Origin: Pagrus major
Taxonomy: Eukaryota > Chordata > Actinopteri > Spariformes > Sparidae
Assembly (NCBI RefSeq): GCF_040436345.1
Contig: NC_133220.1
Coordinates: forward strand, 2,646,556-2,710,555
Direction: 5' to 3'
DNA: 64,000 nucleotides
In this document: positions 1 through 64,000 of the stretch, piece by piece
Numbering within the stretch: position 1 is the first letter of the stretch
Layout: each line of letters opens with the position of its first letter
Position numbers and translations under genes: made by a program
Notes under the pieces: generated by a model
Database searches by the model: none
Told to the model about the DNA's origin: nothing
The model's input: only the letters and a program-made list of their open reading frames with translations

Positions 1-52
1 TGAGTTGTGTCTGTTTATCATTAATATGTTGATTCAATACATTTAAATTTAC

Positions 53-3000
53 CTTTCTTAGGATTTTGTGTGATGCGATTCTTGTAAAGCACACCAGCCA
101 CAACAACAGCCGCAACTAAAAGGAGGCTGAGAACTACAAAACCAGCAATCACTCCAGCAGAAAGTCCTGAAACAGATACAAAGTGAGTGCATCAGTCAGA
201 AGGTCAGTGCAGATGATAAACAGCAGACTGGACCTCACAGCTCACACAGAACAACTAAAGGTGAGTCTGCTCCTGAAATCTGAACTTGTTTCACATGAAA
301 ACTCCACTGGGATGAATGTGAGCAGGAACAGTGATGTGAGCTCTGATCTCAGGTCCAGTTTCCTCCTGCTGGGCTCCACAGCTCAGAGGCTGCTTCTGGT
401 TCTGGTCCCAGCAGTGAAGAAACAAATGGACTTAGTTACAGTCCATCACTTTGATCTGACAGTAAAAACACAGGATCATCTGATAAAATATAAAACTTCT
501 TCACAATACTTTTACTGATACTTTTACACTTTTACTCAAGTGGACTTTTACTTGTAACAGAGTATTTTTACTTTGTGTTTCTGCTTCTTTCACTTCAGTA
601 AAGTATCCGAGTACTTCTTCCACCACTGACTACTGTCCAGAAACATGAAGGTTAAAATCACTGTGAGCTTCTTGGTGCTGGTCGGCTCCACAGTTATTGG
701 GCCTGATGGGAGCAGATCAACACACAGTCTGTAGATTATTGAAGTTGAGTCTCAGTAGAAGACTGAAGTTTTCACTCAGTTTGAAACATTTTTAAAATCT
801 GATGAGGATCCTTTAGATCTGATTAATAAAAAGTGTGACTTTATGTAATGAGAGGGACTTTTTACAGTGTAAAATGAGCCTGGTGCTGCCCTCTAGTGGA
901 CAAACTGTGTCATGAAGACTCTGATTCTCAGTCACAGTCAAACATCAGTAAATGTTGGAGGCGCTGAACATTTCTTCACTCCTGGTTTCAGGCTCAGACA
1001 GAAGAGGAAGACTCCTGCTCAGATGTAGAAACCACAGTGTCACAGTTCATCTCATGTTTTCATCTTATTTTCACTTTAAGTCAAAACTTAATGCTGGATT
1101 TTAAGTTAATTCATCTTGTAATTAACCAACTCTGCTGCAGTTAATGAATAAAGTACCAGGAAGCTGTTTGTCATGTTGGACCTTCACTGCAACACAACGG
1201 TTATAATTACAAGTTTACATCGTCCAGTAAAAACTGCAGCTCCACAGCCTTTATGTTCAGTGTCAGGAAGAAGTATCTGACTCCTTCCTGATTTATTCCA
1301 TGTTTGTATATTTGTCACATTTAATTGTTTCAGATGTTCAAACAGAATCAAATATGAGGCAGAGACAACCTGAGTTAACACAAAATACAGTTTCTAAATG
1401 ATCAATTCAATTATTGAAGGTAAAAACCAGGACGACAAAGTCTTTTTTAAATCATTGAACACTAAGAATGATGTCACCATTAAGAGGCACATGGGTTTCA
1501 GCATGAATGAAGGTTTTCAGGCCCTAAATCACACCCTGCTTCTTCATCTATTTTACTGTCACTGGGACCATAACTGACTAAATGAACATCATGTTGAGTT
1601 GAAGAAGACTTGAAACTAGAGACTGAGGCCATGAACTCATCAGGAGACTGTTTACTGAGGGAATAAATCAGGTGAGAAGCAGCTTCCACACAATCACACC
1701 TCTTTCTGAGCCCAGTGGAGTCGCCCCCTGCTGGTCGGTAGAAAGACTGCAGGTTTAAGGCACTTTCACACCTGAAGGCTTCGACTATATTTTATACAGT
1801 CGATGATCGGGACTGTTTTAAGTTTAAAAAGCTTTAAGTTGATAAAAAAAAATCACGACTCACTAAAAATGATCTTGAATTGACATCACATGAGATTTGT
1901 TGCCTGATATATTTTTTATTTCACTAAAGTCAGAGAAAAAATGTGTTTTAAAATATGAAACATTAAGTGTTTAAAAGCTTTTGTTTGAGTCTCTGACAAC
2001 AACTCAGATTAACACACATCCAGAGACAGACGGGTACAAGTACTCAAGTACTGAGCTTATAATTGTACTCTAATTTATGTAACTTTATACTTCTACTTCA
2101 CTACATTTCAGAGGTAATATTGTACTTTTTACTCCACTACATTAATCAGACAGATAAAGTTACTAGTTACTTTGATCTAGACTCATAAAATATAATTATA
2201 TGTAGAGTTAAAGTTTGCTCCTAGTTTTCAGTCTGAGTTCAGTTTGTAGTTGAGAAATAAAATAATAAAGTCATCAGTGAGTAAACTCTTCTCTTCCTGT
2301 CTGAGTGTCTTCATGGTGTTTGTTGTGTGATTCATGTGTAACTCGGCTGCTGTAACGCTGCAGTTTGTCATTGGGATTAATAAAGTCTCTCTCTAATCTC
2401 TCTAATCTAAACAGAGCTCACAGTGACGCCTCTCTGACGGCTTCACTCTGCTGTTGCTGTGCTTTCTGTCTCCAGGGCTGCAGACCTGTTGGGAGCTTCA
2501 TCAGCAGCAGGGGACACACCTGGGCCTGATGTGCTCCATGTATAGAAATCCTTCAGAACATCTGCTCACACATCTTTGTGTCGGGGCTTCTGGTTTCCTT
2601 TGGTTTGTTTTTACAGCTCAACATCCACACAGCACATCTTCACTCATCCACTGCTGCACTACTGACTGCACTCACTCCTCCAGCTGTTTGTGTCTCTGTT
2701 GTAAATAAGTCACTGTGTTGTTTAGTTCACTGTGTGTCTCCTGGTTTGTCCCAGTCTGAGAGCTGCACTGTGACACTGATAAAAACTTCACAGTGTGTTT
2801 TGGTGAAACAATAATTCTTCAATTTAACAACATTTTTTCTTCTGGAAGTTAAATGTGACAGAGTGTCAGGATCAGGCTGCAGCAGACATTTATAAATCTG
2901 TTACTGAGTTTGTGGGTGAAGTTGAATCAATTCTTAGAATATGAAGAGAATTTTACACTCAGTTTGAAACATGTTTGACTTGTGTAGACGTCTTCATCAC

Positions 3001-6000
3001 AATTTGCTTTGTGCTCAGTCTGAACATGCATAAACACTTTTGAAAACTTATAAATCATCAAGAAATAAAATGATTGAAGTGTTCATACGACACAAGGAAG
3101 AATCTCACCATTGATGGTCAAATCAATCTCAGCATAAATCTGATGGTTGATTTCCTCCTGAGTGACGACACAGCGGAAGTTGTCGGTCTTGGTCAAAGCA
3201 GCTTGGAGGACGATGTCGTAGCTGCCTCCTCTTTCTGTGACCTTCAGATCTTTAACAGGGAGGATGTTTCCAGAACTGTCCTGCCACTCAACTTTAGGTT
3301 TTGGAGAAGCACCAAAAACTTCACACTGCAGCACCGTCCCATCATCTGATTTAACTGTTGTGACAGATGGTTTTGAAGCTGCACCTGTGAACATGACAGA
3401 AACAAAAGATGACATTAGATTTAATTTCAGCATCAGAAATGTAATATTGGGATGTTTTTTGTTCATCACATCTCTGCTTGTTGATTAGAGCGAGTTTAAG
3501 ATGAAAGAAAAACACAAGAAAGTAATAAAAAGCATGATGAGGCTCAGTTACAGCTCCCAGCATTATTCAACAGAGGATCATATTTCAGACACATTTCACT
3601 TCTACAAAGAGTTTGTAACTATTTACAACTAAAACACTTTTTCTGACTCACATCATGACAGAAACACATCAACAGTGAAGACTTTACAGCAGCTCCTGAA
3701 CTTTTACACATTTGTTGTGCTTAAAAAAAACATTAAAGGACGTCATGTGAACTTTGTTGTCTATTTACATTAAATAATAAAGAAAATGTGTTATGAAATG
3801 TGAAACACAGGGTCATTAAGAGCTTGTCCCCTTCTGTTAACAGGGCTCGGGTGTGGCCACTTTAATAGGAACACCTGTACAATCTAAAGCAGGGCTGAGC
3901 AACATATACAATATATACTGTTGTCATGATGTGAGACTATATATTGTCTTAGATATTTGATATTCTCACATGGTGATATATCATAACTGTTGTCTGTTCC
4001 AACACAACTGTTCTGACTTTAACTTCACTTTTATGATGAATTAATGTTCAGTTTGTGTCGACACTGTCATCGAGGTGTTAATGAAATAAAATCTTTATCA
4101 CTGAGCTCGTAGTTAGTGACGTGTTGAACTGGACTGTATTATATTCAGACGTGTTTCTAATATTCTGACCCGTCATGTTTGTGAACAGGGAGGACAAAAA
4201 AACAGAAACACCTCTCAGTGTGATGTAGTTCAGTACAACACCACCTTTAACAATCCGTGTACCCAACGATCTTTCGTTTTTTCGTTTCAAAACCAAATTA
4301 AAAAAACGGAAAAACAAGTTTGTTTTTCTGTTTTTCTCTTTTAAACCCAGAACGGAAAAACAGGAAAAACAGAATAACACAAAACCACATTTTGTGCCTG
4401 TTATTCTGTTTTAAATCAAAAACTGAATAACATGAAAATTAAGTTTTTGATTTTTATTGTTTTGTTATTTTGATATTCTGAAAACTCGGGGAATGCTGGG
4501 AGATGTTTGGGAGTCAGAGGAAGGAAGTGAGCGGGAACTGGTCTGGAGATGAAGCGTCTCTGCAATGGCAAACTGTGTCTTTGTCCGGGGAGTCGCGGCT
4601 CAGCCTGAAGCCTGAATGTGATCATTACTGATTAAAACACGTGATACTGAACAGTTACAAGGAGGAAAACAACAGAGGCGAAATAAAAGAGACGAGGAGG
4701 TCCGATCCGTTACCAGGCAACCAGAACATCCTTTGTAGCAACTACACGTCTGTTACACTAACGGAAGACAACACAACACATTTCTATTTCAAAATAAAAG
4801 CATTTGTTATTGTAACCTATTACTATAATTATTAATCTATTGTCAGAGAGAAATATTTACAACAATATGTAGGCTAATGTTTTCATACTATCACATTTAT
4901 TTTTACCTGTATAGGCCTCAGGTAGCGATGAGGAAAATATATATGGCTGCACATCTGTCAGCTGCACTGTCAGCAGCTGTAGCTGCACCATGCAGACATG
5001 TCTCACACTTTATTTTGGAGGCTCAGGACGGACTAGATCATGACTGTATTCAGGCCCGGTTCTAGACTGGCCTGATTGGGGGGCAGTAAGAAATGTTGAT
5101 GGTCACCAAATACTACTGTGTTGATGCCACAGGGACGATTGTTGTTAGTGTTTGATGTGTGTAGTCTGTCTACCAGCCTGTGGTACCGACACCAACGTAA
5201 ACATCGCCGGTCAGCCGTGATTTCACAGCCGGTACGTAGCTGCAGCTGTGAGTGTTGTATCCTTTGTTCATTATTATTTATTTAGAAATCATTATTTATT
5301 TATGGATTCTATTTCATGATTTACATTCAGATAGCTTAAATATATCAGATAGATAATATTACAATACAGAGTAAAAGTAAAGTTATTTCCACACATGATT
5401 TCAGTTGAGTTCAGTATGAGATGTTACACATTTAGACCACAAGGGGGCGCTCGGTCTGTTTAACGTCAGCTGAGAGGAGGTTAAAGTTCGAACCGTAGAA
5501 GAAGAAACAGTCAGTGGGAAAACGTTGGAAGTCAGATTGTTTTACTGTTAGTCGTCGTTTTTATTGAACTGGGATCGTCTTTTTCATCAGTAAACACCCG
5601 AAAAGACATCGAGAAGTCCTGCTTCGTTTTTTTTTTTCATAGAAGCTGCAACTAGTTCCCACAGTGAGGTCCCATGCGGCGGAGCGGGACAGAGACAAAC
5701 TGCAGCAGCTGCCGATGGGACGATGCTACTACTAGCAGCTGCTAGCAGGCAGGCTAACAGCTAACTAGCAGGCAGGCTAACAGCTAACTAGCAGGCAGGC
5801 TAACAGCTAACTAGCAGGCAGGCTAACAGCTAACTAGCAGGCAGGCTAACAGCTGCTAGCAGGCAGGCTAACAGCTAACTAGCAGGCAGGCTAACAGCTG
5901 CCTGCTAGCAGCTGCTAGCAGGCAGGCTAACAGCTGCTAGCAGGCAGGCTAACAGCTAACTAGCCTGTGGCTAACAGCTAACTAGCCTGTGGCTAACAGC

Positions 6001-9000
6001 TAACTAGCCTGTGGCTAAAGCTGTGTGGAGGTCCCGTGGTATCTGATGTGATGCTAACAGAGAGAAGCTGCTACTGACTGTGTGCAGGGCGCAAGAGAGA
6101 GAGAGACCCCGGCTCTGATGGCAGAAGAGCCTGTGATTACTCTGAGCAGCGTTTATGGGAATAAATTACAATATAATATATTTGAATATACTTTTCTCTT
6201 TTCTTCTATTCTTCTCTGCATAAGGCTGAAGTGCAGTCATTCATTCTGCCTGGAGAGTCTGCGATCTCAACTTTCCCGCTCACTTCCGGCGCCTCTGACT
6301 CCGCAAACATCTCCCAACATTCCCCGAAATTTCAGAATATCAAAATAACAAAACAATAAAAATCCAAAACTTAATTTTCATGTTATTCTGTTTTTGTTTT
6401 AAAACAGAATAACAGGCACAAAATGTGGTTTTGTGTTATTTTCCGTTTTTTTAATTTGGTTTTGAAACGAAAGAACGAAGGGTTCACGGATTGTTAACTG
6501 TGACCTCAGTAATAAACACACTTTCATTTACACATTTCAGACAAAGTCGACACAAACTGAACATTATAAAGTTCATAAAAACAGAGTTAGTGGCAGAGCT
6601 GCTGTATTAAATTACAATATATGTTTCAGGACTGAGAGTTTCTCTCTCAGTGAACACAGTTTCTCTGATTAATGAACTAAATGAACACATGAATCAAGTG
6701 TATGTGCTCATATTGTAGTCATGTATCACCACAGTTGTACGTAGTCATATCCAACATGAAGAAAATAATGAATGATGTAAATGATCCTTAAAGGTGAATT
6801 CAGACTGAACACAAAAGTTGATTTTATTCCAGTTAATTTAACAGCTGGAGAGTTTTTACAGTGAATGTTTCAGCAGCACAAACATGAACTCCACTTCTTC
6901 TTCTTATTTCCATCCAGAACACTTTTATCTGCTTTTTCTATTTTAAGTCTCAGAGTTTCTTCAGTTTGAAACATTTTCAACATCAACAGACTTTGAGGTG
7001 ATTACCTGTGTGTTCAGTCTGAACTCATTATAGGATAATTAAAATAGTTTGAAGACTAAAATACCACTGACCTGTCAAGCGCACAGCGGTCACAGCAGCA
7101 ATCCTATGGCTGATTGTCTCCTGCGTAGCTACACAGCGATAGTTGTCGGTCTTGGTCACAGTAATGTTGACAGTGATGTATGAACGACCTCCTCTTTCTG
7201 AAACCTGAGGTGTATCAGCACCAAGAGTGTTGTCATCACTGTCCTTCCACTCTACTGTAGGAAGTGGATCACCATGAGCTTCACACTGCAGCAGCGCCCA
7301 GTCATTTGTTACAACAAGTGTTGCAACAAACGGCCTTGGAGCTGCACCTGTGAACAAATAAGAGGTGTTAAAGGACAATTATAGTGTAATATGGGATATT
7401 TTTTCCATCTATACTCTGCTTGTATATCAATTTAAAATGTGAAGAGAAAAACACAAAGGAACAGAAACATAGAAAAGCACAATATCAGCCTCATTAACAT
7501 AGTTCAGCACTATTTTAAAAATGTTTAACTTCCTCCAGTTTGAGGCAGATTCTGACTCATATCATGGCAGATGCACATATACAGTGAATTTCTGCTAAAT
7601 TTGATGAACTACAATTTGAAAATGAAAGACTGAATCTTCAAAGTTAACACACCTGATGTGTCATCAGGACTGAATCGTGTTGGTTAGAAAACATGTAATT
7701 ATTTGGCCTGAATGCAAATTAATCCTAAAATTAGTTGAAATTCTGCTCAGTAGCAAAGAGAAGGCTGTGAAAGATTTAACTGCTGTGTTTTTATTTATTT
7801 GTATAGTTTAATTCTTTCAAAAGAGGGTGGATAAAATATTAGAAACATGTCTCAGTATCACAACACACTACACAGACAACGCAGTTTAAAACAAACACAA
7901 AAAACAGTCTACAAACTGACAATAAGACTGAATCAACATCTCTGAACAGTTTCAACACAATCTGATCATTAAAACCTTCATGAAGATTAATTCCTGGTCT
8001 GTTTAATGAGACTGGTGAGTTTTATCTGTGTTACCTGATAAACTGGAATATTGAGTGTTTATAACTTTGAATGTGTTTTTGTCACTGAGATGATCAAAGC
8101 ACAATATTTACAGTTTCTATTGACTGTCATTATAAATATAATATAAAGGCAGTTTTTAGTGTGAATCTTTAACACTGACACAAACTGAACAGATGTTGTT
8201 GTCTCCAGATGTGTAACACAGCAGAATGACACACAGAGGTTCAGCTCAACAGATGTGAGTGTGTTGAATGATACTGAGGCCTGTGGAGCTGATGACAGCC
8301 ATTTTCTATTAATGAGAGCTGGGGAGTGACGTCATCAGAATCAGGACTCACCTGGGATGTTTTCACCTGTTCTGTCTCTTAAGACTTGACCTGAAAGGAA
8401 AAACAAACACATGTTAGATTGTTTTGAAACAGACAGGTAATACTGTGTAAAAGTCATATTTCATCTACTATAGACGGCTGAAATTTCATTGCACAGAGAC
8501 ATAATCTGCAGCGTGTCTCTGATATCTGCATGTTTGATACAGAGGTCATCTCTCCAGATGTGGCTGCAGCTCTGTGGGCTCGAGGCCCTGCCAGATGTGT
8601 TCTGACCACAACAAAAGTCCATCTGGGACTCTTGAACCGGTCGCAGCAGTAAATGAGCGGACATCTTTAACTGTTTAATGAAAGCACTCACCAACAACAA
8701 GCTCAATGATGAATGTTTGTCTCGGCTGAAGACGTGGAAAAAAGCAGCTGTAGTTCCCGCTGTCGGCCATCTTTGTTTTTGTGATCTTTATGGAGGCGTC
8801 GCCGTTCTTCAGTTGATCTTGAAAATGTGAGACTCGACCTTTGAACTGCTCATCTTGACCTGTTTTGCCGTTATTGTAATATTGGCCGTCCTCATACATG
8901 AACACCTCCTTCTGACCATCTTTCCTCCAGTCAAACAGCTTTCTTGTGATGTCGTCCTTGGTGCTGAGGGAACAGGGTAAAACAGCATCATCATCTTCTT

Positions 9001-10565
9001 TCACGACCACTTTGACACCTGGAAGATAAAAACATGTGTTACTCAGTATGTTAACATGCAGAGTCATCAGGAAACAAAGTCAGATAACAACTTTACACAC
9101 CACAACAATAACTCAACACCTGTTTCCTCTAACATAATAGTTTTGGTTGTGTCGTGCTTGTACTGACATATTTTAAGTATATTTAAGCTGTACAGTATAG
9201 TTTATTAAGTTTTTGTTATTGAGCCTTGTGTTTGAATGTTACAAAATGTATTCAGCTGGAAACTCTTCAGCTTTATAACACCAGGAGAAGTTGTAGTTTT
9301 ATTCATGTCAGATCTTGATTTATTGGACTGGATTCAAAGACACAACTAACCACCAAACTATCCTGTTCCTCAGCTGCAACACACAGGTTGTTTTTAACTT
9401 TGTGATTCAAATATGTTCATCAAATTAAAGCTTCACATGACACACACACACTCACACACACACACACACTCACACACACACACGCACGCACCAATAGTGA
9501 AGACGCCACATCATTATAGAGCATCAATCCAATCAATAATATTAATAATCCATGAGTCCACCAGGTAACTACTCTGTATTATGTTTCACTAAAGAGTAAA
9601 CAAAAAGAAAAATAAAGGACATCACTCAGATTAAACTGTTTATTCTCTCCTCGCTCACTAAAGAGTAACTAATGATTAACTAATGATTAACTAATGATCT
9701 GACTTGGTAACTATTCAGTATCATGTTTCACACTGATTCATATATAACTCATGAATAAAGTGACTCTAACCCACAGATATTTATTTATGTATTAATGTAT
9801 TTAATGTTTAATTGTTGAGGGACCAGTTTGTGTTAAACCTGCTGCACACTACAGCTTTTATAGCCGAAGCTAATCAGTAATGAACGTCACCATGAACTCA
9901 TCATCAGCTGATGATTGATCGATAACGTGTCTCCCAGTCTGTCCTGTGGTAACTCATTATCTACTCTATAGTTTATATGTAACTCATTAACGATCCAATA
10001 ACTATCAAGTCCTTCCTGATGAAGATCTGCGCCACGTCTCTGTTTTATTGAGGGAACTACTTTAGTTCAAAGTGAACTGAACTTTAAGAGTCAAAGTCCA
10101 ACAATCACAACATCCTGAAGGTTTCATGTCTGCACGAGCGTTTCTGTGAAACCTGTGCGTGTCTGCAGCAGGATGGAGACGACGCACACGCACACGCACT
10201 GACGCACGCACGCACACACACACAGCAGTGATGACGACATCATTACAGAGCATTTCGAGATTAAAACTCAGCATCATCCAGCTGTAATTCTTCTGTAATC
10301 GATCCGATCAATACTATCGATGTGTGCTGATGATCAGGGTGCGTGTGTGACGTCACAGCGCTGAGCAGGTGTCTTGTACGCACTAAAGCAGGAAGCAGCT
10401 GATGAACATCCCGCATGTTTCCGCATTGTTCCGCTGCTCAGATGAAACAAAGTGAGAATTAAAAACTGTCAGTGAGTGATGATCAGTTTTCTTACCGTCT
10501 CCAGCAGCAGACGTTTCTCCAGAGCAGCTCAGCAGACAGAGACACACGAGAGGAAGAAGCTCCAT
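53..10565 (-). CDS. Gene A: B7/butyrophilin-like Ig membrane protein (V-C-C-TM), 3' end outside window
   Basis: Predicted exons on the minus strand are signal peptide 10565-10496, V-set 9018-8692, linker 8390-8352, Ig1 7347-7072, Ig2 3384-3109 and TM 166-53. Each has AG/GT borders and joins in phase 1. The start is MELLPLVCLCLL, a hydrophobic leader. The V domain has Cys16, Trp31 and the DSGNYSC motif ending at Cys92. Ig1 has Cys22, Trp34, Cys72 and an N-I-T sequon. Ig2 has Cys21, Trp34 and Cys72. The TM exon encodes about 24 hydrophobic residues followed by YKNR, which gives a cytoplasmic C-terminus. By family knowledge this is a type I surface protein of the B7/BTN group that binds receptors on other cells; the partner is unknown. 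CD276-like or HHLA2-like would be usual database names, but I cannot assign orthology. The tail exon lies left of position 1. A 2.2-kb TTAA-flanked element sits in the Ig2-Ig1 intron. Confidence 0.8.
167..2303 (-). repeat. Homogenised TM-Ig2 intron block, gene A copy
   Basis: This 2.1-kb intron stretch has near-identical copies in B (12451-14447), C (26883-29035), D (44794-46945) and, inverted, E (53337-55422). Short ORFs recur in every copy because the DNA is nearly identical, not because they are coding. See findings for the exon/intron contrast. Confidence 0.85.
516..629. repeat. Fragment of a common fish MITE (GTACTTCTTCCACCACTG end)
   Basis: The right end reads TCCGAGTACTTCTTCCACC then ACTG, the inverted form of the widespread fish CAGTGGTGGAAGAAGTAC terminus. 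The same fragment sits at the same place in B (about 12790-12909), C, D and, inverted, E (about 54960-55080). Confidence 0.6.
2338..2408 (+). repeat. L2-type LINE 3' tail with TCTAATC repeats
   Basis: CTGCTGTAACGCTGCAG, ATTGGGATTAATAAAGTC and TCTCTAATC repeats mark a LINE 3' terminus. The same tail occurs in C (about 29068-29137) and D (about 46978-47048). It is missing from B, which has a deletion here. Confidence 0.65.
5052..5210. repeat. Dispersed repeat nested in the gene A element
   Basis: This stretch has an inverted, clearly similar copy at 47245-47407 in gene D. Shared landmarks are the GGCCCGGTTCTAGACTGG and TACCAGCCTGTGGTACCGAC segments. Family not identified. Confidence 0.7.
5733..6018. 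repeat. Minisatellite of CTAGCAGGCAGGCTAACAG-type units
   Basis: About a dozen imperfect units of about 18-24 bp built from GCTAACAGCTAACTAGCAGG, ending in a variant with GCCTGTGGCTAA. It lies inside the TTAA-flanked element of gene A and is absent from other copies. Confidence 0.85.
9439..9489. repeat. CA/CACT microsatellite, gene A intron 1
   Basis: Mixed ACAC, ACTC and ACGC units, at the site where B has (CT)n and C and F have long CA/GT runs. Confidence 0.85.
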
Positions 10566-11159
10566 AGTTGTGATGTCCTCTGAGGACTTCACCACACTGA
10601 TGGTGTCTCTATATGACGGAGCTTCACACACTCCTCAACACCCTGACTGGTTCATCACAACCTGTTTCTGCTCCTCAGCCTGCAGCTGCGGCACTTCCGG
10701 TACTAATATTTCAGAATAAAAGCGCCATCACCAGGCCTGCAGCTGCCATCGCATTTTGTCTGGGTGTTGGCCACTGAGAGGAGGGAAGTAACGAAGTACA
10801 AATACTTCGTTACTGTGCTTGAGTAGATTTTTCAGGTGTCTGTACTTCACTGAGGTATTTATTGTTCTGACAATTTTTGACTTTGACTCCATTAATAACA
10901 AATATCTGCAGGTGAATGTTGGTAATCTGGGACATTATTTGAGCTTCAGCCGTCAGCAGGTCTGGATCATGTTGTCTCCTCACAGACTCAGGCCTCGTTA
11001 CACAGACATGAGGATTTCTTTACATTCAGCTGTAATCTCCATTCATGAAGCTGTCAGTGAGGTAAACTGTCTCTAGAAACCTTGTTTTAAAGAGGATTTA
11101 TCTGCTCTGTTGTCTCTTTGGTGTCCTGACAGCTGCTGTAAAACACAGATCATCTCAGA
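10566..11159. other. Intergenic DNA between A promoter and B 3' end
   Basis: The first about 170 bp form the likely A promoter/5' UTR, shared with B and F. An imperfect palindrome TAACGAAGTACAAATACTTC lies near 10789. 10985-11155 matches 57010-57185. No gene seen. Confidence 0.6.
10692..10701 (-). promoter_or_regulatory. ETS-type motif ACCGGAAGTG upstream of gene A
   Basis: About 130 bp upstream of the ATG. Same motif in B (24419-24428) and F (58854-58863). In C the site is altered (about 37947-37957, CACGTCCGGT), which breaks the GGAA core. Function inferred from the motif only. Confidence 0.4.
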
Positions 11160-12096
11160 ATCACACCCATAAATTAAAATCACTTTTATTTCTTTGATCA
11201 CAGTTTGAACACAGAAACATCAGAAACAGTCACAACACACAGTTTTGACATTTTTCATGTTTTATTCAATCGTTTGTATAGAAATGATGAAGCGCTGCCT
11301 GAAGTGACATGAAACACTACAAGTGCATCATCAGTGAACAACAGAAACATCAGTGTGTAACTGGACCTGACAGACTGCCTGAGCACCTGGAAACATAATA
11401 AAGAACCAATACAGGCTCGTCCCAAATAATGGCAACAAATATAAAAGTCACATTATATTTACTTGTAGCTACAAAGTGTTCACACTGACTGACAGTGTTA
11501 ACAGCAGCTTTAGTTCAGTGAAGTCTGATGGTTTTAAAGCACATGTGGAGCTCAGTCAGGAGCTTTAAGCGCTACAAGCAGTCTGATAATATTTGGTCAA
11601 TAGACGGCATTTATACAGCACTGCTGCCCTCATTCATCCATTCACTCACTCACTCACTCACTCATTCACTCACTCACTCACTCACTCTCTCACTCACCGA
11701 TGGCAGTGAGCTACCATACAAGGTGCTGGTCTGACCATCGGGAGCAGTTTGGGTTTCAGCCTGTTGCTCGAGGACACTTGGACATGTGGACGGGAGGAGC
11801 AGATTATGAGGACATCTTATAAAAACAGTTGGTTTAGTTCAGGGACAGATTGAGGTCGTGTTAATGAGAAACATGCACATCGACAAACAACCTTCATTTA
11901 TTTATATCTTGCTTCCATCTCAACTATCTGCCTCAACACAACCTCAACCTAAAATTAATTTAAAATTTAAAACCAAGTTTTAATCCTCAAACTGCCTGAA
12001 ATAAGAGAAGACCAGACAAAATGTCCTCACCATCATCCAGCATGGTGGAAACACACACAGCAGAAAACTTCACAGCACATGTAGAGCTGGTTACTC
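11160..12096 (-). other. 3' UTR and polyadenylation region of gene B
   Basis: It extends from the stop at 12097 to an AATAAA (plus-strand TTTATT at 11185-11190) and an upstream AATAAA at 11261-11266. Includes a SINE. Confidence 0.6.
11545..11800 (-). mobile_element. SINE copy in 3' UTR of gene B
   Basis: Same SINE as in gene E, oriented with the gene. Its ACTC/GAGT tract spans 11642-11697. The B-box end is lost: the sequence turns to other DNA after GACGGGAGGAGC. Confidence 0.65.
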
Positions 12097-15000
12097 TTAT
12101 GGATCAGTTGGATTCAGTCCAGCTAGTTCTTCTCCGCTCTTCTTTTTGTCTGCAGGGAACAAAACAAAGTTACAGTGAAAGTCCCACCTGACCTGATCCT
12201 ACTGAGTGTAAATACACACAGAATGATTAATGTCAGAGACGATAAAACAACTTTCAAGACTCTGAACATGAGATACATGTAAAGAATTAGTTCTGGTGTC
12301 TGTTCATCATTAATATGTTGAAACAATATTTAATCTTACCTTTCTTACAATTTAGTTTGATGCAACCCGTGCATGTAAGCACTAGAAGAATAACAACACC
12401 AACTAAAAGGAGGCTGACAACTCCAGCAACAATCCATCCAGCAGACGACCCTGAAACAGATAAACAGTGAGTGCATCAGTCAGAACGTCAGTGCAGATGA
12501 TAAACAGCAGACTGGACCTCACAGCTCACACAGAACAACTAAAGGTGAGTCTGCTCCTGAAATCTGAACTTGTTTCACATGAAAACTCCACTGGGATGAA
12601 TGTGAGCAGGAACAGTGATGTGAGCTCTGATCTCAGGTCCAGTTTCCTCCTGCTGGGCTCCACAGCTCAGAGGCTGCTTCTGGTTCTGGTCCCAGCAGTG
12701 AAGAAATAAATGGACTTAGTTACAGTCCATCACTTTGATCTGACAGTAAAAACACAGGATCATCTGATAAAATATAAAACTTCTTCACAATACTTTTACT
12801 GATACTTTTACACTTTTACTCAGGTGGACTTTTACTTGTAACAGAGTATTTTTACTTTGTGCTTCTTTCACTTCAGTAAAGTATCCGAGTACTTCTTCCA
12901 CCACTGACTACTGTCCAGAAACATGAAGGTTAAAATCACTGTGAGCTTCTTGGTGCTGGTCGGCTCCACAGTTATTGGGCCTGATGGGAGCAGATCAACA
13001 CACAGTCTGTAGATTATTGAAGTTGAGTCTCAGTAGAAGACTGAAGTTTTCACTCAGTTTGAAACATTTTTTACATTTTTAAAATCTGATGAGGATCCTT
13101 TAGATCTGATTAATAAAAAGTGTGACTATATGTAATGAGAGGGACTTTTTACAGTGTAACATGAGCCTGGTGCTGCCCTCTAGTGGACAAACTGTGTCAT
13201 GAAGACTCTGATTCTCAGTCACAGTCAAACATCAGTAAATGTTGGAGGTGCTGAACATTTCTTCACTCCTGGTTTCAGGCTCAGACAGAAGAGGAAGACT
13301 CCTGCTCAGATGTATAAACCACAGTGTTACAGTTCATCTCATGTTTTCATCTTATTTTCACTTTAAGTCAAAACTTAATGCTGGATTTTAAGTTAATTCA
13401 TCTTGTAATTAACCAACTCTGCTGCAGTTAATGAATAAAGTACCAGGAAGCTGTTTGTCATGTTGGACCTTCACTGCAACACAACGGTTATAATTACAAG
13501 TTTACATCGTCCAGTAAAACCTGCAGCTCCACAGCCTTTATGTTCAGTGTCATGAAGAAGTATCTGACTCCTTCCTGATTTATTCCATGTTTGTATATTT
13601 GTCACATTTAATTGTTTCAGATGTTCAAACAGAATCATATATGAGGCAGAGACAACCTGAGTTAACACAAAATACAGTTTCTAAATGAGCAATTTAATTA
13701 TTGAAGGTAAAAACCAGGACGACAAAGTCTTTTTTAAATCATTGAACACTAAGAATGATGTCACCATTAAGAGGCACATGGGTTTCAGCATAAATGAAGG
13801 TTTTCAGGCCCTAAATCACACCCTGCTTCTTCATCTATTTTACTGTCACTGGGACCATAACTGACTAAATGAACATCATGTTGAGTTGAAGAAGACTTGA
13901 AACTAGAGACTGAGGCCATGAACTCATCAGGAGACTGTTTACTGAGGGAATAAATCAGGTGAGAAGCAGCTTCCACACAATCACACCTCTTTCTGAGCCC
14001 AGTGGAGTCGCCCCCTGCTGGTCGGTAGAAAGACTGCAGGTTTAAGGCACTTTCACACCTGAAGGCTTCGACTATATTTTATACAGTCGATGATCGGGAC
14101 TGTTTTAAGCTTAAAAAGCTTTAAGTTGATAAAAAAAGATCACGACTCACTAAAAATTATCTTGAATTGACATCACATGAGATTTGTTGTCTGATATATT
14201 TTTCATTTCACTAAAGTCAGAGAAAAAATATGTTTTAAAATATGAAACATTAAGTGTTTAAAAGCTTTTGTTTGAGTCTCTGACAACAACTCAGATTAAC
14301 AAACATCCAGAGACAGACGGGTACAAGTACTCGAGTACTGAGCTTATAATTGTACTCTAATTTATGTAACTTTATACTTCTACTTCACTATATTTCAGAG
14401 GTAATATTGTACTTTTTACTCCACTACATTAATCAGACAGATAAAGATGTTTTAAAATTTAAAATGTCAGTGTTTTAATTTCAGTGCTTCTCAAACTGCC
14501 TGTGACATATATGTGTTGTTTTCAATATCAAATAAACTAGCATGTAAAATCACAAAATATTTTTTTGTGGCATTATCTGACTTGAGCAGTGCAGTGGACC
14601 GGTTTGCGACACCGCAACCGGTTTACGTCAAATTAAGTGTGACCCTGCTGCCGTAACTGTGGGAATGTGACTGTGCAACGCGGTGTAAAGCGTGGATGTA
14701 TGGTGTGAACAAGCACGGAAACGAGTTATAAATGGATCAGTGGCTTAGGACCGGGTCATGTAAAAGAAAAGCAGATGAAAATTCTGACTCGACAGGAAAA
14801 GTTGTTGAGTCCCAGGATGCTGGTCCAACGCCAGCGGCGTCGTCAAAGCAGACCCCGCCGCCAAGTCGTCATGAACGTGAAAAATCCACCGTTAAGGTGA
14901 AACGGAGATACCACAGCGACTACATACAGTTCGGGTTTTTTTGGACTGGCGACGAGGAGGATCCTAAACCACACTGCGTGTTGTGCTATGAAACGTTAGC

Positions 15001-18000
15001 TAACGAGGCTATGAAACCTGCAAAGTTAAAGCGACATCTGGAAACTAAACACAAGGAGTACGTGGAGAAACCTACTGGATTTTTTGAAAGGAAACGCGAC
15101 GAACTCACGCAGCATATGATGAAAGAGGCTTCACAGTTTTTTGCACCCGGAGAAAATGCTAAGGCTACTGAGGCTTCATACAAGGTATCCCTCTTGATCG
15201 CTAAAGCTGGAAAACCTCATTCAATAGGTGAAAATTTAGTTAAACCAGCTGCAAAGGTGATGACTAACATATTGTTTGGGGGGAAAGCCAGCGACGAAAT
15301 TAACAGGATTCCTCTTTCCAATGACACCGTCCAGCGGCGCATCAAATCTATGGCTGAAAGCCTGGAAGATCAGCTGGTGACACGTTTGCGCCAAAGCCAG
15401 TTCTTCTCACTACAGTTGGATGAATCTACCGACATTGGGAATGAGGCAAATCTGCTGTGTTTTGTGAGATACATTTATGCCGGTGGAGTGCATGATGACT
15501 TTCTTTTCTGCCGTTCCCTGCCGACCAACACCACAGGAGAAGCAGTTTTTCACTCACTCAATGATTTCATTATGACGAATAACCTGGACTGGTCAAGATG
15601 TGTCGGCATTTGCACCGACGGCGCAACTGCAATGACTGGAAAGCTGAAAGGACTGGTAGCGCCGTCTGCAGCAGCAACACACTGTTGCATCCACAGAGAA
15701 CAACTGGCTGTGAAAAAAATGCCACAGTGCCTAAAATCAGTACTGGACGAATCTGTGAAAATAGTCAACAAGATCAAAGGTAAAGCACTGAACACACGTC
15801 TTTTTAAAGCTCTGTGTGAAGAAATGGGGAGCGAACACACAAAACTCCTGTTCCACACTGAAGTTCGCTGGCTGTCGCGTGGTAAAGTTCTCACCCGTCT
15901 ATTTGAACTGCGAGACGAGGTAATGTTATTAATGCACCACAGCGATGAACTGTATGACAGAATGCATGATTTCCAGTGGCTCGCAAAGTTGGCGTACTTG
16001 GCTGATGTTTTCAGCGCTCTCAATACTTTGAATGTGGCGCTGCAAGGGAAGACCGTCACCATCTTCAATGTCCAAGACAAAATTAAAGCCACACGCATGA
16101 AAATGGAATTATGGCGTGGCCGTCTCGATCGCGGAGAATTCGACAGTTTTCCCACACTTGCTGATTTTCTCCTCACTGCTGGAGAGGACGTGGATAGGAG
16201 CACAGTTGCATCCTTCAAGCAACATCTGCAAGACCTCCACTCGCAGCTGGGAATATATTTCCCAGAATTGGACACAAGCTTTGAGTGGATCAGAAATCCA
16301 TTTGGGGACAAAACGCACATTGAGCAAGTCAGTTCCAAACTTTCACCAAGAGAGGTTGACAGCCTTGTGGACATTGCATCAGATGGGACACTGAGGACAA
16401 CTTTCAGGGAGAAAGGATTGACTGACTTTTGGCTCCACATCCAGCCTGAGCACCCTGAGCTGGCTGACTCTGCTCTGAAATTGTTGATGCCGTTTCCAAC
16501 CACCTACAACTGTGAAGTTGGATTTTCCTCCCTTGTTGGTCTGAAAACAAAGCAGCGCAACCGGATTAATGTGGACTATGATATGAGACTGAAACTGTCC
16601 AGTTTGGAGCCAGACATTGCTTCACTCATGGCCCAGAAAAAAAAGCAGCACCATTCTTCTCATTAAGATGACAAAAAAACTGAGTGAGTACAGAGACTAT
16701 GATATTGCTTCCTTGAGGGATGGGTTAAATACAAAGAATCTCACTGTACAAGCTGTGTGACAAAAATAAAGTACCTGTATCTTTGGTAAAACTGTCATTT
16801 TATGTTGTAATTTGTGAACTGAAGTTGGCATATTGTTTTGGGGCTATTTTGAGTTAGGTGGTCCCTGAGTGTTTTTTTATGGGTTAAGTGGTCCTTGGTC
16901 TGAAAAAGTTTGAGAAACACTGATCTAAACTCATAAAATATAATTTATGTAGAGGTAAAGTTTGCTCCTAGTTTTCAGTCTGAGTTCAGTTTGTAGTTGA
17001 GAAATAAAATAATAAAGTCATCAGTGAGTAAACTCTTCTCTTCCTGTCTGAAAATAGAAATCCTTCAGAACATCTGCTCACACATCTTTGTGTCGGGGCT
17101 TTTGGTTTCCTTTGGTTTGTTTTTACAGCTCAACATCCACACAGCACATCTTCACTCATCCACTGCTACACTACTGACTGCACTCACTCCTCCAGCTGTT
17201 TGTGTCTTTGTTGTACATAAATCACTGTGTTGTTTAGTTCACTGTGTGTCTCCTGGTTTGTCCCAGTCTGAGAGCTGCACTGTGACACTGATAAAAACTT
17301 CACAGTGTGTTTTGGTGAAACAATAATTCTTCAATTTAACGACATTTTTACTTCTGGAAGTTAAATGTGACAGAGTGTCAGGATCAGGCTGCAGCAGACA
17401 TTTATAAATCTGTTACTGTTTGTGGGTGAAGTTTAATCAATTCTTAGAATTTGAAGATAATTTTACACTCAGTTTGAAACATGTTTTACTTGTGTAGACG
17501 TCTTCATCACAATTTGCTTTGTGCTCAGTCTGCACATGCATAAACACTTTTGAAAACTTATAAATCATCAAGATTTAAAATGATTGAAGTGTTCATGCAA
17601 CACAAGGAAGAATCTCACCATTGACAGTCGCATCAATCTCAGCATAAATCTTGTGGCTGATTTCCTCCTGAGTGACGACACAGCGGAAGTTGTCGGTCTC
17701 AGTCAAAGCAGCTTGGAGGACGATGTCGTAGCTGTCTCCTCTTTCTGTGACCTTCAGATCTTTAACAGGAAGGATGTTTCCAGAACTGTCCCTCCACTCA
17801 ACTTTAGGTTTTGGAGAAGCACCAAGGACTTCACACTGCAGCACCGTCCCATCATCTGTTTTACGTGTTGAGACATACGGCTTTGAAGCTGCACCTGTGA
17901 ACATGACAGAAACAAAAGATGACATTAGATTTAATTACAGCATCAGAAATGTAATATTGGGATGTTTTTTGTTCATCACATCTCTGCTTGTTGATTAGAG

Positions 18001-21000
18001 CGAGTTTAAGATTAAAGAAAAACACAAGAAAGTAATAAAAAGCATGATGAGGCTCAGTTACAGCTCCCAGCATTATTCAACAGAGGATCATATTTCAGAC
18101 ACATTTAACTTCTACAAAGAGTTTGTAACTATTTACAACTAAAACACTTTTTCTGACTCACATCATGACAGAAACACATCAACAGTGAAGACTTTACAGC
18201 AGCTCCTCAACTTTTGTCGACACTGTCATCGAGGTGTTAGTGAAATCAAATCTTTATCACTGAGCTCGTAGTTAGTGACGTGTTGAACTGGACTGTATTA
18301 TATTCAGACGTGTTTCTAATATTCTGACCCGTCATGTTTGTAAACAGGGAGGACAAAAAAACAGAAACACCTCTCAGTGTGATGTAGTTCAGTACAACAC
18401 CACCTTTAACTGTGACCTCAGTAATAAACACACTTTCATTTACACATTTCAGACAGAGTCAACACAAACTGAACATTATAAAGTTCATAAAAACAGAATT
18501 AGTGGCAGAGCTGCTGTATTAAATTACAATATATACATAAACATATTTATACTGCTGTACATACTGTATATATGTGATCTATAGTGTGAACACTGTGTTC
18601 ATATCAAACCTCCAGCTGTTTATTCTCTATATAACGTCTCACTGACGTTACTTTGCTCTGATACCTGCATTGTATATTTTGCCTTCTGTGCTGCTGCACG
18701 TGTTCACACTGTTTATATCTTAGTGTCTTCATCCCTCACAGTTTATTCTCTTTATTACACCTGAACATACTGTATGTGCACAATCTGCTCACAGCTGCTT
18801 TTTACACCTCTGGTTGGACGTTAAACTGAATTTCTTTGTCTCTTTGTTGATTTACTCAGTGTAAATAAAGATGTATTGAATCTGATCTCATCAATAGATT
18901 GTACAGGTGAACCTGATAAAGTGTCCACTGAGTGTATTTGATCAACAGTCTCAAGCTGCCAGAGCAGAAAACTGATCATCACATCTGTTATAATTCTTCT
19001 GTCGTATTCAACAGCAGCTCAAAAAGGAAGAAGAGCGTCATCATTTATTTTTATTTAAACCTGCAGGTTTGTTCATGTTTTGTCATTTAGATTCATCATC
19101 AAACATCAAATCAAACAACTACAACAGCTGCAGACTGACTGACAAGAAATAAGTTATAAAGCACCAAGTGACATTAAACTGAGCTGCTGATACTGTGTAA
19201 AGGTTCAGCAGCTGTTGTTTTGTTTGTGTCTTTCTAGATGCAGGAACGTGTTTTTATAATAATATATCAGAGCAACAACAACAACAGAGATAACCGGCAC
19301 ATTAAGTGTCACATTATTATTACAATAACTTATAATTATAGCAATATTATATAATCTTATAAAACATAACTCAACAGCACTAAAAGTGATTTATTGTCTT
19401 TAACCTTTCATGAATATTTAGTCAGAGTGAGTTAAAATCTGTGATGATGTTTAATGACTCATGTTGTTATTATCACTCATCATAACTCATCATTTCAGAT
19501 CAGTGTCATGTCACATTATCTTCTGTTTCCTCTTCTACTCACTCAGCAGCTCATATTCTGTGGTTCTGTACTGAACCGGTTCTGTCAGCTGGTTCAGTCA
19601 GTGACTCAACAGTTACACCTCGTAGTTATTATGTGGTGAACAACAGGCTCAGCTGTGTGTGAGACTCAGTTTGTGTGCTGTGATTCATTTTAGTCTGGCG
19701 ATGCAGAAATCTTTGTTCAATAACCACATGTATGTACATTTAACTTGTCCAGGTGTGAACTCACAAACAGTCGGTGTAAAGGATTTAAACAGTCAGCAGG
19801 CAGAAGAGGCAGCCTGTGCAGCTTCACTACAGGCCTGGTTTGTGGAAACTGTCTCTCAACTGGAAAGGAGCCACAAACTTCACAGAAAAGGAGGCTCAGA
19901 GTTCAGGACCACTTTCAGTCTGAGCTCCTCAGTGGACCTGAGCTGGTACCAACATCATTCTTTCATGTCACTGAGACAAAGATTCAGTGATGAAGATCCT
20001 GTGGCATCAGAACCAGAAGCAGCACCAGTGTGACTTGAGGAGACAGAGCTCAAATGTGTTTCAGGACTAAGAGTTTCTCTCTCAGTGAACACAGTTTCTC
20101 TGATTAATTAACTAAATGAACACATGAATCAAGTGTATGTGCTCATATTGTAGTCATGTATCATCACAGTTGTACGTAGTCATATCCAACATGAAGAAAA
20201 TAATGAATGATGTAAATGATCCTTAAAGGTGAATTCAGACTGAACACAAAAGTTGATTTTATTCCAGTTAATTTAACAGCTGGAGAGTTTTTACAGTGAA
20301 TGTTTCAGCAGCACAAACATGAACTCCACTTCTTCTTATTTCTATCCAGAACACTTTTATCTGCTTTTTATATTTTAAGTCTCAGAGTTCCTTCAGTTTG
20401 AAACATTTTCAACATCAACAGACTTTGAGCTGATTACCTGTGTGTTCAGTCTGATCTCACTATAGGATAATTAAAATTGTTTGAAGATTAAAATACCACT
20501 GACCTGTCAAGTGCACAAAGGTCACAGCAGCAATCCTATGGCTGATTGTCTCCTGCGTAGCTACACAGCTGTAGTTGTCAGTCTTGGTCACAGTTGTCTT
20601 GACAGTGATGTATGAACGACCTCCTCTCTCTGAGAACTGTGGCTTCTCAGCATGAAGAGTGTTATTTTCACTGTCCTTCCACTCTACTGTAGGAAGTGGA
20701 TCACCATGAGCTTCACACTGCAGCAGAGACCAGTCCTTTGTTTGATCAAGTGTTGCAATAAATGGCCTTGGTGCCGCACCTGTGAACACATAAGAGGTGT
20801 TAAAGAACAATTACAGCGCAATGTGGGATTTTGTCACATCCATACTCTGATTGTTTATACATTTTAAAGTGTAAAGAGAAAAACACAGAGGAAAAGATAA
20901 ATAGAAAAGCCTCATTTACATATTTCAGCATTATTTTAAACATTCAATCCACCTTAATTCCAGTTTGAGGAAGATTCTGACTCATATCATGGCAGACGCA

Positions 21001-22895
21001 CATATAAAGTGAATTCCTGCTAAATTTGATGAGCTACAATTTAAAAATTGTATTGTAAAAATTAATTAAAGACTGAATCTTTAAAAGGTATATACATCTG
21101 ATGTGTCAATGGATCTCTATCTTGTTAGTAAGAAATATTTTAATTAAGCTGCCTGAATGGAAATTAGCCATAGAATTTATTGAAATTCTGCTTTACAGCC
21201 AACAGAAGGTTCTGACACATTAAACTTGTAGGTTTTTATATATTCTTGTAGTTCAATTCTTTCAAATGAGGCTGGACTAAATATTAGAAACACCTCTCAG
21301 TGCCTTAACACACTACTCAGACATTGCAGTTTAAAAGAAACACAAACTACAGTCTCCAAACTGACAATAAGACTGAATCAACATCTCTGAACAGTTTCAA
21401 CACAATCTGATCATTAAAACCTTCATGAAGATTAATTCCTGGTCTGTTTAATGAGACTGGTGAGTTTTATCTGTGTTACCTGATAAACTGGAATATTGAG
21501 TGTTTATAACTTTGAATGTGTTTTTGTCACTGAGATGATCAAAGCACAATATTTACAGTTTCTATTGACTGTCATTATAAATATAATATAAAGGCAGTTT
21601 TTAGTGTAAATCTTTAACACTGACACAAACTGAACAGATGTTGTTGTCTCCAGATGTGTAACACAGCAGAATGACACACAGAGGTTCAGCTCAACAGATG
21701 TGAGTGTGTTGAATGATACTGAGGCCTGTGGAGCTGATGACAGCCATTTTCTATTAATGAAAGCTGGAGAGTGACGTCATCAGAATCAGGACTCACCTGG
21801 GATGTTTTCACCTGTTCTGTCTCTTAAGACTTGACCTGAAAGGAAAAACAAACACATGTTAGATTGTTTTGAAACAGACAGGTAATACTGTGTAAAAGTC
21901 ATGTTTCATCTACTATAGACGGCTGATATTTCATTGCACAGAGACATAATCTGCAGGTTGTCTCTGATATCAGACATGTTTGATACAGAGGTCATCTCTC
22001 CAGATGTGGCTGCAGCTCTGTGGGCTCGAGGCCCTGCCAGATGTGTATTCTGACCACAACAAAAGTCCATCTGGGACTCTTGAACCAGTCGCAGCAGTAA
22101 ATGAGCCGACATCTTTAACTGTTTAATGAAAGCACTCACCAACAACAAGCTCAATGATGAATGTTTGTCTCTGAAGACGTGGAAAATCGCAGCTGTAGTT
22201 CCCGCTGTCGGCCATCTTTGTTTTTCTGATCTTTATGGAGGCGTCGCCGTTCTTCAGTTGATCTTGAAAATGTGAGACTCGACCTCTGAACTGCTCATCT
22301 TGACCTGTTTTGCCGTTATTGTAATGAATGCCTGAATCATAGAAGAACACCTCCTTCTGACCGTCTTTCTTCCAGTCAAACAGCTTTCTTGTGATGTCCT
22401 CCTTGTTGCTGAGCGAACAGGGTAAAACAGCATCATCATCTTCTTTCACGACCACTTTGACACCTGGAAGATAAAAACATGTGTTACTCAGTATGTTAAC
22501 ATGCAGAGTCATCAGGAAACAAAGTCAGATAACAACTTTACACACCACAACAATAACTCAACACCTGTTTCCTCTAACATAATAGTTTTGGTTGTGTCGT
22601 GCTTGTACTGACATATTTTAAGTATAATTAAACTGTACAGTATTGTTTATTAGGTTTTTGTTATTGAGCCTTGTGTTTGAATGTTACAAAATGTATTCAG
22701 CTGGAAACTCTTCAGCTTTATAACACCAGGAGAAGTTGTAGTTTTATTCATTCATCTTGATTTATTGGACTGGATTCAAAGACACAACTAACCACCAAAC
22801 TATCCTGTTCCTCAGCTGCAACACACAGGTTGTTTTTAACTTTGTAATTCAAATATGTTCACTGTACTTTCTAAAGGACATCAGATTAAAGCTTC

Positions 22896-22932
<37 letters not shown>

Positions 22933-24292
22933 GGTTGTTAATCTTGGGGCTGATGTACAGTTAAGTTTTCTGTCTGTTTGGGTGAATAAACCTGCAACCA
23001 GCTCTTATCATTTATCAGACGATGTCTCCTCACCAGTACTGACTACAACCACACAAACAGGTGTTACTACATTGTTGAAAAAAATGAGTGTGAGTGTCAG
23101 AGAGAGGAGGACTACAACCAAATAAACTTTTCTGGTTTTTATATGAATGTGGCAACTTTAAACCTGTCAATGAGGATGATGTGAAAATACTGTGAGTTCA
23201 CATTCATACAGCTCAGGGCGGATGATGGACTGAGTCACGTCTCTGTTCAAGTTCTGACTACGTGAGTTTATTCAGAGAGTCCAAAGTCCAACAGACATCC
23301 AGAAGGTTTCAGTTCAGAACAAGAGATGATCAGAACCACCAGTGTCTGCAGCAGGAAGGAGGTGACGCGCACACACACACAAAGTACACACACACGCACA
23401 TAGTACACACAAAATACACACATGCACACTACACGTACACAAAATACACACACGCACAGCGCGCACACGGACGCATGACGTAACTAATGATTAACTAATG
23501 ATTAACTAATGATCTGACTTGGTAACTATTCAGTATCATGTTTCACACTGATTCATATATAACTCATGAATAAAGTGACTCTAACCCACAGATATTTATT
23601 TATGTATTAATGTATTTAATGTTTAATTGTTGAGGGACCAGTTTGTGTTAAACCTGCTGCACACTACAGCTTTTATAGCCGAAGCTAATCAGTAATGAAC
23701 GTCACCATGAACTCATCATCAGCTGATGATTGATCGATAACGTGTCTCCCAGTCTGTCCTGTGGTAACTCATTATCTACTCTATAGTTTATATGTAACTC
23801 ATTAACGACCCAATAACTATCAAGTCCTTCCTGATGAAGATCTGCGCCACGTCTCTGTTTTATTGAGGGAACTACTTTAGTTCAAAGTGAACTGAACTTT
23901 AAGAGTCAAAGTCCAACAATCACAACATCCTGAAGGTTTCATGTCTGCACGAGCGTTTCTGTGAAACCTGTGCGTGTCTGCAGCAGGATGGAGACGACGC
24001 ACACGCACATGCACTGACGCACACACGCACGCACACACACAGACAGCAGTGATGACGACATCATTACAGAGCATTTCGAGATTAAAACTCAGCATCATCC
24101 AGCTGTAATTCTTCTGTAATCGATTAGATCAATACTATCGATGTGTGCTGATGATCAGGGTGCGTGTGTGACGTCACAGTGAGAATTAAAGACTGTCAGT
24201 GAGTGATGATCAGTTTTCTTACCGTCTCCAGCAGCAGACGTTTCTCCAGAGCAGCTCAGCAGACAGAGACACACGAGAGGAAGAAGCTCCAT
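12097..24292 (-). CDS. Gene B: complete B7/butyrophilin-like Ig membrane protein (V-C-C-TM-tail)
   Basis: This is the only copy with all exons inside the window: signal 24292-24223, V 22463-22140, linker 21835-21797, Ig1 20779-20504, Ig2 17894-17619, TM 12450-12340, tail 12149-12097 with TAA stop. Phases are 1-1 throughout, and I see no in-frame stop in any exon. The V exon is one codon shorter than in A, because a Pro is missing near PRLQ-RQTF. The TM exon (37 codons) ends in CIKLNCKK. The tail exon adds DKKKSGEELAGLNPTDP. No Tyr-based ITIM, ITAM or SH2 motif is visible, so signalling through the tail is not supported. The TM-Ig2 intron holds a 2.4-kb hAT transposon with an intact transposase in the opposite orientation. 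The gene is probably functional as a type I surface Ig protein; the ligand is unknown. Confidence 0.82.
14482..16922 (+). mobile_element. hAT-type DNA transposon with intact transposase, inserted in gene B
   Basis: Termini are CAGTGCTTCTCAAACT and its near-inverted partner AGTTTGAGAAACACTG, typical of Charlie-like hAT ends. It lies in the TM-Ig2 intron of gene B on the opposite strand. Genes A (about 2158-2185), C and D have the uninterrupted site, so insertion followed duplication. No clean 8-bp target duplication is seen: about 15 target bases are missing and extra AT-rich sequence (14448-14481) precedes the left end, suggesting a small rearrangement at the left junction. Confidence 0.9.
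14732..16666 (+). CDS. hAT transposase, ZBED5/SCAND3-like, BED zinc finger plus RNase-H-like core
   Basis: This is an uninterrupted 644-residue ORF. Residues 65-110 form a BED-type zinc finger with Cys82, Cys85, His102 and His107. The core has LDESTD (Asp230), CTDGA (Asp296), an HCCIHREQLA block at 317-326, and EVRWLSRG around 377-384. The C-terminal dimerisation region has NCEVGFSS with Glu595. These positions fit the hAT DDE triad, though I cannot align it formally. The length fits the ZBED5/SCAND3-like branch. Those are domesticated host genes in mammals, but here terminal inverted repeats lie on both sides, so this is a resident transposon. A short 5' leader (14482-14731) and an AATAAA near 16766 suggest a self-contained transcription unit. 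Confidence 0.92.
   Translation: MDQWLRTGSCKRKADENSDSTGKVVESQDAGPTPAASSKQTPPPSRHEREKSTVKVKRRYHSDYIQFGFFWTGDEEDPKPHCVLCYETLANEAMKPAKLKRHLETKHKEYVEKPTGFFERKRDELTQHMMKEASQFFAPGENAKATEASYKVSLLIAKAGKPHSIGENLVKPAAKVMTNILFGGKASDEINRIPLSNDTVQRRIKSMAESLEDQLVTRLRQSQFFSLQLDESTDIGNEANLLCFVRYIYAGGVHDDFLFCRSLPTNTTGEAVFHSLNDFIMTNNLDWSRCVGICTDGATAMTGKLKGLVAPSAAATHCCIHREQLAVKKMPQCLKSVLDESVKIVNKIKGKALNTRLFKALCEEMGSEHTKLLFHTEVRWLSRGKVLTRLFELRDEVMLLMHHSDELYDRMHDFQWLAKLAYLADVFSALNTLNVALQGKTVTIFNVQDKIKATRMKMELWRGRLDRGEFDSFPTLADFLLTAGEDVDRSTVASFKQHLQDLHSQLGIYFPELDTSFEWIRNPFGDKTHIEQVSSKLSPREVDSLVDIASDGTLRTTFREKGLTDFWLHIQPEHPELADSALKLLMPFPTTYNCEVGFSSLVGLKTKQRNRINVDYDMRLKLSSLEPDIASLMAQKKKQHHSSH
18541..18900 (+). repeat. 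L2-type LINE 3' end in gene B intron
   Basis: TGGTTGGACGTTAAACTGAA followed by GTAAATAAAG and TTGAATCTGATCTCATC is typical of fish L2-like 3' ends. The left half is also present in gene D (49722-49880). Confidence 0.6.
22897..22930. repeat. (CT)n microsatellite, gene B intron 1
   Basis: About 16 CT units followed by CTGCAG. Together they form a good plus-strand splice-acceptor-like site. Confidence 0.9.
23362..23475. repeat. CA-rich variant microsatellite, gene B intron 1
   Basis: Interrupted CACACA, CACGCA and AGTACACAC units. A GT-rich counterpart in gene F lies near 59905-59985. Confidence 0.75.
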
Positions 24293-25267
24293 AGTTGTGA
24301 TGTCCTCTGAGGACTTCACCACACTGATGGTGTCTCTATGTGACGGAGCTTCACACACTCCTCAACACCCTGACTGGTTCATCACAACCTGTTTCTGCTC
24401 CTCAGCCTGAAGCTAAGGCACTTCCGGTACTAATACTTCAGAATAAAAGCGCCATCACCAGGCCTGCAGCTGCCATCGCATTTTGTCTGGGTGTTGGCCA
24501 CTGAGAGGAGGGAAGTAACGAAGTACAAATACTTTGTTACTGTACTTGAGTAGATTTTTCAGGTGTCTGTACTTCACTAGAGTTTTTATTTTTCTGACAA
24601 CTTTTGACTGACAAATATCTGCAGGTGAATTTCGGTAATCTGGGACATTATTTGAACCCTTTCTGTGATCTCACCGCCATGACGTCATGAGACAGGTCAG
24701 AGTCTGCAGTCAGCTGAGGACAGGAACAATCCCTGTCGGTAGTTTTCACACTGTGACACACTGTGTGTCACAGTGTCACACACACACAGCTGTCTCTCTG
24801 TAATAATCTACTAAAGGTCCTTTGAGATGAGCAGTGAAACTTCGATCTGTTGAAGTCTTCTGAAAGCAGCCTTTGTTTGTCAGAGTATTTCATCAGCCAG
24901 TTATTCAGTCAGTTCTGTGTTTCAGCTAACATCACCCTTCTTCTCCAGAAGAGAGCTGTGTGAGGCACAAACACCAAACACACACTCAGACACACACATC
25001 TGCAGCAGCAATGATGCCACAACAACACACATCACAATCAGTTCTCCATAAAAGTGTAAAACAGCCTCACTGAGTGTGTTTGTCCTCCTGAGATTCATGT
25101 CATCATTCAACCTGACACACAAACAGAAGGAGCTCAAAACACTTCAGTCAAACAGCAGCAGGTGGCGCTAACGTCTCTGACAGATTTCACTTCCTGTGGC
25201 TGCTCGATGAAACAACACACCTGGTGCAGGTGCATGAACAGCAACAGGAGATGGTTGGTTTGCAGAA
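24293..25267. other. Intergenic DNA between B promoter and C 3' end
   Basis: Promoter region near 24293-24430, then sequence shared with the C-D and E-F intervals (24700-25260 against 42770-43310 and 57390-57900). It lacks the foldback element. No gene seen. Confidence 0.6.
24419..24428 (-). promoter_or_regulatory. ETS-type motif upstream of gene B
   Basis: ACCGGAAGTG about 130 bp before the ATG at 24292, at the same spacing as in gene A. Confidence 0.4.
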
Positions 25268-26479
25268 TCAGACCCATAAATTAAAATCACTTGTATTTCT
25301 TTGATCACAGTTTGAACACAGAAACATCAGAAACAGTCACAACACACAGTTTTGACATTTTTCATGTTTTATTCAAACGTTTGTATAGAAATGATGAAGC
25401 GCTGCCTGAAGTGACATGAAACACTACAAGTGCATCATCAGTGAACAACAGAAACATCAGTGTGTAACTGGACCTGACAGACTGCCTGAGCACCTGGAAA
25501 CATAATAAAGAACCAACACAGGCTCGTCCCAAATAATGGCAACAAATACAAAAGTCACATTATATTTACTTGCAGCTACAAAGTGTTCAGACTGACTGAC
25601 AGTGTTAACAGCAGCTTTAGTTCAGTGAAGTCTGATGGTTTTAAAGCACATGTGGAGCTCAGTCAGGAGCTTTAAGCGCTACAAGCAGTCTGATAATATT
25701 TGGTCAATAGACGGCATTTATACAGCACTGCTGCCCTCATTCATCCATTCACTCACTCACTCACTCACTCACTCACTCACTCACTCACTCACTCACTCAC
25801 TCACTCACTCACTCACCGATGGTGAGATAACATTAAACTACTTTAACAACTCCTGACACACAACGACCTCGTTCATACAATCTTTCCTGGAAGTTGCACT
25901 CTGTTTTACATGAGAAGTGAAAGAAGATTAAAAATACAGCTTGAGAGAGAAGTTCAAACCCTGCAGACTTCCTGTTTTGGCCAATCACTGCTTGAAGTGG
26001 ATGTGAATGTTGGTTTGTCGGTTTCAGGAAGTGAGTCGGACTGATGCCTTTTTACTTTGACAGGATTCTGGGTCCTGCACTTGACTTGGACACTATTTGT
26101 GACTGAGTGCTGTGAGATAAAGTTGAGGACTGTATATGTGTATATTTTGTATATTAACTGTACATTAGCTCGTTAGTTGCGGGAGCAGACATGCTGTGAT
26201 CTTACTGTCTATGATCTGGATGAGGTTCAGGACATGAGGACGGTTCAGGGAGAGATTGTTGCCGTGGTAATGGGACATAGTGATGAAGGCAGAACGAGCT
26301 ACATGCACATCGTCACCCAAACAACCTTCCTTGTGCCATCACAACTATCTGCTTTAACACAACCCCGATCCTAACCTGAACCTCAGATTCATTTAAATGT
26401 TTAAACCAGGTTTTACTTCTCCAACTGAAATAAGTGACCAGACAAAATGTCCTCGCCGTCATCCAGCATGGTCTCAGAC
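25268..26479 (-). other. 3' UTR region of gene C
   Basis: Outer part as in B and D. Inner part (about 25823-26390) is partly unlike the other copies. The distal AATAAA seen in B and E reads AATACA here, so the signal at 25368-25373 is likely used. Confidence 0.5.
25650..25820 (-). mobile_element. Truncated SINE copy in 3' UTR of gene C
   Basis: Only the 3' half remains, with the longest ACTC tract of the cluster (25748-25815). The sequence breaks off right after the tract, at ACCGATGGTGAG. Confidence 0.65.
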
Positions 26480-29400
26480 TCAAAGGTGTTCTGACTGGTT
26501 TTTATCAATTAGGGTTCCCAGTGCAGTGTCTCTTTGTCCGTTGGTTGTGTTTGGTGTTGAACCTGGATCTGCAGGAAACAGAACAAAGTTATACTAAAGA
26601 AAATCCCAAATGTCTTGATCCTACTCTGAGTGTTAATATACACAGAATGATTAATGTCAGAGAGGATAAAACAACTGTCAAGACTCTGAACATCAGATAC
26701 ATATAAAGAATGAGTTGTGTCTGTTCATCATGAAATGTTGATACAATATTTAATCTTACCTTCTGCACGATTTAGCTTGTTGCGATTCTTGATGTAAAGC
26801 CCAGCTGGAACAGCAGCAACAGCAAACAGAGCGATGAAAACTCCAGCAACAACACAAACAACAACAAATCCAGTGTTGGACCCTGAAACAGATACAAAGT
26901 GAGTGCATCAGTCAGAACGTCAGTGCAGATGATAAACAGCAGACTGGACCTCACAGCTCACACAGAACAACTAAAGGTGAGTCTGCTCCTGAAATCTGAA
27001 CTTGTTTCACATGAAAACTCCACTGGGATGAATGTGAGCAGGAACAGTGATGTGAGCTCTGATCTCAGGTCCAGTTTCCTCCTGCTGGGCTCCACAGCTC
27101 AGAGGCTGCTTCTGGTTCTGGTCCCAGCAGTGAAGAAATAAATGGACTCAGTTACAGTCCATCACTTTGATCTGACAGTAAAAACACAGGATCATCTGAT
27201 AAAATATAAAACTTCTTCACAATACTTTTACTGATACTTTTACACTTTTACTCAAGTGGACTTTTACTTGTAACAGAGTATTTTTACTTTGTGTTTCTGC
27301 TACTTTCACTTCAGTAAAGTATCCGAGTACTTCTTCCACCACTGACTACTGTCCAGAAACATGAAGGTTAAAATCACTGTGAGCTTCTTGGTGCTGGTCG
27401 GCTCCACAGTTATTGGGCCTGATGGGAGCAGATCAACACACAGTCTGTAGATTATTGAAGTTGAGTCTCAGTAGAAGACAGAAGTTTTCACTCAGTTTGA
27501 AACATTTTAAACATTTTTAAAATCTGATGAGGATCCTTTAGATCTGATTAATAAAAAGTGTGACTATATGTAATGAGAGGGACTTTTTACAGTGTAAAAA
27601 TGAGCCTGGTGCTGCCCTCTAGTGGACAAACTGTGTCATGAAGACTCTGATTCTCAGTCACAGTCAAACATCAGTAAATGTTGGAGGTGCTGAACATTTC
27701 TTCACTCCTGGTTTCAGGCTCAGACAGAAGAGGAAGACTCCTGCTCAGATGTATAAACCACAGTGTTACAGTTCATCTCATGTTTTCATCTTATTTTCAC
27801 TTTAAGTCAAAACTTAATGCTGGATTTTAAGTTAATTCATCTTGTAATTAACCAACTCTGCTGCAGTTAATGAATAAAGTACCAGGAAGCTGTTTGTCAT
27901 GTTGGACCTTCACTGCAATACAACGGTTATAATTACAAGTTTACATCGTCCAGTAAAAACTGCAGCTCCACAGCCTTTATGTTCAGTGTCATGAAGAAGT
28001 ATCTGACTCCTTCCTGATTTATTCCATGTTTGTATATTTGTCACATTTAATTGTTTCAGATGTTCAAACAGAATCAAATATGAGGCAGAGACAACCTGAG
28101 TTAACACAAAATACAGTTTCTAAATGAGCAATTTAATTATTGAAGGCAAAAACCAGGACGACAAAGTCTTTTTAAAATCATTGAACACTAAGAATGATGT
28201 CACCATTAAGAGGCTCATGGGTTTCAGCATGAATGAAGGTTTTCAGGCCCTAAATCACACCCTGCTTCTTCATCTATTTTACTGTCACTGGGACCATAAC
28301 TGACTAAATGAACATCATGTTGAGTTGAAGAAGACTTGAAACTAGAGACTGAGACCATGAACTCATCAGGAGACTGTTTACTGAGGGAATAAATCAGGTG
28401 AGAAGCAGCTTCCACACAATCACACCTCTTTCTGAGCCCAGTGGAGTCGCCCCCTGCTGGTCGGTAGAAAGACTGCAGGTTTAAGGCACTTTCACACCTG
28501 AAGGCTTCGACTATATTTTATACAGTCGATGATCGGGACTGTTTTAAGTTTAAAAAGTTTTAAGTTGATTAAAAAAAATCAAGACTCACTAAAAAATTAT
28601 CTTGAATTGACATCACATGAGATTTGTTGTCTGATATATTTTTCATTTCACTAAAGTCAGAGAAAAAACGTGTTTTAAAATATGAAACATTAAGTGTTTA
28701 AAAGCTTTTGTTTGAGTCTCTGACAACAACTCAGATTAACAAACATTCAGAGACAGACGGGTACAAGTACTCAAGTACTGAGCTTATAATTGTACTCTAA
28801 TTTATGTAACTTTAAACTTCTACTTCACTATATTTCAGAGGTAATATTGTACTTTTTACTCCACTACATTAATCAGACAGATAAAGTTACTAGTTACTTT
28901 GATCTAGACTCATAAAATATAATTATATGTAGAGTTAAAGTTTGCTCCTAGTTTTCAGTCTGAGTTCAGTTTGTAGTTGAGAAATAAAATAATAAAGTCA
29001 TCAGTGAGTAAACTCTTCTCTTCCTGTCTGAGTGTCTTCATGGTGTTTGTTGTGTGATTCATGTGTAACTCGGCTGCTGTAACGCTGCAGTTTGTCATTG
29101 GGATTAATAAAGTCTCTCTCTAATCTCTCTAATCTAAACAGAGCTCACAGTGACGCCTCTCTGACGGCTTCACTCTGCTGTTGCTGTGCTTTCTGTCTCC
29201 AGGGCTGCAGACCTGTTGGGAGCTTCATCAGCAGCAGGGGACACACCTGGGCCTGATGTGCTCCATGTATAGAAATCCTTCAGAACATCTGCTCACACAT
29301 CTTTGTGTCGTGGCTTTTGGTTTCCTTTGGTTTGTTTTTACAGCTCAACATCCACACAGCACATCTTCACTCATCCACTGCTACACTACTGACTGCACTC

Positions 29401-32400
29401 ACTCCTCCAGCTGTTTGTGAAACAACACGACTAGAACAGAATCTCACCTGGTTCTGGAGCTGCACCTGTGAAGATAACAAGACATGTAGTGAGACATCAG
29501 TTATAAAGGACAATTACAGGATTATAAATGAAACATGATGTTTCCTGTTCATCACTTCTCTGCTTGTACATGAGGATTACAGTGTGTTTAAGAAGGAGAG
29601 AAACATGAAGAACAGAGAAACAGGAACCTTAATTACACCTCGTTACATTGTTAGACAGAACAAGACAAGTAAAACTTCTCTAACTTCTCTTTTTTCATCA
29701 ACTAAAACACTTTTTCTGACTCACATCATGACAGAAACACATCAACAGTGAAGACTTTACAGCAGCTCCTGAACTTTTACACATTTGTTGTGCTTAAAAA
29801 AACATTAAAGGACGTCATGTGAACTTTGTTGTCTATTTACATTAAAGTAATAAAGAAAATGTGTTATGAAATGTGAAACACAGGGTCATTAAGAGCTTGT
29901 CCCCTTCTGTTAACAGGGCTCAGGTGTGGCCACTTTAATAGGAACACCTGTACAATCTAAAGCAGGGCTGAGCAACATATACAATATATACTGTTGTCAT
30001 GATGTGAGACTATTTATTGTCTTAGATATTTGATATTCTCACATGGTGATATATCATAACTGTTGTCTGTTCCTGGTTTTAAAGGCTCATTACAGTAAAG
30101 TGACGTCATGTTCTGAACTCACCAGACTGTTCGACTTGTTCTGATACTTTCTTTACCCACTGAGTCATTATATCCACATTAATGATGATTATTGATCAGA
30201 AATCTCATCGTGTTAATGTTTTGTGAAAGTAACAATCGTCATCCCTACAATATTATCACAGTAGGGCCTGTTTGGTCAAACATATTGAGTTATTTGATTT
30301 TGTGGCCCCGTCCAAACATAATAATTAATTAACTAAATGAACACATGAATCAAGTGTATGTGTAACACTGAATTTTAGACGTCCACTTCAGGTGTTAAGG
30401 GGAATTTATTATGTACAAAAGATATCTGAACAGACATAAACAGATAAACACACACTTATTAGTGTCCAGAATCGGATGTAAACCAGCTGCACTGTATCTG
30501 CTGCGGCTGGACTTCCTCTGCAGTTGATACAACGGTTACCACGACAACAGTTGCCCGCAGCAACCACCACGCTTTCAGTTGCTACCGCCATCTACTGGCG
30601 TAAGGTAGTAACTGTTTCAGCCCGGCCGGGACCAGGTGTGTCTACACAGGTAAATTTAATCAGAAAATGAAGGGGGTGACCCAGTTAACAATGCAAACAA
30701 TATCTCACTAAAATGACCAGGCTGCCACATATGTGCTCATATTGTAGTCATGTATCATCACACACAGAATAACAAACACACTGTGGCCACTTTATTAGGC
30801 CCACATTAATGATCTGATGCAATCCAACACAACTGTCCTGACTCAAACTTCACTTTTATGATGAAATATGAAGTAAAATAAAGATTTGTGTGTGTTGCAG
30901 TTTGATACTATGAGATTCATGATGCACAAAACTTCTCAATGAGCTTCATAACTGTCCTCAGATGTTTCCTCTGAAACATATTTACTGTAAAGAGAGTGAG
31001 TGTAACACTGGGAATCTAACTGCATCACATACAGCACATATAGTGTTAATAATTAATAAACGTTCATTCTCTCTCTAATCTCTGGTGACTGATGAACCAA
31101 CGTCATCATCAAGGAATTTTTCACTCAGTTTAAAACATTTAAAATTATTTACATATAAAATCACAACTAGGAAGAATCTCACCTGGGATATACACAGGGA
31201 TCACAGCAGCAATCTGATGGCTGTTTTCCCTCTGCGTAGCTACACAGCGATAGGTGTCGGTCTTGGTCACAGTAATGTTGACAGTGATGTATGAATATCT
31301 TCCTTGTTTTGACTCCTTTCGCTCCTCAGCAGGAAGAGTGTGACCAGCACTGTCCTTCCACTCTACTGTAAGAGGTGGATCACCATGAGCTTCACACTGC
31401 AGCAGCGCCCAGTCATTTGTATCAGCAAGTGTATCGATATTTGGCTTTGGAGCTAAACCTGTGAACACATTATAAACAACACATTATAAAGAGACAGTTT
31501 CAGCATTATTAATGTAATATTGGGATTTTGTTCATCCACACTCTGCTTGTATCCAGTTTACAGTGCGAAGAGAAAAACAAAAAAAAAGCCGGTAATACTT
31601 TATAATAACGATCATTAGTAAGTCCTTTGTAAGACATTAGTTAATGATGAACAAATCATGAACAAAACATTAATAAACCTTTGTAAATGATTAGTTAATA
31701 CTAAATTAACATATCACAAATATGTTGTAAGTCATCTGCAAATGACTTGTTAACCATGAAATATTCATGAACTAATCATTAGTAAATGATTACTTAATGA
31801 TTTGTTGATATATTATGAATGAGTTGTGAGCCAAAGTGATTATAAGAAATTGTTAGTGCTGTTAACATGTCACACATATGTTGTAAGTCATCTACCCCTG
31901 ATTAGTTAATTATGAAATATTCATGAACTAATCATTAGTAAATGTTTACCTAATGATTTGTTATGTAATGAAGTATGCTGCTCCTTGGTACATGAAAAGT
32001 TGAAATTTAAGATTAGAGGGCTGCTGAAAAGTTTGTAAATAACTTACATATATAATTTGTGACAGGTAAGAAAGAACTACAAATGATATGAACACATTCT
32101 CATGTGATGATGTTTACACTTTAGATTAGGGGGATGCAAAAGCCCTTGTAAATGACTTATAGATGATTCAGTAATACATTTACACATGAGTCATAAAAGA
32201 TGAAGAACAGGCCTCTTTCATTACATAACAAATCATTAGGTAAACATTTACTAATGATTAGTTCATGAATATTTCATGGTTAACAAGTCATTTGCAGATG
32301 ACTTACAACATATTTGTGATATGTTAATTTAGTATTAACTAATCATTTACAAAGGTTTATTAATGTTTTGTTCATCATTTGTTCATCATTAACTAATGTC

Positions 32401-35400
32401 TTACAAAGGACTTACTAATGATCGTTATTATAAAGTGTTACCAAAAAGCCTCCAGCATCATTTTATGGGAAGATATTTCAAACATTTTAAACTGTTTCCA
32501 GTTTGAGGCAGACACACAAATACAGTCAACTTGTTAAACTGAACTATAAAGATTGTAATAAAATATAAAACAGTGTTCAAAGGTAAACACACCTGATGTG
32601 TCACATGTGAGAACTACTTTAATTATGCTGCCTGAAAGAAAAATTAACCATAAAGTCAGTTGAACTTCTGCCAAGAGAAGGTTGTGAAAGATTTAACTGG
32701 GTTGTTTTATTTATTTTTACAATTATATTTATTTAAACATGAGTGTTTAATGTCAACGAGGGCAGACTGAATATTAGAAACTCTTCTCAGCATCTACACA
32801 AACAACACAGTTCAGAAGCACCAAGAGATGAGCAGATGATGCTGAAGCTCCAAAGCTTGTTTGACTCTGTGACGTGAACTTTTCCAACAGAAACAACTGT
32901 TTCTAACAGAATCCAGCTGCACTTACATTTGACTCTACGTACGTATGATTGGTGCATCGCTTCAATGTTTTAAAATTAAATGATCTTTTCCTTCCCTAAA
33001 GGTTGGTCCAGTGAAGGGACGGGAGGATGAAGACTTTGATTGTGGTTTGCTATAAAAACACTAGTTGATAAGTTGATGATGGTGAATTACCATTATTGAG
33101 ATAAATGTGAGTTTCCACACCAGTGACATAAAAAGCTGTCCAGCTCAATAACGTACAGTCATATTGATTCTGATTTATTTTGAATTGTCACAAGATGAGC
33201 CTGCTTCTTTCCTGTGATACTAAAATATCTGTGATGCAGTACATAAATATAAACATTGTTACATAAATATTAAACATGAAGTTAAAATTCATGAACCCAG
33301 AATGAACCTGGGACTAAACTACATTAATAAAGTAGATTACATTATTCTGTCACGTCAGTAAAAAGACTTTATATGGAGACTTTTTGGGAAAAATGCAGTA
33401 ATTAATTATTTGACTGCAGCATATTGCACAATAACTTCTTCATGTAATTAGACAATCTGAATAAAAGTATTAGATTTAATAACACACAGGCTTCTTGGAT
33501 TAAAAGATGTTGTTGTATAACTATAATATAATAAACGTGTCCACCTTTAAGTGACGAGTGATCCCAGTCAGTTCAACACAGAGAGGTTCAGGCCCACAGA
33601 TGTTAGTGTTTAGACTGACAGGCCTGAGAAGACATTTACAGAAACACCTGCAGAGGTGGAGAGTGACGTCATCAGAATCAGGACTCACCTGGGATGTTTT
33701 CACCTGTTCTGTCTCTTAATGTTATAAGGTGCGGAGGATGCACGCGACCCGATATTTACGTGTAAAATTAATAAATAAACATAAAACATATTTTCATGTT
33801 GACGACAGAAGTCAACACACACATATTACACCTCATCTGAAAGCTGACATGTTCGTTTTTATCAACACATTTAGGAACCTGAAATAAAGATTTACGACAT
33901 CACAACAGCAGCGTCTCACTTTACGGCAGTAAACAGTTAGCTGCTTACTAGCTAGCCTGTGTAGCCGCAGTTAAAATGTGTTTATAGGTGTAAAAACAGA
34001 CATTTATAGACGAACAGCGGCTCGTTTTAAAGACAAAAGTCCACCCCTTAAATCCAGCGCGTTTAAACGGAAGCGGAAGTTAAAACCACCACAATAAAAG
34101 TCGATTGCGTCCCTCGTTTATTTTTAGCGCCGCTCGTCAAACTTCCAAACAACTTCATTTTAATCAATTTGAAGTATCGACAACAGATTTGACCAATGAT
34201 GTTCAGTATCTCTGAAATCAGTAAACGCCCCGGAACAAAACCAACCAATCAGCATCTTTCTACGACCTAAAGGGACGAACCTAACGGGCTTTTAACTGCA
34301 TCAGCCAATCACAGGACAGCATCTTTACCTCAGCGCCACACGTGTGTTATTGACAGCTGCTCTCATCCAATGGGAAGTCAGCACCGTGAAAACACTCTGA
34401 GTCAGCAGCCAATTAAATTACCTGTGTGACCATATATGGAAGTGACTGTTGTCGGACTTCCTGTGGTCGCGGGACACCCACATAACAGAGAAACTTTATT
34501 GATCTGTTTAAGGAGACAAGATTCAATGATAATAAATATGTAAATCTTTATTTAAACACTCACAACATCTTTTTATCGTCAACTTTAACACTGAGGGACA
34601 TTTTCCAGCATCTTAAAGGGATTTATTATCATCATTTGGTAACTTTGGAGAAGTTTTAGAGAGCTCTGTGGACATCTGCTGGAGATAATCTGTACTGCAC
34701 TTTCTAAAATATCTCAGAGCCTCTTCTGTCTGTCAGCCTAAAATTTGGTTCAGACATTTTAGACAAGTTGAGGGAGAGATCCTGTGAATTTCAGCCTGAT
34801 GGCCCAGATTATAGCTTATTAATTTAATTTAAAAAATCAAATGAAACAAACAAACAAAATAAAACTTGTACTTTTTCTCTGTTTAATCATTTACCAGTTC
34901 AACTCTCTCTGAGCTTTAAATAAGATCAACACAGCTGATAAACCTCAGAGTGTTTGCTTTACAGTGATGTAGTGGACATGTATCAGCTCCTCGTGGTCTT
35001 TGTATTATACAGTTTAAAATGAGTAAATATTAAGAGGCAGAGACGCACAAAATCAAAATGAACCCCCAAGAGGTTAAGACTTGATCTGAAAGGCAAAACA
35101 AACACATGTTAGATTGTTTTGAAACAGACAGGTAATACTGTGTAAAAGTCATATTTCATCTACTATAGACGGCTGAAATTTCATTGCACAGAGACATAAT
35201 CTGCAGCGTGTCTCTGATATCAGGCATGTTTGATACAGAGGTCATCTCTCCAGATGTGGCTGCAGCTCTGTGGGCTCGAGGCCCTGCCAGATGTGTATTC
35301 TGACCACAACAAAAGTCCATCTGGGACTCTTGAACCAGTCGCAGCAGTAAATGAGCCGACATCTTTAACTGTTTAATGAAAGCACTCACCAACAACAAGC

Positions 35401-36936
35401 TCAATGTAGAATGTTTGTCTCGGCTGAAGACGTGGAAAATCGCAGCTGTAGTTCCCGCTGTCGGCCATCTTCATATTTTTGATCTTTATGGAGGCGTCGC
35501 CGTTCTTCAGTTGATCTTGAAAATGTGAGACTCGATCTTTGAACTGCTCATCTTGACCTGGACGGCCGTTATTGTAATGAATGCCTGCATCATACATGAA
35601 CACCTCCTTCTGACCATCTTTCCTCCAGTCAAACAGCTTTCCTGTGATGTCCTCCTTGGTGCTGAGGGAACAGGGTAAAACAGCATCATCATCTTCTTTC
35701 ACAACCACTTTGACACCTGGAAGATAAAAACACGTGTTACTCAGTATGTTAACATGCAGAGTCACCAGGAAACAAAGTCAGATAACAACTTTACAAACCA
35801 CAACAATAACTCACACACCTGTTTCCTCTAACATAATAGTTTTGGTTGTGTTGTGCTTGTACTGACATATTTTAAGTATATTTAAAGCTATGGTCTACGA
35901 TTTGATAGATTGATCATTATTATTAACATTATTTAGATGGTGGTTATGGTCCAATAGTGCGACCTACACAATGTGAAGAGTAAAAGGAACCAAATAAATC
36001 CATTTTCTCTAGCGCCTGCAAAACTGAAAAGAAATTGACCAATAGGAGCCATCTGGTCCAAATGGCTCCTATTGGTCAATTTCTAAAATTGCTATCATGT
36101 TTACACCAAATCAGCCTTTTTATTTGCTCGTGGCAGCTAAATGAAGCAGCAATGCAGGTAGATGAATGAAACCCTCCGCTTCACGTTGGGGTTTCAATCA
36201 TCCTGTCCGGATTTATTTCTCCATAACAACCTCTCGCCCGGTCACTACTCAACTGTTTTGCTGACCCTCCTCCCGGTCTTGTCCGTTTGTTTTCAACGAA
36301 GCCTTTGCTAAATCAATATGATGGATTATCATATAGGCGTTACGATGTGTGTATTTGTGTGTCTTATCTGTCATAAACAAGAGATTACGGTTTACGGGCA
36401 CGTTTGTGTTGCGGTCATGGTGCTAATGATGCTAATGACATTACGCTAGCTTGGCTGTGGAGCTTAGCTGTGGACATTGTAATGACTTACAAGATTTATG
36501 TTAGTTTCAACGTGCATTGTTGTAATTTTCCCTATGAATCCGACATCATTACTCTGCATTCAAAGCTGTATTTGGTTTCTGCCGGCTTGTTGCGGGAGGG
36601 TGTGTGTGTGTGTGGGGGGGGGGTGCTTTTTCAAATATTTCTCAGATCGTAGCTTTAAGCTGTACAGTATAGTTTATTAAGTTTTTGTTATTGGGCCTTG
36701 TGTTTGAATTTTACAAAATGTATTGAGCTGGAAACTCTTCAGCTTTAAAACACCAGGAGAAGTTGTAGTTTTATTCATTCATCTTGATTTATTGGACTGG
36801 ATTCAAAGACACAACTAACCACCAAACTATCCTGTTCCTCAGCTGCAACACACAGGTTGTTTTTAACTTTGTAATTCAAATATGTTCACTGTACTTTCTA
36901 AAGGACATCAGATTAAAGCTTCCCAACACACACACG

Positions 36937-36993
<57 letters not shown>

Positions 36994-37815
36994 ACACACA
37001 CACATTAATCAGTAATCATGAAGGAAACAAAAACCAGGAAACATTTTAAGAACCTGTTCGTCTGACTTCTCTTATCATTTATCAGACGATGTCTCCTCAC
37101 CAAGATTAAGTAAAACCACACAAACAGGTGTTACTACATTGTCAAAAAAAATGAGTGTGAGTGTGAGAGAGAGGAGGACTACAACCAAATAAACTTCTCT
37201 GGTTTTTATATAAATGAGGTAACTTTAAACTTGTCATCCCCAAATAAACACACAATCGAAAATGATAATCAATAAACTAGAAGCTACAATGAGACAAATT
37301 CACACCTGACCTGAGTCAGTTATAAGACCTGACCTCCACCTGCTGTGATCGTTGGTTTGTGACAAAAGTCCAAACAGTTTGAGGATCACTGAGTCTCGAC
37401 TCACATGAAGATTTATTTATTTAATCTTCACAAAACATGATTAAAATGTTTTTTCAGACAGAAAGTCAGAATTCTGATTCCAGCTTCTGAAGGAGGAAGG
37501 AGACAACACACGCACACACAACACTAGTGAAGACGCCACATCATTATAGAGCATCAATCCAATCAATACTGTCGATGTGTGCTGATTATCAGGGTACATG
37601 TGACGTCACAGCGCGCTGAGCAGGTGTCTTGTACAAAGCAGGAAGCAGCTGATGAACATCCAGCATGTTTCCACATTGTTCCGCTGCTCAGATGAAACAA
37701 AGTGAGAATTAAAGACTGTCAGTGAGTGATGATCAGTTTTCTTACCGTCTCCAGCAGCAGACGTTTCTCCAGAGCAGCTCAGCAGACAGAGACACACGAG
37801 AGGAAGAAGCTCCAT
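26480..37815 (-). CDS. Gene C: B7/butyrophilin-like Ig membrane protein, linker exon split and Ig2 lost
   Basis: Predicted exons are signal 37815-37746, V 35716-35390, Ig1 31458-31183, a possible 18-nt exon 29465-29448, TM 26882-26760 and tail 26568-26480. The 39-nt linker exon is split by a TTAA-flanked insertion (33720-35073). Because that exon is phase 1-1, skipping it would keep the frame and give V-C-TM. The Ig1 exon starts GLAPKPN and is the most divergent Ig1 in the cluster. The TM exon is 41 codons and ends KLNRAE. The tail is unlike those of B, D and E: it starts DPGSTPNTTNG, ends QSEHL, and is 29 residues with no Tyr. The intact V and Ig1 exons argue against an old pseudogene, but splicing across the broken linker needs transcript evidence. 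Confidence 0.65.
29448..29465 (-). CDS. Possible 18-nt micro-exon (GAAPEP) left from the Ig2 or Ig1 start in gene C
   Basis: On the minus strand an acceptor (..cttcacag) is followed by 18 nt encoding GAAPEP and then gtgagat, a good donor. Phase is 1-1. The sequence equals the first codons of the Ig1 exons of E and F. It sits where gene C lacks its Ig2 exon, so it is either a deletion scar or a usable micro-exon. Only RNA evidence could tell. Confidence 0.3.
30361..30729 (-). mobile_element. Solo LTR, 369 bp, in gene C intron
   Basis: Read on the minus strand it begins TGTGGCAGCC and ends GTGTTACA, with AATAAA near its end. The 4-bp target duplication is TATG (30357-30360 and 30730-30733). 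Gene A has the empty site (GTGTATGTGCTC). Superfamily not determined. Confidence 0.8.
31591..32442. mobile_element. 852-bp non-autonomous element with about 215-bp terminal inverted repeats
   Basis: The element starts GGTAATACTTTATAATAACG and ends with the inverted, nearly identical sequence. The arms stay closely matched for about 215 bp. A perfect 8-bp target duplication, AAAAAGCC, lies at 31583-31590 and 32443-32450. A third, partial copy of the arm sequence lies internally at about 31855-31980. No ORF of note. An 8-bp duplication fits hAT or P-like elements; the family is not assigned. It lies in the Ig1-linker intron of gene C only. Confidence 0.9.
33689..33719 (-). pseudogene. Gene C linker exon, 3' piece, separated by insertion
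   Basis: These 31 nt equal the last part of the 39-nt linker exon (encoding ..RDRTGENIP in A, B, E and F) with its donor intact. They end at a TTAA, where the 1.35-kb insertion starts. The remaining 5' piece is at 35078-35085 with its acceptor. Exon inclusion would need removal of the insertion. Confidence 0.75.
33720..35073. mobile_element. 1.35-kb TTAA-flanked insertion splitting the linker exon of gene C
   Basis: TTAA is duplicated at 33716-33719 and 35074-35077. The same exon in A, B, E and F has it once. I do not see good inverted ends (left TGTTATAAGGTGCGG; right, read inward, CCTCTTGGGGGTTC), so one end may be truncated. No transposase. The middle (34060-34500) is rich in CCAAT boxes. 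Confidence 0.75.
34185..34445 (+). promoter_or_regulatory. Promoter-like cluster: five CCAAT boxes and a CArG box
   Basis: CCAAT occurs at about 34193, 34245, 34304, 34366 and 34409, all on the plus strand. These are followed by a perfect CArG motif CCATATATGG (34430-34439), and a CACGTG E-box-like motif lies near 34339. It lies inside the insertion and is antisense to gene C. Promoter activity is inferred only. Confidence 0.35.
35890..36653. mobile_element. 764-bp element in intron 1 of gene C
   Basis: Absent from the same site in A, B and F. It is bounded by TTTAAAGCT (35881-35889) and TTTAAGCT (36654-36661), a likely target duplication with one indel. Short inverted ends contain CTACGATTTGA and CTACGATCTGA. 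It contains a perfect 23-bp hairpin (36030-36052 and 36062-36084, loop 9) built on ATTGACCAATAGG, and a GT/G-run near 36600. No convincing ORF. Confidence 0.7.
36925..37004. repeat. (CA)n microsatellite, gene C intron 1
   Basis: About 80 bp, mostly CA with a few CG and CC interruptions. Confidence 0.95.
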
Positions 37816-37979
37816 AGTTGTGATGTCCTCTGAGGACTTCACCACACTGATGGTGTCTCTATATGAGCTTCAGACACTCCTCAACACCGTGATTGGTTCA
37901 TCACAACCTGTTTCTGTTTCTCAGCCTGCAGGCAGTGAGAGCTGCAACACGTCCGGTACAAACCTTCACAATAAAACAG

Positions 37980-39790
37980 TAAAAGCGTCATCACCATATA
38001 TTTACACTATGACTCATGCACACAACTGCACTTTGTCTTCACACTAACATTAAAGCTGTGTATAAAATAATCAACTTTACAGCCTCAAATTCAGCTTCAG
38101 CTTCTCTGTTAATGTGTCAGAGCTGCTTCTCTTCCTGACCTGTTGCGACCTGATCAGCAGCAGTGAAACATCTCTGCAGTTCCTCCAACACAAGCAATTA
38201 AAAGATCTGCTCCAGACGTGTTGAAAGAAACAGGCTGTAATGAAGAGTGTAACTCAGCCCCAAGTTTCACAGTCCACAAAACATTTCACACAAAAACACT
38301 AATGTAGAAGAAATTCCCAGTTTCCCTCCTTTGTTGGAAATACAGTTAAAGGAACAGTTCCCTCAAACAAAACAGAAACTCAGTCATCATCTCCTCCCTC
38401 ATGCTGATGTGAAGTCAGGTGACGTTTCATAGTCCACAAAACATTTCTGGAGCTTCACAGTAAAACTCTCCTCAACAACTGAAGTAGCTGGAGACTTGTT
38501 TTAAAACGGAAAAGCAACAGAAATAAAACTCCATTAAAACTTTGCTGAATTAGCTGTTAGTAGTTCCTGTTTGCAGTGAACCTGTTGATGAACAGACAAC
38601 TATCAGTGGATTACTTTGAGACTGAAGGAAACTTAAAAACAGGAGATTTCTCAGGCAAGTTCTGCACATGTAAGAAGCGTCTGTTTTCAGGATTTGTCAT
38701 CAAATTTCTGGAGTCATTATCTCCCCCAGTTCAGCTTGATGATGTTTTATATCGAGTGTCCAATGTAAAAAGTTTGACTGCAGTTTTCAAACTGATATTT
38801 TCTATATTTAGCTCTTTTTCTTCACATCTGGGACATAAATTGTTAAAAAATGTTTATATGTAAAACAAAAGTTAAGCGTTAAATCTAAATGTTAGATTTT
38901 GATTTAACATTTAACTTTTTTTCATCAAACATGTTGAATCTAAATGTTACAGCCAGGTGACCCATTTAGACTAACAAATCCAACAATTATGCCTCAGATT
39001 TGAGGAAAATGAGCTAAATGTGAAGAAAATTAGCTAAATATTGAAAATATATCAGTGAGAAAACTGCAATCAAGTTTTTTACATTTGGTTTTATGTCCCA
39101 GAAAACCTCTGTTTAGTGTTCACTCCTTTTTAATACACATAAGTGTTTTTAATGCAAATGAGTTATTTACTGATGTATTTTATGTTGTGGAACAAAACAT
39201 AAAAATCTCTTGAGCTCATGTGTTAACCACAGACGATGTTTCAGGTATTTAACCAAAAGCCCACTGACTTTGAGAAGAGGGGACGAAACATGCAAAAATT
39301 GATTATTACGATTTATGACTAAACTTATTTCTGGGTTTAAAGACTCATTCCTGCAGCACTATGTGGAGGCTGTTTAACAGGGAAGACAACAACTCCCAAG
39401 TTCCCACGCTGCTTCACAACACCGTCAAACTAAGTCTTTATCTCACTGGTTAGATTGAGAGATTCCTCGTGGCAGAAGTTAATACTGTGTGTTTAAACTC
39501 AGTTCAGTTGAACACACTGACACAAAATGTTGGTAAACCCAACAGTGAGACTCCAAAGGGCAAAACTGCTCTTTACCTCAGTTTACCTCAGTTAACACAC
39601 CTTCCCACAGTGGGCAGACGTGAGCATGTTGGAACCACTGAGCAGCATTTATGAGTTTAATTACAAGATAATATATACTTTTTTATTGTTTTACTGTCAA
39701 TCCTTATCTTCTTGCAGTGAAACCACAAGGGCATGTTTGCAGGGGATCGGTTTCTGGGAATATAGCAGCCTTCTCAAACAGGAACTCACT

Positions 39791-39860
<70 letters not shown>

Positions 39861-40165
39861 GCCTATTGCCAAGAGCCGGCCCTGTGTGCATGCACATACC
39901 AGCAATGACACAGCCCCAACCAGCTGAGCCACCAGGGCATAGTTCATAATTCATAATTCACCTTTTTATTAAGCAGGAGTCAAAACTTTTCACAGTGCCC
40001 TTTTAGTCAAAAACTCAGATCTGTGCCAAACAGGAAATATCAGGAAAGCAAAGTTCATTAGTAGAGTGCAGCACACACCCACACACACCCACACACAGGA
40101 TCTAATTTCACTGAGGTTCCTTTCAGCTTTTCATTTAAAAATACAAACAAACACATGCAGCCAGA
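37980..40165. other. Region without recognised genes between C promoter and BEL/Pao remnant
   Basis: It has no match to other parts of the window. It holds a (CA)n microsatellite (39798-39858) and short chance ORFs. It may be partly retroelement-derived, since it lies on the 3' side of the BEL/Pao tail and an AATAAA on the minus strand occurs near 39962. I see no clear LTR pair. Confidence 0.4.
39798..39858. repeat. (CA)n microsatellite in the C-D interval
   Basis: About 30 uninterrupted CA units. Confidence 0.95.
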
Positions 40166-40362
40166 TCTTACCACCTCCAGGTAAATGAGCCAAATCTTAA
40201 CACCTCCAGGTAAATGAGCCAAATCTTATCACCTCCAGGTAAACGAGCCAAATCTTATCACCTCCAGGTAAATGAGCCAAATCTTATCACCTCCAGGTAA
40301 ATGAGCCAAATCTTATCACCTCCAGGTAAACGAGCCAAATCTTAACACCTCCAGGTAAACAA
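40166..40362. repeat. 29-bp tandem repeat, about 7 copies
   Basis: The unit is built on CACCTCCAGGTAAATGAGCC plus AAATCTTAT, with period 29. It lies left of the BEL/Pao tail and could belong to that element's 3' non-coding or LTR region. Confidence 0.85.
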
Positions 40363-40542
40363 GGTGTGACAGTTCAGGTAAAGAGGGAACAGCTGACACA
40401 CCGTACAAGACATAACAATTACAATTATGTACACACATGGAGCCATAAAGGTAAAACTCAAAACAGTCAAATAAATGAAATCATTTTCAAAATGTAGAAC
40501 CACAACGATAAACTTTTGTTAACTCTGGTTAACATAACAATG

Positions 40543-40878
40543 TCATACAGAAAGTTCACCCTTTTCTACCAACAGACACAGTTTTGTCACTGGTCTCTCA
40601 ATAATATTCGTCTTTATTTGAATTTGAACAGATCTGATGATGCCTGATTTGTCAGGGAAAGTTTTGATTACTTTCCCAATCATCCAGGAATTTCTGGTGG
40701 CAGTGGCATCTGAGATCAAAATAATGTTCCCTGTTGCAAGATTACATTTTGGTTCGCTCCACTTTTTTTTCCACTTTTTTTTTCTTGTTTTGTTTTTCTC
40801 CACTTCTTGGTTTCTGAATGGCAGCTACAAACCGTAATGTCCATCTTGCAACTTCACAGATTGCTCCATAATTTCAAT
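40543..40878 (-). pseudogene. BEL/Pao retrotransposon pol remnant with internal deletion
   Basis: Read on the minus strand, EQSVKLQDGHYGL, stop, LPFRNQ resembles the Pao protease-RT junction motif. It runs almost directly into a C-terminal DUF5641-like tail: EPKCNLATGNIILISDA, then NSWMIGKV, KTFPDKSGIIRSVQI and RPVTKLCLL. The reverse transcriptase, RNase H and integrase core between these are gone. It is inserted upstream of gene C. Sequence to the left may be the element's 3' region. Confidence 0.65.
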
Positions 40879-41550
40879 GAATAAAAGCGCCATCACCAGG
40901 CCTGCAGCTGCCATCGCATTTTGTCTGGGTGTTGGCCACTGAGAGGAGGGAAGTAACGAAGTACAAATACTTTGTTACTTTGTAACTGTATTTTTTCAGG
41001 TGTCTGTACTTTATTCTAGGTATTCATTTTTCTGACAATTTTTGACTTTGTCTCCATTAATAACAAATATCTGCAGGTGAATTTTGATCATCTGGGACAT
41101 TATTTGAACTTTTGACTCTGGAGACATTTGTACGGTGGCCGGGAGGTGCAAACCAAGATTACAAAATGTGAAACACTTTTACAAAGCTTGAGACAAATTT
41201 GCATTTTAGAAAACATTTTTACTTATCATTTACAAAATTACATTACCATAACACATTTACAACTCCCGAAACAAATTTACATTTCAGAAAACAAATTAAC
41301 AAGACAGGAAACACTTTTACAAACGGCAAAACAAATTTACAAGTCCCGAAACAAATTTACAAATATCAACCATCAACCGGAAAGGGAATGTGCCAACTCC
41401 GGGGTTGAACCGGAAGTGATCACGAGGAACAGCCAATACGAGTTTTCCGATAGAGTTCATGGACAGCCAAGATGGACAGCGATCCATGACAGCGACAGAG
41501 CCAGTCCACGACCACGACAATATTAGAAATTCTCTGACAGCGATCAAGTG

Positions 41551-41660
41551 ATGTTTTGCCCATTTTGTGGCAAACACATGAGCCGCTTAACGCGGTTTTG
41601 TTTTTCGTGTGGTTGGTCTCTCGAGTTTTTAAATGACATGGACCAGACGGACGGACCAGA
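41551..41660 (+). pseudogene. Second, shorter copy of the same transposase start
   Basis: Encodes MFCPFCGKHMSRLTRFCFSCG and then about 17 similar residues before homology ends at the centre of the foldback. It faces the minus-strand copy at 41690-41993. Confidence 0.6.
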
Positions 41661-41689
41661 CTCAGGTCCACGAAGTTCCAGTCGGATGG

Positions 41690-41993
41690 CCCTGGTTATG
41701 GCGTTTGTAGAGGAGTAATCCTTTCTGCGATATAACTCGGCTTCATTCAGTTTGGTTTTCAGAGACCTCAAGCTGATGTGAACACCGTGTAAACTGGACA
41801 TCATATCCACGATGACAGCGTACGAGTGTCCCTCATTAAAATACTGTGTGCACTGCTGCAGCATATCTGGTCCGTCAGTCTGTTCTATGCCCCATAAAAA
41901 CTCTAAAGACTGACCACACGAAAAACAAAACCGCATTAAACGGCTCAAACATTGTCCACAAAACGGGCAAAACATCACTGGGTCGCTGTCCAT
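41690..41993 (-). pseudogene. Transposase N-terminal fragment, zinc-ribbon plus HTH-like, integrase-core family
   Basis: The reading begins MDSDPVMFCPFCG and has a second CFSCG, giving a CxxC..CxxC zinc-ribbon-like pair. It continues with an HTH-like stretch (VDMMSSLHGVHISLRSLKTK) and RLELRGPESG. This resembles the start of fish proteins that carry an rve integrase core after such an N-terminus; the core is absent here. Downstream codons run into the opposite arm. Confidence 0.55.
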
Positions 41994-42282
41994 GAACTCT
42001 ATCGGAAAACTCGTATTGGCTGTTCCCCGTGATCACTTCCGGTTCAACCCCGGAGTTGGCACATTCCCTTTCCGGTTGATGGTTGATATTTGTAAAAGTG
42101 TTTCCTGTCTTGTTAATTTGTTTTCTGAAATGTAAATTTGTTTCGGGACTTGTAAATGTGTTATGGTAATGTAATTTTGTTTTATGATATGTAAAAATGT
42201 TTTCTAAAATGTAAATTTGTCTCAAGCTTTGTAAAAGTGTTTCACATTTTGTAATCTTGGTTTGCACCTCCCGGCCACCGTA

Positions 42283-43307
42283 CATTTGTGATATCAATCT
42301 AACGCACTAAACACACGATACCTTTCTGCAACCCTGAAGATGTTTTAAGATCACACCAGAAGAAAACATGTAGATATCAAACCCAGAGGAGATCTGCCTC
42401 ATCTATCAGTGAGCATTGTGCAAAATAAAAAAATAAAAAATAAAATGTGTCTGAATTTGATTTGATAATCTGGGACACTTAAAATTTAGGTTTGCTAAAC
42501 TCAATATCTCAATTTTTAAAGCATTATAAAAAATGACATGGACTGAAAGCTAAATAAGAAAATGTATAATTTATAGACATGTCATGAATTCACAAACATT
42601 CAGGAAAGAAAGGGCATAAATGTTTGTGAATGAATAAGTTCCATATTGGAATAAGTCAAACTGAGCAGATTTACTGTGATTTTCATCTTTCTCACGACCT
42701 TTTCTGAGCCCAGTTGGCTCCATGTTGGTGTTGGTGACGTGTGTTGATGAGACGATGTAGTTCACTGACTCTGCAGTCAGCTGAGGACAGGAACAATCCC
42801 TGTCAGTAGTTTTCACACTGTGACACACACACAGCTGTCTCTCTGTAATAATCTACTAAAGGTCCTTTGAGATGAGCAGTGAAACTTCGATCTGTTGAAG
42901 TCTTCTGAAAGCAGCCTTTGTTTGTCAGAGTATTTCATCAGCCAGAGTTATTCAGTCAGTTCTGTTTCAGCTAACATCACCCTTCTTCTCCAGAAGAGAG
43001 CTGTGTGAGGCACAAACACCAAACACACACTCAGACACACACATCTGCAGCAGCAATGATGCCACAACAACACACATCACAATCAGTTCTCCATAAAAGT
43101 GTAAAACAGCCTCACTGAGTGTGTTTGTCCTCCTGAGATTCATGTCATCATTCAACCTGACACACAAACAGAAGGAGCTCAAAACACTTCAGTCAAACAG
43201 CAGCAGGTGGCGCTAACGTCTCTGACAGATTTCACTTCCTGTGGCTGCTCGATGAAACAACACACCTGGTGCAGGTGCATGAACAGTTATGGTCGGTTTG
43301 CAGAATC
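42283..43307. other. Intergenic DNA right of the foldback element
   Basis: 42330-43300 is mirrored at 57390-58335 between E and F. Short ORFs are shared but look like chance ORFs. No gene recognised. Confidence 0.6.
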
Positions 43308-44495
43308 ACACCCATAAATTAAAATCACTTGTATTTCTTTGATCACAGTTTGAACACAGAAACATCAGAAACAGTCACAACACACAGTTTTGACATTTTT
43401 CATGTTTTATTCAAACGTTTGTACAGAAATGATGAAGCGCTGCCTGAAGTGACATGAAACACTACAAGTGCATCATCAGTGAACAACAGAAACATCAGTG
43501 TGTAACTGGACCTGACAGACTGCCTGAGCACCTGGAAACATAATAAAGAACCAATACAGGCTCGTCCCAAATAATGGCAACAAATATAAAAGTCACATTA
43601 TATTTACTTGTAGCTACAAAGTGTTCACACTGACTGACAGTGTTAACAGCAGCTTTAGTTCAGTGAAGTCTGATGGTTTTAAAGCACATGTGGAGCTCAG
43701 TCAGGAGCTTTAAGCGCTACAAGCAGTCTGATAATATTTGGTCAATAGACGGCATTTATACAGCACTGCTGCCCTCATTCATCCATTCACTCACTCACTC
43801 ACTCACTCACTCACCCACCGATGGCAGTGAGCTACCATACAAGGTGCTGGTCTGACCATCGGGAGCAGTTTGGGCTTCAGCCTGTTGCTCGAGGACACTT
43901 GGACATGTGGACGGGAGGAGCCGGGGATCGAACCACCGACGTGTGACGGCACTTTTTTGGTCCGAGCCCCTCGGCTCTGAACACGTATATAAAACTTGGA
44001 CGGCCTTGTTCTGGTTTCATTAAGTCCCTAATGACAGGATTCTGGGTCCTACACTTGACCTGGACACTATTTGTGACTGAGTGCTGTGAGATAAAGTCGA
44101 GGACTGTATATGTGAATATTTTGTATATTAACTGTAAGTTTGCTCTGTAGATCATCGAGCAGACATGCTGTTATAATACTCTCCTCAATACTTCTGATAA
44201 GGTTCAGATTATGAGGACATCTTATTAAAACCGTTGGTTTAGTTCAGGGACAGATTGAGGTCGTGTTAATGAGAAACATGCACATCGACAAACAGCCTTC
44301 ATTTTTTTTTATCTTGCTTCCATCTCAACTATCTGCCTCAACACAACCTGAAATTAATTTTAACTTAAAAACCAAGTTTTAATCCTCAAACTGCCTGAAA
44401 TAAGAGAAGACCAGACAAAATGTCCTCACCATCATCCAGCATGGTGGAAACACACACAGCAGAGAACTTCACAGCACATGTAGAGCTGGTTACTC
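43308..44495 (-). other. 3' UTR region of gene D
   Basis: It contains the SINE and an AATAAA (43406-43411). The distal signal is mutated as in gene C. Confidence 0.55.
43695..43955 (-). mobile_element. SINE copy in 3' UTR of gene D
   Basis: Full-length relative to gene E's copy, including the inverted B box GGGGATCGAACCACC (43923-43937). Short ACTC tract 43786-43816. Confidence 0.7.
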
Positions 44496-47400
44496 TTATG
44501 GATCAGTCGGATTCAGTGGTGTTGCTGAACTGAGTTGAGACTGCAGTCGTCTTATCTCCTCATCTGAGGAAAGAAAACAAAGTTATATTCAAGAAAATCA
44601 CAAATGTAAATACCAACAAGGTGATTAATGTCTGAGAAAATAAGAAAACTGTCAAGACTCTAAACATGAGATAACTTACTTTTCTTACGATTTTCTTTTC
44701 TGAACTTGTTGATGCAAAGCCCAGCTAGAACAGCAACAACAACTAAAAGGAGGATAGGTACTACAATAGCAGCAATCACTCCAGCAGAAAGCCCTGAAAC
44801 AGATACAAAGTGAGTGCATCAGTCAGAAGGTCAGTGCAGATGATAAACAGCAGACTGGACCTCACAGCTCACACAGAACAACTAAAGGTGAGTCTGCTCC
44901 TGAAATCTGAACTTGTTTCACATGAAAACTCCACTGGGATGAATGTGAGCAGGAACAGTGATGTGAGCTCTGATCTCAGGTCCAGTTTCCTCCTGCTGGG
45001 CTCCACAGCTCAGAGGCTGCTTCTGGTTCTGGTCCCAGCAGTGAAGAAATAAATGGACTTAGTTACAGTCCATCACTTTGATCTGACAGTAAAAACACAG
45101 GATCATCTGATAAAATATAAAACTTCTTCACAATACTTTTACTGATACTTTTACACTTTTACTCAGGTGGACTTTTACTTGTAACAGAGTATTTTTACTT
45201 TGTGTTTCTGCTACTTTCACTTCAGTAAAGTATCCGAGTACTTCTTCCACCACTGACTACTGTCCAGAAACATGAAGGTTAAAATCACTGTGAGCTTCTT
45301 GGTGCTGGTCGGCTCCACAGTTATTGGGCCTGATGGGAGCAGATCAACACACAGTCTGTAGATTATTGAAGTTGAGTCTCAGTAGAAGACAGAAGTTTTC
45401 ACTCAGTTTGAAACATTTTTAACATTTTTAAAATCTGATGAGGATCCTTTAGATCTGATTAATAAAAAGTGTGACTTTATGTAATGAGAGGGACTTTTTA
45501 CAGTGTAAAATGAGCCTGGTGCTGCCCTCTAGTGGACAAACTGTGTCATGAAGACTCTGATTCTCAGTCAAAGTCAAACATCAGTAAATGTTGGAGGTGC
45601 TGAACATTTCTTCACTCCTGGTTTCAGGCTCAGACAGAAGAGGAAGACTCCTGCTCAGATGTATAAACCACAGTGTCACAGTTCATCTCATGTTTTCATC
45701 TTATTTTCACTTTAAGTCAAAACTTAATGCTGGATTTTAAGTTAATTCATCTTGTAATTAACCAACTCTGCTGCAGTTAATGAATAAAGTACCAGGAAGC
45801 TGTTTGTCATGTTGGACCTTCACTGCAACACAACGGTTATAATTACAAGTTTACATCGTCCAGTAAAAACTGCAGCTCCACAGCCTTTATGTTCAGTGTC
45901 ATGAAGAAGTATCTGACTCCTTCCTGATTTATTCCATGTTTGTATATTTGTCACATTTAATTGTTTCACATGTTCAAACAGAATCAAATATGAGGCAGAG
46001 ACAACCTGAGTTAACACAAAATACAGTTTCTAAATGAGCAATTTAATTATTGAAGGTAAAAACCAGGACGACAAAGTCTTTTTTAAATCATTGAACACTA
46101 AGAATGATGTCACCATTAAGAGGCACATGGGTTTCAGCATGAATGAAGGTTTTCAGGCCCTAAATCACACCCTGCTTCTTCATCTATTTTACTGTCACTG
46201 GGACCATAACTGACTAAATGAACATCATGTTGAGTTGAAGAAGACTTGAAACTAGAGACTGAGGCCATGAACTCATCAGGAGACTGTTTACTGAGGGAAT
46301 AAATCAGGTGAGAAGCAGCTTCCACACAATCACACCTCTTTCTGAGCCCAGTGGAGTCGCCCCCTGCTGGTCGGGAGAAAGACTGCAGGTTTAAGGCACT
46401 TTCACACCTGAAGGCTTCGACTATATTTTATACAGTCGATGATCGGGACTGTTTTAAGTTTAAAAAGCTTTAAGTTGATAAAAAAAAGATCACGACTCAC
46501 TAAAAAATTATCTTGAATTGACATCACATGAGATTTGTTGTCTGATATATTTTTTATTTCACTAAAGTCAGAGAAAAAATGTGTTTTAAAATATGAAACA
46601 TTAAGTGTTTAAAAGCTTTTGTTTGAGTCTCTGACAACAACTCAGATTAACAAACATTCAGAGACAGACGGGTACAAGTACTCAAGTACTGAGCTTATAA
46701 TTGTACTCTAATTTATGTAACTTTATACTTCTACTTCACTATATTTCAGAGGTAATATTGTACTTTTTACTCCACTACATTAATCAGACAGATAAAGTTA
46801 CTAGTTACTTTGATCTAAACTCATAAAATATAATTATATGTAGAGTTAAAGTTTGCTCCTAGTTTTCAGTCTGAGTTCAGTTTGTAGTTGAGAAATAAAA
46901 TAATAAAGTCATCAGTGAGTAAACTCTTCTCTTCCTGTCTGAGTGTCTTCATGGTGTTTGTTGTGTGATTCATGTGTAACTCGGCTGCTGTAACGCTGCA
47001 GTTTGTCATTGGGATTAATAAAGTCTCTCTCTAATCTCTCTAATCTAAACAGAGCTCACAGTGACGCCTCTCTGATGGCTTCACTCTGCTGTTGCTGGGC
47101 CTGTCTGGTGACATTGTCTTCATATTATACTTGTCACGATCTATTAGTAAACTGAAATCAAGTATTTATTGGCCACAGACTTTGCTACTTCTGTCAATCT
47201 AACAAAAATTAGTTAATACCGCTTTATCGATGAAATCACAGATAACCGGCGATGCTTATGTTTGGGTCGGTACCACAGGCTGGTAGACAGACTACACACA
47301 CATCATACACTAACAACAATCGTCCCTATGGCATCAACACAGTAGCATTTGGTGACCATCAACATTTCTTACTGCCCCCCAATCAAGTCAGTCTAGAACC

Positions 47401-50096
47401 GGGCCTGCAGTGAGGACCTCTCCTGATCCACCAACACTGCATCACTGGCGCAGAAAGCCCAGCGGCGCCTCCACTTCCTCCGCAAACTCAAGCGAGCGAG
47501 AGCTCCTCCGTCCATCATGTGCACATTTTACCGGGGCACCATTGAGAGCATCCTGACAAGCTGTATCACTGTGTGGGGCGGGAGCTGCACTGACTGCAAC
47601 AAAAAAAGCCCTGCAGCGCGTAGTGAACACAGCTGGAAAGATCACTGGTGCCCCACTCACCTCCCTGCAAGACACATACACCACCCGCCTCACCCGCAAA
47701 GCGACCGTGATGGTGAGCGACGCCAGCCGCCCCGCACAGTCTGTTCAGCCTCCTGCCCTCTGGGAGAAGATACCGGAGCCTCCGTGCTTCATCCACCAGA
47801 CCCACAAACAGCTTCATCCACCAGACTCACAACCAGCTTCATCCACCAGACTCACAACCAGCTTCATCCACCAGACTCACAACCAGCTTCATCCACCAGA
47901 CTCACAACCAGCTTCATCCACCAGACTCACAACCAGCTTCATCCACCAGACTCACAACCAGCTTCATCCACCAGACTCACAACCAGCTTCATCCACCAGA
48001 CTCACAACCAGCTTCATCCACCAGACTCACAAACAGCTTCATCCACCAGACTCACAACCAGCTTCATCCACCAGACTCACAACCAGCTTCATCCACCAGA
48101 CTCACAACCAGCTTCATCCACCAGACTCACAAACAGCTTCATCCACCAGACTCACAACCAGCTTCATCCACCAGACTCACAAACAGCTTCATCCACCAGA
48201 CTGTCAGGAAGCTGAACTCTCTCCCACTCCCCCCAAAACACTCTGGACTCTGAACCCTGAACCTTCAGACTGACTGTCTTTTGCATTATTACAAACACAT
48301 CACACAGAAACTTTTTGCTGCTATTACTGACTGTCTTCTTTTGCACTACATATCATACAGAGACTGTACATACTGTACATACAGAAACATAGTAGTTTTT
48401 TTAATATATTTTATTGTCTATTTAATGTTAGTAAATGTCTTTATTTCTGTCGTGCACCTTATTGATACTTTAGTGTTAGGAAATGTCTTCATCTTGTTGT
48501 GCTTGTGCACTTTATTTCTCTCACCGTGGGATAGTGAGAGACGTCTTTTCCATTCCTCTGTATGTCTGCTACATGTGGAGAAATTGACAATAAAAACTTG
48601 AAATTGGAAACTAATAAAAACTTCACAGTGTGTTTTGGTGAAATAATAATTCTTCAATTTAACAACATTTTTCTTTTGGAAGTTAAATGTGACAGAGTGT
48701 CAGGATCAGGCTGCAGCAGCCATTTATAAATCTGTTACTGAGTTTGTGGGTGAAGATCAGACTGATCTCAACATCCTGAAGACGTGTATGAAAACTTATA
48801 AACCAACAAGAATTAAAATGATTGAAGTGTTAATACACTGCTTAGAATGATCTCACCATCAAGAGGCACATAGGTCTCAGCATAAATCTGATGGCCGATT
48901 TCCTCCTGATTGACGACACAGCGGAAGTTGTCGGTCTTGGTCAAAGCAGCTTGAAGGACGATGTCGTAGCTGTCTCCTCTTTCTGTGACCTTCACATCTT
49001 TAACAGGAAGGATGTTTCCAGAACTGTCCCTCCACTCAACTTTAGGTTTTGGAGAAGCACCTCGAACGACACACTGCAGCACCGTCCCATCATCTGTTTT
49101 AACTGTTGTGACAGACGGTTTTGAAGCTGCACCTGTGAACATGACAGAAACAAAAGATGACATTAGATTTAATTACAGCATCAGAAATGTAATATTGGGA
49201 TGTTTTTTGTTCATCACATCTGTAATAAAAGCATGATGAGGCTCAGTTACAGCTCCCAGCATTATTCAGCAGAGGATCATGTTTCAGACACGTTTAACTT
49301 CTACAAAGAGTTTGTAACTATTTACAACTAAAACACGTTTTCTGACTCACATCATGACAGAAACACATCAACAGTGAAGACTTTACAGCAGCTCCTGAAC
49401 TTTTTGTCGACACTGTCATCGAGGTGTTATTAAATAAAATCGTTATCACTGAGCTCGTAGTTAGTGACGTGTTGAACTGGACTGTATTATATTCAGACGT
49501 GTTTCTAATATTCTGACCCGTCATGTTTGTGAACAGGGAGGACAAAAAAACAGAAACACCTCTCAGTGTGATGTAGTTCAGTACAACACCACCTTTAACT
49601 GTGACCTCAGTAATAAACACACACTTTCATTTACACATTTCAGACAAAGTCAACACAAACTGAACATTATAAAGTTCATAAAAGCAGAATTAGTGGCAGA
49701 GCTGCTGTATTAAATTACAATATATACATAAACATATTTATACTGCTGTACATACTGTATATATGTGATCTATAGTGTGAACACTGTGTTCATATCAAAC
49801 CTCCAGCTGTTTATTCTCTATATAACGTCTCACTGACGTTACTTTGCTCTGATACCTGCATTGTATATTTTGCTTTCTGGAAATTGGAATATTGAGCGTT
49901 TATAACTTTGAATGTGTTTTTGTCACTGAGATGATCAAAGCACAATATTTACAATTAACTCAACAGATGTGAGTGTGTTGAATGATACTGAGGCCTGTGG
50001 AGCTGATGGCAGCCATTTTCTATCACTGAGAGCTGGGGAGTGACGTCATCAGAATCAGGACTCACCTGGGATGTTTTCACCTGTTCTGTCTCTTAA
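44496..50096 (-). CDS. Gene D: B7/butyrophilin-like Ig membrane protein, 5' part in the assembly gap, Ig1 deleted
   Basis: Visible exons are the broken linker 50096-50066, Ig2 49132-48857, TM 44793-44680 and tail 44563-44496 with TAA stop. Signal and V exons would lie in or beyond the gap. No Ig1 exon is present between linker and Ig2. The sequence jumps directly between segments that in gene B lie near 18686 and 21487, so about 2.8 kb including Ig1 is missing. Ig2 keeps Cys21, Trp34 and Cys72. The TM exon (38 codons) ends FRKENRKK, and the tail begins DEEIRRLQSQL and ends LNPTDP. The linker is interrupted after 50096 by the same TTAA-flanked insertion found in gene C. The gene may be a degenerate copy, or may encode V-C-TM if the gap holds an intact 5' end. 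Confidence 0.5.
47245..47407. repeat. Inverted copy of the repeat at 5052-5210
   Basis: It lies immediately left of the LINE fragment in gene D and may form part of a composite insertion that starts at about 47098, where similarity to the other gene copies stops. Confidence 0.7.
47413..48608 (+). mobile_element. L2/CR1-type LINE 3' fragment in gene D
   Basis: Encodes the C-terminal part of a LINE reverse transcriptase: AQKAQRRLHFLRKL, FYRGTIESILTSCITVW, then after a frameshift at a run of seven A, NTAGKITGAPLTSLQD. A non-coding 3' end finishes with GACAATAAAAACTTGAA. The usual SLRxR..S-F..A motif region has become a 25-bp minisatellite. It is 5'-truncated and on the opposite strand to gene D. 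Confidence 0.8.
47786..48202 (+). repeat. 25-bp minisatellite, about 16.7 units, inside the LINE
   Basis: The unit is CTTCATCCACCAGACTCACA followed by ACCAG or AACAG. Because 25 is not a multiple of 3, several frames remain open through it, giving long but meaningless ORFs of 216 and 232 codons. Confidence 0.95.
50066..50096 (-). pseudogene. Gene D linker exon, 3' piece, separated by the same insertion as in C
   Basis: The donor side of the linker exon is intact and ends at TTAA (50093-50096), followed by the same sequence as in gene C from 33720. The other half lies beyond the gap. Confidence 0.75.
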
Positions 50097-50267
50097 TGTT
50101 ATAAGGTGCGGAGGATGCACGCGACCCGATATTTACGTGTAAAATTAATAAACAAACATAAAACATATTTTCATGTTGACGACAGAAGTCAACACACACA
50201 TATTACACCTCATCTGAAAGCTGACATGTTCGTTTTTATCAACACATTTAGGAACCTAAAATAAAGA
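50097..50267. mobile_element. Left part of the linker-exon insertion, in gene D, cut by gap
   Basis: Nearly identical to 33720-33890, with the same position in the exon. It shows the insertion predates the C/D split or was copied by conversion. Confidence 0.8.
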
Positions 50268-50367
50268 NNNNNNNNNNNNNNNNNNNNNNNNNNNNNNNNN
50301 NNNNNNNNNNNNNNNNNNNNNNNNNNNNNNNNNNNNNNNNNNNNNNNNNNNNNNNNNNNNNNNNNNN
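50268..50367. other. Assembly gap of exactly 100 N
   Basis: Exactly 100 Ns, the usual placeholder for a gap of unknown length. To the left is the TTAA insertion in gene D. To the right is the edge of the intron-1 element of gene E. Gene orientation flips here. Confidence 0.98.
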
Positions 50368-50409
50368 TAATGTTAATAATAATGATCAATCTCTCAAATC
50401 GTAGACCAG
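50368..50409. mobile_element. Edge of the same intron-1 element in gene E, cut by gap
   Basis: Reads inverted relative to 35890-35937 and is followed by AGCTTTAAA, the same junction as in gene C. The rest is in the gap. Confidence 0.75.
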
Positions 50410-50581
50410 AGCTTTAAATATACTTAAAATATGTCAGTACAAGCACAACACAACCAAAACTATTATGTTAGAAGAAACAGGTGTTGAGTTATTGTTGTGG
50501 TGTGTAAAGCTGTTATCTGACTTTGTTTCCTGATGACTCTGCATGTTAACATACTGAGTAACACATGTTTTTATCTTCCAG

Positions 50582-53500
50582 GTGTCAAAGTGCTTGTGAA
50601 AGAAGGCAGTGATGCTGTTTTACCCTGTTCCCCCAGCACCAAGGAGGACATCACAAGACAGACCTTTGACTGGAGGAAAGATGAAAGTCAGAAGGATGTG
50701 TTCTTTTATAATTCAGGCCTTCATTCCGATAACAGCAACATAGGTCAAGATCAGCAGTTCAAAGGTCGAGTCTCACATTTTCAAGATCAACTGAAGAACG
50801 GCAACGCCTCCATAAAGATAATAAAAACAAAGATGGCCGACAGCGGGAACTACAGCTGCATTTTTCCTCATCCTGAGCCGAGACAAACATTCATCATTGA
50901 GCTTGTTGTTGGTGAGTGCTTTCATTAAACAGTTAAAGATGTCCGCTCATTTACTGCTGCGACTGGTTCAAGAGTCCCAGATGGACTTTTGTTGTGGTCA
51001 GAATACACATCTGGCAGGGCCTCGAGCCCACAGAGCTGCAGCCACATCTGGAGAGATGACCTCTGTATCAAACATGCCTGATATCAGAGACACACTGCAG
51101 ATTATGTCTCTCTGTGCAATGAAATTTCAGCCGTCTATAGTAGATGAAACATGACTTTTACACAGTATTACCTGTCTGTTTCAAAACAATCTAACATGTG
51201 TTTGTTTTTCCTTTCAGGTCAAGTCTTAAGAGACAGAACAGGTGAAAACATCCCAGGTGAGTCCTGATTCTGATGACGTCACTCCCCAGCTCTCATTGAT
51301 AGAAAATGGCTGCCATCAGCTCCACAGGCCTCAGTATCATTCAACACACTCACATCTGTTGAGCTGAACCTCTGTGTGTCATTCTGCTGTGTTACACATC
51401 TGGAGACAACAACATCTGTTCAGTTTGTGTCAGTGTTAAAGATTTACACTAAAAACTGCCTTTATATTATATTTATCATGACAGTCAATAGAAACTGTAA
51501 ATATTGTGCTTTGATCAACTCAGTGGCAAAAAAAAAAACACTCAAAGTTATAAACACACAATATTCCAGCTTATTAGGTTGTATTGTATGGTTAATTTCC
51601 ATTCACGCAGCTTGATTAAAATATTTCTTACTAATACAATTGAGACCTATTGACACCTTTTAAAGATTCAGTCTTTCATTTTCTATGATACAGTTTTTTA
51701 ATTGTAGCTCAAACTGGAGGAAGTTAAAAATGTTTCAAATAGTGCTGAACTATGTTAATGAAGCTGATATTATGTTTTTCTATTGTTCTGTTCCTTGTTT
51801 TTCTCTGCACACTGTACAAAAACATCCCAATAATTTTTATAATATAATTATACTTTTAAATACTGTTGTTTCTTTGATGTTCACAGGTGCAGCTCCGGAG
51901 CCAAATATCAAGATACTTGATGAAACAAATGACTGGCGTCTGCTGCAGTGTGAAGCTCATGGTGATCCACTTCCTACAGTAGAGTGGAAGGACAGTGATA
52001 ACAACACTCTTCATGCTGATACACCTCAGATCTCAGAGAGAGGAGGTCGTTCATACATCACTGTCAACATTACTGTGACCAAGACTGACCGCTATCGCTG
52101 TGTAGCTACGCAGGAGACAATCAGCCATAGGATTGCTACTGTGACCGCTGTGCGCTTGACAGGTCAGTGGTGTTTTAGTCTTCAAACTATTTTAACTATC
52201 TGTGTGTTTTAAAGATGATGAGTTCAGACCGAACACACAGGTAATCAGCTCAAAGTCTGTTGATGTTGAAAATGTTTCAAACTGAAGGAACTCTGAGACT
52301 TAAAATAGAAAAAGCAGATAAAAGTGTTCTGGATGGAAATAAGAAGAAGAAGTGGAGTTCATGTTTGTGCTGCTGAAACATTCACTGTAAAAACTCTCCA
52401 GCTGTTAAATTAACTGGAATAAAATCAACTTTTGTGTTCAGTCTGAATTCACCTTTAAGGATCATTTACATCATTCATTATTTTCTTTATGTTGGATATG
52501 ACTACGTACAACTGTGATGATACATGACTACAATATGAGCACATACACTTGATTCATGTGTTCATTTAGTTCATTAATCAGAGAAACTGTGTTCACTGAG
52601 AGAGAAACTCTTGGTCCTGAAACACATTTGAGCTCTGTCTCCTCAAGTCACACTGGTGCTGCTTCTGGTTCTGATGCCACAGGATCTTCATCACTAAATC
52701 TTTGTCTCAGTGACATGAAAGAATGATGTTGGTACCAGCTCAGGTCCACTGAGGAGCTCAGACTGAAAGTGGTCCTGAACTCTGAGCCTCCTTTTCTGTG
52801 AAGTTTGTGGCTCCTTTCCAGTTGAGAGACAGTTTCCACAAACCAGGTGTAACACACTGAATTTTAGACGTCCACTTCAGGTGTTAAGGGGAATTTATTA
52901 TGTACAACAGATGTCTGAAAAGACATAAACAGATAAACACACTTATTAGTGTCCAGAATCGGATGTAAACCAGCTGCACTGTATCTGCTGCGGCTGGACT
53001 TCCTCTGCACTTGATACAACGGTTACCACGACAACGGTTGCCCGCAGCAACCACCACGCTTTCAGTTGCTACCGCCATCTACTGGCGTCAGGTAGTAACT
53101 GTTTCAGCCCGGCCGGGACCAGGTGTGTCTACACAGGTAAATTTAATCAGAAAATGAAGGGGGCTGACCAGTTAACAATGCAAACAATATCTCACTAAAA
53201 TGACCAGGGAGCCACACAGGCCTGTAGTGAAGCTGCACAGGCTGCCTCTTCTGCTGCTGACTGTTTAAATCCTTTACACCGACTGTTTGTGAGTTCACAC
53301 CTGGACAAGTTAAATGTACAGGTGTAAATCTACAAACTGAACTCAGACTGAAAACTAGGAGCAAACTTTAACTCCACATATAATTATATTTTATGAGTCT
53401 AGATCAAAGTAACTAGTAACTTTATCTGTCTGATTAATGTAGTGGAGTAAAAAGTACAATATTACCTCTGAAATGTAGTGAAGTAGAAGTATAAAGTTGC

Positions 53501-55801
53501 ATAAATTAGAGTACAATTATAAGCTCAGTACTTGAGTACTTGTACCCGTCTGTCTCTGAATGTTTGTTAATCTGAGTTGTTGTCAGAGACTCAAACAAAA
53601 GCTTTTAAACACTTAATGTTTCATATTTTAAAACACATTTTTTCTCTGACTTTAGTGAAATAAAAAATATATCAGACAACAAATCTCATGTGATGTCAAT
53701 TCAAGATAATTTTTTAGTGAGTCGTGATCTTTTTTTATCAACTTAAAGCTTTTTAAACTTAAAACAGTCCCGATCATCGACTGTATAAAATATAGTCGAA
53801 GCCTTCAGGTGTGAAAGTGCCTTAAACCTGCAGTCTTTCTACCGACCAGCAGGGGGCGACTCCACTGGGCTCAGAAAGAGGTGTGATTGTGTGGAAGCTG
53901 CTTCTCACCTGATTTATTCCCTCAGTAAACAGTCTCCTGATGAGTTCATGGTCTCAGTCTCTAGTTTCAAGTCTTCTTCAACTCAACATGATGTTCATTT
54001 AGTCAGTTATGGTCCCAGTGACAGTAAAATAGATGAAGAAGCAGGGTGTGATTTAGGGCCTGAAAACCTTCATTCATGCTGAAACCCATGTGCCTCTTAA
54101 TGGTGACATCATTCTTAGTGTTCAGTGATTTAAAAAAGACTTTGTCGTCCTGATTTTTACCTTCAATAATTAAATAGATCATTTAGAAACTGTATTTTGT
54201 GTTAACTCAGGTTGTCTCTGCCTCATATTTGATTCTGTTTGAACATCTGAAACAATTAAATGTGACAAATATACAAACATGGAATAAATCAGGAAGGAGT
54301 CAGATGCTTCTTCATGACACTGAACATAAAGGCTGTGGAGCTGCAGTTTTTACTGGACGATGTAAACTTGTAATTATAACCGTTGTGTTGCAGTGAAGGT
54401 CCAACATGACAAACAGCTTCCTGGTACTTTATTCATTAACTGCAGCAGAGTTGGTTAATTACAAGATGAATTAACTTAAAATCCAGCATTAAGTTTTGAC
54501 TTAAAGTGAAAATAAGATGAAAACATGAGATGAACTGTAACACTGTGGTTTATACATCTGAGCAGGAGTCTTCCTCTTCTGTCTGAGCCTGAAACCAGGA
54601 GTGAAGAAATGTTCAGCACCTCCAACATTTACTGATGTTTGACTGTGACTGAGAATCAGAGTCTTCATGACACAGTTTGTCCACTAGAGGGCAGCACCAG
54701 GCTCATTTTACACTGTAAAAAGTCCCTCTCATTACATATAGTCACACTTTTTATTAATCAGATCTAAAGGATCCTCATCAGATTTTAAAAATGTTAAAAA
54801 TGTCTCAAACTGAGTGAAAACTTCTGTCTTCTACTGAGACTCAACTTCAATAATCTACAGACTGTGTGTTGATCTGCTCCCATCAGGCCCAATAACTGTG
54901 GAGCCGACCAGCACCAAGAAGCTCACAGTGATTTTAACCTTCATGTTTCTGGACAGTAGTCAGTGGTGGAAGAAGTACTCGGATACTTTACTGAAGTGAA
55001 AGAAGCAGAAACACAAAGTAAAAATACTCTGTTACAAGTAAAAGTCCACCTGAGTAAAAGTGTAAAAGTATCAGTAAAAGTATTGTGAAGAAGTTTTATA
55101 TTTTATCAGATGATCCTGTGTTTTTACTGTCAGATCAAAGTGATGGACTGTAACTGAGTCCATTTATTTCTTCACTGCTGGGACCAGAACCAGAAGCAGC
55201 CTCTGAGCTGTGGAGCCCAGCAGGAGGAAACTGGACCTGAGATCAGAGCTCACATCACTGTTCCTGCTCACATTCATCCCAGTGGAGTTTTCATGTGAAA
55301 CAAGTTCAGATTTCAGGAGCAGACTCACCTTTAGTTGTTCTGTGTGAGCTGTGAGGTCCAGTCTGCTGTTTATCATCTGCACTGACCTTCTGACTGATGC
55401 ACTCACTTTCTATCTGTTTCAGGGTCGTCTGCTGGATGGATTGTTGGTGTTGTAGCTGTTGTTGCTGTTGTTGCTGTTGTCTTCACTCTCATTGCTGTTG
55501 GTGTGATTCTCTGTTGTCTTGTAAAAAAGGGTCGCATCACACTAAATCGTGCAGAAGGTAAGTTTAAATATTGTTTCAGCATATTAATGATGAACAGACA
55601 CCACAACTAATTCTTTTTTATGTATCTCATGTTCAGAGTCTTGACACTTGTTTTATCCTCTCTGACATTAATTATTCTGTGTGTATTTACACTCAGTAGG
55701 ATCAGATCAGGTGGGACTTTCACTGTAACTTTGTTTTGTTCCCTGCAGACAAAAAGAAGAGCGGAGAAGAACTAGCTGGACTGGATCCAACTGATCCATA
55801 A
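50582..55801 (+). CDS. Gene E: B7/butyrophilin-like Ig membrane protein (V-C-TM), signal exon missing in gap
   Basis: Exons are V 50582-50911, linker 51218-51256, Ig1 51887-52162, TM 55423-55557 and tail 55749-55801 with TAA stop, all phase 1-1 with AG/GT borders. The V domain keeps the two Cys, FDW and DSGNYSC. It differs most from the other copies in the segment around DVFFYNSGLHSDNSNIG, and has one extra codon (DESQKD against DGQKE). Ig1 has NNT and NIT sequons. The Ig2 exon has been deleted: intron sequence after Ig1 runs through an LTR and joins the TM intron at about 53337. The TM exon, 45 codons, is the longest and is rich in GTT/GCT codons. The tail DKKKSGEELAGLDPTDP matches gene B with one change. 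A signal exon is expected inside the 100-N gap. Confidence 0.72.
52848..53216 (-). mobile_element. Solo LTR, 369 bp, same family, in gene E intron
   Basis: Same length and family as 30361-30729, but inserted at a different site with target duplication CAGG (52844-52847 and 53217-53220). Gene B has the empty site (AGGCCTGGTTTG). Confidence 0.82.
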
Positions 55802-57000
55802 GAGTAACCAGCTCTACATGTGCTGTGAAGTTGTCTGCTGTGTGTTTCCACCATGCTGGATGATGGTGAGGACATTTTGTCTGGTCTTCTCTTATTTCAG
55901 GCAGTTTGAGGATTAAAACTTGGTTTTAAAGTTTAAATTAATTTCAGGTTGAGGTTGTGTTGAGGCAGATAGTTGAGATGGAAGCAAGAAAAAAAAAATG
56001 AAGGCTGTTTGTCGATGTGCATGTTTCTCATTAACACGACCTCAATCTGTCCCTGAACTAAACCAACTGTTTTTATACTCTGACCTCATAATCTGAACCT
56101 TATCAGAAGTATTGAGGAGAGTATTATAACAGCATGTCTGCTCGATGATCTACAGAGCAAACTCACAGTTAATATACAAAATATTCACATATACAGTCCT
56201 CGACTTTATCTCACAGCACTCAGTCACAAATAGTGTCCAGGTCAAGTGTAGGACCCAGAATCCTGTCATTAGGGACTTAATGAAACCAGAACAAGACCGT
56301 CCAAGTTTTATATACGTGTTCAGAGCCGAGGGCCTCGGACCAAAAAAGTGCCGTCACACGTCGGTGGTTCGATCCCCGGCTCCTCCCGTCCACATGTCCA
56401 AGTGTCCTCGAGCAACAGGCTGAAGCCCAAACTGCTCCCGATGGTCAGACCAGCACCTTGTATGGTAGCTCACTGCCATCGGTGAGTGAGTGAGTGAGTG
56501 AGTGAGTGAGTGAGTGAGTGAGTGAGTGAATGGATGAATGAGGGCAGCAGTGCTGTATAAATGTCGTCTATTGACCAAATATTATCAGACTGCTTGTAGC
56601 GCTTAAAGCTCCTGACTGAGCTCCACATGTGCTTTAAAACCATCAGACTTCACTGAACTAAAGCTGCTGTTAACACTGTCAGTCAGTGTGAACACTTTAT
56701 AGCTACAAGTAAATATAATGTGACTTTTATATTTGTTGCCATTATTTGGGACGAGCCTGTATTGGTTCTTTATTATGTTTCCAGGTGCTCAGGCAGTCTG
56801 TCAGGTCCAGTTACACACTGATGTTTCTGTTGTTTACTGATGATGCACTTGTAGTGTTTCATGTCACTTCAGGCAGCGCTTCATCATTTCTATACAAACG
56901 TTTGAATAAAACATGAAAAATGTCAAAACTGTGTGTTGTGACTGTTTCTGATGTTTCTGTGTTCAAACTGTGATCAAAGAAATAAAAGTGATTTTAATTT
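55802..57000 (+). other. 3' UTR and polyadenylation region of gene E
   Basis: It follows the TAA at 55799-55801. It contains a tRNA-derived SINE and AATAAA signals at 56905-56910 and 56981-56986. Homologous regions follow genes B, C and D. Confidence 0.65.
56345..56610 (+). mobile_element. tRNA-derived fish SINE in 3' UTR of gene E
   Basis: GGTGGTTCGATCCCCGGCTC matches a tRNA-type B box. It is followed by CACATGTCCAAGTGTCC and GACCAGCACCTTGTATGG, the conserved body of a common fish SINE, then an expanded GTGA tract and TGTATAAATG. Copies in the same place are in B (11545-11800), D (43695-43955) and, truncated, C (25650-25820). Confidence 0.75.
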
Positions 57001-58338
57001 ATGGGTCTGATTCTGAGATGATCTGTGTTTTACAGCAGCTGTCAGGACACCAAAGAGACAACAGAGCAGATAAATCCTCTTTAAAACAAGGTTTCTAGAG
57101 ACAGTTTACCTCACTGACAGCTTCATGAATGGAGATTACAGCTGAATGTAAAGAAATCCTCATGTCTGTGTAACGAGGCCTGAGTCTGTGAGGAGACAAC
57201 ATGATCCAGACCTGTTGGCGGCTGTTTCTTCTCAGGACTTTGTCAGCAGGATTGAGAACAGGGACTTGATCTTCTGCTGCCGGAGGAAACAGCTGCTGAT
57301 GAGGTCAAAGCATCTGAGAGAGAAACAGCTCCATGTTTTATTTACTCTCATTTATTTGTTCTCACAGCTGGAGCGTTAACTGTTCATGCACCTGCACCAG
57401 GTGTGTTGTTTCATCCAGCAGCCACAGGAAGTGAAATCTGTCAGAGACGTTAGCGCCACCTGCTGCTGTTTGACTGAAGTGTTTTGAGCTCCTTCTGTTT
57501 GTGTGTCAGGTTGAATGATGACATGAATCTCAGGAGGACAAACACACTCAGTGAGGCTGTTTTACACTTTTATGGAGAACTGATTGTGATGTGTGTTGTT
57601 GTGGCATCATTGCTGCTGCAGATGTGTGTGTCTGAGTGTGTGTTTGGTGTTTGTGCCTCACACAGCTCTCTTCTGTAGAGAGGGGTGATGTTAGCTGAAA
57701 CACAGAACTGACTGAATAACTCTGGCTGATGAAATACTCTGACAAACAAAGGCTGCTCTCAGAAGACTTCAACAGATCGAAGTTTCACTGCTCATCTCAA
57801 AGGACCTTTAGTAGATTATTACAGAGAGACAGCTGTGTGTGTCTGTCACAGTGTGAAAACTACTGACAGGGATTGTTCCTGTCCTCAGCTGACTGCAGAG
57901 TCAGTGAACTACATCGTCTCATCAACACACGTCACCAACACCAACATGGAGCCAACTGGGCTCAGAAAAGGTCGTGAGAAAGATGAAAATCACAGTAAAT
58001 CTGCTCAGTTTGACTTATTCCAATATGGAACTTATTCATTCACAAACATTTATGCCCTTTCTTTCCTGAATGTTTGTGAATTCATGACATGTCTATAAAT
58101 GATACATTTTCTTATTTAGCTTTCAGTCCATGTCATTTTTTATAATGCTTTAAAAATTGAGATATTGAGTTTAGCAAACCTAAATTTTAAGTGTCCCAGA
58201 TTATCAAATCAAATTCAGGCACATTTTATTTTTTATTTTTTTATTTTGCACAATGCTCACTGATAGATGAGGCAGATCTCCTCTGGGTTTGATATCTACA
58301 TGTTTTCTTCTGGTGTGATCTTAAAACATCTTCAGGGT

Positions 58339-58589
58339 TGGAGTTGGCACATTCCCTTTCTGGTTGATGGTTGATATTTGTAAATTTGTTTTGCCGTTTG
58401 TAAAAGTGTTTCGTGTCTTGTTAATTTGTTTTCTGAAATGTAAATTTGTTTCGGGACTTGTAAATGTGTTATGGTAATGTAATTTAGTAAATGATAAGTA
58501 AAAATGTTTTCTAAAATGTAAATTTGTCTCAAGCTTTGTAAAAGTGTTTCACATTTTGTAATCTTGGTTTGCACCTCCCGGCCACCGTA
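58339..58589. mobile_element. Deleted copy of the foldback element between E and F
   Basis: Contains one outer arm ending GGCCACCGTA, with the same flank (CAAATGTCTCCAGAGTC) as at 41131 read inverted. The other arm and the coding part are missing. Confidence 0.8.
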
Positions 58590-58853
58590 CAAATGTCTCC
58601 AGAGTCAAAAGTTCAAATAATGTCCCAGATGATCAAAATTCACCTGCAGATATTTGTTATTAATGGAGACAAAGTCAAAAATTGTCAGAAAAATAAAAAC
58701 TCTAGTGAAGTACAGAAACCTGAAAAATCTACTCAAGTACAGTAACAAAGTATTTGTACTTCGTTACTTCCCTCCTCTCAGTGGCCAACACCCAGACAAA
58801 ATGCGATGGCAGCTGCAGGCCTGGTGATGGCGCTTTTATTCTGAAATATTAGT

Positions 58854-58863
58854 ACCGGAAGTG
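58854..58863 (+). promoter_or_regulatory. ETS-type motif upstream of gene F
   Basis: ACCGGAAGTG about 130 bp before the ATG at 58990. Confidence 0.4.
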
Positions 58864-58989
58864 CCGCAGCTGCAGGCTGAGGAGCAGAAACAGGTTGTGA
58901 TGAACCAGTCAGGGTGTTGAGGAGTGTGTGAAGCTCCGTCACATAGAGACACCATCAGTGTGGTGAAGTCCTCAGAGGACATCACAACT

Positions 58990-60554
58990 ATGGAGCTTCT
59001 TCCTCTCGTGTGTCTCTGTCTGCTGAGCTGCTCTGGAGAAACGTCTGCTGCTGGAGACGGTAAGAAAACTGATCATCACTCACTGACAGTCTTTAATTCT
59101 CACTTTGTTTCATCTGAGCAGCGGAACAATGCGGAAACATGCTGGATGTTCATCAGCTGCTTCCTGCTTTAGTGCGTACAAGACACCTGCTCAGCGCGCT
59201 GTGACGTCACACACGCACCCTGATCATCAGCACACATCGATAGTATTGATTGGATCGATTACAGGAGAATTACAGATGGATGATGCTGAGTTTTAATCTC
59301 GAAATGCTCTGTAATGATGTCGTCATCACTGCTGTGTGTGCGTGCGTCAGTGCGTGTGCGTGTGCGTCGTCTCCATCCTGCTGCAGACACGCACAGGTTT
59401 CACAGAAACGCTCGTGCAGACATGAAACCTTCAGGATGTTGTGATTGTTGGACTTTGACTCTTAAAGTTCAGTTCACTTTGAACTAAAGTAGTTCCCTCA
59501 ATAAAACAGAGACGTGGCGCAGATCTTCATCAGGAAGGACTTGATAGTTATTGGATCGTTAATGAGTTACATATAAACTATATAGTAGATAATGAGTTAC
59601 CACAGGACAGACTGGGAGACACGTTATCGATCAATCATCAGCTGATGATGAGTTCATGGTGACGTTCATTACTGATTAGCTTCGGCTATAAAAGCTGTAG
59701 TGTGCAGCAGGTTTAACACAAACTGGTCCCTCAACAATTAAACATTAAATACATTAATACATAAATAAATATCTGTGGGTTAGAGTCACTTTATTCATGA
59801 GTTATATATGAATCAGTGTGAAACATGATACTGAATAGTTACCAAGTCAGATCATTAGTTAATCATTAGTTAATCATTAGTTAATCATTAGTTAATCATT
59901 AGTTACTGCGTGCGTGTGTGTGTACTTTGTGTGTGTGTGTATGTGTAGTGTGTGTACTTTGTGTGTGTGTGTGCGTCACCTCCTTCCTGCTGCAGACACT
60001 GGTGGTTCTGATCATCTCTTGTTCTGAACTGAAACCTTCTGGATGTCTGTTGGACTTTGGACTCTCTGAATAAACTCACGTAGTAAGAACTTGAACAGAG
60101 ACGTGACTCAGTCCATCATCCGCCCTGAGCTGTATGAATGTGAACTCACAGTATTTTCACATCATCCTCACTGACAGGTTTAAAGTTGCCACATTCATAT
60201 AAAAACCAGAGAAGTCTATTTGGTTGTAGTCCTCCTCTCTCTGACACTCACACTCATTTTTTTGACAATGTAGTAACACCTGTTTGTGTGGTTTTACTTA
60301 ATCTTGGTGAGGAGACATCGTCTGATAAATGATAAGAGCTGTCAAACCAACAGGTTCTTAAAATGTTTCCTGGTTTTTGTTTCCTTCATGATCACTGGAG
60401 AGCAGTGAACTCAGAGATCGAGCTGTCAGACTTCACACAAACAGAGAAGCAACTTTCAGCTCACGTTATTCACTTGAGTCTGATCGCAGGTTTATTCACC
60501 CAAACAGACAGAAAACTTAACTGTACATCAGCCTCAAGATTAACAACCTGCACC

Positions 60555-60601
<47 letters not shown>

Positions 60602-62882
60602 TGTGTGTCTGTGTGTTGCAGCTGAGGAACAGGACAGTTTGGTGGTTAGTTGTGTCTTTGAATCCAGTCCAATAAATCAAGATGAATGAATAAAACTACA
60701 ACTTCTCCTGGTGTTATAAAGCTGAAGAGTTTCCAGCTGAATACATTTTGTAAAATTCAAACACAAGGCTCAATAACAAAAACTTAATAAACTATACTGT
60801 ACAGCTTAAATATACTTAAAATATGTCAGAACAAGCACGACACAACCAAAACTATTATGTTAGAGGAAACAGGTGTGTGAGTTATTGTTGTGGTGTGTAA
60901 AGTTGTTATCTGACTTTGTTTCCTGATGACTCTGCATGTTAACATACTGAGTAACACATGTTTTTATCTTCCAGGTGTCAAAGTGGTCGTGAAAGAAGAT
61001 GATGATGCTGTTTTACCCTGTTCGCTCAGCACCAAGGAGGACATCACAGGAAAGCTGTTTGACTGGAAGAAAGATGAAAGTCGGAAGGAGGTGTTCATGT
61101 ATGATTCAGGCATTCATCACAATAACGGCATAACAGGTCAAGATCAGCAGTTCATAGGTCAAGTCTCACATTTTCAAGATCAACTGAAGAACGGCAACGC
61201 CTCCATAAAGATCAAAAATACGAAGATGGCCGACAGCGGGAACTACAGCTGCTTTTTTCCACGTCTTCAACCGAGACAAACATTCAACATTGAGCTTGTT
61301 GTTGGTGAGTGCTTTCATTAAACAGTTAAAGATGTTCGCTCATTTACTGCTGCGACTGGTTCAAGAGTCCCAGATGGACTTTTGTTGTGGTCAGAATACA
61401 CATCTGGCAGGGCCTCGAGCCCACAGAGCTGCAGCCACATCTGGAGAGATGACCTCTGTATCAAACATGCCTGATATCAGAGACACGCTGCAGATTATGT
61501 CTCTGTGCAATGAAATTTCAGCCGTCTATAGTAGATGAAATATGACTTTTACACAGTATTACCTGTCTGTTTCAAAACAATCTAACATGTGTTTGTTTTG
61601 CCTTTCAGGTCAAGTCTTAAGAGACAGAACAGGTGAAAACATCCCAGGTGAGTCCTGATTCTGATGACGTCACTCTCCAGCTCTCATTAGTAGAAAATGG
61701 CTGTCATCAGCTCCACAGGCCTCAGTATCATTCAACACACTCACATCTGTTGAGCTGAACCTCTGTGTGTCATTCTGCTGTGTTACACATATGGAGACAA
61801 CAACATCTGTTCAGTTTGTGTCAGTGTTAAAGATTCACACTAAAAACTGCCTTTATATTATATTTATAATGACAGTCAATAGAAACTGTAAATATTGTGC
61901 TTTGATCATCTCAGTGACAAAAACACATTCAAAGTTATAAACACTCAGTATTCCAGTTTATCAGGTAACACAGATAAAACTCACCAGTCTCATTAAACAG
62001 ACCAGGAATTAATCTTCATGAAGGTTTTAATGATCAGATTGTGTTGAAACTGTTGAGAGATGTTGATTCAGTCTCATTGTCAGTTTGGAGACTGTAGTTT
62101 GTGTTGCTTTTAAATTGCATTGTCTGAGTAGTGTGTTTGGATACTGAGAGGTGTTTCTAATATTTAGTCCACCCTCGTTTGACAGAATTAAACTATAAAA
62201 ATATACTAAATAAATAAACATGCCCATTAAATCTGTCACAAACTTCAGTCACCAACCATGCAGACAGATTGTATGGTTAATTTCCATTCAAGTAGCTTCA
62301 TTAAAATGTTTCTTACTGACACAGTTAAGATCCATTGACACATCACAAGTGCAAACATTTAAAGATGCTTGAAGATTTTTATAGTGTAGCTCTTCAAATT
62401 TAGCAGAAAATTACTGTATGTGTGAATCTGTAAAATCATCCTGTAAAACGATGGAGGTTTATATTGTGCTTTTTTATCTTTCTGTTCCTCTGTGTTTTAC
62501 TCTTCACTCTTTAAATTGTATATACAGGCAGAGTATAGATGGAAGAAACATCCCAAATTCTTTTTTATGCTATAATTGTCCCTTAATGCCTCTTGTTTGT
62601 TCACAGGTGCAGCTCCAGAGCCAAATATCAAGATACTTGATGAAACCAAGGACTGGTCTCTGCTGCAGTGTGAAGCTCATGGTGATCCACTTCCTACAGT
62701 AGAGTGGAAGGACAGTAATAATAACACTCTTAATGCTGATACACCTCATGTCTCAGAACGAGGAGGTCGTTCATACATCACTGTCAACATTACTGTGACC
62801 AAGACCGACAACTATCGCTGTGTAGCTACGCAGGAGAAAATCAGCCATAGGATTGCTACTGTGACATATGTTCTCATGAATG
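58990..62882 (+). CDS. Gene F: B7/butyrophilin-like Ig membrane protein, 3' part beyond window
   Basis: Exons are signal 58990-59059 (MELLPLVCLCLL leader), V 60975-61304, linker 61609-61647 and Ig1 62607-62882, all phase 1-1 and open. The V domain has Cys16, FDW and DSGNYSC. Ig1 starts GAAPEPNIKIL and ends YVLMNG, with NNT and NIT sequons and both Cys. Ig2, TM and tail exons are expected to the right of 64000, so the final domain number is unknown. The upstream region holds an ACCGGAAGTG motif shared with genes A and B. Relative to C, it sits at the mirrored position across the gap. Confidence 0.75.
60556..60615. repeat. (GT)n microsatellite, gene F intron 1
   Basis: About 30 GT units with two CT interruptions, the inverted equivalent of the gene C CA tract. 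Confidence 0.93.
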
Positions 62883-64000
62883 GTAAGTGATATTTTAATC
62901 TTCAAAGAATTTAAATTGTCCGTGTGTTTTAAAGCTTATGAGTTCAGACTGAACACACAGGTAATCAGCTCAAAGTCTGTTCATGTTGAAAATGTTTCAA
63001 ACTGAAGAAACTCTGAGACTTAAAATAGAAAAAGAAGAAAAAAGTGTTCTGGATGGAAATAAGAAGAAGAAGTGGAGTTCATGTTTGTGCTGCTGAAACA
63101 TTCACTGTAAAAACTCTCCAGCTGTTAAATTAACTGGAATAAAATCAACTTTTGTGTTCAGTCTGAATTCACCTTTAAGGATCATTTACATCATTCATTA
63201 TTTTCTTCATGTTGGATATGACTACGTACAACTGTGGTGATACATGACTACAATATGAGCACATACACTTGATTCATGTGTTCATTTAGTTCATTAATCA
63301 GAGAAACTGTGTTCACTGAGAGAGAAACTCTTAGTCCTGAAACACATTTGAGCTCTGTCTCCTCAAGTCACACTGGTGCTGCTTCTGGTTCTGATGCCAC
63401 AGGATCTTCATCACTAAATCTTTGTCTCAGTGACATGAAAGAATGATGTTGGTACCAGCTCAGGTCCACTGAGGAGCTCAGACTGAAAGTGGTCCTGAAC
63501 TCTGAGCCTCCTTTTCTGTGAAGTTTGTGGCTCCTTTCCAGTTGAGAGACAGTTTCCACAAACCAGGTGTAACACACTGAATTTTAGATGTCCACTTCAG
63601 GTGTTAAGGTCTCTACACCGACTGTTTGTGAGTTCACACCTGGACAAGTTAAATGTACATACATGTGGTTATTGAACAAAGATTCCTGCATCACCAGACT
63701 AAAATGAATCACAGCACACAAACTGAGTCTCACACATGATGACATCGATCTGAAATGATGAGTTATGATGAGTGATAATAACAACATGAGTCATTAAACA
63801 TCAGCACAGATTTTAACTCACTCTGACTAAATATTCATTAAACATTATGATTATATAATATTGCTAGAATTAAAGATTATTGAAGTTACAGAACAGTTGT
63901 GTTGGATTGTTTTAGATTAGAGCTGCGAGGTACGGCCTTAAAATTATATCACCATATTTTTATGCCACATCCTGATATACGATATGTAACTCAATATATT
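62883..64000. other. Intron of gene F after Ig1
   Basis: It matches intron sequence of E and, inverted, A and B. It contains the LTR remnant at 63568-63609. Beyond about 63610 it matches 19440-19760 inverted. No exon recognised before the window edge. Confidence 0.55.
63568..63609 (-). mobile_element. Truncated remnant of the gene E LTR insertion, in gene F
   Basis: Same left junction as 52848, then about 42 bp of LTR, then unrelated intron sequence. It shows E and F share the insertion and F later lost most of it. Confidence 0.7.

What the first reader, a model, noticed from the sequence alone, without database searches (positions are those of the whole stretch)
1..55560. Introns nearly identical between copies while the adjoining transmembrane exons differ strongly
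The 2.1-kb intron right next to the TM exon shows only scattered substitutions among A, B, C, D and E. The TM exons abutting it are very different in sequence and length: GLSAGVIAGFVV in A, GSSAGWIVAGVV in B, GSNTGFVVVCVV in C and GSSAGWIVGVVA in E. Divergence stops abruptly at the splice acceptor. This is the reverse of normal constraint. It suggests gene conversion of introns together with diversifying selection or exon replacement, or a constrained element in the intron.
Basis: seen in the sequence. Interest (0 to 1): 0.8.

Follow-up and report, generated by a model that had tools for sequence, protein, structure and literature searches.

The report
Shuffled membrane exons beside homogenised introns
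A fish-like chromosome carries a large array of immune-receptor-like genes whose introns are almost identical while each copy's membrane-spanning exon is a different patchwork of shared short pieces, a pattern expected when DNA copying between genes evens out everything except the parts that natural selection keeps different.

Summary
The window is part of a B7/butyrophilin-like receptor array on one chromosome of an unnamed, fish-like genome. In 27 copies the 1.85 kb before the transmembrane (TM) exon differ by 1.16% on average; TM exons differ by ~29% (28 copies). All 31 TM exons examined are distinct, in frame and stop-free.

Corrections: the 5' edge has a ~42-bp shoulder and the 3' intron is ~13% diverged. 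V exons show a similar contrast with their nearest flanks, Ig exons on one side only.

TM synonymous sites are diverged too (pS 0.25, pN 0.31), so point mutation under selection is not enough. The exons are mosaics: one 114-nt exon is exactly 65 nt of one copy plus 49 nt of another, and the exon's first 45 columns and 3' part have unrelated histories.

Best reading: exchange between copies homogenises introns while selection keeps exons distinct and reshuffled; a hand-tuned simulation shows this is sufficient. The principle is known (opsins, three-finger toxins, chicken BG); a combinatorial TM exon looks like a new variant. No cross-species test was possible.

The parts
53..166 (-). TM exon of gene A (114 nt)
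   Evidence: acceptor CAG, donor GTAA, length a multiple of 3, no stop
167..2159 (-). homogenised intron block of gene A
   Evidence: 98% to B
12340..12450 (-). TM exon of gene B (111 nt)
12451..14446 (-). homogenised intron block of gene B (part of the query)
26760..26882 (-). TM exon of gene C (123 nt)
26883..28886 (-). homogenised intron block of gene C
   Evidence: 98%
44680..44793 (-). TM exon of gene D (114 nt)
44794..46797 (-). homogenised intron block of gene D
   Evidence: 99%
53420..55422 (+). homogenised intron block of gene E
   Evidence: 98%
55423..55557 (+). TM exon of gene E (135 nt, the longest of 31)
3090..3424 (-). Ig exon type a of gene A (ORF span)
7031..7378 (-). Ig exon type b of gene A (ORF span)
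8678..9079 (-). V-set exon of gene A (ORF span)
10386..10634 (-). signal-peptide exon region of gene A (ORF span), nearly identical between copies
17596..17934 (-). Ig exon type a of gene B (ORF span)
20463..20810 (-). Ig exon type b of gene B (ORF span)
22126..22524 (-). V-set exon of gene B (ORF span)
31148..31483 (-). Ig exon type b of gene C (ORF span)
35376..35777 (-). V-set exon of gene C (ORF span)
48816..49172 (-). Ig exon type a of gene D (ORF span)
50521..50925 (+). V-set exon of gene E (ORF span)
51862..52209 (+). Ig exon type b of gene E (ORF span)
60914..61318 (+). V-set exon of a sixth gene F (ORF span)
62576..62921 (+). Ig exon type b of gene F (ORF span)

Best explanation
The window lies in an array of B7/butyrophilin-like receptor genes (signal peptide, V-set domain, one or two Ig domains, TM exon, short tail). 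Frequent sequence exchange between copies keeps long introns nearly identical. Selection favours copies whose exons differ, so conversion that would make a TM exon (or a V or Ig exon) like another copy's is removed, and mainly exchanges that give a new combination persist. The result is a peak of old divergence over the exon and, inside it, a mosaic of shared segments of roughly 10-70 nt. Shown: the divergence profile, diverged synonymous sites, mosaicism, independent histories within the exon, intact frames. Inferred: gene conversion as the exchange process, selection as the force, and the reason TM diversity would be useful (for example pairing specificity or adaptor choice).
For: Intron pairwise difference 1.16% (0.60-2.06%, 351 pairs of 27 copies) against ~29% in the TM exon. 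TM pS 0.25 and pN 0.31 pooled over the pairs of 28 copies, so exon synonymous sites carry about 20 times the intron difference. Linkage in the TM exon falls from r2 0.17 at up to 5 bp to 0.06 at 20-40 bp, 0 of 500 permutations as extreme. GENECONV-type test: 25 of 378 TM pairs pass the global 5% threshold. Exact-segment parse: 268 of 3231 exon nt unmatched to any other copy, against means of 870 (column shuffles, minimum 757) and 592 (3-column block shuffles, minimum 496), 100 shuffles each. TM distance does not follow intron distance (rho -0.25); the first 45 columns do not follow the 3' part (rho -0.09), while the 3' part follows the 3' intron (rho 0.38, 0 of 1000 permutations) (27 copies). 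V exons: median 8.8% against 0-2% within 100 bp on either side, pN/pS 1.28 in 8 copies. Signal-peptide region identical over 120 columns in 4 copies. All 31 TM exons open and in frame; 28 of 28 examined keep a strongly hydrophobic 19-residue stretch with no charged residue. Toy simulation with a rule for exon distinctness only: exon 12-23%, flanks 0-6%, mostly about 1%; without the rule exon 0-4%, flanks 0-2.5% (one run each, the control half as long).
Against: The intron gives no positive signal of conversion (0 of 351 pairs; linkage test 76 of 500 permutations as extreme). Its variants are mostly singletons (86 of 131 biallelic sites) and Tajima's D is -1.6, which fits a single recent wave of copying as well as ongoing exchange. 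TM pN/pS is only 1.2, and Ig exons b and a give 0.78 and 0.60, so selection for protein change is not shown by rates alone. Not all non-coding DNA is homogenised: the DNA 5' of Ig exon b is 17-21% diverged and exceeds the exon (11.2%); the DNA after Ig exon a is 28% diverged or unalignable; the V-exon 5' flank is uniform for only about 100 bp and then 15% and 61%; the 3' intron of the TM exon is 13%. The simulation's rates were chosen by hand. No other species or haplotype was available.
Confidence: 0.6

Rival explanations
1. A recent burst: the whole gene unit was amplified a short time ago from few copies (hence ~1% introns), and exons were then replaced segment by segment from older, divergent family members.
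For: Star-like intron variation (86 of 131 biallelic sites are singletons; Tajima's D -1.63), narrow range of intron distances, no relation to genomic distance (rho 0.08, 20.5% of permutations as high).
Against: The 3' intron (13%) and the DNA 5' of Ig exon b (17-21%) are not young. It still needs exon-confined import of old segments.
Confidence: 0.2
2. A mechanical barrier rather than selection: the TM exon, rich in GTT/GCT-type codon repeats, diverged by slippage, and divergence plus length differences then block conversion tracts at the exon edge.
For: TM exon lengths vary from 90 to 135 nt (31 copies); a 9-bp tandem repeat lies in the TM exon of E.
Against: V exons, which are not such repeats, show a similar contrast; exchange occurs inside the TM exon; 31 of 31 exons stay in frame.
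Confidence: 0.1
3. Purifying constraint on the intron (a regulatory element or hidden exon) preserves it while the exon evolves freely.
For: Nearly no variation from -242 to -43 before the TM exon in 31 copies; excess of rare variants; the 97-aa ORF is open in 27 of 27 copies in which it was found.
Against: In that ORF 10 of 10 variants are nonsynonymous; low diversity extends over ~1.9 kb; the first 300 bp after V exons are similarly uniform (0-3%, 8 copies).
Confidence: 0.06
4. Exon-targeted hypermutation or positive selection on point mutations alone.
For: pN is slightly above pS in TM and V exons.
Against: Synonymous sites are diverged as well; 2963 of 3231 TM exon nucleotides lie in exact segments of 8 nt or more shared with another copy, more than in any of 200 shuffles.
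Confidence: 0.04

Closest known systems
Red/green opsin exon 5 'peak of divergence' under gene conversion (review PMC3924837; passages seen)
   Same: Introns kept alike by conversion, a divergence peak in the exon under selection for paralogue difference.
   Different: Two genes and two key amino-acid sites there; here 31 or more copies, a whole TM exon and a within-exon mosaic.
ASSET, accelerated segment switch in exons of viperid three-finger toxin genes (PMC2474615; passages seen)
   Same: Exon segments switched, introns highly similar, signal peptide nearly identical.
   Different: Secreted toxins and five gene structures; here a TM and juxtamembrane exon of a receptor array.
Chicken BG (butyrophilin homologue) hybrid genes (PMC4046983; passages seen)
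   Same: B7/butyrophilin-like array with independent histories of gene parts and a recombination-scrambled middle.
   Different: The passages seen do not describe introns more alike than exons or a TM exon as the most diverse part; BG genes have one V-like domain and many small cytoplasmic exons.
Homogenised repetitive introns in Argiope spider silk genes (PMC9779670; passages seen)
   Same: Introns homogenised.
   Different: Repeats within one gene; the authors propose that the introns help to homogenise the coding sequence.

Membership tests
B7/butyrophilin-like receptors | Membrane-distal V-set Ig domain | tested here: met
   V-set E 4.8e-11; nearest solved chains CD276 3.9e-11, BTN1A1 1e-08, VTCN1 2.1e-08, MOG 1.4e-07, gene A
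B7/butyrophilin-like receptors | Second Ig domain of the B7/BTN C type | tested here: met
   C2-set_3 (butyrophilin Ig-C) E 5.5e-08 for exon a of gene A; exon b hits it only at 0.001, below the curated cut-off. Among solved chains exon a matches DCC and Robo1 with better E-values than CD276 (1.2e-06) or BTN2A1 (0.001)
Butyrophilin proper | C-terminal B30.2 domain | tested here: not met
   No ORF of that size between the TM exon of B and the next gene; a short tail reading frame with a stop follows (one gene, read by eye)
Gene conversion with selection for paralogue difference (opsin type) | Divergence peak over coding target, low divergence in introns | tested here: met
   TM exon on its 5' side and V exon near flanks; weaker or absent on other sides
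Gene conversion with selection for paralogue difference (opsin type) | Introns of paralogues within a species closer than orthologues | not testable with these tools
   states that this genome has no relatives in the collection
Gene conversion with selection for paralogue difference (opsin type) | Detectable conversion tracts | tested here: inconclusive
   TM exon 25 of 378 pairs; intron 0 of 351
ASSET-type exon segment switching | Short exon segments exchanged while introns and signal-peptide exon stay alike | tested here: met
   (4 copies)
Chicken BG-like hybrid genes | Gene parts with independent histories | tested here: met
   TM 5' part, TM 3' part and 5' intron not positively correlated (27 copies)
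Chicken BG-like hybrid genes | Many 21-nt heptad exons in the tail | not tested
   Only the 3' region of gene B was read

The most novel reading that the evidence does not exclude
The TM and juxtamembrane exon is a germline combinatorial code: each receptor of the array carries its own TM assembled from a small set of head, core and tail segments by exon-confined short-tract conversion, so that each protein pairs with itself or with a chosen partner and other members do not cross-assemble. In 28 copies 25 head-core-tail combinations occur, and tails are combined with heads and cores as if at random (segments grouped by hand).
Probability: 0.15. Interest if true: 0.85.

Novelty: new variant of a known kind. 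Interest (0 to 1): 0.58.

Why it matters
Diversifying selection on immune receptors is usually looked for in ligand-binding domains. Here, of the exons compared, the membrane-spanning one is the most diverse and is a within-exon mosaic. If the reading is right, the array gives dozens of natural replicates for measuring conversion tract lengths and selection, and it points to membrane-embedded pairing or signalling specificity as a target of selection.

Tried and rejected
Point-mutation positive selection alone was rejected because TM synonymous sites are diverged. A hidden coding exon in the intron was tested and not supported. Reading the start of the matches as the edge of a mobile element was dropped: that edge is peculiar to gene B, and other copies share further sequence upstream. 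An intron conversion signal (46 of 378 pairs; the ten top pairs all held L037) came from L037, whose 5' part is not homologous; without L037 it vanished (0 of 351). The same test on 900 bp 3' of the TM exon gave 170 of 378 pairs, but that alignment mixes non-homologous parts and I do not use it. A local search for diverged copies of the intron (81 hits in the sequence held, 8 of them under 90% identity and over 60 bp) did not settle whether it is repeat-derived; I suspected from memory that parts are dispersed fish repeats, but no call shows it, and the genome search meant to test it did not complete. A first simulation had too little conversion to reach ~1% introns; rates were then raised by hand, so that run shows sufficiency, not fit; its control without selection ran half as many steps, and the 300-bp-tract run had no matching control.

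Rows dropped: L036 and L038 were missing from the 28-copy set (anchor not found; the 28 are L009-L035 and L037). L036 was added with L061 and L065 (31 copies); L038 is a partial match and stayed out. L037 was left out of the intron statistics and had no match to the ORF. Of the 30 loci, only L061 and L065 were used, the rest being the same places as before. One search used exon ends that were too early in 11 of 28 copies; they were corrected; the codon, GENECONV-type, parse and correlation analyses use the corrected ends, the linkage test the older ones. The V-exon analysis runs one base into the donor. The grouping was set by hand. The 8-nt cut-off of the parse was chosen once and not varied. 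V, Ig b and Ig a exons were analysed in 8, 10 and 11 copies, although one search lists 40 places for V.

Papers: PMC9779670, PMC3924837, PMC2474615 and PMC4046983 were seen as passages; all others only as search listings. That I know of no paper describing such a TM mosaic rests on those seven searches of an open-access library only.
Full report
What was there. The genes are B7/butyrophilin-like: a signal-peptide exon, a V-set exon, one or two Ig exons, a TM exon and, in the one gene read to its end, a short tail without a B30.2-sized ORF. A-D run on the minus strand, E and a sixth gene F on the plus strand. The window is C6:2646556-2710555 of a 786-Mb genome; that it is a fish is my inference from size and content, not a tool result. 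Of 2352 first-look candidates for the intron 40 were scored; these 40 lie on the same chromosome between 2.53 and 4.30 Mb, and 28 cover the block (almost) fully at 98-100%. The 40 V-exon matches scored (of 83 candidates) lie between 2.55 and 4.30 Mb at 91-100%. These are lower bounds, and places with weaker matches elsewhere would not show.

Divergence profile. Across five copies the ~1.9 kb before the TM exon are 95-100% identical in every 100-column window and pair, and the TM exon drops to 52-71%. Across 27 copies the last 1,850 bp differ by 1.16% on average (0.60-2.06%, 351 pairs); the TM exons differ by about 29% (28 copies). The last ~42 columns before the acceptor form a small shoulder of 2.4-5.7% (31 copies). 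The 3' intron differs by 13.3% (27 copies). So the exon is a peak with a sharp 5' side and a broad 3' side.

Other exons. V exons (8 copies): median 8.8% in the exon, 0.0% in the 100 bp before it, 0-2% in the 100 bp after it and 1-3% in the next 200; beyond 100 bp upstream the flank is 15% and then 61% diverged; pS 0.071, pN 0.091. Ig exon a (11 copies): 14.9% against 1-4% in the 300 bp before it; the first 50 bp after it differ by 28%, and further on it is 27-67% or unalignable. Ig exon b (10 copies): 11.2% against 17-21% before it and 12.8% falling to 0.0% after it, so here the exon is not more diverged than its 5' flank (all). The signal-peptide region is identical over 120 columns in four copies.

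Not point mutation alone. In the TM exon pS is 0.25 and pN 0.31 (28 copies). Synonymous sites are about twenty times more diverged than the intron beside them. Either the exon sequences are older than the introns around them, or segments have been imported. The ratio pN/pS of 1.2 does not by itself show positive selection.

Mosaic. All 31 TM exons examined are different, 90-135 nt long, in frame and open. L017 is exactly 65 nt shared with L033 followed by 49 nt shared with L037. Four of 28 exons are fully explained by exact segments of other copies, against a mean of 0.00 (maximum 0) in column shuffles and 0.07 (maximum 1) in block shuffles. Linkage decays within 10-20 bp. Distances in the first 45 columns do not predict those in the 3' part (rho -0.09), whereas the 3' part follows the 3' intron (rho 0.38); neither TM nor intron distance rises with genomic distance; TM and intron distances are, if anything, negatively related (rho -0.25, 98.2% of permutations as high), which I do not explain. 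With segments grouped by hand into 6 heads, 8 cores and 12 tails, 25 combinations occur in 28 copies; core-tail and head-tail association does not exceed shuffles, head-core association is slight (3.8% of shuffles as high). Slippage in valine and alanine codon runs may add to the length variation and blur the alignment.

The intron. It shows no tract signal (0 of 351 pairs) and an excess of singletons (86 of 131 biallelic sites); Tajima's D is -1.63; linkage does not decay with distance (76 of 500 permutations as extreme). This is what a recent wave of homogenisation or a recent burst of copying would give; constant slow exchange should leave more shared variants. The older 3' intron and the older DNA before Ig exon b speak against a plain recent burst of the whole unit. 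The 97-aa ORF in the intron is open in 27 of 27 copies in which it was found, but 10 of 10 variants in it change an amino acid, so it does not look coding.

Mechanism. Without the rule (50-bp tracts, half as many steps) the exon is 0-4% and the flanks 0-2.5% (one run each, rates chosen by hand after one search had shown too little homogenisation). Selection for distinct exons is therefore sufficient; it is not proven. A barrier to conversion set up by divergence itself is an alternative, weakened by the similar pattern in V exons and by exchange inside the TM exon.

Known or new. Introns kept alike around an exon under selection are known from opsins (PMC3924837), segment switching in exons with conserved introns from three-finger toxins (PMC2474615), and scrambled middles of a butyrophilin-like array from chicken BG genes (PMC4046983); passages of these were seen. 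In the searches made I saw no listing of a TM exon as the focus of such a mosaic. I file it as a new variant of a known kind.

Noticed in passing
window 14732-16663 (+): Single open ORF of 644 aa inside the intron of gene B, with a weak, below-cut-off zinc-finger match (zf-C2H2_12, E 2.7e-4); it looks like a hAT-type transposase (recalled, not tested).
   Followed up: no
L013:4236-4542 (-) and L030:462-768 (+): Ig exons that read like hybrids: the start resembles Ig exon b, the rest Ig exon a.
   Followed up: partly
window 12493-12692 (-) and counterparts in the other copies: About 200 bp just before the TM exon shoulder are almost invariant in 31 copies (0.0-1.0% per 20 columns), lower than most of the rest of the intron; cause unknown.
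   Followed up: partly
window 1501-1791 (-): 97-aa ORF in the intron, open in 27 of 27 copies in which it was found, with 10 of 10 variants nonsynonymous and none at third positions.
   Followed up: partly
window 47786-48202; 40159-40359; 5742-6023: Minisatellites with 25-, 29- and 22/23-bp units.
   Followed up: no
window 48816-50925: Genes D (minus) and E (plus) stand head to head; no V exon of D was found between its Ig exon and the V exon of E, so D may be a 5'-truncated copy or an inversion breakpoint.
   Followed up: no
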